Part shown: piece after piece, positions 1-44,099 of the stretch
Position numbering within the stretch: position 1 is the first letter of the stretch
How the letters are laid out: every line of letters starts with the position of its first letter
Virus record (IMG/VR): IMGVR_UViG_3300028590_000006
Location: 1 to 44,099 of that record
Length of the DNA: 44,099 nt
Source of the DNA: a virus
Strand: one strand, 5' to 3'
Program-made: the position numbers and the translations under genes
Notes under the pieces: model-generated
Database searches by the model: none
What the model was told of the DNA's origin: nothing
What the model saw: the letters and a program-made list of their open reading frames with translations, nothing else

Positions 1-127
1 CGGCACCATCTTCGTCATCGTAAGGCGTGACCGCAAGCATCATGTTACCACGCTGATCGCGAATACGCCGGATATCGAAGTTATCTCCCTTAACACCGTC
101 GCTAAAGCCAGTAGCCTTAAGCTTCTT
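1..127. repeat. Assembly overlap, left copy (identical to 43973-44099)
   Basis: The first 127 bases are identical to the last 127 bases of the window. The reading frame of the gp15-like gene runs through the joint without interruption. The simplest reading is a circular contig closed by a k-mer overlap rather than a biological terminal repeat, because it lies inside a virion gene and far from the non-coding region. Confidence 0.93.
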
Positions 128-2122
128 GTCCACAACAGCCTGAACGACCTCATCGGCCTCATCCTGCTGTAGATTAAGCTGGCGACCGAGGTTAGGAGTG
201 CCCGGCTTGTTAGACCAGCCAAGTCGCCCATAATCCTCAAATGCGCCACTGCGGATCAAGTCCTGATAAAGGTTAGGGATCAGTGCCTCAACGGGCATAT
301 CCGTGTTCTTCATCATAACGCCAAGCTGGCGAGACATGGAAGCAGTCAGTGCCGACTTGCCCGAGGACGTAAGCCCATCACGACCAATCCAGCTACCCAT
401 AACCCATCCTCGACCACGGTTGTCGTCAACCCACGAAGTGATGGCCTTCTTAGCCTCAGTAGTCATGTCAGGCGTAGGCGCATACTGAGCAGGGTTAGCG
501 AAGGCCCTTTGGAATGCCTGAGTAGGCGTAACGCGGCCTGTCGTCACCATGCGCTCATACGCGAGCATCGGGGTGTACAAGTCACCATAGTACGCCATCG
601 CTGCCGCAGGCTTAGCCTTGTTCAGCGCGGAGAATTTACGGTATCCCTGCTCGAAGTCCTTGTTGTACTCCTGTCCCATGCTGCTGCTGATCTGAGCCTG
701 TACCTGATCCCTTACAAGGCCGGATACCCACTGATCGTTATTGTAGGCGCGAACCATGTTGGTCCAGTTGCCCGAGGCATAGTCAGCCTGCGCCAGCACA
801 TCGAAGTTGCCGGTAGAGCCGATGCCCTGAGCCATTGCGGTCTTAACCCGACCAGCGCCCCAAGCCATCTGCACCTGTGCAGCCTCGTCTTGAGCCTTGC
901 GTTCTTCGCGCTCTCGCTCAAACTGCTCACGACGCTCCATATCCTCGACCTGCCACCGGCGATCCTCCTGCCTACGCAACTCGGAATGTAGTGCGGTCCA
1001 GACGTTCTTGCCAGCGCCCGTAACTTCCTTATAGTCGAACAAGTCGATGTCAAAGCCAGTCTCGGACTTAATGCGCTCGTTGATCGTAGCCAATTCAGCC
1101 ATTGCATCGGTAGAGCTAACCTTGCCAAACTCCATGTTGAAGTTCAGTTTGTCAATCTCCGGCGCATATTTCATAGCAACCCGACCAAGCTCACGATTAC
1201 CGTACTTAAGCTCGGCATCCTCAAGACGCACCAATTCTTCATCAGTGAGCAGGTTGAGGAACCCAGACTGCTTAAGGGCAGTAACGGCATAACCATTGCC
1301 TTCCTGAGCCGCCTGCCTGTAGAACCCGATCAGTCCCTTACGGTACGTCTCTTCGTCCATTCCAGCGGGAAGCTGCAAGGATGACAGGAAGTTGTTATGG
1401 GCGGCGTTAGCAGCGAGGTTGCCTGCATCGCTCGGCGCACTATTGCTTGCCAGCGAAGTCATCTGCTTCTGGAACGCTGTCCCCGAAGATGCAACCGAAG
1501 TGCTCCAACTGTTAAGCGCCTCGCTCTGCTGCCACTTGTACCGTTCCTTAGCGATAGCGCCAATAACGGGCTGAGAGCTTTCGATGAGCGACGTTTCAAC
1601 AGCAAGGTCGGTAAAGCGATCACCAGTGGTCATAGCCTCGAAAGACTTGGCCACAACCTTGGTAAGTTCGTCGGGAGGCAAGCGCTTAAGATTGTCCATG
1701 TCCGACAGCATACGGGACTGCCACTGATTGACAGCATCCTTAGCCGAGAAGAACACAGCACCCTCTTCATAGGCACTAGGCCCAAAGATAGTGTTAAGCG
1801 GGTTCTTGTTGTTAACCCGGATTTCTTCCCCGGATACAGCGGACATCTGGTCCACCATCCCGCGTACAAATTCTTCCTTCTTCCGGCGCTCGATAGCCGG
1901 GGCAAGGAGGTCCGTGAAGAACGCCCCAAGCTGCCCTGCAACGGGTCCGGCCTCAGTCATCTGACTAGCCGCCGCAATGCCCGCAGCAACGGAAGTCTCA
2001 CCGCCCTGCATCTGAATGCCTCGAAAGCCGCCACCCTGAGTGATACGGCTTTGAGCGGCACGCGCAGGCTCGAACGAGAACGAGCTACGCCCGGTCTCTC
2101 TATTATCGTAGCCAGTGGCCAT
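1..2122 (-). CDS. Internal virion protein, T7 gp15-like (N-terminal 707 codons; continues at the right end)
   Basis: This is the larger part of a 775-residue ORF. It starts at ATG 2122, eight to nine bases after AGGAG, leaves the window at base 1, and on the circle continues to the stop at 43767 (2,328 nt in all, an exact multiple of three). Size and place between a gp14-like and a gp16-like gene match T7 gp15 (747 residues), an ejection protein that enters the cell with the DNA and forms the periplasmic part of the conduit. The N-terminus reads MATGYDNRETGRSSFSFEP. A highly charged stretch around residues 380-410, rich in Arg and Glu, looks like a coiled coil. The function rests on synteny and size; I recognise no catalytic motif. 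The window end is artificial, so the gene is intact. Confidence 0.78.
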   Translation of the reverse strand, partial: MATGYDNRETGRSSFSFEPARAAQSRITQGGGFRGIQMQGGETSVAAGIAAASQMTEAGPVAGQLGAFFTDLLAPAIERRKKEEFVRGMVDQMSAVSGEEIRVNNKNPLNTIFGPSAYEEGAVFFSAKDAVNQWQSRMLSDMDNLKRLPPDELTKVVAKSFEAMTTGDRFTDLAVETSLIESSQPVIGAIAKERYKWQQSEALNSWSTSVASSGTAFQKQMTSLASNSAPSDAGNLAANAAHNNFLSSLQLPAGMDEETYRKGLIGFYRQAAQEGNGYAVTALKQSGFLNLLTDEELVRLEDAELKYGNRELGRVAMKYAPEIDKLNFNMEFGKVSSTDAMAELATINERIKSETGFDIDLFDYKEVTGAGKNVWTALHSELRRQEDRRWQVEDMERREQFEREREERKAQDEAAQVQMAWGAGRVKTAMAQGIGSTGNFDVLAQADYASGNWTNMVRAYNNDQWVSGLVRDQVQAQISSSMGQEYNKDFEQGYRKFSALNKAKPAAAMAYYGDLYTPMLAYERMVTTGRVTPTQAFQRAFANPAQYAPTPDMTTEAKKAITSWVDDNRGRGWVMGSWIGRDGLTSSGKSALTASMSRQLGVMMKNTDMPVEALIPNLYQDLIRSGAFEDYGRLGWSNKPGTPNLGRQLNLQQDEADEVVQAVVDKKLKATGFSDGVKGDNFDIRRIRDQRGNMMLAVTPYDDEDGA

Positions 2123-2139
2123 TAGTCAATGTCTCCTGA

Positions 2140-2937
2140 TTATGGACCCGCTGTAGGCGAGCCGAAGGATATTCCCATGTAGGGATCATAGTCCTTCTTC
2201 GATCTGCCCTTGTTACTGCCCCAGAGATTACCTCCGGTATCCCGGTAAGTCTTCACGGCACCGATGGCGCTAGTGAATGCTCCGGTCATAGAGGCACTGG
2301 CAGAGGCGAAGTCACCCCGCTCAGCAGCCATCTGGCTTTCACGGAACGATAGCACAGCCTGTCCAGCCTGAGGCCCACCGAAGTAGGTTGCAGCAGCCGT
2401 GAGGCCCAGAGTAAGCGCCCCCGAGAGGAAGCTCGGCTTCTTGACATCCATGTAGGTAGATACGTCGATATCCGCCCTGTAAACATTGCGGTCGAAGCTA
2501 TCCACGGCATCAGTGAGAATGTCACCGCGCGCCTGCCGGGCAGCATAAAGCTCGCGCCCGAACTGCCTATTAAGCTGCTCAGTACGAAGCCCCTCTACCG
2601 TAGCCAGAGTTGCGTTGTACGCCTCGATACTCGATCCACCGACACCGGCAGCGGAGGCCATCGCAGTGACGGCCCCCAATTCCTCAGATGCCCTTACCTG
2701 ATCCTGAAAGGCTCCCATAGTGGAAGCTTCAAGGTTCTTAGCGATGTTCTCGCCATAGGCATTAATGTTCTTTCCAGCAGCCTCCATGATCTTCCGATTT
2801 CCGAGAGACTGGCTGAATAGCTGTAGGTCGGTCATAGCGACCCGACGCTCATTACCAGACTTGGTAGTGATACGCCGGGCGTTTACCTGACCTTGCGCTA
2901 CGATAGCGCTGGCTTGACCGTAGAATACGGAACCCAT
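2140..2937 (-). CDS. Internal virion protein, T7 gp14-like (265 aa)
   Basis: A 265-residue protein starts at ATG 2937 after AAGGAGG. It lies between tail tubular protein B and the gp15-like gene, the T7 gp14 position. T7 gp14 (196 aa) is an ejection protein that makes the outer-membrane pore for DNA entry. The N-terminal two thirds are Ala/Gln/Glu-rich and helical. A hydrophobic Ala/Gly/Leu segment near residues 172-190 (SGALTLGLTAAATYFGG) could insert into a membrane, which fits a pore protein. The C-terminus is Gly/Lys/Pro-rich. The start of the next gene follows after only 17 bases. The assignment comes from synteny plus this hydrophobic segment, since gp14 proteins diverge strongly. Confidence 0.72.
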   Translation of the reverse strand: MGSVFYGQASAIVAQGQVNARRITTKSGNERRVAMTDLQLFSQSLGNRKIMEAAGKNINAYGENIAKNLEASTMGAFQDQVRASEELGAVTAMASAAGVGGSSIEAYNATLATVEGLRTEQLNRQFGRELYAARQARGDILTDAVDSFDRNVYRADIDVSTYMDVKKPSFLSGALTLGLTAAATYFGGPQAGQAVLSFRESQMAAERGDFASASASMTGAFTSAIGAVKTYRDTGGNLWGSNKGRSKKDYDPYMGISFGSPTAGP

Positions 2938-2946
2938 AGCGCCTCC

Positions 2947-5538
2947 TTATGCGCGCCTAGTGTTGAAGAATAGCTGACCTTGCCAGTCAATGCTGGTGAT
3001 GGTCAACGGCAACCACGTCTTAGCCTTAAGGGTGTACGTGCACTCTCTTACCTCGGCACCTACCAGCACGCTGACAGCAGTGGAGACAATCGGCTGCACA
3101 CCGATAATGTTGCTAAGATCGGCAAGGATGCGACCATTGAAATTGAGAACCTTACGCTCAACCCTATTACGGGTGACGTAAGCATCCATACCACCAGTGT
3201 CCGATACGGCAACCTTTACAGCACCAAGCGTGAGCCTGCCGGAGAGAATAGGTTGCCCATTACGATCACGGGCATACGGATTAGTAGGCGTGACAAGGGC
3301 AGGGAAATCTGCACCAACCCACGCACGGTCCACAAAATCAGGATAAGCTTCGATGAAGGCATCGTAACCGTCCAGAGGCTGGCCAATGAACTGTCGTAGG
3401 TTGCCCCGTTCAATTGCAATGGCATGGCCCTCAGTCGGCCCGTATGTCGGATTGAGGTAAGAAAACTCCGCGTCGGTTTCGTACTGCACCGCAGGGCGCA
3501 GACTGTCGAGATACGGGTAATCTGACAAGGTGGTGTCGCGAACGAACCTCTCAGCAGAAACCCATACAGCATCAGTACCGTCCTCGGCCACACCGGTTTT
3601 AATCAGATAGGCCAAGATGTCACCACTGTCGAAACTAAGCCCTATAAGCTTACCGACATGATCGGTCCATTCCCAATGGGACCAGCTATCGAATAGGCGG
3701 CCCTGTTGAGGCTCGTCAAGATAACTGTAGGTAAAGATGCGATTACGCTCTTTCTTGGTCCGGAGAAGAACCATATTAGGAGCCGTTAGCGTGACAATCT
3801 CATGGGGGATGCCCGCAAGGTAAGTGTCAAGCTGCTGACTAATACGGTAACTCTCAGGGGTGTCGGCAATTGCACCTGCCTGCACCTGATGGACCGAGGA
3901 CACTTCGGAACCCGGCCTGCCGGAATACTTCGCGTACATGACGAAGTTACCAGTAGCCCGAGGCGAAGCATCGATAGCGTCCTCAAACGCGGTAGAGACG
4001 ACGATAGATGCGTTCTTAGGAGTGAAAGGCTGTCGCCCATTCACAACATACTGAAAGCGCCTACCATAAAGCAGAAGGTTACGATCATACAGCGTTGACC
4101 ATTTGATGGTGTCATCCTCGGTCCCGAGAGCAAAGCCCTCCCAAGGGTCATCATCAGCGATAGTCGCCACAGACTTGCGGAACCAGTTAAGGTAGTCTCC
4201 CGGTCGGCTAAAGAGTAGCGTTGCCCCACAACCGATTACGAGCCTATCCTGAAACATTCCGAGGTAATCGATGTGTTTCCCGAAGAACTCGGGCACCGGG
4301 CTACTGAGGTCGTCGCCGACCGTGTTAGCCTTATACGTGGGAACAGTAATACCGGCGATAGTCGAAAGCTCGTCCGGCGATCCCGCAATGTACAACGTCT
4401 CTCCCTCAACCGTGCACATGGCGAACACCGTCTCGGGCTGGATGGAGTAGCCAGCAGTTTCCCGCCAGATCACTTCCGCCCATCCGGTACTCTGTCCGTC
4501 CTTGGCCACAGCCTTGAGGTAGATCGCATTGCCAGTGGTAGTCTCGGGAGGAACCCGAACGATCTTACCAACCCAATGGTACGTATTCACCAAGTCGATA
4601 TTGTCAACGTCAGCACCGACGACCCGGATAAGAGAGCCGTCGCCGCCGTCAGTACCCGTGGCACTAACGAAATCAACGTCATCAACGATCAACGTACCCG
4701 CCTCGCTAGTCGCGGTAGTCACGCCCTTGGACACGAGGTCCAGTGCGATCTGCTCCACGATATTAGCCGGGGTGATACCCGCCGCCGCCGTACCGATCCA
4801 CTGTGTCACAGCGCTGTTATATGCGTTCACCCGGTCGTTGACCTTCTTCTGATACTCAGGATCAGGGTCAGTGGTGCCGGGGAGGTAAAGAGGAATGTCA
4901 GAGGTATCGAGAACACCCGGATAGCTGCTCGACGGGGTAGTGTACTCGCCAGTCACGAAGGTGTTATCTGCTCGACGCAGAGTAACCGAGAACTTGCGAC
5001 TGTAGGCACCTACCAGCACCGTGGCAGCAAGATGCCGACTATTCGAGATAGCGCCCCAATTATCAGAGGTAGTAGCAGCCGGGACAATAGTGTTGCCCGC
5101 AAGATACATGTACCGACCGATGTTTACTGCTGCGGATACGCCGCCTTCCAGCAACTCGTCGAGTACAGGATCGCCAGCACTATACACTACGGGGATAAAC
5201 TCGCCAGTGACCTTGTTAAAGCACCATGCGAACCCGTTCTTGCCAAGGCCGCTATCATCGCCAGAAGTACGGACGATGAGATCATATTCCGTAGGTCCGA
5301 CATAAAACGTGTAGGTTCGGTGGTCAGCCGTATCCGCGACCAGTGCAGCGTACTGCTCAGCCGGGATATCAGTAAGCACTTCATCCTGTAGCCTAGACCC
5401 GTGCCTGCGAGCAAGGCCGCGCACAGGGTCAGAAATCATGTTGACCTGAGCAAAATGCTGGCCGCTCCGCCGAAGCTGTGCAGCCTGCTCAGACACTCCG
5501 CGAACTACGCTCTCGTAGGAGCCAGACAGTTTGCCCAT
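2947..5538 (-). CDS. Tail tubular protein B, T7 gp12-like (863 aa)
   Basis: This is a large beta-rich structural protein, about the size of T7 gp12 (794 aa), which forms the hexameric nozzle of the short tail. It directly follows the gp11-like gene, as in all T7-like phages. The N-terminal part (GKLSGSYESVVRGVSEQA, then PVRGLARRHG) is typical of phage nozzle proteins. I place the start at ATG 5538: AAGGA lies six bases upstream, and an in-frame TTG two codons earlier would sit on the ribosome-binding site. The same AAGGATTGAC-x-ATG start context occurs at the portal gene. No enzymatic motif is visible. A long open frame on the opposite strand (4273-5391) is a shadow of this gene. Confidence 0.85.
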   Translation of the reverse strand: MGKLSGSYESVVRGVSEQAAQLRRSGQHFAQVNMISDPVRGLARRHGSRLQDEVLTDIPAEQYAALVADTADHRTYTFYVGPTEYDLIVRTSGDDSGLGKNGFAWCFNKVTGEFIPVVYSAGDPVLDELLEGGVSAAVNIGRYMYLAGNTIVPAATTSDNWGAISNSRHLAATVLVGAYSRKFSVTLRRADNTFVTGEYTTPSSSYPGVLDTSDIPLYLPGTTDPDPEYQKKVNDRVNAYNSAVTQWIGTAAAGITPANIVEQIALDLVSKGVTTATSEAGTLIVDDVDFVSATGTDGGDGSLIRVVGADVDNIDLVNTYHWVGKIVRVPPETTTGNAIYLKAVAKDGQSTGWAEVIWRETAGYSIQPETVFAMCTVEGETLYIAGSPDELSTIAGITVPTYKANTVGDDLSSPVPEFFGKHIDYLGMFQDRLVIGCGATLLFSRPGDYLNWFRKSVATIADDDPWEGFALGTEDDTIKWSTLYDRNLLLYGRRFQYVVNGRQPFTPKNASIVVSTAFEDAIDASPRATGNFVMYAKYSGRPGSEVSSVHQVQAGAIADTPESYRISQQLDTYLAGIPHEIVTLTAPNMVLLRTKKERNRIFTYSYLDEPQQGRLFDSWSHWEWTDHVGKLIGLSFDSGDILAYLIKTGVAEDGTDAVWVSAERFVRDTTLSDYPYLDSLRPAVQYETDAEFSYLNPTYGPTEGHAIAIERGNLRQFIGQPLDGYDAFIEAYPDFVDRAWVGADFPALVTPTNPYARDRNGQPILSGRLTLGAVKVAVSDTGGMDAYVTRNRVERKVLNFNGRILADLSNIIGVQPIVSTAVSVLVGAEVRECTYTLKAKTWLPLTITSIDWQGQLFFNTRRA

Positions 5539-5547
5539 TGTCAATCC

Positions 5548-6159
5548 TTAATAGTGGTTCAGTGCATCCTGCAAGCGCACAACACCAATCTCAGTCCGCC
5601 CGCCATAGACACCACCCCGTCGCCGGAGGATGTTAACGTCAGAGTTACGAGTATGGTCCGCATTAAGCTGCATGAGAGCCTGAGAGTACATATTAGTCAC
5701 CTGAGCGACTTTCTGTTGATCTGCCTCATAGGCCTTCATAAATTCCAACTGAGCGGCATACGACACGACATGCTGTGCAGGGACTGGCAGGTCGTCAAAG
5801 GGAAGCTCACGTACTAACCAGCACCGAACCTTCTCTTTGAACTTATACTTGTCGTTCGCGCTAGTCTCAAACGGCTTATACAGCCGACGACCACGCTGAA
5901 CGTAATTAAGATTAGAGGCTTGAGGGTCAACCCGCAGAACATCGTTCGGTAGGTAGATGAAGCCACTGGTATCAGGAACTAGATCGGTAAGCTCTTTGTT
6001 GAACCACCACGACTTAGCCTGTGTCATGCTAGAAGCAGTGCCAATCATACGAAGGGCGGTAGGCACCATAGGATGCCCCTCTTCCAACGCATTGATGGGC
6101 AATTCCCCCAACGTTGCCAGCATATCATTGACCACACCAAGCACTGTCAATGCAGCCAT
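5548..6159 (-). CDS. Tail tubular protein A, T7 gp11-like (203 aa)
   Basis: A 203-residue protein lies between the capsid terminator and tail tubular protein B. Length and position match T7 gp11 (196 aa), the gatekeeper/adaptor ring that joins portal and nozzle. The N-terminus (ALTVLGVVNDMLATLGELP, then MIGTASSMTQAKSWWFN) shows the helix start and the SxxxQxxxWWFN-type segment common in gp11 homologues. The ATG at 6159 has GGAG nine bases upstream. It is the first gene behind the terminator at 6176-6208, so it should be expressed below the capsid level by read-through. Confidence 0.85.
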   Translation of the reverse strand: MAALTVLGVVNDMLATLGELPINALEEGHPMVPTALRMIGTASSMTQAKSWWFNKELTDLVPDTSGFIYLPNDVLRVDPQASNLNYVQRGRRLYKPFETSANDKYKFKEKVRCWLVRELPFDDLPVPAQHVVSYAAQLEFMKAYEADQQKVAQVTNMYSQALMQLNADHTRNSDVNILRRRGGVYGGRTEIGVVRLQDALNHY

Positions 6160-6175
6160 CTAATTATACTCCACG

Positions 6176-6208
6176 CAAAATGCCCGACCCTCCGAAGAAG
6201 GCCGGGCA
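6176..6208 (-). terminator. Rho-independent terminator behind the capsid gene
   Basis: Read on the minus strand, TGCCCGGCC and GGGTCGGGCA pair into a nine-base stem (one G-U) around TTCTTCGGA, followed directly by TTTT. It lies ten bases after the capsid stop, the same place as T-phi after gene 10 in T7. It is the only hairpin in the window with both a strong stem and a U-tract, and would set capsid mRNA above downstream tail mRNA. Confidence 0.8.
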
Positions 6209-6217
6209 AGTTGTCGA

Positions 6218-7237
6218 TTACGGCAGCAGGATCGCGCCAGCGTACTCGCTGCGGTCTCCGGTCACGCCGAACGCGGCATGGCTGTCAACGATCCACGACT
6301 TGAAAATCTTGTCGTAGTAGAGGTCATGCGTCAGCGGAATGGTTTCACCGGCGAGCAGAGCCTTGGTCGAGAACGCAAGGGCCGCAAGCTTGGTGAAGTC
6401 ACCGTCATACGCATTGTCGTTGTTGTCGGTGGACAGAATGTGATCCGCAACCACACCGTTAGGCATGTTGTTCGACCGGATAACCGGGCAACCGAACGCC
6501 TTGAAGATCATTGCACCTTCGACCTTCGTGCCGCGAGCGGTCACGTATTCGCCGTTGATGATCTGCTCCGCATCCAGAAGCGTGTAGAACGTCTCAGGGC
6601 GCAGAGCGATGATAACATCGTCCTGACCCGGAACCACGTCCTTCTGTTCCATCTTCGCCATCAGGTTGCTGATAGCCTTGTACATCTTGGCCGGGTCATT
6701 GATATCGCCAGCCGCAGCCAGCGTCTCCTTGCTACCGCCCTTGAAGCCAGCGGGCTTACCGCTAACCGCCGAGTACCGGCTGTTCAGGTCCATCGCAGCC
6801 TTGTAGGCCTGAATGAAGAAAGCCTGATCGGTAAACTGAGCCATAGCCTGACCGTCCGCGACGCCAAGCTCAACGCGCGCGTCATAGCTCGTCTGGAAGG
6901 TTTCCAGCAGCGGGAGGAAGTGGCGGGTATAGACCAGCGTGTCGATGATAAGAGTGTTCTTACCAACGTCGTTCTTGCTGGCGGCAGGAGCTTCACCCGG
7001 CGTAACCTTGCCGACAGTGCTCTCACCGAAGCCGAACGAGCCGATGCGGTTAGTACCGCGTACCGGACGCATATTAACGTAGGGAGCCAGAACCGAGCGA
7101 CGCTCGATCGTGTGCTGCACGGTCTGACCGTACTCAGTTACAGCCGCCGCATTGATGTCACCGGTCTGGTCAAGCTGGCCGGGGCGGGTAAGCTGCGCTG
7201 CGGGAACAATTGCACCCGGATCAACGAAAAGAGGCAT
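6218..7237 (-). CDS. Major capsid protein, T7 gp10-like (339 aa)
   Basis: This 339-residue protein follows the scaffold gene and ends just before a strong terminator, as gene 10 does in T7 (gp10A 344 aa). The N-terminal arm (GAIVPAAQLTRPGQLDQTGD) leads into an EFxGxV-type region, MRPVRGTNRIGSFGFGESTVGKV split over residues about 57-79. HK97-fold capsids of T7-like phages carry a similar stretch. The ATG at 7237 lies seven bases after AAGGA. Scaffold-capsid order and the isolated terminator support high expression. No decorated or frameshifted longer form is apparent, because a stop and the terminator follow closely. Confidence 0.9.
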   Translation of the reverse strand: MPLFVDPGAIVPAAQLTRPGQLDQTGDINAAAVTEYGQTVQHTIERRSVLAPYVNMRPVRGTNRIGSFGFGESTVGKVTPGEAPAASKNDVGKNTLIIDTLVYTRHFLPLLETFQTSYDARVELGVADGQAMAQFTDQAFFIQAYKAAMDLNSRYSAVSGKPAGFKGGSKETLAAAGDINDPAKMYKAISNLMAKMEQKDVVPGQDDVIIALRPETFYTLLDAEQIINGEYVTARGTKVEGAMIFKAFGCPVIRSNNMPNGVVADHILSTDNNDNAYDGDFTKLAALAFSTKALLAGETIPLTHDLYYDKIFKSWIVDSHAAFGVTGDRSEYAGAILLP

Positions 7238-7254
7238 TATTTATTCCTTGTGAA

Positions 7255-8112
7255 TTAACGTCCGAAATACTTCTGCCGAAGGGCAGCGTACTCGGGAGAA
7301 CCGTCCATGCGATTGCCCAGCTGTCGGTAGAGGGCATCGACTTCTTTGTGGTAGTCGCGCTGTGTAAGGCTAGTCGGAGCCTTGGGGGCTTCCGAGCTTG
7401 CTTCACGAGTAGGGCTAGCCGGGTTAATCGTAGTGCCGGTCGCGGACTTGTATGCGTCGATGATGGACTTAGCAGCCAGATTGGCCTGCATACCACCAGC
7501 TTCAAACATAGCGTTCAGCGTGGCCTTCTCATCGGGAGTAGCCTGTCCACCAGCCCACGCCACGATGTTATCCCAATTTGCCTTGCCACCAGCGAGAGCA
7601 TGAGCGGCATTCAGCGTTTTCGTCTGCTCAGCATTAAACGCATCAAGCTGTCGCTGGAATGCGTCCTTACCTAGCTGGACATGCTTTTCCCAACCACGGG
7701 CTTCATCGCCGAGGGTCGAGAGCTTAGCTTCAAGGAAAGTGAAGTCGCCATTAGCGGCGGCAACCATCGCGGGATCATTACCAGCGATGCCAAGCTTTCC
7801 AATAAAGGCCAAGGCCAGATCGAGACCGGCATCACCGGTTTCGTCATAAAGTACCACACCATCGTCGCCAGTCGTCGAAGGAACCTCGTCCACCTTAGGC
7901 TGTGCCGTAGGCGCGAGGTTATTCGGATCAGGCTGGCCCTGAGCGGGATCGGGGGTAGCTGCCGGATTGGCAGGGGTCTGCGGGTCTGGCGTAGTGCCAG
8001 TGGTTTCCGGGGTTGCAGTACCGTTCACGGGCTTGGGAAGGGTAATACCCGGTCCCTCAGGACGTGAGAGGTTATCAATTACCGGAGTATCGACAGACGG
8101 CGTATCGGTCAA
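7255..8112 (-). CDS. Scaffolding protein, T7 gp9-like (285 aa, TTG start)
   Basis: This acidic, low-complexity protein lies between portal and capsid, the invariant position of the scaffold in podoviruses. T7 gp9 has 307 residues. The N-terminal 100 residues are Pro/Thr/Asp-rich and probably disordered. The middle (about 110-215) is helical with heptad-like Ala/Leu/Lys patterns. The C-terminus is basic (LRQKYFGR), as expected for the capsid-binding helix-turn-helix of scaffolds. The start is TTG at 8112: AGGAG lies eight bases upstream inside the portal C-terminus, and TTG overlaps the portal TGA (TTGA). A weak start codon on a protein needed in fixed ratio to capsid may be deliberate. Confidence 0.88.
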   Translation of the reverse strand: MTDTPSVDTPVIDNLSRPEGPGITLPKPVNGTATPETTGTTPDPQTPANPAATPDPAQGQPDPNNLAPTAQPKVDEVPSTTGDDGVVLYDETGDAGLDLALAFIGKLGIAGNDPAMVAAANGDFTFLEAKLSTLGDEARGWEKHVQLGKDAFQRQLDAFNAEQTKTLNAAHALAGGKANWDNIVAWAGGQATPDEKATLNAMFEAGGMQANLAAKSIIDAYKSATGTTINPASPTREASSEAPKAPTSLTQRDYHKEVDALYRQLGNRMDGSPEYAALRQKYFGR

Positions 8113-9638
8113 AGCGTTTGCTCCTGTTCAACCATCGCACCATTAGCGGCGACATCAATGCCAGCCTGTGCTGCCTGCTGTTCTGCAAGCTGCTGCTGCA
8201 TCGCTGCCTGCTCGGCGGCCTTCTCTTCCTCGGACTTGAGGAATGTATCGACCTTAATGCGACGGGGGGTTGCTAGTGCCCTATAGATGGACCCTAGCTT
8301 GAGTTCCGCAATAGCGGCGTCGGGAAGCTGATTAACGGCGGCAACATCTGCCAGCCACAGCTTAAGTTCATCTAGATCACCGCCTCGCGACAGTGCATCC
8401 AGACCAGTAACAATAGTAGGCTCGAAGGTTTCCTTGCCCGTAGGAACATCGATATCCTTAAGAAGCCACCTTGCAAGGGGCATCTGGAAATCGACAGCAA
8501 TACGAGAATAGGCACCACCGAGGGCCGTTTCAAGTTCGTTTGCTACCAACCGGATTTCTTCGGCGGTAACACGTTCCGCATCGCGGATGAGAGTGCTCCC
8601 CATAAGGAAGCCTCGGCCAATACGATTGATGTACTCGCCAGCCATCTGCATGGTAATCTGTAGATCACCGGACTTGCCCGACTGTACCAGTACGACATCG
8701 CCTTCATTACCCGGAAGCGCGCCGCCGTTGGGCGTGCCTTCAAAGTCTTCGGGACGGGTCATGCCAGCAGGGTTAACGAGCCAGCGAAACTCAGACGCTA
8801 GGATAGCGCCCTGAACCTGTGCACGGCTAAGAGCCGACAAACCACCGAAGTCGTTCTCATAGTCCTCGACGAGGCCCGTGCCGTAGTGCTGGCCATCGGC
8901 CAAGTCCCACGTAAGCGCACGGTAGGGCAACTGATCCTCAGACCACTTGCCGTTGAACTTCTTCGGAAGCTGGTAGTTATCTACCCACTGCGTAAGATGA
9001 TAGTCACCATCGTCCATCCGCTTAATCCAGCGGTAGAGAGTGACTTGCTGATCGGGGTTCTTACCTAGGTACTGCTGAACCTGTGCCCTGATGTCATCAT
9101 CAAGCTCGTCGAGAACCATACAGTCCGCGATAAGGAGTTCAAGCAGCTTGCCTGTAAGAGAGCGCCGAGCGCAGTATTTCTTGATACCGATAACCCGGAA
9201 GTGATCGGAGAGGTCAATCAGGACGTTGCCTGTTACAATAAGGTGCTTTACCGCCTCATACAGCTTAGGCCTAATGGCCCGCTTGTCGAGTACAGCAATA
9301 GCGGCTTTCTCTGCCTGCGCCAGCATGTCCGCAATAACGCTCTCATCCGCAGCAGCCATAGCGATTTGGCTCGCAAGCTGCTTAGACGGATCAAGGCGGA
9401 AGAAGGGACGTGAAGGGGCGAACAAAGCTAGCATAAGCTTGTTAGCCAGATGGTTCGTTGCTTGGGCACCTACCGCCTGAAAGTCCTGCGACACGTCCCT
9501 GTTATTGTCATTCTGATTATCAGGCAGACAAATCTTAGGTAGTGTGTAGGCTGCGAAGTTTTCGCATCGGGTAATGAACCCACGGCGCGTCCCATCCAAC
9601 TGCTGCCACCGGCCTGCTGCATTACCTGCAAAGGCCAT
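8109..9638 (-). CDS. Portal protein (head-tail connector), T7 gp8-like (509 aa)
   Basis: The 509-residue protein begins MAFAGNAAGRWQQLDGTRRG and continues with LPKICLPDNQNDNNRD and AVGAQATNHLANKLMLALFA, the familiar N-terminal pattern of T7-type head-tail connectors (gp8, 536 aa). The portal ring is the DNA gateway, docks terminase and later binds gp11. The Gln/Ala-rich C-terminal tail (EEEKAAEQAAMQQQLAEQQA) is common in this family. I use ATG 9638 rather than TTG 9644, because AAGGA lies six bases before the ATG and only the bases immediately before TTG. Confidence 0.93.
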   Translation of the reverse strand: MAFAGNAAGRWQQLDGTRRGFITRCENFAAYTLPKICLPDNQNDNNRDVSQDFQAVGAQATNHLANKLMLALFAPSRPFFRLDPSKQLASQIAMAAADESVIADMLAQAEKAAIAVLDKRAIRPKLYEAVKHLIVTGNVLIDLSDHFRVIGIKKYCARRSLTGKLLELLIADCMVLDELDDDIRAQVQQYLGKNPDQQVTLYRWIKRMDDGDYHLTQWVDNYQLPKKFNGKWSEDQLPYRALTWDLADGQHYGTGLVEDYENDFGGLSALSRAQVQGAILASEFRWLVNPAGMTRPEDFEGTPNGGALPGNEGDVVLVQSGKSGDLQITMQMAGEYINRIGRGFLMGSTLIRDAERVTAEEIRLVANELETALGGAYSRIAVDFQMPLARWLLKDIDVPTGKETFEPTIVTGLDALSRGGDLDELKLWLADVAAVNQLPDAAIAELKLGSIYRALATPRRIKVDTFLKSEEEKAAEQAAMQQQLAEQQAAQAGIDVAANGAMVEQEQTL

Positions 9639-9647
9639 AGTCAATCC

Positions 9648-9944
9648 TTAGATGTTAATACCCGAGCGGCGGGCAAGCTGGAATGAAGACCGCGTAGTGC
9701 GGCGACGACCCGTAGTAGGATCGATTTCTGCGGCGGGAACGTCTTCGCTCAACATGACCTCTGCCTTAGCCACAGGGGCAGCAAGAAGCTCGGCGGCAGC
9801 CTTAGCGGCCTGATCCATACGAATAGAGGCCTCCTTAGCCTGAGACGCACCCTGCGCCGCGAACAAGTCATTCTTTGCCTGCGATCGTGCCTGAGCTTCC
9901 ATAGCTGCGGCCTGTCGCTTGGCGGTCTTATTGCCGAAGCACAT
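9648..9944 (-). CDS. T7 gp7.3-like virion/tail assembly protein (98 aa)
   Basis: This is a short Ala/Lys/Arg-rich protein directly upstream of the portal gene. Its C-terminus, TGRRRTTRSSFQLARRSGINI, parallels the end of T7 gp7.3 (99 aa), which from memory also closes with Ser/Arg-rich residues and GINI. gp7.3 is needed for tail fibre attachment and adsorption and is found in virions. The N-terminus (MCFGNKTAKRQAAAMEAQ) is a basic helix. Size, place and C-terminal signature agree. AAGGAA lies nine bases before ATG 9944, inside the end of the preceding acetyltransferase-like gene. Confidence 0.72.
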   Translation of the reverse strand: MCFGNKTAKRQAAAMEAQARSQAKNDLFAAQGASQAKEASIRMDQAAKAAAELLAAPVAKAEVMLSEDVPAAEIDPTTGRRRTTRSSFQLARRSGINI

Positions 9945-9947
9945 AGT

Positions 9948-10373
9948 CTAGATTTCCTTACACAAGTTGATAGCCATACGGCTGAAACCATTGCGCTCGT
10001 ACACGGAGGCTAGGGCAGCGTCGCTCTTTGCCAGCGCCGTCCCAACACAGAGGTATTTAGCCCCAGCCTCCCGTGCTTTCGCCTCAAGGAACTCAATGAC
10101 AGAAGAAAACCTTCCATCAGAGTTTAAGGCGAATATAAGCTGCTCAGCTAGGATTGGTGTATCGCTCCACCACATGGTCGAGATATCATAGACTACTAGA
10201 TAGCCGTCCACAATATAAGCGTTATCCGCTTCATACACATTTCTCAGCGCGATCATAGGATCGATGTCCGCATGGATGAACTTGCGTGCAGCCTCTTTAA
10301 GCTGCTCTGATCGTTCTAAGAACTTATCTCGCACGAGTACGAAATGTTTGTTCCCCAGCCGGTCTATCTGCAT
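9948..10373 (-). CDS. GNAT-family acetyltransferase-like protein (141 aa)
   Basis: A 141-residue protein whose C-terminal half looks like a minimal GNAT fold: a central strand (AYIVDGYLVVYDIS), a helix (SSVIEFLEAKAREAG), a strand (AKYLCVGTAL), and the closing YERNGFSRM segment, which matches the GNAT motif B 'Y-x-x-x-G-F'. A canonical acetyl-CoA loop (Q/RxxGxG/A) is not clear, so catalysis is uncertain and the fold may be used structurally. It opens the virion operon behind promoter 10582-10598, overlaps the previous small ORF by 50 bases, and precedes gp7.3 and portal. GNAT-like proteins occur at this place in several phiKMV-like phages. Confidence 0.6.
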   Translation of the reverse strand: MQIDRLGNKHFVLVRDKFLERSEQLKEAARKFIHADIDPMIALRNVYEADNAYIVDGYLVVYDISTMWWSDTPILAEQLIFALNSDGRFSSVIEFLEAKAREAGAKYLCVGTALAKSDAALASVYERNGFSRMAINLCKEI

Positions 10374-10530
10374 CTATGGTAAACCCTTGTCGTAGTACTA
10401 GCAGTACATACTGAATACCAAGCAGATAGCCTGTTTGATGTTCTGATGTATCCTTAGTTACTACTGGTTTAGGTAACTGTTGTTCTAACTTTTCATAGAC
10501 TGATGGATTTAGTCTATAGAGATCATTCAT
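10324..10530 (-). CDS. Small conserved-looking protein, first gene of the late operon (68 aa)
   Basis: This 68-residue protein (MNDLYRLNPSVYEKLEQQLP...) is the first gene after the RNA polymerase and the late promoter. I place the start at ATG 10530, ten bases after AGGAG. The in-frame TTG at 10539 would leave only one base between AGGAG and the start. The centre (TGYLLGIQYVLLVLRQGF) is a helix with hydrophobic character, short for a membrane segment. I do not recognise a family. The 50-base overlap with the GNAT-like gene suggests coupled translation. Confidence 0.6.
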   Translation of the reverse strand: MNDLYRLNPSVYEKLEQQLPKPVVTKDTSEHQTGYLLGIQYVLLVLRQGFTIDADRPAGEQTFRTRAR

Positions 10531-10539
10531 ATTGTTCAA

Positions 10540-10598
10540 TCTCCTAGGGTATCCCTACCTGTATATAGATACGGCGACGGTCTATGCTATACGGTCCC
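10540..10598 (-). promoter_or_regulatory. Late promoter P2 and structured leader (core at 10582-10598)
   Basis: On the minus strand GGGACCGTATAGCATAG (10598-10582) has a T7-like layout: a recognition half followed by TATA-G, with the G as likely +1. The next 40 bases (CCGTATCTAT, then AGGGATACCCTAGG) recur with small changes behind promoter P1 at 31859-31875. TAGGGATACCCTA can fold into a small 5' hairpin ahead of the AGGAG of the first late gene. It lies only 17 bases after the RNA polymerase stop, ideal for phage-polymerase-driven late transcription. Confidence 0.7.
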
Positions 10599-10614
10599 GA
10601 AACGCCTCACTCCC

Positions 10615-13176
10615 TCAAGAGAAGAAGTAAGGCGAAGCGAGAACCTGCCGCAGATCGAGTGTGCCACGCTCAGGAGGCGGGGACAGATCGTATCGAACAG
10701 CAAAGTCAGCCAGAGGATCGTGCTGCTCATACATGGCAACAAATACCTCGCGGATGATCCTATACAGCTTAGCGGCGTCTGTGGCATGCGTACCGTAGTC
10801 GTCATGGATCATTGCAAGGTCCATACCCTCGGCAGCGGCGCATACAGCGACCATACGCATATGTGCTGCGTCATGGCTATGTACGAAGTTCGGAGCTACT
10901 CCGTTCTTATGCTGGCGCGGGCAAGGACCATCACCATCATCCTGATATATCCTGATCTTAGTATTGCCCGCCAGCTTGGTGTTGATCCTATGCAGGCTCA
11001 ACTGCTGGTAGTACTGTATAACCGGGAACCCATCAGGGACAACCCAGCGAATGCCCGTGTCATTCTCAAGGATAGGCTTAGCAGCCCGCTGTAGCCAGTC
11101 CATAGCCTCCTTGGCCTTGACGACGACCTCCCCGATAGCTTCCCAGACGAAGTGGCTGAGATACGTGGCGGCGGGGCCATATTCGTCCCGGCTAAACTCA
11201 GGAGCCTTACCCATCTTGAGATAGTCAGCGACAATGAAGTCAGCGCAGCTAAACCGGGTCGAGCCGTAGGGCAGCGTCATAACTGAGCGCTTCACCAGCG
11301 ACCGGCTGATACCATGCTTAAGCCACATGGTCCTATGCTTCGCCATCAACTCTGCACGGTGACGGGCCTTACGGTTATCCTCGTCTCCGTCTATAAGATC
11401 GGGAACCGTAGGAGCCGCAGCCCGCTGTAGCAGCAGGGTGGTCACGTCCGCAACGTTCTGGTAGATATCATTGGGAAGATCGCTAGGCACCAGATTGGTA
11501 GCCTTGCCGCCCACTTCATCCCGAAGCATCGCAGAGAAGTTCTGTAGCCCGTTGCAGCTACCATCCATACCAATAGGCAGATGGCTCAAGAACGTGTCAG
11601 GAGTAGTGCGCCATTCCGCGTACTCAAAGCACCATGCCAAGAATTGCAGAGGCACGTCTGCTTCCTGCCAGCCCCGGTTATTAATCGGGTCTTCGGCGAA
11701 CGACATGATACGATCATGGTGTTCCTTAACCCACTTAACTCGGTTGTCCAAGGATACCTTGTCGTAGCCCCACTTATTAGCACCATTGACACAGAACCAC
11801 TTGACAGCATCCAGCGTGTCCAAGGGCTTGCCTTTAGCGAACCGAAGTAGGGCCTTCTGTAGATCGCTGCCCTGAGGGCTTATGCCGGTGGTCTGTGCAT
11901 AGAGCCGACCACGGAAGTCCGCAAAGTACACAAAGTAGATTTCATCGAATGTCGAGAACTTGTCGGCAATAGACGTGGCAGTAACGAACCTCCCGTACTT
12001 AGTGCCCCTAAGCTTCATTTCCGTATGCCAGATGCGCTTAGCCGACTTCCATGCCCGAAACTCGTCCTGCTCGATAGGCGACATGTCCTCAACCTTCATA
12101 TCGGCCATAAGCCAGTCAGGGAGGGGCGGTGCCGGTACTTCGGCTTGCGATAGTATTTCTTCCATATCGAAGTGCTTGGCAACTTGGCGGATAGCAGTGA
12201 GCATCTTGTTATTCACCTGCCACTTAACCCGCTGCAATGCGTTGATCGCGGCGAATACTCGGGTAAGGTCATGCTCAGCCACTTCGGACCACGCACCCCG
12301 AGCCTTGACGCAGAACGGCATAATGCGGCGCATGTCATTGGTGTGGTACCCGCCGTCCATGATGCTAACCCAATCCTTTGGCTGCTCAATGCACGGGAGG
12401 AAGTACGGCATGGTCTCACTGACGAGCGACTTAATCTGCCCGATAAACTCGACAGCCTCTTCGCTGAGAGAAACCTCAATCGAATTGCGAACCAAGTCAG
12501 CCCGCTTGGCCGAGATACTGGCGCGCTCAATGTCGAGCATACCTATAACCGACAGTTGGTCGATCAGATACGCCCCGACTTGCTGCTGCGCGGCTGGTCC
12601 CCATTCAGGAACCGGGATACCGTTTTCTTTCATCTTGAGGCGGAACATGTTGACCTTATGCCGCTCGGACTTGCTCATGCGGCGCTCAAGATCGTTCACC
12701 AGTGTGTAGAATAGATCAGGGCTTTCTTCGCTGAACATCGACAGCATAAGCTCATGGTGGACCGCTCGACCAACTCCGGCCATAAGGCGGCGCGCCGAGT
12801 TACCCCGGCCCTCGCTAGGAGCACCTACAAATAGCTCGTTGAGTACGGCGCGTACAGCAAGGAACGCCACCGCCTCCGGGTCCATAGGCTCCAACAGGGT
12901 GACGTGGGCCTGATTGCGGCCCGGCTTCTTAGTGGCCAGATCCTCACGGATGATGGTCGCCAACGGTAGGACATAGCGGCTAAATACCGCCTTGGCGTAG
13001 GGATTATTGTCGGCGCTGCCAGCGTCCTCGTTACGAGCCATCATCCGTTCCGCTCGGGCCTTCCCGAACGCAGCCATCTGCCTCTCAAGCTCTGCCTGAG
13101 TAAGCTGGCTTTCGGCGGACTTGTTCATGTCGGTATCGTTCGCAGCAGCTTGGATGGAGGCAGAGAAAAGCGTCAT
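10615..13176 (-). CDS. Single-subunit DNA-directed RNA polymerase, T7-type (853 aa)
   Basis: The phage polymerase that transcribes the middle and late genes. Catalytic residues line up with T7 RNAP (D537, K631, Y639, D812): motif A GMDGSCNGLQ gives D538, motif B LVKRSVMTLPYG gives K629 and Y637, motif C MIHDDYGTH gives D792. The end, LASPYFFS, resembles the aromatic C-terminal foot. The region before APNFVHSHD (about 728-760) is the expected specificity loop. I start at ATG 13176 (MTLFSASIQA), five bases after AAGGA; the longer frame upstream has no ribosome-binding site. The gene lies after ligase and before the virion operon, the phiKMV arrangement, so it is made relatively late and then drives the late genes next to it. 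Confidence 0.98.
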   Translation of the reverse strand: MTLFSASIQAAANDTDMNKSAESQLTQAELERQMAAFGKARAERMMARNEDAGSADNNPYAKAVFSRYVLPLATIIREDLATKKPGRNQAHVTLLEPMDPEAVAFLAVRAVLNELFVGAPSEGRGNSARRLMAGVGRAVHHELMLSMFSEESPDLFYTLVNDLERRMSKSERHKVNMFRLKMKENGIPVPEWGPAAQQQVGAYLIDQLSVIGMLDIERASISAKRADLVRNSIEVSLSEEAVEFIGQIKSLVSETMPYFLPCIEQPKDWVSIMDGGYHTNDMRRIMPFCVKARGAWSEVAEHDLTRVFAAINALQRVKWQVNNKMLTAIRQVAKHFDMEEILSQAEVPAPPLPDWLMADMKVEDMSPIEQDEFRAWKSAKRIWHTEMKLRGTKYGRFVTATSIADKFSTFDEIYFVYFADFRGRLYAQTTGISPQGSDLQKALLRFAKGKPLDTLDAVKWFCVNGANKWGYDKVSLDNRVKWVKEHHDRIMSFAEDPINNRGWQEADVPLQFLAWCFEYAEWRTTPDTFLSHLPIGMDGSCNGLQNFSAMLRDEVGGKATNLVPSDLPNDIYQNVADVTTLLLQRAAAPTVPDLIDGDEDNRKARHRAELMAKHRTMWLKHGISRSLVKRSVMTLPYGSTRFSCADFIVADYLKMGKAPEFSRDEYGPAATYLSHFVWEAIGEVVVKAKEAMDWLQRAAKPILENDTGIRWVVPDGFPVIQYYQQLSLHRINTKLAGNTKIRIYQDDGDGPCPRQHKNGVAPNFVHSHDAAHMRMVAVCAAAEGMDLAMIHDDYGTHATDAAKLYRIIREVFVAMYEQHDPLADFAVRYDLSPPPERGTLDLRQVLASPYFFS

Positions 13177-13283
13177 GTTAGTCCTTAGGTTCGGGTTTTC
13201 TCGAATATAACGGCCCCGGAAGCGGCAGAGGCAACTGCCGGGGTACATAGCGTTCTTTGAAGTTTCCGCGTGGCGGACAGGGC
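13177..13283 (-). other. Ligase-RNAP gap with nested hairpin (stem 13214-13243)
   Basis: On the minus strand the 107-base gap can form CGGCAG-TTGCCT-CTGCCG (13240-13223), or alternatively CCCCGG pairing with CCGGGG (13243-13238 with 13219-13214). The two folds exclude each other, as in attenuators. No U-tract follows directly; GTTATATTCGAGAAAA comes next and then the AAGGA of the RNA polymerase gene. It could stabilise the upstream mRNA end or tune polymerase expression. Confidence 0.5.
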
Positions 13284-14147
13284 TTATACATCAGGCTCGG
13301 TTTTGTCGAACCGGATACCCTTAAAGCGAGGCTCCCGCAGCAACCGGAGCAACCCGTTGCTGCTGTAGTCCATCGCCTCTACTTCAACAATGTCTCCAAC
13401 AGCGGGGACAAGAGCCGCGTCGTGAGGTAGCCCGCTGCCGACACCGAGACGAGACCCCCGGAAGTCAACAACAAGCTTATAGACAGCACGACCGGTTTTC
13501 TCTCCGATTGCAGTATTGACTTCAAGAACCCGTAGATCAAAGCTGAGCTTCCTCTTGACCTTAATGATCTCACCAGTGGTGCCTGATCCGGCCTTCCATA
13601 GCCCATTGGGGTCACGAAGGACCAGCCCATCATAGCCGCCTTCATCGACAATCTCGTTGCACTTAGCCTGCACGGCGGCCCATGACCCGAGGTATCCAAA
13701 GCCCTTGGCAGACTGGATACGATCATCCATCACGCCATCAAGCTCGTCGGCGATATACGCCCTCTCAAGGAACGGCATGAAGGTGGAGCCGTAATCGAAG
13801 TCGGACTTCGGTATAACATCATGCAGCATCAGGAATAGATCGTCATTGGTCTGCTGGCGACGGAACGCCCCGCTAATCAGGTTGAACTGATCCTTGCCCG
13901 GCCACCATGCCTCGCCAATGAACACGAAGTCAGGGGCGCGTTGATGCAGGTACTTGGCCACATCGTCGAGACACTGATAGCTCTCACCGGTACGGGAGAA
14001 GGTCTGGCCATCCTTGAGGACAGCACAGCAACCATCGTACTTGCGGAACGCCATGAACCGTTCGCCGTACTGGTCGGGCAGTAGACGGCGAGGCTTTACA
14101 ACCTTGCCGACTTCAACTGCCTTCTGGATGATGTATTCCTTGCTCAT
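13284..14147 (-). CDS. ATP-dependent DNA ligase (287 aa)
   Basis: A small ATP-dependent ligase sealing nicks during phage replication and recombination. Motif I KYDG has the adenylated lysine at K36. Motif III is FIGEAWW near residue 94, motif IV is EGGYDGLVLRD near 190, and motif V is IIKVKRK near 211. A C-terminal OB-fold of about 75 residues follows (VGDIVEVEAMDYSSNG). T7 ligase has 359 residues, so this is a compact form without large insertions. I use ATG 14147, which overlaps the upstream TGA as TGATG with GGAG seven bases before. An earlier in-frame start at 14198 would lie inside the HAD gene. Confidence 0.93.
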   Translation of the reverse strand: MSKEYIIQKAVEVGKVVKPRRLLPDQYGERFMAFRKYDGCCAVLKDGQTFSRTGESYQCLDDVAKYLHQRAPDFVFIGEAWWPGKDQFNLISGAFRRQQTNDDLFLMLHDVIPKSDFDYGSTFMPFLERAYIADELDGVMDDRIQSAKGFGYLGSWAAVQAKCNEIVDEGGYDGLVLRDPNGLWKAGSGTTGEIIKVKRKLSFDLRVLEVNTAIGEKTGRAVYKLVVDFRGSRLGVGSGLPHDAALVPAVGDIVEVEAMDYSSNGLLRLLREPRFKGIRFDKTEPDV

Positions 14148-14596
14148 CAATAATCTCCCGGTGCGACTTGAAAACACATGATGCCCTCTTCGCGCCACAT
14201 ATTAACGACTGCAACCCGATCCTCCAGAATAAGGTCAGGTCTCCCATACCATTCCAAATAATTGCGTTTCCACACATGATCGGGTACTTCCCCCATGTTA
14301 TCGTCTCGCATACGGATTGGAAGCTTATCCAGACCAAAACGATGAAGCCACTGTCGGGTAATTTGCTCGCAAGCTTTCCCCCGCCCTGTCCAGAACTCCA
14401 CCTTATGCTTAGCTGCTACCAGTGCCTTCACAGTTTCAAGTACAGGAACGATAGCCTTATCGTCGATGCAAGCCTCTCGCCAAGCGGTCCAATCCTGATC
14501 GACCCATCCCGAGGTTGGGCATTTCGGTAATGTTAGCAGGTGGACCTTGTGTGATCCGTCACACAGGGTTCCATCTAGATCAACAGCTACAAACAT
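14147..14596 (-). CDS. HAD-superfamily phosphatase, polynucleotide 3'-phosphatase-like (149 aa)
   Basis: The N-terminus MFVAVDLDGTLCD is HAD motif I (DxDGT, nucleophile D6). WTGRG around residue 70 is motif II with the conserved Thr. Downstream come ITRQWLHRFG and a WYGRPDLILEDR segment in which ED is the acidic motif IV. The organisation resembles the phosphatase domain of T4 polynucleotide kinase and phage 5'-nucleotidase/PNKP proteins, but the kinase half is absent. Overlap with the ligase gene (TGATG) suggests a nick-healing pair: remove a 3'-phosphate, then seal. A mononucleotide phosphatase is the alternative. Confidence 0.75.
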   Translation of the reverse strand: MFVAVDLDGTLCDGSHKVHLLTLPKCPTSGWVDQDWTAWREACIDDKAIVPVLETVKALVAAKHKVEFWTGRGKACEQITRQWLHRFGLDKLPIRMRDDNMGEVPDHVWKRNYLEWYGRPDLILEDRVAVVNMWREEGIMCFQVAPGDY

Positions 14597-15099
14597 TACT
14601 TGCTTGCCCGACTAGGAGGGCACAGCCCGGCTTCCTCAAGCTCGGTCTGCAACAATGCCAGCGCCCGCCACGCCAAGTTGCCGCTATGGCGGATGCCGTC
14701 GCTATCCATACGGCCACGGTCGATAAGGTGGCGCATGATCTTGTTTTCGTGGTCAGTGGACTTTCCTCGCGCCCAGTGCATCTCCTGACCGGGATTATGC
14801 TTGAGTGACCCCTGATGGCTGATGAAGGCCACGTAGGCCAGCGCATTCGGGAAGTAATCCAGACATCCCCGAGCAATAGGCATCGCTGCCCGGCTCGCGT
14901 CATCTTCGGGAAGGCTCAGCCCTTCGGGGGCCGGGCCGGGTCCAACAGGAGGCTTAGCCGGTTCCTCATACATCGGGCCGGTATCGGTATCCGTGCATGG
15001 GGTGGCGTACCCATAAGCCATCTGCCCCCGGCAAGCCGCTTGATGCGGGCAACCGGGGCACGTAGGGCCAATCTCCTTAACTGGCAACGGTGTCTTCAT
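14596..15099 (-). CDS. dATP/dGTP pyrophosphohydrolase-like protein (DUF5664 type, 167 aa)
   Basis: The first 60 residues hold a CPGCPHQAAC cysteine cluster (with CRG and CTD nearby) followed by a Pro/Glu-rich linker. From about residue 75 the sequence FPNALAYVAFISHQGSLKHN...HWARGKSTDHENKIMRHLIDRG...GIRHSGNLAWRALALLQTE matches my memory of the helical N-terminal domain called dATP/dGTP diphosphohydrolase (DUF5664), in which conserved His/Glu/Asp residues bind metal. The stop overlaps the HAD start (TAATG), so nucleotide control and nick repair share one operon. The family call is good; the exact substrate is inferred. Confidence 0.7.
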   Translation of the reverse strand: MKTPLPVKEIGPTCPGCPHQAACRGQMAYGYATPCTDTDTGPMYEEPAKPPVGPGPAPEGLSLPEDDASRAAMPIARGCLDYFPNALAYVAFISHQGSLKHNPGQEMHWARGKSTDHENKIMRHLIDRGRMDSDGIRHSGNLAWRALALLQTELEEAGLCPPSRASK

Positions 15100-15100
15100 A

Positions 15101-16306
15101 TTACTCTCCGATATGGTCCAACTGGATTACGAAGTTATCATAGAGGCTCAGGCGGTTATCCTTGCGGCGGACATGGAAGCCCATCCACTGTGCAGGAACG
15201 CTGCTGAAACCAGCAATTCCCGAATACTCAGTACCACCGGCGCTAGCCCCGAAGAACGCTCCATTCACCACAAGCTGTCCCGAGTTGAAGCTCGTGACCG
15301 TATGCTTGTCTCCCATTCGGAAGTAGGTAAGATGCTGCCGCTCTTGTTCGCTGCGCTTGATCTTATGGGCCTTCATAGCTGCCTCAGTGGCAGACACCCC
15401 AACACCGTGCTCATACAGCGCCTTCTGCCCATAGAAGTCCACAATAGCATAGCTGCCATCGGGGATGGTCCATGAGGTGTTGGTGTAGCCAAGCCGGGTA
15501 GTGATAAGCTCAAGGCTCCGATACATGCACCAGCTAAGGTGGTTCTTGCCCGGCTCAAACATGTTGATGCCGTGGTCGTCATGATCGTGGTTGCCCGTAA
15601 TGGCGATGACATCCAGAGGGATACCATACCTAGCGAGCGGTTCGATAACAAACTCAAGCAAGCCCTGCTGTGCGTCGAACATCTGCTCAGAAGTAGAGCT
15701 ATCCGTAGCTCGGGCGCTATTCTTGTGCTTCTTGTCGCTCTCGATGATATCGCCGAGAAGACCGAGCACAATACGCTCAACACAGTAGCCCGCCGTAATC
15801 TTCTGCTCGATCTGGAAGCACGCAGCACGACCAAGCTCAAACAGGCGCTTACGAGCGACATTCGTGTTATAACCGGGGGACAGCTTGCCAATCTGTAGAT
15901 CGGACAGCAGAACCTCGACCGTAACGGGAACGCCCTCGACGGAGCCGATGTAGTCCTTGAAGTTGATCGGGGGTCGGTCGGGTAGCTCATCGGCTAGCCG
16001 GGCTAGTGCGTCAAGGAAGGCGTCACGGTCGCCCACAGCCTCGCTCAGCGCCTTCACGTCCTTCCGCAGGCGGGTGTTCTCCGCCATCGCGTTTCGGCTC
16101 CTGACGACCTCCCTAGCCCGGTCATACGTGCCCCCGACTTCCTCATTGTCGAGACGACCGAGGTACTGCCGTAGCCATTGGATAGTAACCCGGCCTCCAC
16201 CGAGTTTGTTAAGCTCCTTCACTGCCTTGGTCAGTGACTTCGGGTTATTGTTTACCGCCGTCATAACCTCGTCGTAGGTGCGAAGCTCGGGGAGGATCAT
16301 GGTCAT
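15101..16306 (-). CDS. Calcineurin-like metallophosphoesterase (401 aa)
   Basis: Metallophosphoesterase motifs are visible: SDLQIGK (D136, with Gln where the usual D-x-H has His), GLLGDIIES (G185-D186), ITGNHDHDD (N239-H240, D241-H242) and YEHGVG (H300-G301). The first 100 residues are a separate helical part with a possible helix-turn-helix (TKAVKELNKLGGGRVTIQWL) and may bind DNA. phiKMV-like phages often encode such a protein between endonuclease VII and the RNA polymerase; its role is not settled, nuclease or phosphodiesterase being possible. ATG 16306 overlaps the endonuclease stop as ATGA. Confidence 0.82.
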   Translation of the reverse strand: MTMILPELRTYDEVMTAVNNNPKSLTKAVKELNKLGGGRVTIQWLRQYLGRLDNEEVGGTYDRAREVVRSRNAMAENTRLRKDVKALSEAVGDRDAFLDALARLADELPDRPPINFKDYIGSVEGVPVTVEVLLSDLQIGKLSPGYNTNVARKRLFELGRAACFQIEQKITAGYCVERIVLGLLGDIIESDKKHKNSARATDSSTSEQMFDAQQGLLEFVIEPLARYGIPLDVIAITGNHDHDDHGINMFEPGKNHLSWCMYRSLELITTRLGYTNTSWTIPDGSYAIVDFYGQKALYEHGVGVSATEAAMKAHKIKRSEQERQHLTYFRMGDKHTVTSFNSGQLVVNGAFFGASAGGTEYSGIAGFSSVPAQWMGFHVRRKDNRLSLYDNFVIQLDHIGE

Positions 16307-16692
16307 AATTTCTTCTTTGCCTTTACTCGGCGTGCAACCGCCTGTTTGTTTCGTTTGATGCGCTTCTCATCCTCAGTCAGGTGGGTACTGTGAATAAGCC
16401 CGGTTATGTTCTGCTTGTGCATCATAAGATACTTTCCAGCACCGTGGCAGAAGGACTGCAAATCCCTCACGCCGAACCTAGCTTGATTGTTTTCCACCTT
16501 ACCAAGTAGAGCATTGCAAGAGCGGTGCAGAACACCGCGCACAGCCCCGGTCCTATGGCAATGGTCAAGAACAGGGTCTTGGCCTTGCCTAGTAGTAATA
16601 GGGGCTTGGCAGATAGCGCAACGGCTATTCTGAGAAATTAGGAACTGGTTACGGATAACCTTAAGCTCGGAGGTAGTAAGCCTCCGGGTCAT
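16303..16692 (-). CDS. Recombination endonuclease VII (HNH/treble-clef, 129 aa)
   Basis: The protein has the endonuclease VII signature: CAIC (C25, C28), LDHCHRTGAVRG (D43, H44, H46), and RGVLHRSCNALLG (C59, N60). T4 gp49-type enzymes resolve Holliday junctions and branched DNA before packaging. The zinc site and His-Asn active site are intact. The basic C-terminal tail (KRIKRNKQAVARRVKAKKKL) should bind DNA; the large dimerisation domain of T4 gp49 is missing, as in other phiKMV-like versions. It is coupled by ATGA overlaps to the exonuclease upstream and the metallophosphoesterase downstream. Confidence 0.92.
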   Translation of the reverse strand: MTRRLTTSELKVIRNQFLISQNSRCAICQAPITTRQGQDPVLDHCHRTGAVRGVLHRSCNALLGKVENNQARFGVRDLQSFCHGAGKYLMMHKQNITGLIHSTHLTEDEKRIKRNKQAVARRVKAKKKL

Positions 16693-17717
16693 CCTTCGCC
16701 CTCCAACGGGTCAACTTCATCCAAGGCGGCACGAGCTGCCTTAACCCGAGTATCGAGACGCTCAACCGCATCCCACATACCCTGATCGAACAGGTGGCTA
16801 AAGCCTCCCGGCCCCTTGTGCTGAGCGAAGTCGATAACCTCGGCCTTAGGCCCGGTTCGCAGCCACATCAGTGCGGCCTGCTCGCAGAAGCGATCATTAG
16901 CGTAGTCGTAGCCTCGGCCACGGTATCCCAATAGGTAAAGCTGACGGACATGCTCGTAAGCATCATCCCCATTGTCGATACCCTGCAACTCTTTCATCGC
17001 TGTCTTCTCGCCGATCTTGACGAGAGACTTGAAGGAGCCGTCCTTGAAGTGCGTAGCCATAAGCTCAAGACCGGGGCAGTTGTCTGCCGTATCGCCCATG
17101 AGCATTTGAAGCCAGAACCACTTGAGGCCGTAAATCTTCCCGTTAGGGCCGATTACTTCGTACTCTCCGGGCTTGACGGTGGTGAGGCAGTGACGGGTCC
17201 AATCGACATGGAGGCCCGGCAGCATGCGCATATCCTTGTCAGCGGTGGCAAGGGCGGCATAACCGGCCTGTGCTGGATTACCCGCAGCGAAGTAAGCACA
17301 TGCGCCAAATCCGTCATCGGCCTCCCGAGTTGCCCATGTTTTGGTTCGGAACAGCTCTCCCGTATAGTTGAGTAGCAATTCTCGCATATACGAATAGTTC
17401 TTGGGCTTCCTGTTACTGTCTCGCTGTCCTTGGTACGGCTTAACAGTAGCTGCAAGATATCGCTCCCCTTTATGGCACCCACTGGCAGTGTTGTGGACGA
17501 CTGCATTAGTTGCTCCTGTCAGGGCCATGAACTTCTCGATCAGGCTCATAGCGTTCCACCGGGCTGTACCCGGCTCGCACTCGTCGTTACCGCTTGCATA
17601 GTAGGCGAGGTAATCCCCGTCGATATGCACGGTCAAGCCGGGGACTTTCTCCCTGACCTGTATCTCTGTGGGCTGCTCAGCGGCAGCTTGGGCTATTGCG
17701 CCCGCAAAAGGGTTCAA
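16689..17717 (-). CDS. 5'-3' exonuclease (FEN/T7 gp6-like, 342 aa)
   Basis: This is the PIN/FEN-like nuclease that removes RNA primers and degrades host DNA. Acidic metal ligands are seen in HIDGDYLAYY (D33, D35), READDGFGA (E132, D134, D135), TADKDMRML (D160, D162) and MGDTADNCPG (D209, D212). The helix-hairpin-helix follows (IGEKTAMKELQGIDNGDDAY). The ends are odd: the N-terminus NPFAGAIAQAAAEQ and the C-terminus DPLEGEG closely resemble the ends of the neighbouring putative SSB (NKFAAAIAEAASQ and DPLEGAG), suggesting a shared docking partner. The start overlaps the 64-residue gene upstream as ATGA. Confidence 0.92.
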   Translation of the reverse strand: MNPFAGAIAQAAAEQPTEIQVREKVPGLTVHIDGDYLAYYASGNDECEPGTARWNAMSLIEKFMALTGATNAVVHNTASGCHKGERYLAATVKPYQGQRDSNRKPKNYSYMRELLLNYTGELFRTKTWATREADDGFGACAYFAAGNPAQAGYAALATADKDMRMLPGLHVDWTRHCLTTVKPGEYEVIGPNGKIYGLKWFWLQMLMGDTADNCPGLELMATHFKDGSFKSLVKIGEKTAMKELQGIDNGDDAYEHVRQLYLLGYRGRGYDYANDRFCEQAALMWLRTGPKAEVIDFAQHKGPGGFSHLFDQGMWDAVERLDTRVKAARAALDEVDPLEGEG

Positions 17718-17908
17718 CCTTGTTGACTTTCTGCTACACTTTGTAGTGCTTCTCGGAACGAGTATTCCCCACCAGACAAACCGTTTGCCATTATAAAAAA
17801 GTCGGCAATTCGCTTGAGACTTATGGCCGCGCTAATCTGGGAAGCCATTGTCAGCCCCATAATTTCGCGGTTTTCAAACGTTTCTAGCTGTTCGTATGGA
17901 TTGTACAT
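17714..17908 (-). CDS. Small protein of unknown function upstream of the exonuclease (64 aa)
   Basis: This 64-residue ORF starts at ATG 17908, six bases after AGGAGA, a strong ribosome-binding site, and ends in an ATGA overlap with the exonuclease gene. It is predicted helical (MASQISAAISLKRIADFFIMANG) with no Cys and no signal peptide. I do not recognise it. The clear start signal and coupling make it a real gene, and it probably ensures translation of the exonuclease, which has no separate strong ribosome-binding site. Confidence 0.65.
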   Translation of the reverse strand: MYNPYEQLETFENREIMGLTMASQISAAISLKRIADFFIMANGLSGGEYSFREALQSVAESQQG

Positions 17909-17986
17909 CGCGCGTCTCCTTATCTATGTCAGGCCGTAGAGTAGGGCCGATACCCGTTAGGAATACCGGCCCAAACTTCTAACAGA
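17909..17986 (-). promoter_or_regulatory. Gap behind the SSB-like gene: hairpin plus CTCTACG motif
   Basis: On the minus strand GGGCCG (17972-17967) pairs with CGGCCC (17949-17944) and the stem continues through several more pairs, 14 bases after the SSB-like stop. It is followed at once by TACTCTACGGCCT. The same hairpin plus YACTCTACGRCCT combination recurs at 25893-25928, 28412-28462 and 29944-29971. No U-tract follows. A processing or partial termination site is likely; a promoter role of the motif cannot be excluded. Confidence 0.5.
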
Positions 17987-18811
17987 TTAGCCTGCACCTT
18001 CCAGAGGATCGCTCGACGCGGCCCCGGTGTTAGCAGAGGGCTTCTCCGCATCGGGGATGTCAGCCGTACCACCGGCGAACAGAAGCTCCTGCATCGGACT
18101 ACCAAGCCAGTTCTTTGCAGACTGCACGGCCTCCTGATACACGTTCTTCGACTTCTCTTCGCGGATCACCTTGCCTGCGTCGTCGGTCTTGGCTTCCCAG
18201 ACACCATCGATAAACAGGCTGTCCCACTGCTCCTTCTCCGCATAGTCCCACAGGAAGCAGCGAATAGGTTGAGTAGGCTCGGCAACCTGCACCAGAGTGC
18301 GAGTGACCTCACCAGTCTCGGGATCGGTGTTGTCGAGGAACGGCTCGCGGATAGTCCACACGCCTTCGCCATCCTTGAGGTTAGCATAGGTGCGTTTGTC
18401 TGCGCCCTCTCCGACCTCATTGTGCACGACCGTGGCAAGATAGGCGTTACCCAGAAGCTCTGCCATGTGAGTAGCCGAGCCGCTCGGGTTCATGCGGCGG
18501 AACAGCTTGTAGAAGCCCGCCTTCTCACTGGTGGACTTGACCATCCGAAGGCTGAACAGAATAGGCGAACCATCCTCCCGAGCCGGATGCTTAGGCCCAG
18601 ACGCCTCAAAGATAAGCTGCACGTACTCAGGGTACGTGATCTTGCCCTTGTAGTTCTTCTCGTGCTCACCGATTTCAATGTAACCGATAAAGCGTAGGCG
18701 AACCAGACCTTCGGCAGGAGGCTGATAGTCACCACCACCCTGCTGGGCCTCGTTCATGTTGGTCTGGCTTGCGGCCTCTGCAATAGCTGCCGCGAACTTA
18801 TTTACTGCCAT
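17987..18811 (-). CDS. Putative single-stranded DNA-binding protein (274 aa)
   Basis: This 274-residue protein lies between DNA polymerase and exonuclease, where phiKMV-like phages keep an SSB-like gene. The segment GLVRLRFIGYIEIGEHEKNY...EYVQLIFEASGPKH is beta-rich and consistent with an OB-type fold. The C-terminal 30 residues are Ala/Ser/Asp-rich and probably disordered (SANTGAASSDPLEGAG), comparable in position to the acidic tail with which T7 gp2.5 recruits polymerase and helicase. The last residues and the N-terminus resemble those of the adjacent exonuclease. AAGGAG inside the polymerase stop region sits five bases before ATG 18811. Confidence 0.62.
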   Translation of the reverse strand: MAVNKFAAAIAEAASQTNMNEAQQGGGDYQPPAEGLVRLRFIGYIEIGEHEKNYKGKITYPEYVQLIFEASGPKHPAREDGSPILFSLRMVKSTSEKAGFYKLFRRMNPSGSATHMAELLGNAYLATVVHNEVGEGADKRTYANLKDGEGVWTIREPFLDNTDPETGEVTRTLVQVAEPTQPIRCFLWDYAEKEQWDSLFIDGVWEAKTDDAGKVIREEKSKNVYQEAVQSAKNWLGSPMQELLFAGGTADIPDAEKPSANTGAASSDPLEGAG

Positions 18812-18813
18812 AG

Positions 18814-21234
18814 TTACTCCTTGGTGTTAAAGCCGTAAGTCGGCTGGTAATCATTCATATAGCGAGTACGGATGGTCTTACGATGCCTTTCAACGTGGGC
18901 CTTGAAGCCATCCGGCATATTACCCTCGTCGAGCATGGACTTGCCCCACGTAGTCTCAGATGGCACCGGGACAGGGACTTCCCAACCAAAATACCATTCG
19001 ATGAATACACTGGCTTCTTCCATGCAGGCATGCAGGACAATAGCAGCAGTGAGGGCGACATCCTCACAAGCATCCACATAAAGGGCGTCATGCACCTGAT
19101 TGACAAGCAACGCCTTGAAGTGGAATATCTTGATGCGATAGAACTCACGGACAGCCAGCCACATAGCAGCCTTCGCCCACTCGCCACCAGTACCCTGTAC
19201 GGGGTAGTTCTTTACCTCAGTGGGGCTAAACGATGTCGTCTTGCCGCCTCTCGATGGAGGCCGCTGAGCTAACCACTTAGGTGCTGGTGATTGCGTCCAC
19301 GCATACAACTTGTTATCAGGAGTGCGGTAGTAAGCCTTCTTGAGATTGCAAGTCATGCCCGGAATTTCCGGGTGCTGCACGAACAATCCAGTAGCAACCG
19401 CTGTGCGCTCAAGAGTAGCCGTCATGTCCGCATAGAATGGTTCTATCTCAGGATAACGGGTATTCTCTGCTTCAATGAGCGCATCGACTTCTTCCCGAGG
19501 CATTCCGGTAGTATCCGAAATCTTCTCGGCCCCCGCACCATAGGCACGCTGGAACGAGAATATCTTTGCCTTGGTCCGCTTGTACTCCCATTCCTCAATA
19601 GCGTCAATGCGAACACCATCAAGGACGTAACCCTTACAGCGCTGGACAGCTTCCTCGTAGGTGATGTTCTCTTTCTGGCTAACGCGGACGCAGTGCATGT
19701 CCAACCCGGCCCGAAGGTCAAGGATAAGCTGCTTACACTTTGTAAGGATAGCCTGAACGTACACTTCCAAAGACGAGAAGTCCGACTGGATAACCTTGCC
19801 ATTGGGGAAGCGGCTGACGAACAGCGACTTGACCTTAGACTTGTTACCCTTGGGTAAGTTCTGCAAGTTCGGAGACGATGACGAGAAGCGACCAGTAACC
19901 GTGCTGGTGTGATTAAGCATGTGATGGATAATACCATCCGCCTGCACCAGCGTGAGCATTCCGACTTCACCCTTCTTAGGATCAGTCGTGATGTAATAGG
20001 TCGTCAAATCCTTGCGGAGACTGGTGATCTTCGCGAGCGACTTAAGAAACGGGATGTTCCTTACGCCAAGCTCCTCGATAATCTCAGCACCGGTAGAGTA
20101 CACACCCTCCGTTGCCGTGCGCCAATGCGGCTTGGGCTGAGTATAGCCGGGGAAGGTATAAGGTACATCCTGAATAGCGCCCTTGGGCTTTTCCAGATTG
20201 GGAACCTTGACCTTCTTGGTCTTATACTCGCCCTTGTTCTTGCCGCCAGCAAACGTAGCGTATGGGAGAACATTAATGCCGTGCTCACCGGGATCAACCG
20301 GGGTAGTGCTGCCATCAGACAGTACCCAATGTACCTCGTCCTTCATAGCGTACTGCATCTGACCATCGGTGAGATGCGGTAGCCACTTCTTGTACTTGAC
20401 AGTACCGCCAAAGATCAGCGCTGATTTCTGAGGCCCGCTGTTCCAATTGAAGTCGAACGGCAAGTCTTCGGGCAGGAAGGCGGATACCTCCACGGCAAGC
20501 CCGGCAATCTCTTTCTCAAGATCAAGAGCTAGCTCGATACCGGTCTGCTTATCCACGGCCATGCCGTTGTGTTCCATCTCAATGGTACACAGCAACGACC
20601 CCATATTCATAAGGATCGACTTGACTTGGCCACAGGCCTTAGCCCGCTCATACTGCCCGAGCCAGACAAGCTCGGTATTACCGATGTCGCCTTCTTCCCA
20701 GACAAGCCCAGCCCACCGGCCACACAGGTAACCTCGCAGCAGATCAGGGTCAATCTCGGTGGTGTCAATCCCGGCTTCCCACAGCGCCTTGACCTCATCG
20801 ATCTTAACGTTGCCACCATAGCGGGGCGCAAGCTCGTCAAGGCTCAGCATGTGGTCGGCCTGCGTCATACCGTTCAGCAGGTACTCAGCAAGCTGAATAT
20901 CCCAGACAAGCCCGCCCTCGGCGACCCATTCCATCCAAGCCTGATAGTTCGCCTTAGAGATTACCGGGTTCGGATCGTTGAGCGCATGCAGGATATCGAA
21001 CTTGATGTTCTGACCTACGAGTATCTTCGTGCCAGCAAGCAGCTTAACGAAGTAGTCTGCTGGTCGAGGCCCACGGCCCCAATATTCCCCCACGGCTTCG
21101 CCGCCGTTTCTGCGCCAACCCGACATGACAATGAAGTTATCGGGATCAAAGGGATTACCCTTGCGCTTATACGACTGCTTAATCGTAGTCTCTACGTCCC
21201 ACACCGTGTAAGGTATGGTGATCTTAGTAGTCAT
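18814..21234 (-). CDS. Family A DNA polymerase with 3'-5' exonuclease, T7 gp5-like (806 aa)
   Basis: The replicative polymerase. The N-terminal exonuclease has WDVETT (D13, E15), VGQNIKFDILHAL (D80) and EEGDIGNTELVW. The polymerase domain has motif A QSDFSSLEVYVQAIL, motif B KIFSFQRAYGAGAEKIS (Arg-Tyr-Gly of the O-helix, with the catalytic Lys before it) and motif C VNQVHDALYVD (His-Asp). Length (806) exceeds T7 gp5 (704); the extra residues lie mostly between exonuclease and fingers, in the LPHLTDGQMQYAMKDEVHW to PYTFPGYTQPKPHW part, which could be a thioredoxin- or factor-binding insertion. I start at ATG 21234, in ATGA overlap with the HD gene. Confidence 0.97.
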   Translation of the reverse strand: MTTKITIPYTVWDVETTIKQSYKRKGNPFDPDNFIVMSGWRRNGGEAVGEYWGRGPRPADYFVKLLAGTKILVGQNIKFDILHALNDPNPVISKANYQAWMEWVAEGGLVWDIQLAEYLLNGMTQADHMLSLDELAPRYGGNVKIDEVKALWEAGIDTTEIDPDLLRGYLCGRWAGLVWEEGDIGNTELVWLGQYERAKACGQVKSILMNMGSLLCTIEMEHNGMAVDKQTGIELALDLEKEIAGLAVEVSAFLPEDLPFDFNWNSGPQKSALIFGGTVKYKKWLPHLTDGQMQYAMKDEVHWVLSDGSTTPVDPGEHGINVLPYATFAGGKNKGEYKTKKVKVPNLEKPKGAIQDVPYTFPGYTQPKPHWRTATEGVYSTGAEIIEELGVRNIPFLKSLAKITSLRKDLTTYYITTDPKKGEVGMLTLVQADGIIHHMLNHTSTVTGRFSSSSPNLQNLPKGNKSKVKSLFVSRFPNGKVIQSDFSSLEVYVQAILTKCKQLILDLRAGLDMHCVRVSQKENITYEEAVQRCKGYVLDGVRIDAIEEWEYKRTKAKIFSFQRAYGAGAEKISDTTGMPREEVDALIEAENTRYPEIEPFYADMTATLERTAVATGLFVQHPEIPGMTCNLKKAYYRTPDNKLYAWTQSPAPKWLAQRPPSRGGKTTSFSPTEVKNYPVQGTGGEWAKAAMWLAVREFYRIKIFHFKALLVNQVHDALYVDACEDVALTAAIVLHACMEEASVFIEWYFGWEVPVPVPSETTWGKSMLDEGNMPDGFKAHVERHRKTIRTRYMNDYQPTYGFNTKE

Positions 21235-21674
21235 GGCTGCTCGCCCCATCTTGTTAGGTACTCGACGGCAAAGACGTACTTCTTCCGCCGAACTTCACTG
21301 GCCGGGCTAAGCTCGCGCCGCCACTCAAGCATGTTGTCTTCGATATCAGCGAGCTTAACTCGAATAGCCCGATCATTAGCCCGCACTCGATCGAGATAGT
21401 CGATGTATTGTTCGCCCGGTCGCTTAGTTAGCGCATCAACGGCGTATGCTATCTCCTCTCCGAAGACAAAGCAGACTAGCCCCAATGTTACATCGGTATC
21501 CTCAACAACATCGTGGAGTACGGCGATGATGCGATCAGTATTGTTCTGCATCTTACCCATCACCCGAAGAGGATGGTAGATATAAGCCGCTCCAATCTTG
21601 TCAGTTTGTCCTTCATGGGCTTGCATGGCCATGAAGATGGCATTGCGAACTTCCCAATCGTGATGGCGGCTCAT
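21231..21674 (-). CDS. MESH1/SpoT-type HD hydrolase, putative (p)ppGpp hydrolase (147 aa)
   Basis: This single-domain HD protein has the pattern of small alarmone hydrolases: AMQAHEGQ, YIYHPLRV (H34), AVLHDVVEDT (H54-D55, E58-D59), VDALTKRPGEQYIDYLDRV and VKLADIEDN (D110, N114). In RelA/SpoT and MESH1 these residues bind Mn2+ and remove the 3'-pyrophosphate of (p)ppGpp. No synthetase domain follows. All expected metal ligands are present, so it should be active. It sits directly upstream of the DNA polymerase gene with an ATGA overlap, so it is made together with the replisome. A role in cancelling the stringent response, or hydrolysis of another 3'-pyrophosphorylated nucleotide, is inferred. 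Confidence 0.82.
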   Translation of the reverse strand: MSRHHDWEVRNAIFMAMQAHEGQTDKIGAAYIYHPLRVMGKMQNNTDRIIAVLHDVVEDTDVTLGLVCFVFGEEIAYAVDALTKRPGEQYIDYLDRVRANDRAIRVKLADIEDNMLEWRRELSPASEVRRKKYVFAVEYLTRWGEQP

Positions 21675-21868
21675 CGGCTACTACCAATAAGCACGCCGAA
21701 TACCACACCGACTACGAGGATGCCGCGAACCCACGCCCATACATCAGGAATAGTCTGCCACTCCCAAGTTACGAAGCTTACCGCAAGGTAGCAAAACGCG
21801 AGGATAATCGCGCATGCTCCATAGAAGCAGGCTGCTATCCCTATTACATCAAGGATTGGATTTCTCAT
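21671..21868 (-). CDS. Small membrane protein of unknown function (65 aa)
   Basis: The protein has two hydrophobic segments: about residues 5-33 (DVIGIAACFYGACAIILAFC...) and about 44-62 (WAWVRGILVVGVVFGVLIG), with aromatic residues between, so a two-pass inner-membrane protein. ATG 21868 lies seven bases after AAGG and overlaps the upstream stop as ATGA; the end overlaps the HD gene as ATGA. I recognise no family. Its place in the replication block argues against holin function; superinfection exclusion or membrane anchoring is possible but unsupported. Confidence 0.6.
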   Translation of the reverse strand: MRNPILDVIGIAACFYGACAIILAFCYLAVSFVTWEWQTIPDVWAWVRGILVVGVVFGVLIGSSR

Positions 21869-22047
21869 CGCATTACCTTCCAGTGTGCGGACTTAGGGAG
21901 AAACTTGATATGGTCCTTGGGCACAGTGTCCGACACAATAAACTGTACCGGAAACCGACGCGGGCCGATGTCAACAAGCATGGTTAGCCCGAAGAGATCG
22001 GCCAGATATTTTCGTGACCGGGGATTACCCGGCCCGTTCCTTTGCAT
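21865..22047 (-). CDS. Small basic protein of unknown function (60 aa)
   Basis: A 60-residue basic ORF (MQRNGPGNPRSRKYLADLFG...KSAHWKVMR). I prefer ATG 22047 (AGGA eight bases upstream) over ATG 22056, which sits directly on that AGGA. It overlaps the preceding zinc-finger gene by 23 bases and the following membrane gene by four. The middle part (TMLVDIGPRRFPVQFIVSD) looks like two beta strands. No family is recognised. It is one of three very short overlapping genes between helicase and the HD hydrolase. Confidence 0.5.
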   Translation of the reverse strand: MQRNGPGNPRSRKYLADLFGLTMLVDIGPRRFPVQFIVSDTVPKDHIKFLPKSAHWKVMR

Positions 22048-22192
22048 AGTAAGCATCCTGACAAAAGGGATCGCAGAATTGCCCGACAGCATCGTCGTCT
22101 AATACGGCCTCGTCTATGTCTATAGGATCGCCGCAGTAGTCGCATACCTCGTTGGGGTATTCGTCATCCTTGCACGATAGTTGGTGTGACAT
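22025..22192 (-). CDS. Small zinc-ribbon protein (55 aa)
   Basis: This 55-residue ORF starts at ATG 22192 behind GAGG, inside the last 29 bases of the helicase gene. Cysteines at residues 17 and 20 (CDYCGDP) and a second pair about 20 residues later (FCDPFCQDAYY) make a treble-clef-like zinc finger, with an acidic linker (DIDEAVLDDDA) between. Such mini zinc fingers in phages are often DNA- or RNA-polymerase-binding modulators, but nothing here fixes the partner. The longer frame upstream has no ribosome-binding site and lies inside the helicase gene. Confidence 0.58.
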   Translation of the reverse strand: MSHQLSCKDDEYPNEVCDYCGDPIDIDEAVLDDDAVGQFCDPFCQDAYYAKERAG

Positions 22193-23447
22193 AACGACCT
22201 CTCTGTCCGTCGAAGACCACATTAGCCTCAAGACGTTTCGGCCCACCCTCTCGGGCAAGCTTATTCTTATTGAGGCCGAGGTATCGATTATCCGGCGTAG
22301 CCGACTGATACCCAATAGTCATGATGAAATCCGCAGCGCCCTGCTTACCGGTCTTGCTGTCCTTAAGCATGTGCTGTAGAGGGAAAGCAAGCTCCGCTCC
22401 CTCCGCTGATATCTGTGAAGTCGCAAGTACAACACAGTCATGTTTGACTGCGAGAACCCGCGCCCACTGATACATCGCCTCAAGAAGCTGGTCAGTACGC
22501 TGCCCGTTGTTGTTGGCCAATCCTCCGAACTTGATGTTGTCCACCATGTCGAAGATGATAAGCGCGGGAGGATACAGCCGGATGATGTCTTCAATGTCAT
22601 GGTTCCAGTAATCGTGAACATCCATGATCTTGAGACAATTGCGCCCGCCGAGGGCATCAATGTAATCCTGCCGGATAGTACCCTTCTTGCTCCGGTCAAC
22701 TAGGTCCGAGTACGTAGCATTAAGCGCAGACTGGTAGGTCCGCGTAACGATGCGCCTGCCCGGCCCCTCATTGTTGAACCACAGGATATGCCGATCCTCG
22801 CCGGGATACAGCTTATCGACTTGCGGAGCAAAGAATGTGACTGCATCCGTAAGCATCGTGGTCTTGCCCACGTCAGGCCTTGCGGCGATGATACCGAAAT
22901 CCCCTGCAAGTAGGGGCCGCATGCTCTCGTTGATTTCCGGTTGCCGCCAGTGGAAGCCCACGTCATTGTCAACTGCTTCAAGCTCAGCATCGATATCGAC
23001 TTCGACGAACGGTGTCTTGACCTTGCGGTTAGTATCCAGTTCGTACTGCTCAATCACTTGGCGGAGTGCAGGGCCTAGGTCAACCTCTTCCCCCGTACCA
23101 TAGCGCTCAAGTAGATCGGTTAGTTTTGATGCGGTATCTGCGGCGACCAGCCGTTCATGCAGACCGGCTTCAAGTCTTTCATCCAACGGCTCATGCACTT
23201 TAGCGAGCACTGCTTGGAAGTACACCTTACGCTCATCAGAGAGCTTGGGGTGCGCGAAGTTCTTGAACCACGTCCAGAACGGTTCCTGTTCAATGCTGTC
23301 AACCTCGAACTCCGTATAGTATTTCTTGAAGTCACCGAGGATAACCTTAGTGCCATCATCAAGAACATGTTGAGGGATAGCCCTGTACAACTTGTCGAAT
23401 TTGTCCCGAGTACGCAGGAGTTTCAGGATTGTAATGTCAAGGCTCAA
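22164..23447 (-). CDS. Replicative DNA helicase, DnaB/T7 gp4B-like (427 aa, TTG start)
   Basis: A RecA-fold hexameric helicase. An N-terminal helical region (about 1-140) is followed by Walker A ARPDVGKTT (189-197), Walker B ALIIFDMVDNI (D300), and the later SQISAEG and KTGKQGAADFIMTIGYQSA segments, corresponding to motifs H3 and H4, with an LGLNKNKLAREGG arginine region. No primase domain is present; that is the gene upstream, as in phiKMV. I choose TTG 23447 because GGGAG lies seven bases before it and no ATG is near. The start overlaps the primase end by 11 bases. A longer frame to 23516 has no ribosome-binding site. Confidence 0.92.
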   Translation of the reverse strand: MSLDITILKLLRTRDKFDKLYRAIPQHVLDDGTKVILGDFKKYYTEFEVDSIEQEPFWTWFKNFAHPKLSDERKVYFQAVLAKVHEPLDERLEAGLHERLVAADTASKLTDLLERYGTGEEVDLGPALRQVIEQYELDTNRKVKTPFVEVDIDAELEAVDNDVGFHWRQPEINESMRPLLAGDFGIIAARPDVGKTTMLTDAVTFFAPQVDKLYPGEDRHILWFNNEGPGRRIVTRTYQSALNATYSDLVDRSKKGTIRQDYIDALGGRNCLKIMDVHDYWNHDIEDIIRLYPPALIIFDMVDNIKFGGLANNNGQRTDQLLEAMYQWARVLAVKHDCVVLATSQISAEGAELAFPLQHMLKDSKTGKQGAADFIMTIGYQSATPDNRYLGLNKNKLAREGGPKRLEANVVFDGQRGRYVTPTIVQG

Positions 23448-24246
23448 GAATAAACTCCCTAATCTGATCGACGCTATAATACTTAGGGTCTTGCTCAGCA
23501 CGGATAATGCGAGCATCTACACCTAAGGCTCGAAGCTGTTGTGTCACACGCAGCCTGCCCTTCCGGCCTGCTGCATCGGGGTCCAGCCATACGGCTACAG
23601 ATACCCCTAAATTCGCTATCTCAGCCGCCACAGCGTCAGGCATGGCGGTCCCGAGTAGGGACCATGCGGTCGCCACTTGACCTACCTTGATGGCGCTCAA
23701 AATGTCCTCCGTAAGGACGAGCGGGCCGGGTAGGCTATACGGTCCTGATTTATAGATAGGCTTATCGATCTGAGGATTGAGGTACTTGGGCCTTTCAGGA
23801 TCGAACCCGCGCGCCTGCCAGTAAACCAATCTAGGGCCGTCGAGTACGGGAAGCACGACACGCTTGATGCGGTCACACCAGTATATCCCATGCTCTTTGA
23901 TGATGACATTAGATAGGCCACATTTATACAGCCATACCCTAGCCGAGGCTGGCCAAGTACTAGGGTTGAAGTTGGCTGGCATGGGCGGGCGGGGATCAGC
24001 TTCAACTGCCGCGTCCGCTACCCGCTGCTCTCTAAGCGCAGCTATGCGTTCCCCCAAGCTAGGCTTAGGATGCGGGACGAAGCCCGGCATTGAACAGCGA
24101 TAGCACCACGCCTTAAATCCGTTCTCAGCGTGCTCTACTAGGAGCTTATTACCCTCTCCACAGATATGAGGGTGCATGGCCTTCCTGCCCCGGTCCAGTT
24201 GCTGCGCTAGATGCAGCCACTCGCTGGGGTCAAGGTAATCGGACAT
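23437..24246 (-). CDS. DNA primase with Toprim domain, T7 gp4A N-half-like (269 aa)
   Basis: Makes RNA primers for lagging-strand synthesis. The N-terminal zinc module has C29, H39 and CYRC (C48, C51). The Toprim domain shows LVLTEDILSA (E180) and VWLDPDAAGRKG (D222, D224), followed by EQDPKYYS. T7 joins primase and helicase in gp4; here they are separate overlapping genes, as in phiKMV. ATG 24246 lies downstream of a phage-promoter core at 24255-24263. A second core lies inside the gene at 23735-23743 and could serve the helicase. Confidence 0.92.
   Translation of the reverse strand: MSDYLDPSEWLHLAQQLDRGRKAMHPHICGEGNKLLVEHAENGFKAWCYRCSMPGFVPHPKPSLGERIAALREQRVADAAVEADPRPPMPANFNPSTWPASARVWLYKCGLSNVIIKEHGIYWCDRIKRVVLPVLDGPRLVYWQARGFDPERPKYLNPQIDKPIYKSGPYSLPGPLVLTEDILSAIKVGQVATAWSLLGTAMPDAVAAEIANLGVSVAVWLDPDAAGRKGRLRVTQQLRALGVDARIIRAEQDPKYYSVDQIREFILEP
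23735..23743 (-). promoter_or_regulatory. Putative phage promoter core P4 inside the primase gene
   Basis: On the minus strand the context is CAGGACCGTATAGCCTA. GGACCGTATAGC is identical over 12 bases to the core of P1 and P2. It lies about 290 bases before the helicase start and in its direction. It falls in coding sequence (encoding SGPYSL), so chance matching to codons is possible; identity with intergenic copies makes function plausible. Confidence 0.45.
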
Positions 24247-24254
24247 GATAGCTC

Positions 24255-24263
24255 CTATACGGT
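24255..24263 (-). promoter_or_regulatory. Putative phage promoter core P5 before the primase
   Basis: ACATACCGTATAGGAGCT on the minus strand contains ACCGTATAG, shared with P1-P4. Its TAG is at the same time the stop codon of the preceding 76-residue gene, and the following GGAG-type sequence serves the primase ATG nine bases later. A transcript starting here would have almost no leader, so this may be a weaker or fortuitous site. Confidence 0.4.
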
Positions 24264-24485
24264 ATGTAGGGGCGGTAGCTCCCGTTGAAGCTCGGCCCGC
24301 CTCTTCCTAGCACGTTGAAGAGTTGTCGCCTCATAGGCGCTAAAGACTGGTCGCGGCGTAGGCACCGGCAATCCCTTACGAATTGCTTGCGAGGCCATGA
24401 ATGCCGCGTCGGCCTTCTTCTGCATACGGACGATACTGTCGGACAGAGTAGCTATAGCCCGGAGGGTTTCAGCAGCCTCCGCCAC
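24255..24485 (-). CDS. Small helical protein of unknown function (76 aa, GTG start)
   Basis: This 76-residue ORF is Ala/Arg/Lys-rich and helical: AEAAETLRAIATLSDSIVRMQ, then a Pro-rich turn (GLPVPTPRPVF) and a basic helix (LQRARKRRAELQREL). It starts with GTG 24485 inside the glycine-rich end of the preceding gene (17-base overlap). No strong ribosome-binding site is seen, so translation is probably coupled. It ends nine bases before the primase ATG. I do not recognise it. Confidence 0.5.
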   Translation of the reverse strand: MAEAAETLRAIATLSDSIVRMQKKADAAFMASQAIRKGLPVPTPRPVFSAYEATTLQRARKRRAELQRELPPLHTV

Positions 24486-24630
24486 CGTCGCCGCTCATAG
24501 CTGCCGCCATGTCGAAACCCATGGCCTCATTGGCCATCATGGTATCGATAGGCGTGGTGCCATATTCGTAGCCGTGCTGATCGAAAACGTCCTGCGTATA
24601 CTCGCTTTCGATATCGAAGGGGTCATCCAT
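24469..24630 (-). CDS. Small acidic protein with Gly-rich, Cys-ending tail (53 aa)
   Basis: MDDPFDIESEYTQDVFDQ begins a very acidic 53-residue protein that ends in SGDGGGGC. It starts at ATG 24630, overlapping the stop of the nucleotidyltransferase by eight bases; only a weak GAG lies upstream, so coupling is likely. Small acidic early phage proteins often mimic DNA or bind host enzymes, which is speculation here. A terminal glycine run with a single cysteine is unusual. The longer frame upstream is a shadow of the nucleotidyltransferase. Confidence 0.5.
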   Translation of the reverse strand: MDDPFDIESEYTQDVFDQHGYEYGTTPIDTMMANEAMGFDMAAAMSGDGGGGC

Positions 24631-25249
24631 TGAACTCGTACTCGAATGGGACAACAAGGGACAACAGCCCCGGATGTCGCGTGTTAAAACGAAAGAACCT
24701 GCGGATGGACTGCTCAACATGTCGATCATGCGCCATAGTGGCACGATGATAGAACTGGTCAACAGCCTGTCCCGGCCCCAGATGACAGCGCTTGCCATCA
24801 TATGCAGCTTGCAGGATATTAAAGTCGAAGCTACCGATTAGTGCTTCAAGCCCATCAGCATGGGCCTTGCGACCGATGATGTTGACGGCGTAACCCATGA
24901 ACTCCCCCTCGGCAACGCCGAACAGATCGCCCGCTTCACCGAAGGCGTCGTCGTACTCGGTATAGCGCTTGCCCGGAGGGTTAGCATATTCACCCGGTTC
25001 AAGCATAGTCAAGTGCCCGAATTTAGGCGTGCCATACAGGCTGGCCGACAGTTGCGCAGCGAAGCCTGCCAGCGAAGGCGGGTCAAACAGCTTGGCCGTC
25101 ATGTCTTCCCGGCTTTCGACCGGAATGAAGATATCGATATCCTTAGGCTCAACAGCAAGGAAACAATCACGGATGCAGCCGCCAGCGACGACCGCACCCG
25201 GAATATTGATTGCCTCAAGCATGTCAGCCCAGAGCTTAGGCCCGTTCAT
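24623..25249 (-). CDS. Pol-beta-type nucleotidyltransferase (208 aa)
   Basis: The N-terminus carries the nucleotidyltransferase signature VVAGGCIRD (G23-G24) followed by EPKDIDIF (D37, D39), the GG...DxD arrangement of the CCA-adding/poly(A) polymerase and MNT-like superfamily. A third acidic residue may be the D of FDFNILQAAYDG. The C-terminal part lacks the CCA-enzyme helical body but is longer than MNT antitoxins. phiKMV-like phages are known to carry a nucleotidyltransferase gene of unknown role. Substrates could be tRNA ends, proteins or antibiotics; none can be chosen from sequence. I start at ATG 25249, coupled to the membrane-anchored ORF upstream. Confidence 0.72.
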   Translation of the reverse strand: MNGPKLWADMLEAINIPGAVVAGGCIRDCFLAVEPKDIDIFIPVESREDMTAKLFDPPSLAGFAAQLSASLYGTPKFGHLTMLEPGEYANPPGKRYTEYDDAFGEAGDLFGVAEGEFMGYAVNIIGRKAHADGLEALIGSFDFNILQAAYDGKRCHLGPGQAVDQFYHRATMAHDRHVEQSIRRFFRFNTRHPGLLSLVVPFEYEFNG

Positions 25250-25568
25250 AGCGCTGTTGAAGACGCTCGGTCTCCATCTGCTCGCCGATGGTGATGGCCT
25301 TTGCGGCCTCACCGGACATGCGGACACCGATGTTCGCCATCTTGTCCGTGCCCAGATCGACGATCATTTCGAGGGCGCGCTTGTAATGCTCGGCCTGACA
25401 GCGGGTAGAAACCGCATAGCGGCCCATGTTCCCAAGCTGCTCATTAAGTTGGGTTTCCCGCTTCTGGCTGTACTCCAGCCGCTCGGCGATGGTATTGCGC
25501 TGATCCCGCATGACGATGGCATACACCAGCGCAATAAGCGCGACCACACCCACTGCGAACAGGATCAC
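25236..25568 (-). CDS. Membrane-anchored coiled-coil protein, unknown (110 aa, GTG start)
   Basis: An N-terminal hydrophobic segment (residues 2-19, ILFAVGVVALIALVYAIV) is followed by a charged helical region (RNTIAERLEYSQKRETQLNEQL), typical of a type II-anchored coiled-coil protein. It resembles Rz i-spanins in shape but lies in the early region and lacks an embedded lipoprotein, so I do not call it a spanin. GTG 25568 overlaps the upstream stop as GTGA. Function unknown. Confidence 0.6.
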   Translation of the reverse strand: MILFAVGVVALIALVYAIVMRDQRNTIAERLEYSQKRETQLNEQLGNMGRYAVSTRCQAEHYKRALEMIVDLGTDKMANIGVRMSGEAAKAITIGEQMETERLQQRYERA

Positions 25569-25849
25569 AGTTCGCGACCCAGATAACGCGCTTCGGCATC
25601 GCAGCCGACGCGGCAGTTACGGGCCTCAGCCTGAGCAACCGCCTCAGCCGAACGAAACTCGCGGACATTGATGCGGGCATACCGTACAGCGTCCTGAGCG
25701 AACCGAAGACCAGCACGAGCCTGCTCGGTACGCTTACCGGCCTTAGCCGCCTTGCGGTCAGCCAGATTGGCATTGGCGCGCAAACCGGACACATGGGCCG
25801 AAATGATAAGTGCCACCAGCCAACGGGTAGCACGCAGGATATAAGTCAT
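25565..25849 (-). CDS. Small basic protein with N-terminal hydrophobic helix, unknown (94 aa)
   Basis: This 94-residue ORF has a strong start (AGGAGG four bases before ATG 25849). Residues 6-20 (RATRWLVALIISAHV) form a short hydrophobic helix, and the rest is Ala/Arg-rich helix (DRKAAKAGKRTEQARAGLRF). Two Cys near the end (NCRVGC). It may be membrane-associated together with the next ORF, to which it is coupled (GTGA). I do not recognise a family. Confidence 0.6.
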   Translation of the reverse strand: MTYILRATRWLVALIISAHVSGLRANANLADRKAAKAGKRTEQARAGLRFAQDAVRYARINVREFRSAEAVAQAEARNCRVGCDAEARYLGREL

Positions 25850-25936
25850 GTAACCTCCTGAGATAACGCTCCCGTGTTACAAGAGCGAGTATAGGTCGTA
25901 GGGTGGGAAAGCGATTGCCCTCCCACCCTTACGGGA
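25850..25936 (-). promoter_or_regulatory. Gap with GGGTGGGA hairpin plus CCTACG motif
   Basis: Nine bases after the stop of the 149-residue gene, GGGTGGGA (25928-25921 on the minus strand) pairs perfectly with TCCCACCC (25908-25901). CCCACCCTACGACCT overlaps the right arm and equals the motif at 17931, 28412 and 29944. A second small stem, CGCTC with GAGCG, lies nearer the next gene. No U-tract. Probably an mRNA processing, stability or partial termination site. Confidence 0.55.
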
Positions 25937-26386
25937 TTAGGCGTTGGCGAGCGGGTCTTCGTCCGCAACCACGCCGCCCTCGTTTTCCAGAACGTCGATC
26001 TGGCTGTCGATGGCGTCTTCCGAACCAGCCTCCTCGGGACGGCGACCGTCCACAGGGCTGATTTCCTCGACATCGGCAACGCCGGTGCGAGCGATGGCAG
26101 TCGGGTTGGCGATAACGTCACGGACATGGACCTTGTAGGTGTCGAGGTCCGAGCCGAGCACGGCGATGTTCGGCAGGGCAACGCCCACGACTTCGCCTTC
26201 GATATTGCGAACCTTGTCGGAACGACCGAACTTGATCGTAACCTTGTCGCCCTTCTCGATGTTGTTCAGAAGGCTCTCCGTGAGCTTCTGCTGCTTCAGC
26301 TTGGCAAGACGGGCCTCGGTCTGGGCGATTTTCTCGTCCAGCGTCAGCGGGGTCTTCTCAACAGCGTCCGCGTTGGTGTCGGTCAT
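25937..26386 (-). CDS. Coiled-coil plus KOW-like protein, unknown (149 aa)
   Basis: I start at ATG 26386 with AGGA closely upstream. Residues 15-42 (LDEKIAQTEARLAKLKQQKL) form a coiled coil. Residues 48-95 (KGDKVTIKFGRSDKVRNIEGEVVGV...YKVHVRDVI) resemble a small KOW/SH3-like barrel. The C-terminal 40 residues are acidic and probably disordered, ending in DEDPLANA, similar to the DPLEG ends of the SSB-like protein and exonuclease. An early gene with a KOW-like domain could bind host RNA polymerase or ribosomal partners, but that is inference. The upstream region to 26634 is rich in inverted repeats. Confidence 0.58.
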   Translation of the reverse strand: MTDTNADAVEKTPLTLDEKIAQTEARLAKLKQQKLTESLLNNIEKGDKVTIKFGRSDKVRNIEGEVVGVALPNIAVLGSDLDTYKVHVRDVIANPTAIARTGVADVEEISPVDGRRPEEAGSEDAIDSQIDVLENEGGVVADEDPLANA

Positions 26387-26634
26387 ACTTCTTCCTTTGC
26401 TTGAGATACCCGGATGTTCGGGCAACGGCGTCCCATAGGGACATATAGACAGTAATACGGTCACTACCTATATGTCCCGTGGTAATGTGTAGTTGAGTAG
26501 GCTGCTACATCACAAGATCAGTATTCTAGCATCCTGTTCATTACCACGGAACCATCGCAGCTTAACCAGCCCTCAATAAGCCAGCGGCACTAACTATTGG
26601 CTGTATTGCAGAGTACCAATAGTCGCGATGTATA
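26387..26634 (-). promoter_or_regulatory. Early intergenic regulatory region with three inverted repeats
   Basis: No ORF fits in these 248 bases. Three perfect inverted repeats are present: GGGACATATAG at 26438-26448 with 26468-26478 (loop 19); CCGTGGTAATG at 26477-26487 with 26539-26549; ACTATTGG at 26593-26600 with 26616-26623, the last 12 bases after a stop codon. The first loop holds GTGACCGTATTAC, one step away from the phage promoter core. GGGACATATAGGTAG on the minus strand also resembles that core. A promoter with operators is the best guess. Confidence 0.5.
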
Positions 26635-27012
26635 TTATGCCTTCCTCACAGCGTCCTTGATCTGTCTAAGCTTCGCAGCAGCTTCCTCGTACAAGGTCTT
26701 GTAGTCCACTGTCGTATCTCCAACCAGCATATGCCCAGAGACGTTAACAGGAAGCTGCGGCCACTTGTCGAGATAGGTCATACGAACAGCGAAGACCGCG
26801 AAGTCTTCCCGGCCCGCTTCACGCAAGGCGTCCATGAACTCGACCATCTGCTTTTCAGTACAGAGAAACTCCACTTCGCCCCAATCACAATTACCAAACG
26901 CAACTCGATCCTTGTTCAAGGTACGGTTGACGATATTGATAACGCTGCGTGAGGGCACAGTATCCCGCATCATCGGGACAATAATGCGAAGGCCTACAGG
27001 CTTTGTCTTCAT
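26635..27012 (-). CDS. Early protein of unknown function (125 aa)
   Basis: This 125-residue ORF starts at ATG 27012, six bases after AGGAG. It is a mixed alpha/beta protein: LRIIVPMMRDTVPSRSVINIV, then FLCTEKQMVEFMDALREAGREDFAVFAVRMTYLDKWPQLP, ending in a basic helix (YEEAAAKLRQIKDAVRKA). It has no membrane segment and no recognised motif. A clear ribosome-binding site and neighbours in the same direction support it as real. Confidence 0.6.
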   Translation of the reverse strand: MKTKPVGLRIIVPMMRDTVPSRSVINIVNRTLNKDRVAFGNCDWGEVEFLCTEKQMVEFMDALREAGREDFAVFAVRMTYLDKWPQLPVNVSGHMLVGDTTVDYKTLYEEAAAKLRQIKDAVRKA

Positions 27013-27029
27013 TACATGCTCCTTTAGAA

Positions 27030-27236
27030 TTAGCGGGCGAACCCGCCGTATTGCTTGATAACGCGAGGATCGAGCGGGCTATGCTCGACATGGCACCAGA
27101 GTACCTTGTACAGGATATCACCCACCTTGACCGCACCGTACTGAGCGCAAGCCTTATCGTAGTCGGTGGAATAGTACCGCTCTACTTCGCCAGACCGCTT
27201 TACGGCGAGGCACTCGTATTGATTGGTGTTACCCAT
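27030..27236 (-). CDS. Small early protein of unknown function (68 aa)
   Basis: I place the start at ATG 27236, overlapping the previous stop by eight bases with GGGG eight bases upstream; the longer frame to 27311 lies inside the preceding gene. The protein (MGNTNQYECLAVKRSGEVER...VKVGDILYKVLWCHVEH) looks like a small beta-barrel of four strands. No family recognised. Confidence 0.55.
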   Translation of the reverse strand: MGNTNQYECLAVKRSGEVERYYSTDYDKACAQYGAVKVGDILYKVLWCHVEHSPLDPRVIKQYGGFAR

Positions 27237-27837
27237 CGTAGTTACCCCATGTTGCGCGGGAAAGCTGCAAAGCAAGGGCTTCATGTTCAGGCCCGGTGCA
27301 CTTCTCCGCAATCTCCTTGGCGATCACAGACCAGCGCTTGGCCTCATTGAGCGTACCGGCCCGCTTGTTCTTCGGGTATTTCCGGCTACGCTGGAAATGC
27401 AGCACCAGCCCGAGAATATCCGCAAGGATAAGCTCAGCCCATCGCAGTGTACGAGGACTAACCCCATAGACCCGGTAAAGCTGTGCGATCATCAGGTATG
27501 TGGCTGCCGCTTCGCCTGCAACGTTGAACGCAAGCAGGTAGCGATAATGGCAGCTATCGTGCCATGCACGCAGATGGATGTTGACTTCCGCATCATCATA
27601 GATGGTTCCGTCACTATCCTCGGCGGCAATCCCGAGCCTGCCTTCACGGTTCGCAAACGCGACAAGGCCGTCGAGTGTGGCAGGCGCATCCTCGAATTTC
27701 TCGATAACGATGAAGCCTTCCGGGCACACTTTGTTAGCCATCGCCATCACGGCGACGTTGAGATGAATGTCCACCGGATTTGCATTCGTAACATGGATGT
27801 CTCGACCGGCAGGGATGTTAGCAATTACACGGTCCAT
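27229..27837 (-). CDS. Early protein of unknown function with HDxxHY motif (202 aa)
   Basis: A 202-residue protein starting at ATG 27837, nine bases after GGGAG. Two halves are apparent: residues 1-75 alpha/beta, and a helical part beginning with AEVNIHLRAWHDSCHYRYLLAF and continuing ATYLMIAQLYRVYG. His-Asp-x-x-His in a helix might bind metal, and I recall similar segments in uncharacterised phage proteins, but I cannot name a family. Its leader contains an 18-20 base palindrome also found before the first early gene. Confidence 0.62.
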   Translation of the reverse strand: MDRVIANIPAGRDIHVTNANPVDIHLNVAVMAMANKVCPEGFIVIEKFEDAPATLDGLVAFANREGRLGIAAEDSDGTIYDDAEVNIHLRAWHDSCHYRYLLAFNVAGEAAATYLMIAQLYRVYGVSPRTLRWAELILADILGLVLHFQRSRKYPKNKRAGTLNEAKRWSVIAKEIAEKCTGPEHEALALQLSRATWGNYDG

Positions 27838-27854
27838 TTAATATGGCTCCCAAT

Positions 27855-27875
27855 TACTAGCAGGATCGCTAGTGA
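27855..27875 (-). repeat. Palindromic element, copy 1 (ACTAGC-loop-GCTAGT)
   Basis: TACTAGC-AGGAT-CGCTAGTGA here and TACTAGC-GGAT-TGCTAGTGA at 30662-30681 differ only by one extra loop base and one substitution. Both end 15-18 bases before a start codon (27837 and 30647), overlapping or abutting the ribosome-binding region. They suit a transcription operator or an mRNA hairpin that blocks initiation. Confidence 0.6.
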
Positions 27876-27951
27876 GGATGGTGTCAACTAGTATAACCAG
27901 ATCAAGCACACGTTATGCCTGATAATGGCGACACCATCCACAGTAGCGATC
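27864..27951. repeat. Large interrupted inverted repeat (cruciform/hairpin)
   Basis: GATCGCTA and GGATGGTGTC (27864-27871, 27876-27885) are mirrored by GACACCATCC and TAGCGATC (27930-27939, 27944-27951); 20 of 22 positions pair, with a 44-base loop. It spans most of the gap between two early genes. A hairpin directly after the upstream stop, GGCGGG with CCCGCC (27953-27958, 27967-27972), adjoins it. Confidence 0.65.
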
Positions 27952-27978
27952 AGGCGGGACCGTAGCCCCGCCCAACCC

Positions 27979-28185
27979 TTAAGCTTGTGCGAGACGCAGA
28001 GCCGCCCCGATGTATCCCCGTTGAGCAGCACGACGCTGCTGCCGGATGTTCATGTTAGCCGGGCGGATACGCAGGATAGCGTCCCCGTAATCCCGCAAGA
28101 GGCGGTCGGTAATCGTACCCGGCTTCGACCAGCCAGCGAACTCGTAAGGACTTTTGCTGTCCTTCCTTGCAAAGATACGGCGCAT
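27979..28185 (-). CDS. Small basic early protein (68 aa)
   Basis: This 68-residue basic protein (MRRIFARKDSKSPYEFAGW...NMNIRQQRRAAQRGYIGAALRLAQA) starts at ATG 28185 in TGATG overlap with the preceding gene. The Arg-rich C-terminal helix could bind nucleic acid. No family recognised. Six bases after its stop a GGCGGG/CCCGCC hairpin closes the unit. Confidence 0.58.
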   Translation of the reverse strand: MRRIFARKDSKSPYEFAGWSKPGTITDRLLRDYGDAILRIRPANMNIRQQRRAAQRGYIGAALRLAQA

Positions 28186-28382
28186 CAGCCGAACGCCGCA
28201 ACGGCAGCGGCACCGCGTGCCTTGGCCGACTTGAAGCCCTTGCCCTGAGGCCAGAGATAATTGCTCTTGAGGATATTGCCGAACGCAATGCGCTTGGCGA
28301 CATGCTCCTTGCGGTTGGTCGAACAGGGGATGTCATAGCTCTCCCGGCCCTTACCCGAGCCGATAACGATACGTGCAATCAT
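28185..28382 (-). CDS. Small basic early protein (65 aa)
   Basis: MIARIVIGSGKGRESYDIPC begins a 65-residue basic protein; the end KGFKSAKARGAAAVAAFG is Lys/Ala-rich. I use ATG 28382, eight bases after GGAG, rather than ATG 28388 only two bases after it. Coupled to the next gene by TGATG. A strand-turn-helix could bind nucleic acid, but no family is recognised. Confidence 0.58.
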   Translation of the reverse strand: MIARIVIGSGKGRESYDIPCSTNRKEHVAKRIAFGNILKSNYLWPQGKGFKSAKARGAAAVAAFG

Positions 28383-28388
28383 GGTCAT

Positions 28389-28479
28389 TACTCCGTGTTG
28401 AATTGTGATTAAGGTCGTAGAGTGGGCTACATACCCTACAGGGTATATACTACCATTAGCCCCTACAGGGTATAGCGGG
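28389..28479 (-). promoter_or_regulatory. Gap with two 14-base palindromic repeats and hairpin plus CTCTACG motif
   Basis: CCCTACAGGGTATA occurs twice, at 28434-28447 and 28461-28474, 27 bases apart; the first copy is part of the palindrome TACCCTACAGGGTA (28432-28445). TAGCCC/GGGCTA arms (28457-28462, 28424-28429) enclose it, followed on the minus strand by ACTCTACGACCT. Spacing of about 2.5 helical turns and dyad symmetry suggest operator sites or a tandem RNA hairpin. Confidence 0.55.
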
Positions 28480-29256
28480 TTACACACCCGGATCGATACG
28501 GTAGCGCCCCGGTGGCTGGATAATACCCTGCCCATAGGCCATAGCAAATGCAGCAGCCTTGTCATAGTTGACAGTGGGCGGCTCATCCCCATTGTACTGC
28601 ACGAAGCTAGGTGCCTCGGGCAACACGGGCTTAGCAGGAGCGGCCCCGGCTTCAATAGCCTTAGCAGCCTCCTGTGCCCTAAGGATACGATCCATAAGGC
28701 GGCCCCAATCCCCATCTGGGACAGGGCGCACATCGAATTGCTCGCCGATGCTGTAAGGCGTCGGTGCCCGGTCCCCTCGTCTATCAGGGTCGTTCAATCT
28801 CCAGTCAACGCAATGATCCCCATCCCGAATACCGTTATAGCTGCGAGGATGCGGCTTGTTCTCAGCAAGCCAGCGCTTCTGAGCGTCGGTCATGCGGGCA
28901 TGGACATCAACCCGACCACCGCTAATATGCAGCCATCCCGAATTATCCAGCATGACCGAAGACGCATCGAGTAGGTCCATGTACAGCGTCGCGTGCTGCC
29001 CATATCCGACCCAAAACGGCATACCCTTGGGCGACAGATACAAGCTTGTACCATCCCCGTGATTGCGCATTCCGTCACGAAACCACCCACTATCCGCGTC
29101 AATGAGCTTACTGCGGATCAGGTTCATATCCTGCGGACAGTTAGCCGCGAGGACAAGGAAACTCTGCCAGTGAACTTTCTCAGGCTCAAGGCCGAGCAGT
29201 CCAAGGGCTTGCGAATAATCCTGCATAAGCTGGATCAGATGATGTTGTCCACTCAT
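28480..29256 (-). CDS. Early protein of unknown function (258 aa)
   Basis: This 258-residue protein starts at ATG 29256, eight bases after AGGAG. It has an alpha/beta N-terminal half (HWQSFLVLAANCPQDMNLIRSKL...GTSLYLSPKGMPFWVGYGQHATLYMDLLDASSVML), a linker with Asp/Arg/Pro, and a Pro/Ala-rich C-terminal quarter. Trp and Asp residues are frequent. No membrane segment, zinc site or nucleotide motif is clear. It lies in the first early operon after the kinase, where T7-like phages keep host take-over proteins, so an inhibitor role is possible but unproven. Confidence 0.62.
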   Translation of the reverse strand: MSGQHHLIQLMQDYSQALGLLGLEPEKVHWQSFLVLAANCPQDMNLIRSKLIDADSGWFRDGMRNHGDGTSLYLSPKGMPFWVGYGQHATLYMDLLDASSVMLDNSGWLHISGGRVDVHARMTDAQKRWLAENKPHPRSYNGIRDGDHCVDWRLNDPDRRGDRAPTPYSIGEQFDVRPVPDGDWGRLMDRILRAQEAAKAIEAGAAPAKPVLPEAPSFVQYNGDEPPTVNYDKAAAFAMAYGQGIIQPPGRYRIDPGV

Positions 29257-29270
29257 AATGGTGTCTCCTA

Positions 29271-29912
29271 TCAGTTAGCCGCGACGGGATCGGTAATGAC
29301 CGGCTGGTTCCCTCTCATCATCACATTATCCGCATGGATGTCCCAGCGCACACAGTTACGTCCGGTAGCAGGCTCCGCATCGGCTCTGGTGTTGTGCGCA
29401 GACATAGCCTCTTGCAAGGTGCGCAAGTAGATCGAGCTACCCACCACCGTGCGATCAGGCTGACGACTATGCTCGCCCCCCGTTAGATGCCGAGTGTACG
29501 CGCCATGGCCCGCGTCCATAGTCTTGGGCGCAACGGTCAGTAACTCAAGCTCGCCCATCCAACCGCCTTTAAACTCAAGGATACCGTAGTACCTCGGAGC
29601 GAGGTCATCATAATCCTTGGTAAGCATAGCGGTACGCGCAGCCATCAAGCCACCCGGATCGCGCTGCGCTACCTTAATTACCCGCTTCATGCGGCGGACG
29701 TCTTGACGGTAGGCTGGGACAGCATCCCACATACGCTCGGGACTGTACTGGTATTGGTAGGGATTGATCGCAGTCCGCTCATCCACTTCGATTACGAAGA
29801 CGTGGGCGTAGAACCCATTGCCTATGCGCATAGCGCCAAGCTGGTTCAGACGACTAAAGGCTTCGTCCATGTCACGGCACGCGCCCAACTGAGGAAGGAT
29901 CATCGCAACCAT
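29271..29912 (-). CDS. T7 gp0.7-like protein kinase (213 aa)
   Basis: Kinase signatures are recognisable in order: a glycine-rich loop RIGNGFYAHVF (30-39), RVIKV with the probable ATP-binding Lys at K80, the hinge-like region ILEFKGGWMGELELL, a catalytic loop WDIHADNVMMR (D191, N196), and a DFG-equivalent VITDPV (D208). The closing 'DIHxDN...VITDP' pattern is what I know from T7 gp0.7 and its relatives, Ser/Thr kinases that phosphorylate host RNA polymerase and other proteins early in infection. The gp0.7 C-terminal host-shutoff domain is absent: the protein ends five residues after VITDP. It is the second early gene. ATG 29912 lies eight bases after GGAG. Confidence 0.75.
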   Translation of the reverse strand: MVAMILPQLGACRDMDEAFSRLNQLGAMRIGNGFYAHVFVIEVDERTAINPYQYQYSPERMWDAVPAYRQDVRRMKRVIKVAQRDPGGLMAARTAMLTKDYDDLAPRYYGILEFKGGWMGELELLTVAPKTMDAGHGAYTRHLTGGEHSRQPDRTVVGSSIYLRTLQEAMSAHNTRADAEPATGRNCVRWDIHADNVMMRGNQPVITDPVAAN

Positions 29913-30050
29913 TGTAGTATCTCCACGTCACAAGGGCGGCACCAGCCCGTAGAGTACGGGAGGCACCGCCCGAATGATTAGCGCAGGTCTTTGCATAAGT
30001 GGTGGGCTACCAAGTAGGATACAGGATTATACCCTACTATGTCCCACCAT
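29913..30050 (-). promoter_or_regulatory. Gap before the kinase gene: hairpins and possible promoter
   Basis: On the minus strand TGGTGGG and CCCACCA arms lie just after the upstream stop. Between them GGGTATAATCC has a perfect TATAAT (30031-30026) with CTGAAT 17 bases upstream, a possible host sigma70 promoter. Farther on, CCCGTA-GAG-TACGGG (29946-29960) is nested in GGGCGG/CCGCCC (29934-29939, 29966-29971) and contains the recurring TACTCTACGGG motif. GGGACATAG (30045-30037) resembles the phage promoter upstream half. Confidence 0.45.
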
Positions 30051-30647
30051 TCAGCCGACCATTTCAAGGGCGTCGGCACTAGCCGCTTCCGGCTTAGCCG
30101 GTGCAACCTTGTCCAGCACAGACTGGATGTCCACCAGCGCAGCCGCGTCGGCGTCGGACAGCTTGCCCTTGCCCTTGGCAGTCTCGGCCCGCTTCATCAG
30201 CATAGCCAGCGCCTCAGCCAGCGAGAAATCGCGGCTCGACTTTTCGGGCGGGGTCCAGAAGGGCGAGGCGGTGGCGGTGATAGCCAGATCGACCAGCACG
30301 GCACGCTCGCGGCGATCCTCGGACGGAACCAGCTTGGCCGACCATTTGCCGGTCTTGCTGTCGAGCGTCATCAGGATATCGCTATGTCCCTCGACCCATT
30401 CGGCGAACGCCTTTGCTCGGGTATGCTTACCCAGCGAGTTTGCCAGCATGGCCGCACCGTTCGCGTCCTTATGCTCGATAGCGGCATACAGTCCGGCTAC
30501 ACCGGCAGCGTGCATATCGACATCGAGATTGGCCGCACGGGTAGCAATGCTGATGCACAGCCTGCTGATCTTGGAAACAGAATAAGAATTGCCATCACGC
30601 AGGGCCGCAAGGACCGTGGTGACGCGCTGCTCAAACGTCTTGCTCAT
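30051..30647 (-). CDS. First early gene, unknown function (198 aa)
   Basis: This is the first gene behind the long non-coding region. I start at ATG 30647 (MSKTFEQRV), seven bases after GGAG; two earlier in-frame ATGs lie on or before that site. The protein is helical: VTTVLAALRDGNSYSVSKISRL, then AAIEHKDANGAAMLANSLG and AFAEWVEGHSDI, a strand pair (MTLDSKTGKWSAKLVP), and a Lys/Ala-rich C-terminal helix. No known motif. Position predicts an early host-directed role. A palindrome (30662-30681) and a 20-base inverted repeat lie directly upstream. Confidence 0.65.
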   Translation of the reverse strand: MSKTFEQRVTTVLAALRDGNSYSVSKISRLCISIATRAANLDVDMHAAGVAGLYAAIEHKDANGAAMLANSLGKHTRAKAFAEWVEGHSDILMTLDSKTGKWSAKLVPSEDRRERAVLVDLAITATASPFWTPPEKSSRDFSLAEALAMLMKRAETAKGKGKLSDADAAALVDIQSVLDKVAPAKPEAASADALEMVG

Positions 30648-30661
30648 CGTCATTCTCCACA

Positions 30662-30681
30662 TACTAGCGGATTGCTAGTGA
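30662..30681 (-). repeat. Palindromic element, copy 2 (ACTAGC-GGATT-GCTAGT)
   Basis: This is the second copy of the element at 27855-27875. ACTAGC and GCTAGT pair around GGATT. It ends 15 bases before ATG 30647, and its right half overlaps the 20-base inverted repeat arm at 30674-30693, so two alternative folds are possible. Confidence 0.6.
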
Positions 30682-30823
30682 TAAGCGGAGACATTCGCAC
30701 GGCAATAGGCTCGCCATCATGATTGAGCATACATTTCCGGAATTGCACAGGCTAGTCGGCGGATAAGTCCCGACCTAACAGCACATACGCGCTGGTTCTA
30801 TCCTGTCTCCGCTTATCACTAGC
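30674..30823. repeat. Perfect 20-base inverted repeat with 110-base loop
   Basis: GCTAGTGATAAGCGGAGACA at 30674-30693 is the exact reverse complement of 30804-30823. A perfect 20-base pair in a 44 kb sequence is not expected by chance. The loop holds no ORF. In RNA this would be a long helix of the kind cut by RNase III; in DNA it could be a cruciform. Confidence 0.85.
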
Positions 30824-30859
30824 CCGATTATAACCCGTGCAGTGCACAGGATCGGGCTA
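30820..30859. repeat. Strong nested hairpin TAGCCCGAT/ATCGGGCTA
   Basis: Nine-base arms at 30820-30828 and 30851-30859 enclose a second stem, GTGCA-G-TGCAC (30837-30847). It touches the right arm of the 20-base repeat. On the minus strand the loop-side sequence GGGTTATAATC contains TATAAT, but no good -35 is visible. No U-tract, so it is not a typical terminator. Confidence 0.65.
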
Positions 30860-31337
30860 ACGATTTGCGGTAGGTGCCTAGCGTTCTGGCTGGCTCAAGC
30901 TCGGGTCGCACTCCCTGCTTATGCTATCAGCGTTGCCCCTAGATCGGTAGCGTTTGGGATGGCTGATACCTACTGTATCAACCCGCTCGACCGCTTGCCC
31001 TAGCCTTACCATGCCTACCGTAGCAGGACTGATTGGCAGTATCCGTTGCAAGTACCGTCTGACGTGGATCGCGATGCACTAGCACCTTGTTCACAGCACA
31101 GGCTACGCATTAGGCGCAGTGTTACTGTCTATGCCTGTCGGAACCCCCGTGCTGTCGGGTTATCTCCGCACGTCCTGCTATTGCTAGCTTCAACGCTTTT
31201 CTAGGATGTTGCCATCCCGGCTTCCATCCGCATCGCCCTATGTCGAAAGGTGCCACAATCCCCGCTAGGTTCATGCTTACCCAATGATGACAGCATAGGC
31301 GCTGCGTCGGTTATAGCTGTGATCCTCACAGTCGGCA

Positions 31338-31828
31338 CCTAGGTTCTGCTAGGCGTACAGTCAGCGGATGATGCCGCTATGGCCGCTCCCCGTTATTCGC
31401 GTCCGGTTAAACCGGTTGGCTCGGGAGCCGGTGTTGATGACCGCTAGCATAGAGCCAACTTCGCGCCAGTCAACCGCACATGTAGGCTACACAGTGCCTA
31501 GGTGCAGAAAGGGCCGATGCGGTGGCTAGAAGCCGTTGCAGTCAGTGCCATCAATCTAGGGATATCCGAGCCTATTGCAAGCCCCTAATTGCAGAAAATG
31601 AAAATATACAGATACCGTAATATATCCAATAGGTTAGCCCTAGGTATCATCCTTATTGCGAACCATTCTTAGCGCGCGGGTATCGTGTATCCCTAGGTTC
31701 TCTAGGGTATCCATGCCTCTCATGGTCCCTGCCCCATGTATCCCTAGGTAGCTCCTAGGATCATACCCTTATGTCATCCCGCCATAGATCAGAGACGCAT
31801 TCTCATAATCCCCGTGGTTATCCCTAGG
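31338..31828. repeat. Cluster of seven CCTAGG palindromes (several as TATCCCTAGG)
   Basis: CCTAGG starts at 31338, 31497, 31639, 31692, 31743, 31754 and 31823: seven copies in under 500 bases where about 0.1 is expected. Three lie in the longer word TATCCCTAGG (31688, 31739, 31819). The same GGGATACCCTAGG follows promoter P2 at 10540. Elsewhere CCTAGG is seen only singly (e.g. near 9065 and 41380). Confidence 0.8.
31446..31473 (-). promoter_or_regulatory. Candidate host sigma70 early promoter
   Basis: On the minus strand TTGACT (31473-31468) and TATGCT (31451-31446) are separated by 16 bases and point to the early genes about 800 bases on. It is the best sigma70-like pair I found in this orientation within the non-coding region. 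Weaker pairs exist near 31938 (TTGAAT) and 32033 (TTGATG...TATCAG). Confidence 0.35.
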
Positions 31829-31858
31829 GTATCCCTCCGTCAGATAGATACGGATTGC

Positions 31859-31875
31859 CTATGCTATACGGTCCC
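31859..31875 (-). promoter_or_regulatory. Phage promoter P1 in the non-coding region
   Basis: GGGACCGTATAGCATAG on the minus strand is identical over 17 bases to P2 at 10582-10598. The following bases also match in blocks (CGTATCTAT, then AGGGATACCCTAGG), giving a ~60 bp duplicated promoter-leader. It points into the early region, so the phage polymerase could re-transcribe early genes or prime replication near the genome end, as phi-OL/phi-OR promoters do in T7. Confidence 0.7.
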
Positions 31876-32183
31876 ATAATCAACTAGGGATAATATGCAG
31901 TAAAATGAGATAGATAGGCCTCTTATCCACACGTATTCAACCTTAAGCATAATAACAGGATTGACACAGGGATATGCGCTGTCATACTGGTAATACATCG
32001 ATCGATACACGTGCTGATAATGGTATATCCTGCGTCATCAAAGGGGTACACGGGGGATACACACGCTCATCTGATCTGAGGTACCCCCTCGCATAACAAT
32101 ATCAAAATTTGGGTTTAGGCATTTTGAACCTGTCAGAAATATGGACACATCCATCAGACAATCCATGATCCACAGGAGGCCCG

Positions 32184-32213
32184 CTGGAAGCCCGGAAGGA
32201 CCGGGAGGCCCAG
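32184..32213 (-). terminator. Hairpin behind the lysis genes (possible late terminator)
   Basis: On the minus strand CTGG-CCCGG-TCCTT-CCGGG-CCAG forms a nine-pair stem with a small internal loop, about 50 bases after the Rz1 stop; a TACC-TTCG-GGTA mini-hairpin precedes it. No U-tract follows, so termination by host polymerase is doubtful, but a phage polymerase could pause here. Confidence 0.35.
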
Positions 32214-32262
32214 AGATACCCGAAGGTAGCCTGTGCTGCTCCACGGCCCGTTCCACGGCGTT

Positions 32263-32550
32263 TCACGGGGTGTTTGCTGGCTCAGCAGGGATCAGCTTGT
32301 TCTCGGTCGCCCACTTCCGGATTGCCGCCTTATCAGCGTTGCAGACCCGGAGGTCATTACGGACAGACCGATACGCGAGGACGATATCCTCGTTAATCTC
32401 AAGCTTCACGGGAGTTTCCTTGCAGTCCGCTGCGAGCGAGTACGGGAACCCTAGAGGGGCCTTATTCGCGCAAGCTGGCAATAACGTCAGCAGGGATAGG
32501 CTGCTTAGCCCAATCAGGATTTTTCTTGAGAGCTTCGATGGTTTTAACAC
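32263..32550 (-). CDS. Rz1-like outer-membrane spanin lipoprotein (95 aa)
   Basis: This ORF is embedded in a different frame in the end of the Rz gene and extends beyond it, the classic overlapping Rz/Rz1 arrangement. LSSLSLLTLLPAC is a lipoprotein signal with a lipobox (LPAC); the mature protein would begin at Cys and is Pro/Ala-containing with an EINEDIVLAYRSVRNDLR helix. It joins Rz across the periplasm to fuse the membranes at lysis. The start is uncertain: GTG 32550 lies ten bases after GGAG and TTG 32556 four bases after it. Confidence 0.78.
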   Translation of the reverse strand: MLKPSKLSRKILIGLSSLSLLTLLPACANKAPLGFPYSLAADCKETPVKLEINEDIVLAYRSVRNDLRVCNADKAAIRKWATENKLIPAEPANTP

Positions 32551-32830
32551 GTTCAACAGTCTCCACTTTCGAGAGGGCGTCAATCAGGTCGTTACGGGTT
32601 TTAACCGCAGTAGCGTTAGCTCGGTAGTTCTGAGCGATCTGATCCCGCTCTCGTTCCACCTTCTCGACCTTGGCCTTGAGAGCCATGTTCTCGCTTTTGG
32701 TGGCTACGTAGTTCACGACCGCGAAGCCTGCGAAGATAACGCCCACAATCACCGCAAGGGTAATCCATGTGGACTTCTTGCCCAACAGGCTCACTGCGCC
32801 GGTAAGGGTTGCTACAGAGAACAATGCCAT
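32462..32830 (-). CDS. Rz-like inner-membrane spanin (122 aa)
   Basis: An N-terminal transmembrane helix (about residues 20-42, STWITLAVIVGVIFAGFAVVN) is followed by a periplasmic coiled coil (ENMALKAKVEKVERERDQIA) and a C-terminal part, the standard i-spanin design. It overlaps Rz1 in another frame. ATG 32830 shares its A with the upstream stop (TAATG). It completes lysis of a Gram-negative host after holin and endolysin. Confidence 0.82.
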   Translation of the reverse strand: MALFSVATLTGAVSLLGKKSTWITLAVIVGVIFAGFAVVNYVATKSENMALKAKVEKVERERDQIAQNYRANATAVKTRNDLIDALSKVETVERVKTIEALKKNPDWAKQPIPADVIASLRE

Positions 32831-33183
32831 TACATATCCTTAAATCGCTGGATCAATTCGTCCAGAGAGAAGTGCGCCTTCCTAGTGACGGTATCGTACA
32901 AGAGAGAACCCTTGTACGTAAACACCGCAAGCGCGATCAGCACACCGAGGCCAGTAGCGGCAGGCGGCACATACAACGCAGCGCCCGTGTACCATGCAAC
33001 GAGATATCTCATGCCCACATAGAGCATCACTGTCGAGAACCCGAAGAATACGCGGAGTAGCCACGTAGGGGTCTTGGGTTCAACGGGGATGCGCGGTTCA
33101 AGCAGGAAGTGCCGTACCAAGCCGAAGATACCGGCTAGGAGAAAGAACACCCCGGATACGAACGTATTGATGAGGTCTATCAT
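32830..33183 (-). CDS. Membrane protein in the lysis cassette, holin candidate (117 aa)
   Basis: Three hydrophobic segments are visible: about 5-25 (INTFVSGVFFLLAGIFGLVR), 42-64 (LLRVFFGFSTVMLYVGMRYLV) and 70-92 (ALYVPPAATGLGVLIALAVF), followed by a charged C-terminus (LDELIQRFKDM). It lies between another membrane protein and Rz. Size and topology fit a class I holin or an antiholin. Which of the two membrane genes forms the lethal hole cannot be told from sequence. Confidence 0.6.
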   Translation of the reverse strand: MIDLINTFVSGVFFLLAGIFGLVRHFLLEPRIPVEPKTPTWLLRVFFGFSTVMLYVGMRYLVAWYTGAALYVPPAATGLGVLIALAVFTYKGSLLYDTVTRKAHFSLDELIQRFKDM

Positions 33184-33497
33184 TTCTTCGGTCCAATCGT
33201 ATAGGCGTCAGCCCAGCCCGTCAGTTTCTTGACGATGATGGGAGCCAATGGATTTACCGCAAGCCCGACGCCAACAGCAAGGGGATAGGGGTTAGGGGCT
33301 ATCAGGAACGGCCAGCGGTATCCAAGCATAGGAACGAGGATAGGCGCAAGCGTGGTCCCGACAACCACCGAGAAGCATAGAGAAGCCCAAGCAAACCGAC
33401 CCGGAGGGATCGAGTTCAGGGCCGCGAGGAAGATGGGGAAGCTATAGAGAAGCGCCCCCACCATCCCGCATACGGCGAGTAGTATAAATTCAGGCAT
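33180..33497 (-). CDS. Membrane protein in the lysis cassette, holin candidate (105 aa)
   Basis: The start at ATG 33497 overlaps the endolysin stop (TAATG). Hydrophobic segments lie at about 3-26 (EFILLAVCGMVGALLYSFPIFL), 36-58 (FAWASLCFSVVVGTTLAPILV) and 70-88 (NPYPLAVGVGLAVNPLAPIIV). With the next gene it makes a membrane pair directly after a cytoplasmic endolysin that lacks its own signal, so at least one must act as holin. Pro-rich third segment is unusual. Confidence 0.6.
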   Translation of the reverse strand: MPEFILLAVCGMVGALLYSFPIFLAALNSIPPGRFAWASLCFSVVVGTTLAPILVPMLGYRWPFLIAPNPYPLAVGVGLAVNPLAPIIVKKLTGWADAYTIGPKK

Positions 33498-34096
33498 TAT
33501 CGTGCCCATTCTCCGGTTTTACCGTGGAGCCACGTAAGGAACTGGCCAACCGTCTTGCCCCGAAGGATCGACGGGTTAGCATCAGTAGCAGCCTGACCGG
33601 CAATCAGGTCAGCCCGTGCGCCCACGTCCGCCTTAATGACCTTAGCTGCCATACCGGCTCCGAAGAAGTGCGCGGCATATAGCGACGCCTTATTGATCGG
33701 GATACCGGCCTGCTTAAGCACCTTAGCATTCTTCTCGGTAAATGTCTTAGCTCGGGCAAGCTGTTCCTTAACAGGCGGGAACAGGCCACCGAAAGCCAGC
33801 TTAGGGTTATTGCCCCAAGTGCCGCCTTCTCCGATCCACGTAGCCTTGATGAACTGATACAGTCCAGAGGCCGAGGAAGTCGAAGCCTTAACGTAAGGGC
33901 GGTCACGGCTCTCGATATTGGAGAGCATAGGCCAATAGTCGTCAGGGATATCCGTGCTTACCGGGTCAGCCGGGGCCGGAGCAGGAAGCACCTTATCCAA
34001 CGCCGCGAGCGTGTTCGGGCCGGGCACCCCGTCAGGAGTAAGCCCAGCCCGCTCCTGAAAGCGCCGCACGAATGCAGCGTTCGAGAGCACGTCCAT
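33497..34096 (-). CDS. Endolysin: peptidoglycan-binding plus lytic transglycosylase-like domain (199 aa)
   Basis: Residues 1-38 (FVRRFQERAGLTPDGVPGPNTLAALDKVL) are a PG_binding_1 repeat (DGxxGPxTxxAL). After a Pro/Ala linker, IESRDRPYVKASTSSASGLYQFIKATWIGEGG has the transglycosylase-like catalytic Glu (E in NIESRD) and the SASGLYQF signature of the SLT fold. No signal peptide or SAR helix is present, unlike the phiKMV endolysin, so release must need a holin. It follows the Ig-like gene and precedes two membrane proteins and the spanins. Confidence 0.85.
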   Translation of the reverse strand: MDVLSNAAFVRRFQERAGLTPDGVPGPNTLAALDKVLPAPAPADPVSTDIPDDYWPMLSNIESRDRPYVKASTSSASGLYQFIKATWIGEGGTWGNNPKLAFGGLFPPVKEQLARAKTFTEKNAKVLKQAGIPINKASLYAAHFFGAGMAAKVIKADVGARADLIAGQAATDANPSILRGKTVGQFLTWLHGKTGEWAR

Positions 34097-34097
34097 A

Positions 34098-34541
34098 TTA
34101 GGCGGTGACAGTCACGCTGGCCGTGATCGATCCAGCCTTGTGGGCCGAACCCTCAGCCACGTTGGCCGTGATGACCGCCGTACCGGCAGCAACGCCCGTA
34201 ACCAGCCCTGCGCTATTGACAGTGGCCACAGCGGGATCGCTCGACGAATACGTGGCCGCACCCGAGCTACCACCCTTGCCCAGAGTAAGCTGCTGCGTCG
34301 CCGCGACAGCAAAGGACGAGGTAGGCGGGGTCAAGGTAAGCACCGGGATCGCCTTGCCGATCGTGGCAGCAGCCACAGCGCACGCCGTGAAGAAGTCAGC
34401 AAGCTTCTGGGCACCGGGATGCGCGCCAGCCGGATACGACATAGCTACGACTTCGAGTGCGCTGATCGCCTTAGCAGAAATACGACGCAGATGATAGCCG
34501 TTAGCGCCGGTATCCGGGGAAGGGAGGGATGCTTCTTGCAT
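34098..34541 (-). CDS. Virion-type protein with C-terminal BIG2 Ig-like domain (147 aa)
   Basis: I start at ATG 34541, eight bases after AGGAG; the gene overlaps the terminase end by 41 bases in another frame. Residues 1-60 are a separate N-terminal part (NGYHLRRISAKAISALEVVAM). Residues 68-147 form a bacterial Ig-like group 2 domain: VLTLTPPTSSFAVAATQQLT, then YSSSDPAVATVNSAGLVTGV and AAGTAVITANVA, ending in strand VTVT. Such domains decorate phage capsids or tails and bind carbohydrates weakly. Location between terminase and endolysin is unusual; I infer an accessory head or tail decoration. Confidence 0.78.
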   Translation of the reverse strand: MQEASLPSPDTGANGYHLRRISAKAISALEVVAMSYPAGAHPGAQKLADFFTACAVAAATIGKAIPVLTLTPPTSSFAVAATQQLTLGKGGSSGAATYSSSDPAVATVNSAGLVTGVAAGTAVITANVAEGSAHKAGSITASVTVTA

Positions 34542-36321
34542 TGGAATTGCTCCTGAGATATTTGTTGAACACCGAACCACCACGGCCCGGAGCAGTATTC
34601 GACCAGCGGTCCTTCATCATAGGATCGCGCATGGCTTCGTTATATTCGCGCTCACGCGCCTTCTTGATGGCATCGGACTGGTCAATAGCCAGAACCTTAA
34701 GCCAGTAACGCACCGCGCCTTCGAGAGCATCAACACGGTCATCGTGATTGAGACAGCCTTTGTCGCGGGTAATCTTGCTAAGCTGGTGGAACAGACTGTA
34801 CAACTGCCGCTGTGCAGCAGGGTACTTGATAAGGCTGTCCCGGTCCTCATCGATAACTGACTGGTTAAAGATAAGGGAGCCTCGCGCTATAACGGGTTCC
34901 AGAGTTTCGATGATACGAAGCTCCTTCTGCCCGGTGACGAAATCGTCTTCTACCGCGCACTCGTGAGCTTGTCGGAGAATAGGAAGCCAGACCTCCGTAA
35001 AGGCGCCATAGCCCATATTCTTCTCGACCACGACCTTGTTGACCTTCCATCGCTCAGCGATATCGGCCAAGGTACGCATCTGCTCGACGTTGTAACCACC
35101 CGGCACGCCGCCAGCGGACAACACGTAAATGTTGCCGTTGAGGAAGCCAGTCACCGCGTAGCCGGTTTCGTCCCCGTTCTTACCGCCACCAGCGGGATCG
35201 ACGTACATCATGATCCCTTGCAACTTCGCTACGTCATCACTCACCTTCACAGGGGTGTTGATCTTATACGAGGTTGTATGGATGCTGATGTCCAGAAGAC
35301 TGCCACCGCCGAAGCCTCGGGCAACGGACAGCGGGTAGTACTCACCGCCAAGCGCCATGAGGACAAGCTGCTCTACCTTTAGAGGGTAGCGAGCCGCGTC
35401 CGCAAGCTTGGTGTTGAGCATGTGCTGTAGCTGGAAGTAAGACGGTCCCTGATCCAATTCCTTGAACTGTAGGATGCCTTCGTCAATATACGTAGGATCG
35501 ACAGGCTTGCCCTGATCCCCGAGCATACCGCCACCATAGGCGAGAGACGGGTCTTTCTCCAAGCGGGTACGAATGTACGGCGCTAGGTGATCCCCGTAGT
35601 TCTCCATCTGCTCTGCGTTCGGGAAGCGTCCCGGCCAGATGCGAACGGTGAAGCCACGGGAAGGAAGCGTGTTGTACACACTCTCCTGAGACTGCGGCGT
35701 CCCCAGATACACGATGCGACCATTGGTACAGATCGACGTGAAGTCTCGGGTCAGGTCCATAAGCTGTTCGCGCATCAACGCGGTGCGGGAGTTCTTAGCG
35801 CTCTCAATATCGTCTGCAATGAGCAGATCGGCGCGCTTACCCTGCATGTTACCCGTGATACCGATACAGGCCACGGAAGGCGACTTATCGATGCCCTTAA
35901 GCGTGTAGTGAACGTCGAACGCCTCAACTGAGGTCCGGTCGCCATTAGAGGGATCGGGCCGGAGACATTCGAGTTCGTCCATCGTCATAAGGATGCGAAC
36001 GATAAGAGTAGAAATTTCGTTAGCCTGCGTACCACCTGCGGACAGGATGAGGACACGGGCCGAAGGGTTCTGGATCAGCGTCCAGACCGCGAAGGCAGCA
36101 GTGATCGTAGTCTTAGCCTGACCACGCTGCGCTTGGATCATAATGTTCTGAGGGCCGTAGCACAGGAATGATCCGATATCCCGCTGCACCGGCGAAGTCT
36201 TGAAGCCCAAAAGGTCCATCACGTCCTGCAAGAACGGATCGAACTCGGAGTAATGCTCCTGAATTACTTCAAGGGTACGCCAGCGCAGGAGAGCAGCATC
36301 GTTGCCCTCCCGCATAGCCAT
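34501..36321 (-). CDS. Large terminase subunit, T7 gp19-like (606 aa)
   Basis: The DNA packaging motor. Walker A-type loop AQRGQAKTT (64-72), Walker B LLIADDIE (166-173, D170/D171/E173), a coupling-motif-like YLGTPQSQESVY (205-215), and RNase H-fold nuclease residues MMYVDPAGGGKNGDE (D375) and NHDDRVDAL (D527, D528, D531). T7 gp19 has 586 residues. ATG 36321 overlaps the small terminase stop (TAATG). T7-like enzymes cut concatemers with duplication of the ends, predicting direct terminal repeats in the virion DNA that this circular assembly does not show. Confidence 0.95.
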   Translation of the reverse strand: MAMREGNDAALLRWRTLEVIQEHYSEFDPFLQDVMDLLGFKTSPVQRDIGSFLCYGPQNIMIQAQRGQAKTTITAAFAVWTLIQNPSARVLILSAGGTQANEISTLIVRILMTMDELECLRPDPSNGDRTSVEAFDVHYTLKGIDKSPSVACIGITGNMQGKRADLLIADDIESAKNSRTALMREQLMDLTRDFTSICTNGRIVYLGTPQSQESVYNTLPSRGFTVRIWPGRFPNAEQMENYGDHLAPYIRTRLEKDPSLAYGGGMLGDQGKPVDPTYIDEGILQFKELDQGPSYFQLQHMLNTKLADAARYPLKVEQLVLMALGGEYYPLSVARGFGGGSLLDISIHTTSYKINTPVKVSDDVAKLQGIMMYVDPAGGGKNGDETGYAVTGFLNGNIYVLSAGGVPGGYNVEQMRTLADIAERWKVNKVVVEKNMGYGAFTEVWLPILRQAHECAVEDDFVTGQKELRIIETLEPVIARGSLIFNQSVIDEDRDSLIKYPAAQRQLYSLFHQLSKITRDKGCLNHDDRVDALEGAVRYWLKVLAIDQSDAIKKAREREYNEAMRDPMMKDRWSNTAPGRGGSVFNKYLRSNSNARSIPPFPGYRR

Positions 36322-36659
36322 TAGTTAAGGTTCCTGTCGAGGAACGTCATATCGTCAACAGCGTCCCGAAGAACCTGCCCGCTCATCCGTGCCTTCTGCT
36401 TATCCTTAAGCTTCTGCAACAGACCACCCATGACATTATCTTCTGCCGGGGCACACGTGATATTGTTATCCTTGAGGAACTTGGTAGCCGCTGCAATGAT
36501 AGCAGCCGAAGGCGGAAGACGACGAGGCGGAACCTCGACCGTTTCCCCGTCAGCAGTCTCTTCGGTGTAGCCCGGAAGCTCGTCACCGTCAAGAGCCTCG
36601 CTGAGGACTTGCGTTACCTTTTCGTGCAGCAGACCTAGCGATTGTTCATTCGCCGCCAC
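36321..36659 (-). CDS. Small terminase subunit, T7 gp18-like (112 aa, GTG start)
   Basis: This 112-residue protein lies directly before TerL. A helical N-terminus (LGLLHEKVTQVLSEALDG), a Pro-rich link, then a helix (SAAIIAAATKFLKDNNITC) and a basic C-terminal part (LLQKLKDKQKARMSG) fit the small DNA-binding terminase of T7-like phages (gp18, 89 aa). The start is GTG 36659 with AGGAG seven bases upstream; no ATG is available in frame. Confidence 0.85.
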   Translation of the reverse strand: MAANEQSLGLLHEKVTQVLSEALDGDELPGYTEETADGETVEVPPRRLPPSAAIIAAATKFLKDNNITCAPAEDNVMGGLLQKLKDKQKARMSGQVLRDAVDDMTFLDRNLN

Positions 36660-36706
36660 AAAGCGTCTCCTTGTAATGCGGGAGGCCGGTTAAAGCCTCC
36701 CGAGTG

Positions 36707-39256
36707 TTAGTAAGCGAGAGTGTCGTTACCCAGAAGAGTAATCGACCCCAGCGGGAACCTACGCTCATAGCCCGGCAAGCCGGGATGATCCGTATGCGCC
36801 GTAATGCTATCAATCTCCGTGTTCTCGATCACAACGCGATGCGTAATGTCGATATCGAACGTCTTGAGCAGCAGCAGGCCGGTAGCACCGTCCACAGCCG
36901 CATCGTTGAAGTACGAGTTGCGGATAATGATATTCGCCGGGTAGAACCCAATCGGGACATTGTGAATGAGTACATACGAGTACCCGCTCTCAGTACCCTC
37001 ACGGATGAACCTACAGGTATCGATAAGGATAGTCTGACCATCCGAGATACCCGAGCCAATCAGCGGGGCGTTATGCCCATCAGGCACCTTGTAGTTCACG
37101 CCGAACGACACGGTACGCACCGGGTTATTCATCGTGCCCGTGCTAGCATCGAGGGTCGTAGCACCGAACCCATCGATATGATCGCAGTATCCCTGCCCGT
37201 TATTGATAACGGTGCCGAACTCAAGGCGGCTCGACCTATGCCGTTCAAAGACCGGCGCGGTGTCAGCCGGACCTTCAACGTCACTCTCGACGATGGTGTC
37301 ATGCTTAAGTCGGATAGTCATAAACGGAGGAACGACGATCACACTCTGTCCAGTGCCGCTGTACACGACATTCGGGACAATCTCATGATAAGCGTCCCCA
37401 ACGACCTCAACGAGGTACTGATTGGAATACGAACACACATCCGAGATAGGGTACTTAGACCGAGTGATATCGCCAACATCAGGACGATACGTCGAAGCAA
37501 CTGCATCCACCAGCGAATTGAAGTGAGTAGCCGTAGGCGTACCCGGACCAACCGTCAAGTGAACAGCGGGCTTCGCAGCGACGAGGAAGTCATCCATCAT
37601 ATCCTTGGTCAAGATACGATCCTTGCGGATACCCGTAGCAGCCATAGTGGTGTACGTGGTCGTAGACTTGGTGAACAGGATTTTCGACCAGTCAACCCAG
37701 AGCATACAGGCAATACCCGTGTAGTTCGGCAGGCTGTCCCTATAGAGCAGCATCTGCGAGGGCTGGTAGGTAATCGGCCCCGTATTAAGGATAGTACGCT
37801 GAGCGACGTCCATATTCAGGGTAAGGTCACGAAGCCACAACCGGATACGATACAAGTCACTTCCAGCGAAGTAGATCGTCTCGTAATTGATGATGTAATC
37901 GTGGTTCTTATACCCGCCTTCGATGTAGCAATCCTTGATGAACCCAATCGCATACTCATCGGTAGCGGTAGGGATAAAGCAAGTATCCTTCTTGGCACTC
38001 TCAGCTTTTGCTGCCGTAGTAGCCGCTGCCGATACAGCCGTAAGCTGAGCAGCGTTGAACATAATGCGCCAGTTGGCAAGCTTGGTCGAGATTTCCTGAT
38101 TGAACGCCGGACCTTCCCCGTCGCCTTCATCGGTCCCGAAGTCCACCACGGCCAGTCCAGACGCCCCAGAGCCGCCCACAGGGAGCAGAATGAGGGTCTT
38201 GATGCCCGCCATACCCGAGCCATCGCCAAGGCCACCAGCGATGCCTGAAAGCGACGCCACGACCACACTGTCAGACTGCCGGGCAATCTCAAGGCGAATG
38301 CGCGGCGTTCCGCCAGCACCAAAGTCGTCGCGCAGCCAGCTAGAGATATAGTAGCCAACCGAGAAATCCAAACCTGCCATCGACAGATTGAGAATACGAT
38401 TAAGCGCACTATTCGCAGCCGGGGCTACCTCGAAAGGAGTGAGCCGCGCAGCAATGGAGTTAAGGTAGTTCGTAGCCGGAAGACTGATCTGCGACCCGTC
38501 CGGGTTCAGAGCAGGTGCAGGCGTTGCCACGTTGTTATTGAAGAACAAGACGATAGACTTGCTGTCAGCAGCCGCTACCCAATAGTGTTCCATAACACCG
38601 AACAGATTACCCACAACGGCGGTGGCCGATGCTCCGGAAAGTCCTGCCGAGGCAGTGAAGTCGAGCGTAGGCGGCGTAGTGCCGGTGCCCAAGCCACGCT
38701 TCGTAATGGTGATGTCGGTAACGATACCGCCCTCAACCGTGAACGTGCCCTCCATACCCGTAATGCTGCCACCGGCAAACCCGAGGGCGAATGTACCATC
38801 CGCACCACCCGAACCGCCGACAAGCGACGTAGTACCAAGCACGCCCTTAGGCAGGTTGGTCGCATAGGTGTTGGGGAAGGGGGTCGAGGAAACGCCAGTG
38901 ATGGCCGTAACCTGAGCAAGGGCCGCAGTGGCCTGATCTGCCGCAGTCTCCGCATCGGCAGCATCCTGAGCAGCATCAGCCGCAGCAGTAAGGACTTCCG
39001 TGCGCGTAGTGGCGATTACTGCCGCATCGGCAACAACAATATCCTTGGCGGCGACACTCTCGTTACGAGCCGCTACCGCAGTGTTAACGAGTTCTTCGAT
39101 CTGGTCGCCATCGAACGAGCCGAGGATACCACCGGGGGTGACACCATCGCCAAGACGCAGAGCCTTGTTAGTCTCATCGACAACAATTTCGCCCAGAGCA
39201 AGAACATCGTCCCCGAACGTATCGTTAGGGGCATGAGGAAGAATAAGTCGAGACAT
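36707..39256 (-). CDS. Tail spike / tail fibre distal protein (849 aa)
   Basis: The start at ATG 39256 overlaps the stop of the fibre anchor gene (TAATG). The N-terminus (LILPHAPNDTFGDDVLALGE...NKALRLGDGVTPGG) is a short repeat common in phage fibres. A coiled, Ala-rich stretch follows (AAARNESVAAKDIV...AAQDAADAETAADQATAAL), then Gly-rich segments and a long beta-rich body. The C-terminal third has asparagine and valine ladders (NIIIRNSYFNDAAVD, HRVVIENTEIDS) typical of a right-handed beta-helix. It is the likely receptor-binding or polysaccharide-degrading part. The long open frame on the other strand (36704-38248) is a shadow. Confidence 0.83.
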   Translation of the reverse strand: MSRLILPHAPNDTFGDDVLALGEIVVDETNKALRLGDGVTPGGILGSFDGDQIEELVNTAVAARNESVAAKDIVVADAAVIATTRTEVLTAAADAAQDAADAETAADQATAALAQVTAITGVSSTPFPNTYATNLPKGVLGTTSLVGGSGGADGTFALGFAGGSITGMEGTFTVEGGIVTDITITKRGLGTGTTPPTLDFTASAGLSGASATAVVGNLFGVMEHYWVAAADSKSIVLFFNNNVATPAPALNPDGSQISLPATNYLNSIAARLTPFEVAPAANSALNRILNLSMAGLDFSVGYYISSWLRDDFGAGGTPRIRLEIARQSDSVVVASLSGIAGGLGDGSGMAGIKTLILLPVGGSGASGLAVVDFGTDEGDGEGPAFNQEISTKLANWRIMFNAAQLTAVSAAATTAAKAESAKKDTCFIPTATDEYAIGFIKDCYIEGGYKNHDYIINYETIYFAGSDLYRIRLWLRDLTLNMDVAQRTILNTGPITYQPSQMLLYRDSLPNYTGIACMLWVDWSKILFTKSTTTYTTMAATGIRKDRILTKDMMDDFLVAAKPAVHLTVGPGTPTATHFNSLVDAVASTYRPDVGDITRSKYPISDVCSYSNQYLVEVVGDAYHEIVPNVVYSGTGQSVIVVPPFMTIRLKHDTIVESDVEGPADTAPVFERHRSSRLEFGTVINNGQGYCDHIDGFGATTLDASTGTMNNPVRTVSFGVNYKVPDGHNAPLIGSGISDGQTILIDTCRFIREGTESGYSYVLIHNVPIGFYPANIIIRNSYFNDAAVDGATGLLLLKTFDIDITHRVVIENTEIDSITAHTDHPGLPGYERRFPLGSITLLGNDTLAY

Positions 39257-39801
39257 TAGCCCCAAGCTCCATAATCAGTTTCAAATTCGCCGCCCCAAGT
39301 GCCATAGTCCGTGACCTCGACGCCAGACTTTATAATCGTGTCGAGATAAGGAGTAGTGACGGGAGTACCGTCTTCTCCTAACAGGATGAAGCCGGGGGCA
39401 GTAAGGTGAGCGCCATGCGGGGTAGTGATCGATGTGCGGAGATTAAGTATCTCCTGATCCTGTGCCTCTGCTGCCAGAAAGACAGCCTGCTTGGCGTTAG
39501 TGTCTAGACTGATCTCAGTGACGATAGCGCCATCAGAGAAGTCTGCTAGGGGGGTATTTCTCGGAGTTTCCCGATAGACCCGCAAGGTAAACCCAAGCGG
39601 CGGCGGGGTGGTCGTAAGGATAGTGAAGTCATTTACCCAAGTAAACGGCCACTCTACACCATTACCGCCCTGAAACATCAGAGAAGACTTTACGTGGTCC
39701 TTGCTAATATAGCCGCCAGAAAAGCTAATCTCAAACGTATTTTGGACACCATCACCCGGCCATTCATTTACGCTATACAGAACAAGCGTAGGATCAGCCA
39801 T
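39256..39801 (-). CDS. Tail fibre anchor protein, T7 gp17 N-domain-like (181 aa)
   Basis: The sequence LYSVNEWPGDGVQNTFEISFSGGYISKDHVK...FTWVNDFTILTTTPPPLGFTLRVYRETPRNTPLADFSDGAIVTE matches the conserved N-terminal domain of T7 gp17, which plugs the fibre into the tail. LRTSITTPHGAHL follows as a trunk. The gene stops at 181 residues and the body is supplied by the overlapping next gene, so the fibre is split into anchor and spike. It opens an operon: promoter core P3 lies 15 bases upstream and AAAGGA six bases before ATG 39801. Confidence 0.9.
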   Translation of the reverse strand: MADPTLVLYSVNEWPGDGVQNTFEISFSGGYISKDHVKSSLMFQGGNGVEWPFTWVNDFTILTTTPPPLGFTLRVYRETPRNTPLADFSDGAIVTEISLDTNAKQAVFLAAEAQDQEILNLRTSITTPHGAHLTAPGFILLGEDGTPVTTPYLDTIIKSGVEVTDYGTWGGEFETDYGAWG

Positions 39802-39816
39802 TGTAATTCCTTTGTG

Positions 39817-39825
39817 CTATACGGT
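39817..39825 (-). promoter_or_regulatory. Phage promoter core P3 before the tail fibre operon
   Basis: CTAGTACCGTATAGCACA on the minus strand carries ACCGTATAGCA, identical to P1 and P2 over 11 bases but with different upstream bases. It lies between the hairpin 39836-39853 and the fibre anchor gene, so it can drive fibre, terminase and lysis genes. Confidence 0.65.
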
Positions 39826-39835
39826 ACTAGAAGCG

Positions 39836-39853
39836 GCAGGCCCGAAGGCCCGC
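39836..39853 (-). terminator. UUCG-tetraloop hairpin behind the gp16-like gene
   Basis: On the minus strand GCGGGCC-TTCG-GGCCTGC forms a seven-pair stem with a stable UUCG loop, eight bases after the gp16-like stop. It is followed by CGCTTCTAG, not a full U-tract. It separates the ejection-protein operon from the fibre operon with its own promoter core, so partial termination or 3' end protection is likely. Confidence 0.5.
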
Positions 39854-39860
39854 ACGCCTC

Positions 39861-42800
39861 TTATTCTTCGTCAGCAGTCAGCCCGTTTACCAGCGGAGTG
39901 ACCATCGGCAGATTGCTACCCGGCAACAGCTTAGGCAGCTTCTCGAATTGACCGCCGACCGTGCCCTTGAGCAGATCGTCAGCCATACCGAGGCCGGGAA
40001 CCAGCCCTGACACCGACTGCCGCCCTTGTCCGCCACCCGTGAAGGCAACAGCAAGGTCTTCGTCAATCAGGCCGGTATTGCTGGCGAAACCAGCAGCAAC
40101 GTCCAGAACGTCCCCGAGCAAGCCAGCAGACGAGGCATAGTTCAGAGTTGCGCGCCCGAGGGCTATCGCAGACATCCGTTCATCAGCAATCTTCTTCCGT
40201 TCTTCCTCGGACTTCCCAATCATCTGCACATTCAACCTCGCCATGTGAATGGGCATGGCGAACGACATAGCGCCCATCAGAATAGCGAACGAACGGATAG
40301 CTCCGTAGTTCTTCTGATTGCGTCCCCACTGCTTCTCAATCGATGTGAGAGAGAACGTGCGGAATTGGAATAGCAGCTTAAGAAAGTCATTGTGCGCCCA
40401 TGCACCAGTCTCGCCGGTGTAGGTACGCTGAATGATCTGACTTGCACCACGTTCCACACTGTCGCGGAACGACATCATAAGGTTAGGATCAAGGTCTCCT
40501 GCCATAAGGTCCAGAGACACAAGTTTACCCCGCTTGTCGAACTTAGCGATGCTGGAAAGGTTCTTGCGGATATCTGCCTGAACCTCACGAGTGAAGCCCA
40601 TGTCCAGAAGCGCCTTGCTTTCCTTGCCGTTCTTTATATAGCCGACAGCCTTGCGAACAATCTGCTCAGCCATACCTCGGGTCTGCACACCAGTTATAAT
40701 CCGGTGTCCCGACATAACCGAGACCATATGGCTACCTCCACGAAGGAAGCGGCCAGCCAGCCCAACAGTCATGTCATTGTACAGTTGAACCTCCTGATCG
40801 GGAAGATCAAACATACGGGTCATTTGGTAAGCGTCCGAACCCAAAGAGCCGCCGAGGTCGTCAATAGACGCAAGGATCGGGTTATTCACCTTCTCCCCGC
40901 GAGCAGCCGCCCGCACTTCGCCAGCCAGCCGAGGCATCGACTTGATCGAAGACATGACCCGAGCAGCGCCAAGCGCCGCCAGCCCGTTGCTATACTCACC
41001 AAGCTGCGTGAACCCCATGCCGCCCAGACGAGCAGCAGACGTAGCAATACGCACGTTGTCCATGAAGGCATGACGCACAGCATTGCGGTACGGGGTATTC
41101 AAGAACTCAGCAGCTACCTGATCGAATGCCTTAAGCTCATTGGCCGAAGCACCCGTTCTCTCAGCCGCCTCGCGCATCAGGTCCAAGCCTTTCTTACCGT
41201 AAACTCCATACTGCGCCAAAGCAACCTCACCGGAGGCTCGACGAGCATAGGTACGATAGAGGCCCATGATGTCCTGTCTAAACAGATCGCCCAGAACCTT
41301 GTTAGGTCCAATAGGAGCAGTCAGATCAAGGCGCAGACGGCCCTTAGTGTAACTTGCGCCACCACGGCTAAACTTACCTAGGATCGCCTCACGGCTAGCA
41401 TCGTCCAACCCCGACAGTCCCTTGAGCGCATCATCAATGATGTCTGCACCTTCGGAGCTATGGATATTGACCGGTACATCGTAGGAACCATTGCCTCGGC
41501 GCATAGCCTTGGTTAGGTACGCCTTAGCCAGCTTACGACTGAACGCAGGATCGAAGTTCTTAGTGACCTTCTCCTTAGTTACCTTGTCGATATAGCTATA
41601 CTCATTAAGCGCATTGAACTGCTTAGCAAGAATGCCTTCCACAGTCCTACGCTCGGCATCATCCATCTTCATAACCTGACGGCTTTCAATGACGTGCCGC
41701 ATGTATCCAACCGAAGAGGTGGGAAGCCGCAAGGAACCAAGAGTACCCACATGACGCTGTTCAGCAGCCATCTGAGCCATTCCACGTTCCCACGCATCCG
41801 CAGCGCGAGCTACAGCGTTGTTATTCGTGAACCGCGTTCCCGCCTTCTGGCCGTACCGCTTCTCCACTTCAAAGAACACTTCCCGGTCGAACTGGTCACG
41901 CACATCCTTGTTCAGATGCGCGGCAAGCCAGCCCTTACCCTCAGCCTTACGCCACTGGTTAAACATCTGCTCATACTCAATCATATGGCGCATGTAAACC
42001 CGTTCACGAACGACTTGAGACATAGCAGCGGTACGCCTACGGCCACCGGCACCAGTCGTCGTTTCGAGCAACTGGATAGCAGCAGCCTGCATCACAGGCG
42101 ACTTAGAGCGCAGCATGGTAAGACCGGTGCTTTCCTGCCCAACCGACTGCAATACGCGGCCCTGTAGGCCTGCTGCATCAATCGGGTTGTTGGCAACGAT
42201 CTGCTCACTGCGCGCAGTAATCTCTGCGACCAGCGCACGTTCACCGGCGTCATCAACAGCATCCAGCCCAGACTTAGCGATCTGCGCAGCCTGTGCACCC
42301 GGAGTGCGGGTAAGGATGTTCTCTTCATCAGCCGTAAGGAACTTACTTTCGTCGCCGACATCGGCAAGACTAGCTTCAAGCTCGCCCCGTACCCGCTCGG
42401 TCTGGATAGTGCGGACTTCCTGCACGATCTGTTCCTTAGAGGCCTCGGGACCGGCACGGCCTTTCGCCATGTCCAGCGTGTCAGCCGCCTCGGCCCGAGC
42501 AGCCCTCAGAATATCATCTGTGGCGACCGTCAGGCTGTCATCCAGCGCCCCGGAGGGTTTGGTAAGGGGATACAGCGCACCGCCCAGAGCAAGCCCTGTG
42601 ACGCCCGAAATCAGGTAGTCCGTGCCGGTCTGGCTGCGGCCCGAGTAATCGAGCGAGGCGGTTAGGCCTACGTTGACCGCAGCACCTTCCAAGGCAGCAC
42701 GGCTAAGCGTGTAGCCCTTCCAGCCCAACTGTCCGATCTTACCAACGCCAGCAGTAGCAACCCAACCCACAGGGTCAGTAAGCGCAGTACCTAGCTCAAA

Positions 42801-43757
42801 CATCAGACCAGTACCATTGCTATTGATGACCTTATCCTGCTCACGCTGAGCGGTAATCTCACCTATAATACGGGTAAGGTCGCGACGGCTGGTAGCCTCC
42901 CGCATAGCATCACGCTCAGCAGGGGTTTCAGCCACCTTCTCAATCTCGTCGATGTTCTTGACGTAGAAGTCATGGAACTCGGGGTCTTCATCGAAAGTCT
43001 CACGGTCAATGCCGTTGATGATCTGATTTAGTACCCAATTCTTTTCAATGGCCGCACCGAGGCGATCAGTGAAGCCAATAGCAGCACGCTCGGTCTCAGC
43101 CTTGGTAGCAGCAGCCTGCTCCTTCTTCTCGACCGAGATATCCGGAGCCTGATCGGGCCGTTCCACAGTAAGGTCACGACCACCAACCAAAGCGTCATTG
43201 AGGATTTGCTCACGAGTTTTCTTCGGAGCTTCCTGCTGCGGGCCGAGAGGGCGTCGGCTACCGATATCCTCAGGAGCAACATCCTTAAGGTCATCGTAAC
43301 TCAGTTCCGATATGTTGATACCGGGAGCAAGCTGAGTAGCGCCGCTCGTACCAGCCGGGACCGTCAAGTCCTGCCCGGTCACTCGACGGACGTAATCACG
43401 GGTTTCCTTCACAGGAGCCGTCACGCCCTTAGCGCCACCGTTATACGCGGCAACAGCCTTATTCCAGTCGCCTCGGTAACGCCTAAGATCGTCCCTAAGG
43501 TGGAGAGCCGCAACTTCTGCTGCGGCCTCCTTAGAAGCGTAGGCGTCAATGCCATAAACTTTCTTGAAGCGCTGACGAGTTGACGGGATAATCTGATACA
43601 CCGTAGCAGCGCCCTTAGGGCTAATCTGATCGGAGTTGGAGCGCTCGCCCCTAGTGCGAATGGCGCTCATCCCGCCCCGAGGCAGATTGTACTTCTTCTC
43701 AAGCTCCGCTTCAATCTTGTCATAGACAGGATCGCGGAATGATTTGCCATCCGACAT
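39861..43757 (-). CDS. Internal virion protein with N-terminal lytic transglycosylase, T7 gp16-like (1298 aa)
   Basis: The largest protein, close to T7 gp16 (1318 aa), which opens peptidoglycan and lines the DNA channel during ejection. The N-terminus has an SLT-type transglycosylase: SAIRTRGERSNSDQISPKGA with the catalytic Glu at E38, ATVYQIIPSTR and AVAAYNGG (101-108). A long helical body follows, with a hydrophobic stretch near 365-400 (YLISGVTGLALGGALYPL) and C-terminal FAILMGAMSFAMPIHMA and YASSAGLLGDVLDVAAGFA segments. ATG 43757 lies five bases after AAGGAA, ten bases after the gp15-like stop. Confidence 0.92.
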   Translation of the reverse strand: MSDGKSFRDPVYDKIEAELEKKYNLPRGGMSAIRTRGERSNSDQISPKGAATVYQIIPSTRQRFKKVYGIDAYASKEAAAEVAALHLRDDLRRYRGDWNKAVAAYNGGAKGVTAPVKETRDYVRRVTGQDLTVPAGTSGATQLAPGINISELSYDDLKDVAPEDIGSRRPLGPQQEAPKKTREQILNDALVGGRDLTVERPDQAPDISVEKKEQAAATKAETERAAIGFTDRLGAAIEKNWVLNQIINGIDRETFDEDPEFHDFYVKNIDEIEKVAETPAERDAMREATSRRDLTRIIGEITAQREQDKVINSNGTGLMFELGTALTDPVGWVATAGVGKIGQLGWKGYTLSRAALEGAAVNVGLTASLDYSGRSQTGTDYLISGVTGLALGGALYPLTKPSGALDDSLTVATDDILRAARAEAADTLDMAKGRAGPEASKEQIVQEVRTIQTERVRGELEASLADVGDESKFLTADEENILTRTPGAQAAQIAKSGLDAVDDAGERALVAEITARSEQIVANNPIDAAGLQGRVLQSVGQESTGLTMLRSKSPVMQAAAIQLLETTTGAGGRRRTAAMSQVVRERVYMRHMIEYEQMFNQWRKAEGKGWLAAHLNKDVRDQFDREVFFEVEKRYGQKAGTRFTNNNAVARAADAWERGMAQMAAEQRHVGTLGSLRLPTSSVGYMRHVIESRQVMKMDDAERRTVEGILAKQFNALNEYSYIDKVTKEKVTKNFDPAFSRKLAKAYLTKAMRRGNGSYDVPVNIHSSEGADIIDDALKGLSGLDDASREAILGKFSRGGASYTKGRLRLDLTAPIGPNKVLGDLFRQDIMGLYRTYARRASGEVALAQYGVYGKKGLDLMREAAERTGASANELKAFDQVAAEFLNTPYRNAVRHAFMDNVRIATSAARLGGMGFTQLGEYSNGLAALGAARVMSSIKSMPRLAGEVRAAARGEKVNNPILASIDDLGGSLGSDAYQMTRMFDLPDQEVQLYNDMTVGLAGRFLRGGSHMVSVMSGHRIITGVQTRGMAEQIVRKAVGYIKNGKESKALLDMGFTREVQADIRKNLSSIAKFDKRGKLVSLDLMAGDLDPNLMMSFRDSVERGASQIIQRTYTGETGAWAHNDFLKLLFQFRTFSLTSIEKQWGRNQKNYGAIRSFAILMGAMSFAMPIHMARLNVQMIGKSEEERKKIADERMSAIALGRATLNYASSAGLLGDVLDVAAGFASNTGLIDEDLAVAFTGGGQGRQSVSGLVPGLGMADDLLKGTVGGQFEKLPKLLPGSNLPMVTPLVNGLTADEE

Positions 43758-43766
43758 TAGGTTTCC

Positions 43767-44099
43767 TTATTTTCGATGATAGACCGGATCAGCGCCCTGA
43801 GCAACCTCTCGGTTAATTCGGGCAAGCCGGGCAGCAGTACTCTCTCCGGGGATACGGCGATAAGCGTTAATCCCACGGGCGGATGTACGACTTTGGCCAC
43901 GGGCGACACGCCCAGACCTGATACGATCAGCTTCTGCTTTGAAGTCAGAGAACGGGATAACCGCAGTTGTCCCGGCACCATCTTCGTCATCGTAAGGCGT
44001 GACCGCAAGCATCATGTTACCACGCTGATCGCGAATACGCCGGATATCGAAGTTATCTCCCTTAACACCGTCGCTAAAGCCAGTAGCCTTAAGCTTCTT
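43767..44099 (-). CDS. Internal virion protein, T7 gp15-like (C-terminal 110 residues)
   Basis: This is the end of the ORF that begins at 2122 and leaves the window at base 1. Bases 43973-44099 repeat bases 1-127; the new part is 43767-43972. The frame enters at 44099 (KKLKATGFSDGVKGDNFDIR) and ends KGADPVYHRK-like at the TAA, just before the gp16-like ribosome-binding site. The apparent ATG at 44015 is internal. The C-terminus is basic (SGRVARGQSRTSARGINAYR), suitable for contact with DNA or with gp16. Confidence 0.78.
   Translation of the reverse strand, partial: KKLKATGFSDGVKGDNFDIRRIRDQRGNMMLAVTPYDDEDGAGTTAVIPFSDFKAEADRIRSGRVARGQSRTSARGINAYRRIPGESTAARLARINREVAQGADPVYHRK
43973..44099. repeat. 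Assembly overlap, right copy (identical to 1-127)
   Basis: All 127 bases equal the window start. A length of exactly 127 is a common maximum k-mer of short-read assemblers, which supports an assembly overlap. Removing one copy restores a single 775-codon gene across the joint. Confidence 0.93.

Follow-up and report, generated by a model that had tools for sequence, protein, structure and literature searches.

The question raised by this window, the whole 44,099-nt stretch of viral DNA analysed here, is whether a nine-base word repeated along one strand marks the start sites of the RNA polymerase (RNAP) encoded by the phage itself. The record is a T7-like podophage genome that is circularly permuted compared to its relatives and carries its main genes on the minus strand. 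Its closest annotated relative is Sphingomonas phage Scott. By exact search we find five copies of ACCGTATAG, all on the minus (transcribed) strand and none on the plus strand. This agrees with the five sites listed in an earlier note on this DNA and with the contexts given there: a non-coding region, after the RNAP gene, before the tail fibre, and two at or in the primase gene. In 100 dinucleotide shuffles, the word occurs 0.19 times on average and at most once. The value matches the roughly 0.2 copies that the note had expected on one strand, but it covers both strands.

Four of the five copies sit within a longer element of about TTYNGKACCGTATA followed by GCA, with predicted +1 positions at 10587, 23735, 31864 and 39817. 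The first copy (10585..10601, minus strand) reads TTCGGGACCGTATA followed by GCA, with G 10587 as predicted +1. It is located just past the RNAP stop codon, from where it would head the late (structural) genes, and its Scott orthologue is found at 29596. The second copy (23733..23749, minus strand) lies within the DNA primase gene (23437..24246, minus strand; phrog_47, Toprim_2), at the same place as in Scott and L005. The third copy (31862..31878, minus strand) takes the left-end position in the long non-coding region. This place is common to Scott, KSC, Percy, Cd1 and Lullwater, where it lies a short distance inside the left end or the terminal repeat. Downstream of the left-end copy, the non-coding stretch 31620-31850 contains a cluster of CCTAGGGATA / TATCCCTAGG repeats. 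The fourth copy (39815..39831, minus strand) is followed by a 16 nt leader, GCACAAAGGAATTACA, and then by the ATG of the tail fibre gene (39256..39801, minus strand; T7-tail N-terminal domain, PF03906), again at the same place in relatives.

Sites were scored with a profile from the Scott clade, each site left out in turn, and the maxima of 40 shuffles served as background. The copies at 10587, 31864, 39817 and 23735 score 29.9, 25.5, 22.2 and 15.4, respectively, compared to 12.1 for the highest shuffle maximum. The fifth copy of ACCGTATAG (24255..24263, minus strand), just before the primase start codon, lacks the upstream half of the element and scores -12.9, a value reached or exceeded in 586 sense windows. 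In Scott, no ACCGTATAG is found before the primase start codon. With its background-like score, the copy is rejected as a promoter; it is likely a chance match beside the ribosome-binding site. On these leave-one-out scores we therefore accept four sites and reject the fifth, which reduces the proposed five-member promoter set to four. A weaker candidate with +1 at 40502 was likewise rejected: its score of 7.4 does not reach the average of the shuffle maxima (8.5), and none of the Scott matches corresponds to it. The weaker relatives of the word (GGGACATA) that had been suggested as further promoters find no support: four copies, one of them on the plus strand, stand against 1.25 expected, a count reached in 4 of 100 shuffles and thus within chance, and the best profile hits include none of them. 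A literal search of the literature for the word gave no phage paper among the matches listed. In a scan of the sequence collection, a 14-base query, too short to inform, gave single matches in each of 47 contigs, and 18-base forms matched in the Scott clade only.

Scott contains ACCGTATAG at four sense positions: one copy follows the RNAP gene, one is internal to primase, one precedes the tail fibre and one is found in the long non-coding region. A further match is antisense and located elsewhere. The scan of related phages that the earlier note had proposed thus finds the same word at the same four places in Scott, and distant phages have their own versions. Directly behind the RNAP stop codon, the sequences of more than a dozen phages can be aligned ungapped. 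The aligned block reads approximately TTYNGKACC at about -14 to -6, followed by a variable stretch and then by a purine, C and usually A, and the alignment places the predicted start at the purine. TATAG is therefore mainly a feature of the window/Scott lineage and not clade-wide. Of the layout described before as recognition half, TATA and G, the upstream recognition block is conserved, while the TATA part is not kept in all relatives.

Genome scans seeded with each phage's own post-RNAP element detect three copies in KSC, Percy, Cd1, Brevundimonas BC, Babayka and L010, four in Lullwater and L005, and two in L007, which is a partial record. The relatives share copies at the left end, after the RNAP gene and before the tail fibre. 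The window, Scott and L005 have an additional copy in primase, and Lullwater has one at another place. Allowing up to four mismatches in 16 genomes, 48 sense copies compared to 3 antisense copies are found beyond the seeds. An independent de novo search finds repeated elements beside the RNAP gene and in distant gaps of P14, Ponderosa, f30-Xaj, L028, VSW-3 and KP34. Downstream of RNAP in G008 (L014), G012 (L023) and Paku (L053), a different repeated element is seen (TTTCGCTGGACCAAAAGAC, TTCATGTYCCAAGCAAGAC, GATTTCATGMCCCTMAGCA). It is closely preceded by an inverted-repeat match, possibly a hairpin joined to the promoter.

The promoter core differs between phages and is uniform inside each genome. 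L005 has the core ACCGTCTTG four times, L010 has ACATACCAAC three times and Lullwater has ACCGTATA four times; the three copies of KSC are identical in 18 of 18 bases. The primase-internal copy of L005 is ACCGTCTTGC with the CTTGC core, as in its three other copies. As L005 carries its own core inside primase, the residues Y-S of the window and Scott became S-C. Among relatives, the loop that contains this site is variable in length and sequence, and the change in the L005 primase is explained by a promoter constraint and not by a protein constraint.

The polymerase gene (10615..13248, minus strand) encodes a single-subunit T7-type RNAP of 877 aa (phrog_414, E 8.8e-290; PF00940, E 3.7e-101; T7 RNAP, matched over its full length, E 2e-116), and the T7 catalytic residues D537, K631, Y639 and D812 are conserved in the alignment. 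RNAP residues 1-657 are encoded with 100% identity on a 6.2 kb contig from another metagenome (L002), which means that this phage, or one very close to it, was also sampled there. In T7 RNAP, N748 contacts -10 and -11, R756 contacts -9 and Q758 contacts -8 (PMC5937735). The hairpin residues R754, N756, K764 and R766 of the window enzyme occupy the positions of T7 R746, N748, R756 and Q758. The specificity loop had been described as unlike that of T7. This holds at R756 and Q758, which are replaced by K and R, but R746 and N748 are kept. At T7 positions 746/748/756/758, we find RNKR in the window and the Scott clade, RNKA in L007 and L010, RNKK in KSC and Percy, RRFR in Cd1, BC, Babayka and Lullwater, and QRIK or QRMK in L009 and L022. 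N at T7-748 accompanies G at -10 of the promoter, and R accompanies A or T. With whole-RNAP distance allowed for, the distance between promoters is correlated with that between hairpins (partial Mantel r 0.315, permutation p 0.010), in a test that leaves some effects of shared ancestry in place. These data are suggestive of promoter recognition bases that change in step with the RNAP specificity hairpin.

The closest known system is that of phage VSW-3, whose RNAP promoter was proved experimentally as TTAATTGGGCCACCTATA, with a 5'-RACE start at GTA (PMC9624206). The two polymerases belong to the same RNAP family with 46% identity, and both promoters have a TTNGG block and a TATA followed by the G start. 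As read off the sequences, 10 of 15 bases are shared, ungapped at +1. The VSW-3 promoter has five genomic copies, including copies after RNAP, before the tail fibre and in a long non-coding gap, similar to the layout of the window. It differs by CCACC where the window has GACCG, and its residues at 746/748/756/758 are LKRR compared to RNKR. Next closest in sequence is the Syn5 RNAP promoter, ATTGGGCACCCGTAA (PMC6834552), which shares GG at -11/-10 and ACC at -8 to -6, with 9 of 15 bases matching ungapped; however, its RNAP is only 28% identical and the promoter lies inside the RNAP gene. With the T7 promoter, TAATACGACTCACTATA followed by G, the window element shares C-12, G-11, C-7 and TATAG; the equivalents of R746 and N748 are kept, and T7 promoters are likewise found just after RNAP (annotated phi1.1A/B). 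The recognition bases -10 to -8 and residues 756/758 differ, and RNAP identity is 32%. For KP34, the strong promoter T(A/G)ATGTTACAGGAGTA (PMC6834552) is unrelated in sequence, and its weak promoter ACTTTGGACATCCGTCAAGT is more similar to the window element; the three KP34 copies lie at the left end, after RNAP and in the late region. A repeat-based prediction for KP34 (PMC4411677) failed in vitro, and the true promoter was found just after the RNAP gene (PMC6834552), which is the rule applied here. The promoters of JG068 were predicted by PHIRE (PMC3765740); they are a prediction only and differ in sequence from the window element.

Given the synteny with Scott, the recurrence at the same loci across the lineage, the concerted change within genomes and the likeness to VSW-3, we conclude that the four TTYNGKACCGTATA elements followed by GCA are very probably promoters of the phage's own T7-type RNAP, as the earlier note had proposed. 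What the genomes show directly is the element itself with its orientation and positions, that it recurs at the same loci in relatives, and that its sequence varies together with the polymerase. By its sequence, the element would belong to a known kind, the T7-type phage RNAP promoter, of which this set would be a new member.

Binding of another phage or host protein, with the repeats serving as a host-sigma promoter or as sites for a replication or packaging factor, is the alternative that survives best, and we consider it quite improbable. The left-end copy occupies a kind of region that also harbours origins, packaging signals and host promoters, and several early proteins have no family match. 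A sigma-70 scan (TTGACA-N17-TATAAT) of 30600-32400 gave no minus-strand site at 31864, and directionality, the proximity to the start codon at the tail fibre, the likeness to the VSW-3 promoter and the covariation with the RNAP hairpin all favour the RNAP. Less probable still is that the repeats are localized single-strand nick sites as in phiKMV-like Pseudomonas phages, a reading raised earlier for the KP34 repeats (PMC4411677). The nick motifs of phiKMV-like and tf phages are indeed non-palindromic and present on one strand only (PMC3517423), but the phiKMV nick consensus CGACnnnnnCCTACTCCGG is absent from the window, the phiKMV-type site CGACnnnnnCCTA/CTCCGG (consensus from PMC3517423) has zero matches on both strands, and the tf motif occurs once, away from the promoter sites. 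Nicks also predict neither a post-RNAP copy in phage after phage nor covariation with the RNAP hairpin. A functionless chance or coding repeat fits one copy of five, 24255-24263, and is contradicted for the other four by the shuffle statistics, the leave-one-out scores and the same-locus conservation in relatives with other cores, which makes it extremely improbable for the set.

For recognition of the cognate promoters, the hairpin would read the major groove between about -11 and -7, and the duplex would melt over TATA, with the G of TATAG as the first base of the RNA. The early region would first be transcribed by the host polymerase. After its synthesis, the phage enzyme would then use the post-RNAP site for the late structural genes, and also the tail-fibre and primase sites. 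The left-end site would serve the early region again and might also have a role in replication or in entry of the genome, by analogy with T7 phiOL.

An ATCTRT element follows part of these promoters. In the window, ATCTAT is found at +16 of the left-end promoter (31844..31849, minus strand) and at +18 of the post-RNAP promoter (10565..10570, minus strand). Within one clade (window, Scott, L003, L005-L010, KSC, Percy, Cd1, BC and Babayka), ATCTRT is present at +10 to +35 of 23/23 left-end or post-RNAP promoters, compared to 0.18 expected, and at 0/13 tail-fibre or primase promoters. Where present, it is located at +12 to +35. It is absent from +10 to +35 at promoters of Lullwater, P14, VSW-3, Ponderosa, f30-Xaj and L028. 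The element was noticed post hoc and the clade is delimited by its presence, with the near relative Lullwater lacking it. In addition, the leaders are related by descent, and the element overlaps the start of the next gene in some phages. We therefore regard it as a lead and not as a result. ATCTRT resembles the T7 class II terminator ATCTGTT; an exact ATCTGTT is found near the Scott left-end promoter, and ATCTAT predominates elsewhere. The ATCTGTT signal stops T7 RNAP and also yielded terminated product with Syn5 RNAP, and VSW-3 RNAP is insensitive to it. In T7, phiOL and the primary origin are located at the places of these left-end and post-RNAP promoters. From these positions comes the tentative idea that both promoters form a composite promoter-ATCTRT unit, maybe with a class-II-like pause signal for origin priming or end processing.

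Promoter prediction has been named as the step that limits the use of new phage RNA polymerases (PMC11475235). A cell-free screen in that study included the Scott RNAP with the predicted promoter TCGGGTTGTCGATTTCCTTAC. Across the screen, all 16 enzymes whose DNA-binding domain is poorly T7-like were inactive, for which promoter definition was blamed. In Scott (L001), TCGGGTTGTCGATTTCCTTAC is a single antisense copy at 27185 and differs from the repeated element, so the assay, as described there, probably missed the cognate Scott promoter. The rule used here takes an element beside the RNAP gene and demands further copies at the left end and ahead of the tail fibre. It yields predicted RNAP-promoter pairs for a clade of Sphingomonas, Caulobacter, Brevundimonas, Aquamicrobium, Xanthomonas and Stenotrophomonas phages. 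Its unusual value is that a single comparison gives predicted promoters for a clade of polymerases without a tested promoter. The natural covariation between hairpin residues and promoter bases makes a recognition code directly testable, and since promoter versions change with the polymerase, start signals would become predictable for a group of untested phage enzymes.

What the first reader, a model, noticed from the sequence alone, without database searches (positions are those of the whole stretch)
21231..21674. Phage-encoded MESH1-like hydrolase coupled to the DNA polymerase gene
All metal-binding residues of (p)ppGpp 3'-pyrophosphohydrolases are present in a single-domain protein whose stop overlaps the DNA polymerase start. 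A phage enzyme that clears (p)ppGpp could keep host nucleotide synthesis and replication open during infection or counter alarmone-based defences; a distinct substrate is possible.
Basis: partly seen in the sequence, partly recalled or inferred. Interest (0 to 1): 0.65.

Follow-up and report, generated by a model that had tools for sequence, protein, structure and literature searches.

The report
Phage Aph1-type alarmone hydrolase beside polymerase
A T7-like phage related to Sphingomonas phage Scott carries a small metal-dependent enzyme of the known Aph1 type, which most likely breaks down (p)ppApp, the adenosine form of bacterial alarmones; it sits next to the DNA polymerase gene only because that spot is a slot for optional genes.

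Summary
The ORF is real: 21231-21674 (-), 147 aa, one HD domain, all metal and catalytic residues present, ATGA stop/start overlap with the DNA polymerase gene. The interpretation needs correcting: it is not MESH1-like but an Aph1-type enzyme, the family defined by (p)ppApp hydrolysis. Best PDB sequence match is the Bacteroides caccae (p)ppApp hydrolase 7smg (5e-26; MESH1 3e-5). Its AlphaFold model (pLDDT 94) matches 7smg at TM 0.86-0.88, MESH1 at 0.75. An Aph1 profile gives 123 bits, a RelA/SpoT/MESH1 profile 62. The guanine-stacking arginine, essential in SpoT and RelSeq, is Asp25, as in Aph1; the T83-K107 linker has 23 residues, as in Aph1 and phage PVP-SE1's hydrolase. Polymerase 'coupling' means little: 9 of 38 adjacent gene pairs here overlap by 4 bp, the hydrolase is missing from all 12 relatives checked, and the slot holds other genes in them (for example an HNH endonuclease). 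Phage alarmone hydrolases are common and two are reported to relieve toxic-synthetase poisoning. I read this as an acquired orphan antitoxin-like enzyme in a lytic Scottvirus-like phage, probably clearing (p)ppApp. Substrate and role are untested.

The parts
21231..21674 (-). Aph1-type small alarmone hydrolase, 147 aa
21600..21602 (-). Asp25 codon, at the position of the guanine-stacking Arg of SpoT/Rel/MESH1; Asp in the four Aph1-type references
   Evidence: role of Arg: PMC9974481, PMC13299517
21573..21575 (-). His34, metal ligand
   Evidence: alignment
21510..21515 (-). His54-Asp55, HD metal ligands
   Evidence: alignment
21498..21503 (-). Glu58-Asp59, catalytic ED pair
   Evidence: alignment
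21345..21347 (-). Asp110, fourth metal ligand
   Evidence: alignment
18814..21234 (-). DNA polymerase family A, start at the second ATG (longer frame from 21249); 79% identical to Sphingomonas phage Scott
21671..21868 (-). 65-aa hydrophobic small protein, no family match, no match in the relatives' loci; ATGA overlaps with both neighbours; apparently inserted together with the hydrolase
21865..22092 (-). conserved small protein; marks the upstream edge of the variable slot
   Evidence: present in Scott, L089, L093, L094

Best explanation
A phage-encoded, orphan Aph1-type small alarmone hydrolase, acquired by horizontal transfer into an accessory slot just upstream of DNA polymerase in a lytic Scottvirus-like (Autographiviridae) phage. 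It most likely uses an HD-bound metal ion and the E58-D59 pair to cut the 3'-pyrophosphate from (p)ppApp, giving back ADP/ATP. Expressed with the replication genes, it would protect the infected cell's adenylate pool, and so phage production, when a toxic small alarmone synthetase (a host toxin-antitoxin module or a rival prophage's toxin) acts in the host. Shown here: family membership by sequence and fold, intact active site, Aph1-type base-site residue and linker, accessory status. Inferred: substrate, expression with replication genes, protective role.
For: 7smg (p)ppApp hydrolase is the best PDB sequence match, 94 bits, against 27/24 for MESH1 and 47 for RelSeq. 41-46% identity to B. caccae Aph1, to Aph1-type proteins of Mannheimia, Pasteurella and Streptococcus phages, to Tunturi_4 and to PVP-SE1. 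Profile test 122.9 vs 61.6 bits, with clean leave-one-out controls. Foldseek ranks 1-4 are 7smg, TM 0.86-0.88 by query length for the best chains, rmsd 1.4-1.9 A; MESH1 0.75, 3.0 A. RSH/MESH1/SSU5 proteins form a 99/97 clade that leaves the window out. D25 instead of Arg, linker 23 aa. Ala at R45 in SpoT abolishes hydrolysis (PMC9974481); R44Q does so in RelSeq (PMC13299517). Aph1 immunity enzymes hydrolyse pppApp and cross-protect (PMC12226406). PVP-SE1 and SSU5 phage hydrolases relieve FaRel toxicity (Jimmy 2020, as reported in PMC7644958). Gene absent from 12 relatives' records, slot variable (positive control).
Against: The AU test does not formally reject placing the window with RSH/MESH1 (p=0.12). 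Position 27 is Ile where the four Aph1-type references have Ala, so the DKAG motif is not complete. The paper defining the (p)ppApp signature (Ahmad 2023) was not held, so that signature itself could not be tested. No toxin partner was found in the window, though PF04607 also finds nothing in phages with the Aph1/MuF arrangement. Host and its toxSAS content are unknown.
Confidence: 0.6

Rival explanations
1. MESH1/SpoT-like: it mainly clears host (p)ppGpp and so keeps the stringent response off during replication.
For: Same superfamily and active site; [quoted passage not shown]
Against: Guanine-stacking Arg replaced by Asp, and that Arg is essential for (p)ppGpp hydrolysis in SpoT and RelSeq (PMC9974481, PMC13299517); profile and fold favour Aph1.
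Confidence: 0.15
2. It removes the pyrophosphate that CapRel/FaRel2-type toxSAS defence enzymes put on the tRNA CCA end, restoring translation in infected cells.
For: Phage SSU5 hydrolase removes this tRNA modification (PMC11559606); CapRel is a phage-triggered defence (PMC9712102, listed; described in PMC11782079). A 3'-terminal adenosine pyrophosphate resembles (p)ppApp chemically (inference).
Against: SSU5 belongs to the Arg-type RSH/MESH clade, not to this one; no data found for an Aph1-type enzyme on tRNA.
Confidence: 0.12
3. Metabolic role only: it trims low-level host-made (p)ppApp or similar 3'-phosphorylated nucleotides to free purine synthesis for replication, with no defence involved.
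For: It sits in the replication gene block; another podovirus, ct52p938, has an HD homologue between helicase and primase; (p)ppApp is reported in growing E. coli, B. subtilis and the alphaproteobacterium M. extorquens (PMC7644958).
Against: Accessory and patchy presence, absent from all close relatives with the same replication genes.
Confidence: 0.1
4. DNA polymerase accessory protein: the hydrolase acts directly with the adjacent polymerase.
For: Adjacent and overlapping genes.
Against: Absent in all relatives whose polymerases are 53-80% identical; the slot holds an HNH gene or nothing in others; 4-bp overlaps are common in this genome.
Confidence: 0.02

Closest known systems
Aph1, adenosine 3'-pyrophosphohydrolase ((p)ppApp hydrolase) family, PDB 7smg of Bacteroides caccae
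   Same: Size, fold (TM 0.86-0.88), active site, Asp at the base-site position, 23-residue linker, about 41% identity
   Different: Characterised Aph1 proteins sit beside MuF-toxin and immunity genes in temperate phages; this one is an orphan in a lytic T7-like phage; Ile27 instead of Ala
Salmonella phage PVP-SE1 SAH (gp220)
   Same: Orphan hydrolase of a large phage, Asp-Lys motif and linker shared, about 40% identity; reported to relieve FaRel toxicity (Jimmy 2020, cited in PMC7644958)
   Different: Vequintavirinae myovirus-type phage, different gene neighbourhood (after thymidylate kinase)
PHROG 990, metal-dependent phosphohydrolase
   Same: Best phage family match, E=1e-43 over residues 10-142
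   Different: Broad family by name; no substrate stated
Human MESH1 / Drosophila CG11900
   Same: HD hydrolase superfamily, metal and catalytic residues
   Different: Arg in place of Asp25, 28-residue linker, 31% identity, TM 0.75
Salmonella phage SSU5 SAH (PaSpo)
   Same: Phage-encoded small alarmone hydrolase
   Different: Arg-Lys motif, RSH/MESH-type clade, longer linker (32) and C-terminal extension

Membership tests
Aph1 (p)ppApp hydrolases | Sequence and fold closer to Aph1 than to RSH/MESH hydrolases | tested here: met
   123 vs 62 bits; Foldseek ranks 1-4 are 7smg
Aph1 (p)ppApp hydrolases | Intact HD metal site and ED catalytic pair | tested here: met
   H34, H54, D55, D110, E58, D59
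Aph1 (p)ppApp hydrolases | Aph1-type substrate-site sequence (Asp instead of Arg, DKAG, short linker) | tested here: inconclusive
   Asp25 and 23-residue linker met; Ala27 is Ile; published signature could not be read
Aph1 (p)ppApp hydrolases | Hydrolysis of (p)ppApp in preference to (p)ppGpp | not testable with these tools
   needs an enzyme assay
MESH1 / RSH-type (p)ppGpp hydrolases | Arg that stacks on guanine in the HD1 motif | tested here: not met
   Asp25; role of Arg from PMC9974481 and PMC13299517
MESH1 / RSH-type (p)ppGpp hydrolases | Groups with MESH1 and Rel in a tree | tested here: inconclusive
   outside the 99/97 clade, but AU p=0.12
HD dNTPases / 5'-nucleotidases | Best fold match among those enzymes | tested here: not met
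   the 50 best PDB matches are alarmone hydrolases, Rel/SpoT/RelA or lmo0812
Toxin-immunity pair (MuF-Apk2 / toxSAS) | Adjacent toxin gene | tested here: inconclusive
   no MuF or RelA_SpoT match in the window, and neighbours are replication genes; but the RelA_SpoT model also finds nothing in the Mannheimia phage with the Aph1/MuF arrangement

The most novel reading that the evidence does not exclude
A lytic T7-like phage has taken up an Aph1-type immunity enzyme, of the kind found in temperate phages' toxin modules, and uses it without any toxin as a counter-defence gene that undoes (p)ppApp or tRNA pyrophosphorylation made by host toxSAS systems.
Probability: 0.3. Interest if true: 0.55.

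Novelty: new member of a known kind. Interest (0 to 1): 0.3.

Why it matters
Phage alarmone hydrolases are usually annotated as (p)ppGpp enzymes or just 'metal-dependent phosphohydrolase'. Separating the Asp-type (Aph1-like) from the Arg-type (MESH/Rel-like) gives a testable substrate prediction for many phage genes, and points to toxic (p)ppApp synthetases, rather than the stringent response, as what lytic phages such as this one may be dealing with.

Tried and rejected
MESH1 or (p)ppGpp enzyme as first choice: rejected on Asp25, profile and fold. Conserved functional link to polymerase: rejected, absent in 12 relatives and the slot is variable. Partner synthetase in the window: none found with PF04607, but that model also finds nothing in the Mannheimia phage whose Aph1-type gene lies next to a MuF protein, so the negative is weak. 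Defence annotation by PADLOC: no match. Pfam HD_4 and HD matches are below the curated cut-offs, so Pfam alone would not have named it. The nearest bacterial loci (L102, L103) gave no informative neighbours among ORFs of 80 aa or more. The key papers Ahmad 2023, Jimmy 2020 and Kurata 2021 are not held, so their content is cited only through other papers.

Full report
What is there. The ORF at 21231-21674 on the minus strand is 147 aa long with an ATG start. It lies in the replication block of a phage whose whole IMG/VR record is this window. The genome holds primase, a DnaB-like helicase, family A DNA polymerase, exonucleases, ligase and a T7-type RNA polymerase. The polymerase is 79% identical to that of Sphingomonas phage Scott (Autographiviridae, Scottvirus), so this is a Scottvirus-like phage, lytic by kinship, probably of a sphingomonad or related alphaproteobacterium (host is inference).

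Family. PHROGs names it metal-dependent phosphohydrolase (phrog_990, 1e-43). Pfam HD_4 and HD are hit below their cut-offs, and NCBIfam matches only the start of RelA/SpoT models. Among solved structures the best sequence match is the Bacteroides caccae (p)ppApp hydrolase Aph1, 7smg, with 94 bits; the best Rel proteins reach 41-47 bits and MESH1 24-27. An AlphaFold2 model from 28 sequences has mean pLDDT 94. Foldseek ranks the four 7smg chains first (TM 0.85-0.88 by query length, rmsd 1.4-1.9 A), ahead of MESH1 (0.75, 3.0 A); the P. aeruginosa SAH is also close (0.82-0.84, 2.3-2.8 A). Profiles built from four Aph1-type proteins and from seven RSH/MESH-type proteins score the window at 122.9 and 61.6 bits, and each reference scores higher with its own group in leave-one-out controls. 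Of the four Aph1-type references, 7smg is named a (p)ppApp hydrolase by its depositors; the Mannheimia and Pasteurella phage proteins are of the type studied in PMC12226406 (identity of the exact sequences not checked); the Streptococcus dysgalactiae phage protein is included by gene position and similarity.

Active site and substrate. The metal ligands H34, H54, D55, D110, the catalytic E58-D59, and K107 and N114 are all present. The decisive difference from MESH1 and SpoT is at residue 25: Asp where MESH1, Rel and SpoT have the Arg that stacks on guanine. Loss of that Arg abolishes (p)ppGpp hydrolysis in SpoT (PMC9974481) and in RelSeq (R44Q, PMC13299517). The four Aph1-type references and the PVP-SE1 hydrolase have Asp there. 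The linker between T83 and K107 is 23 residues in the window protein, in the Aph1-type references and in PVP-SE1, and 28-37 in MESH1, Rel and SSU5. A tree of 92 proteins gives a supported clade of RSH/MESH/SSU5 proteins (99/97) that excludes the window, although an AU test does not formally reject moving the window into it (p=0.12). Ile27 departs from the Ala of the references. I therefore predict (p)ppApp as preferred substrate at about 0.65, with some (p)ppGpp or pyrophosphorylated-tRNA activity possible.

Genomic setting. The start of polymerase is best placed at 21234, because relatives' polymerases begin at the matching residue; the stop and start then overlap as ATGA. Nine of 38 neighbouring gene pairs in this genome overlap by exactly 4 bp, so the overlap is ordinary. 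The hydrolase and the 65-aa protein before it are missing from the relatives' polymerase loci, and the hydrolase from 12 whole records of relatives (the same search does find it in three known carriers). In relatives the slot holds an HNH endonuclease (L089), a family of unknown function (Scott), other ORFs, or nothing (L093). So the gene is accessory. Homologues are widespread in phages: 444 records at E up to 1e-3 and 197 at 1e-8. In the Mannheimia phage fetched here the homologue follows a MuF-domain head protein and one small gene, the arrangement described for Apk2, its inhibitor and Aph1 (PMC12226406, PMC11699363). Another podovirus, ct52p938, carries a homologue inside its replication block, with the Asp but not the Lys of the motif.

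How it probably works. Aph1 proteins hydrolyse pppApp to ATP and cross-protect against Apk2 toxins (PMC12226406). Phage PVP-SE1 and SSU5 hydrolases relieve FaRel toxicity (Jimmy 2020, as reported in PMC7644958), and SSU5's removes tRNA pyrophosphate (PMC11559606). The same kind of gene was noted in Pseudomonas phage Adele, whose authors could not predict its substrate (PMC12846349). The most likely role here is rescue of adenylate pools from a toxic (p)ppApp synthetase in the host. No synthetase or MuF gene was found in the window, but the RelA_SpoT model also finds nothing in the phages with the Aph1/MuF arrangement, so that negative is weak.

Verdict. The MESH1-like reading should be replaced by Aph1-type. 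It is a new member of a known kind, of modest interest; the substrate and the counter-defence role are open to simple tests.

Noticed in passing
window 24623-25327 (-): Nucleotidyltransferase with a poly(A)-polymerase head-like region (phrog_1614), also found in Percy, L087, L089 and L093; function in these phages unknown.
   Followed up: partly
window 21671-21868 (-): 65-aa hydrophobic ORF with ATGA overlaps on both sides, no family match, absent from relatives' loci; apparently came in with the hydrolase.
   Followed up: partly
L089 2934-3338: HNH endonuclease occupying the slot just upstream of DNA polymerase in a close relative, with the polymerase long frame overlapping it.
   Followed up: yes
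window 29271-29912 (-): Early-region ORF with a weak match to a phage protein kinase / host transcription inhibitor family (phrog_15752, 3e-4).
   Followed up: no
viral loci L043, L051-L054, L059-L062, L065, L070-L076: A second, Arg-type group of phage alarmone hydrolases that groups with SSU5 and MESH/Rel, apart from the Asp-type group; the split could guide substrate annotation.
   Followed up: partly
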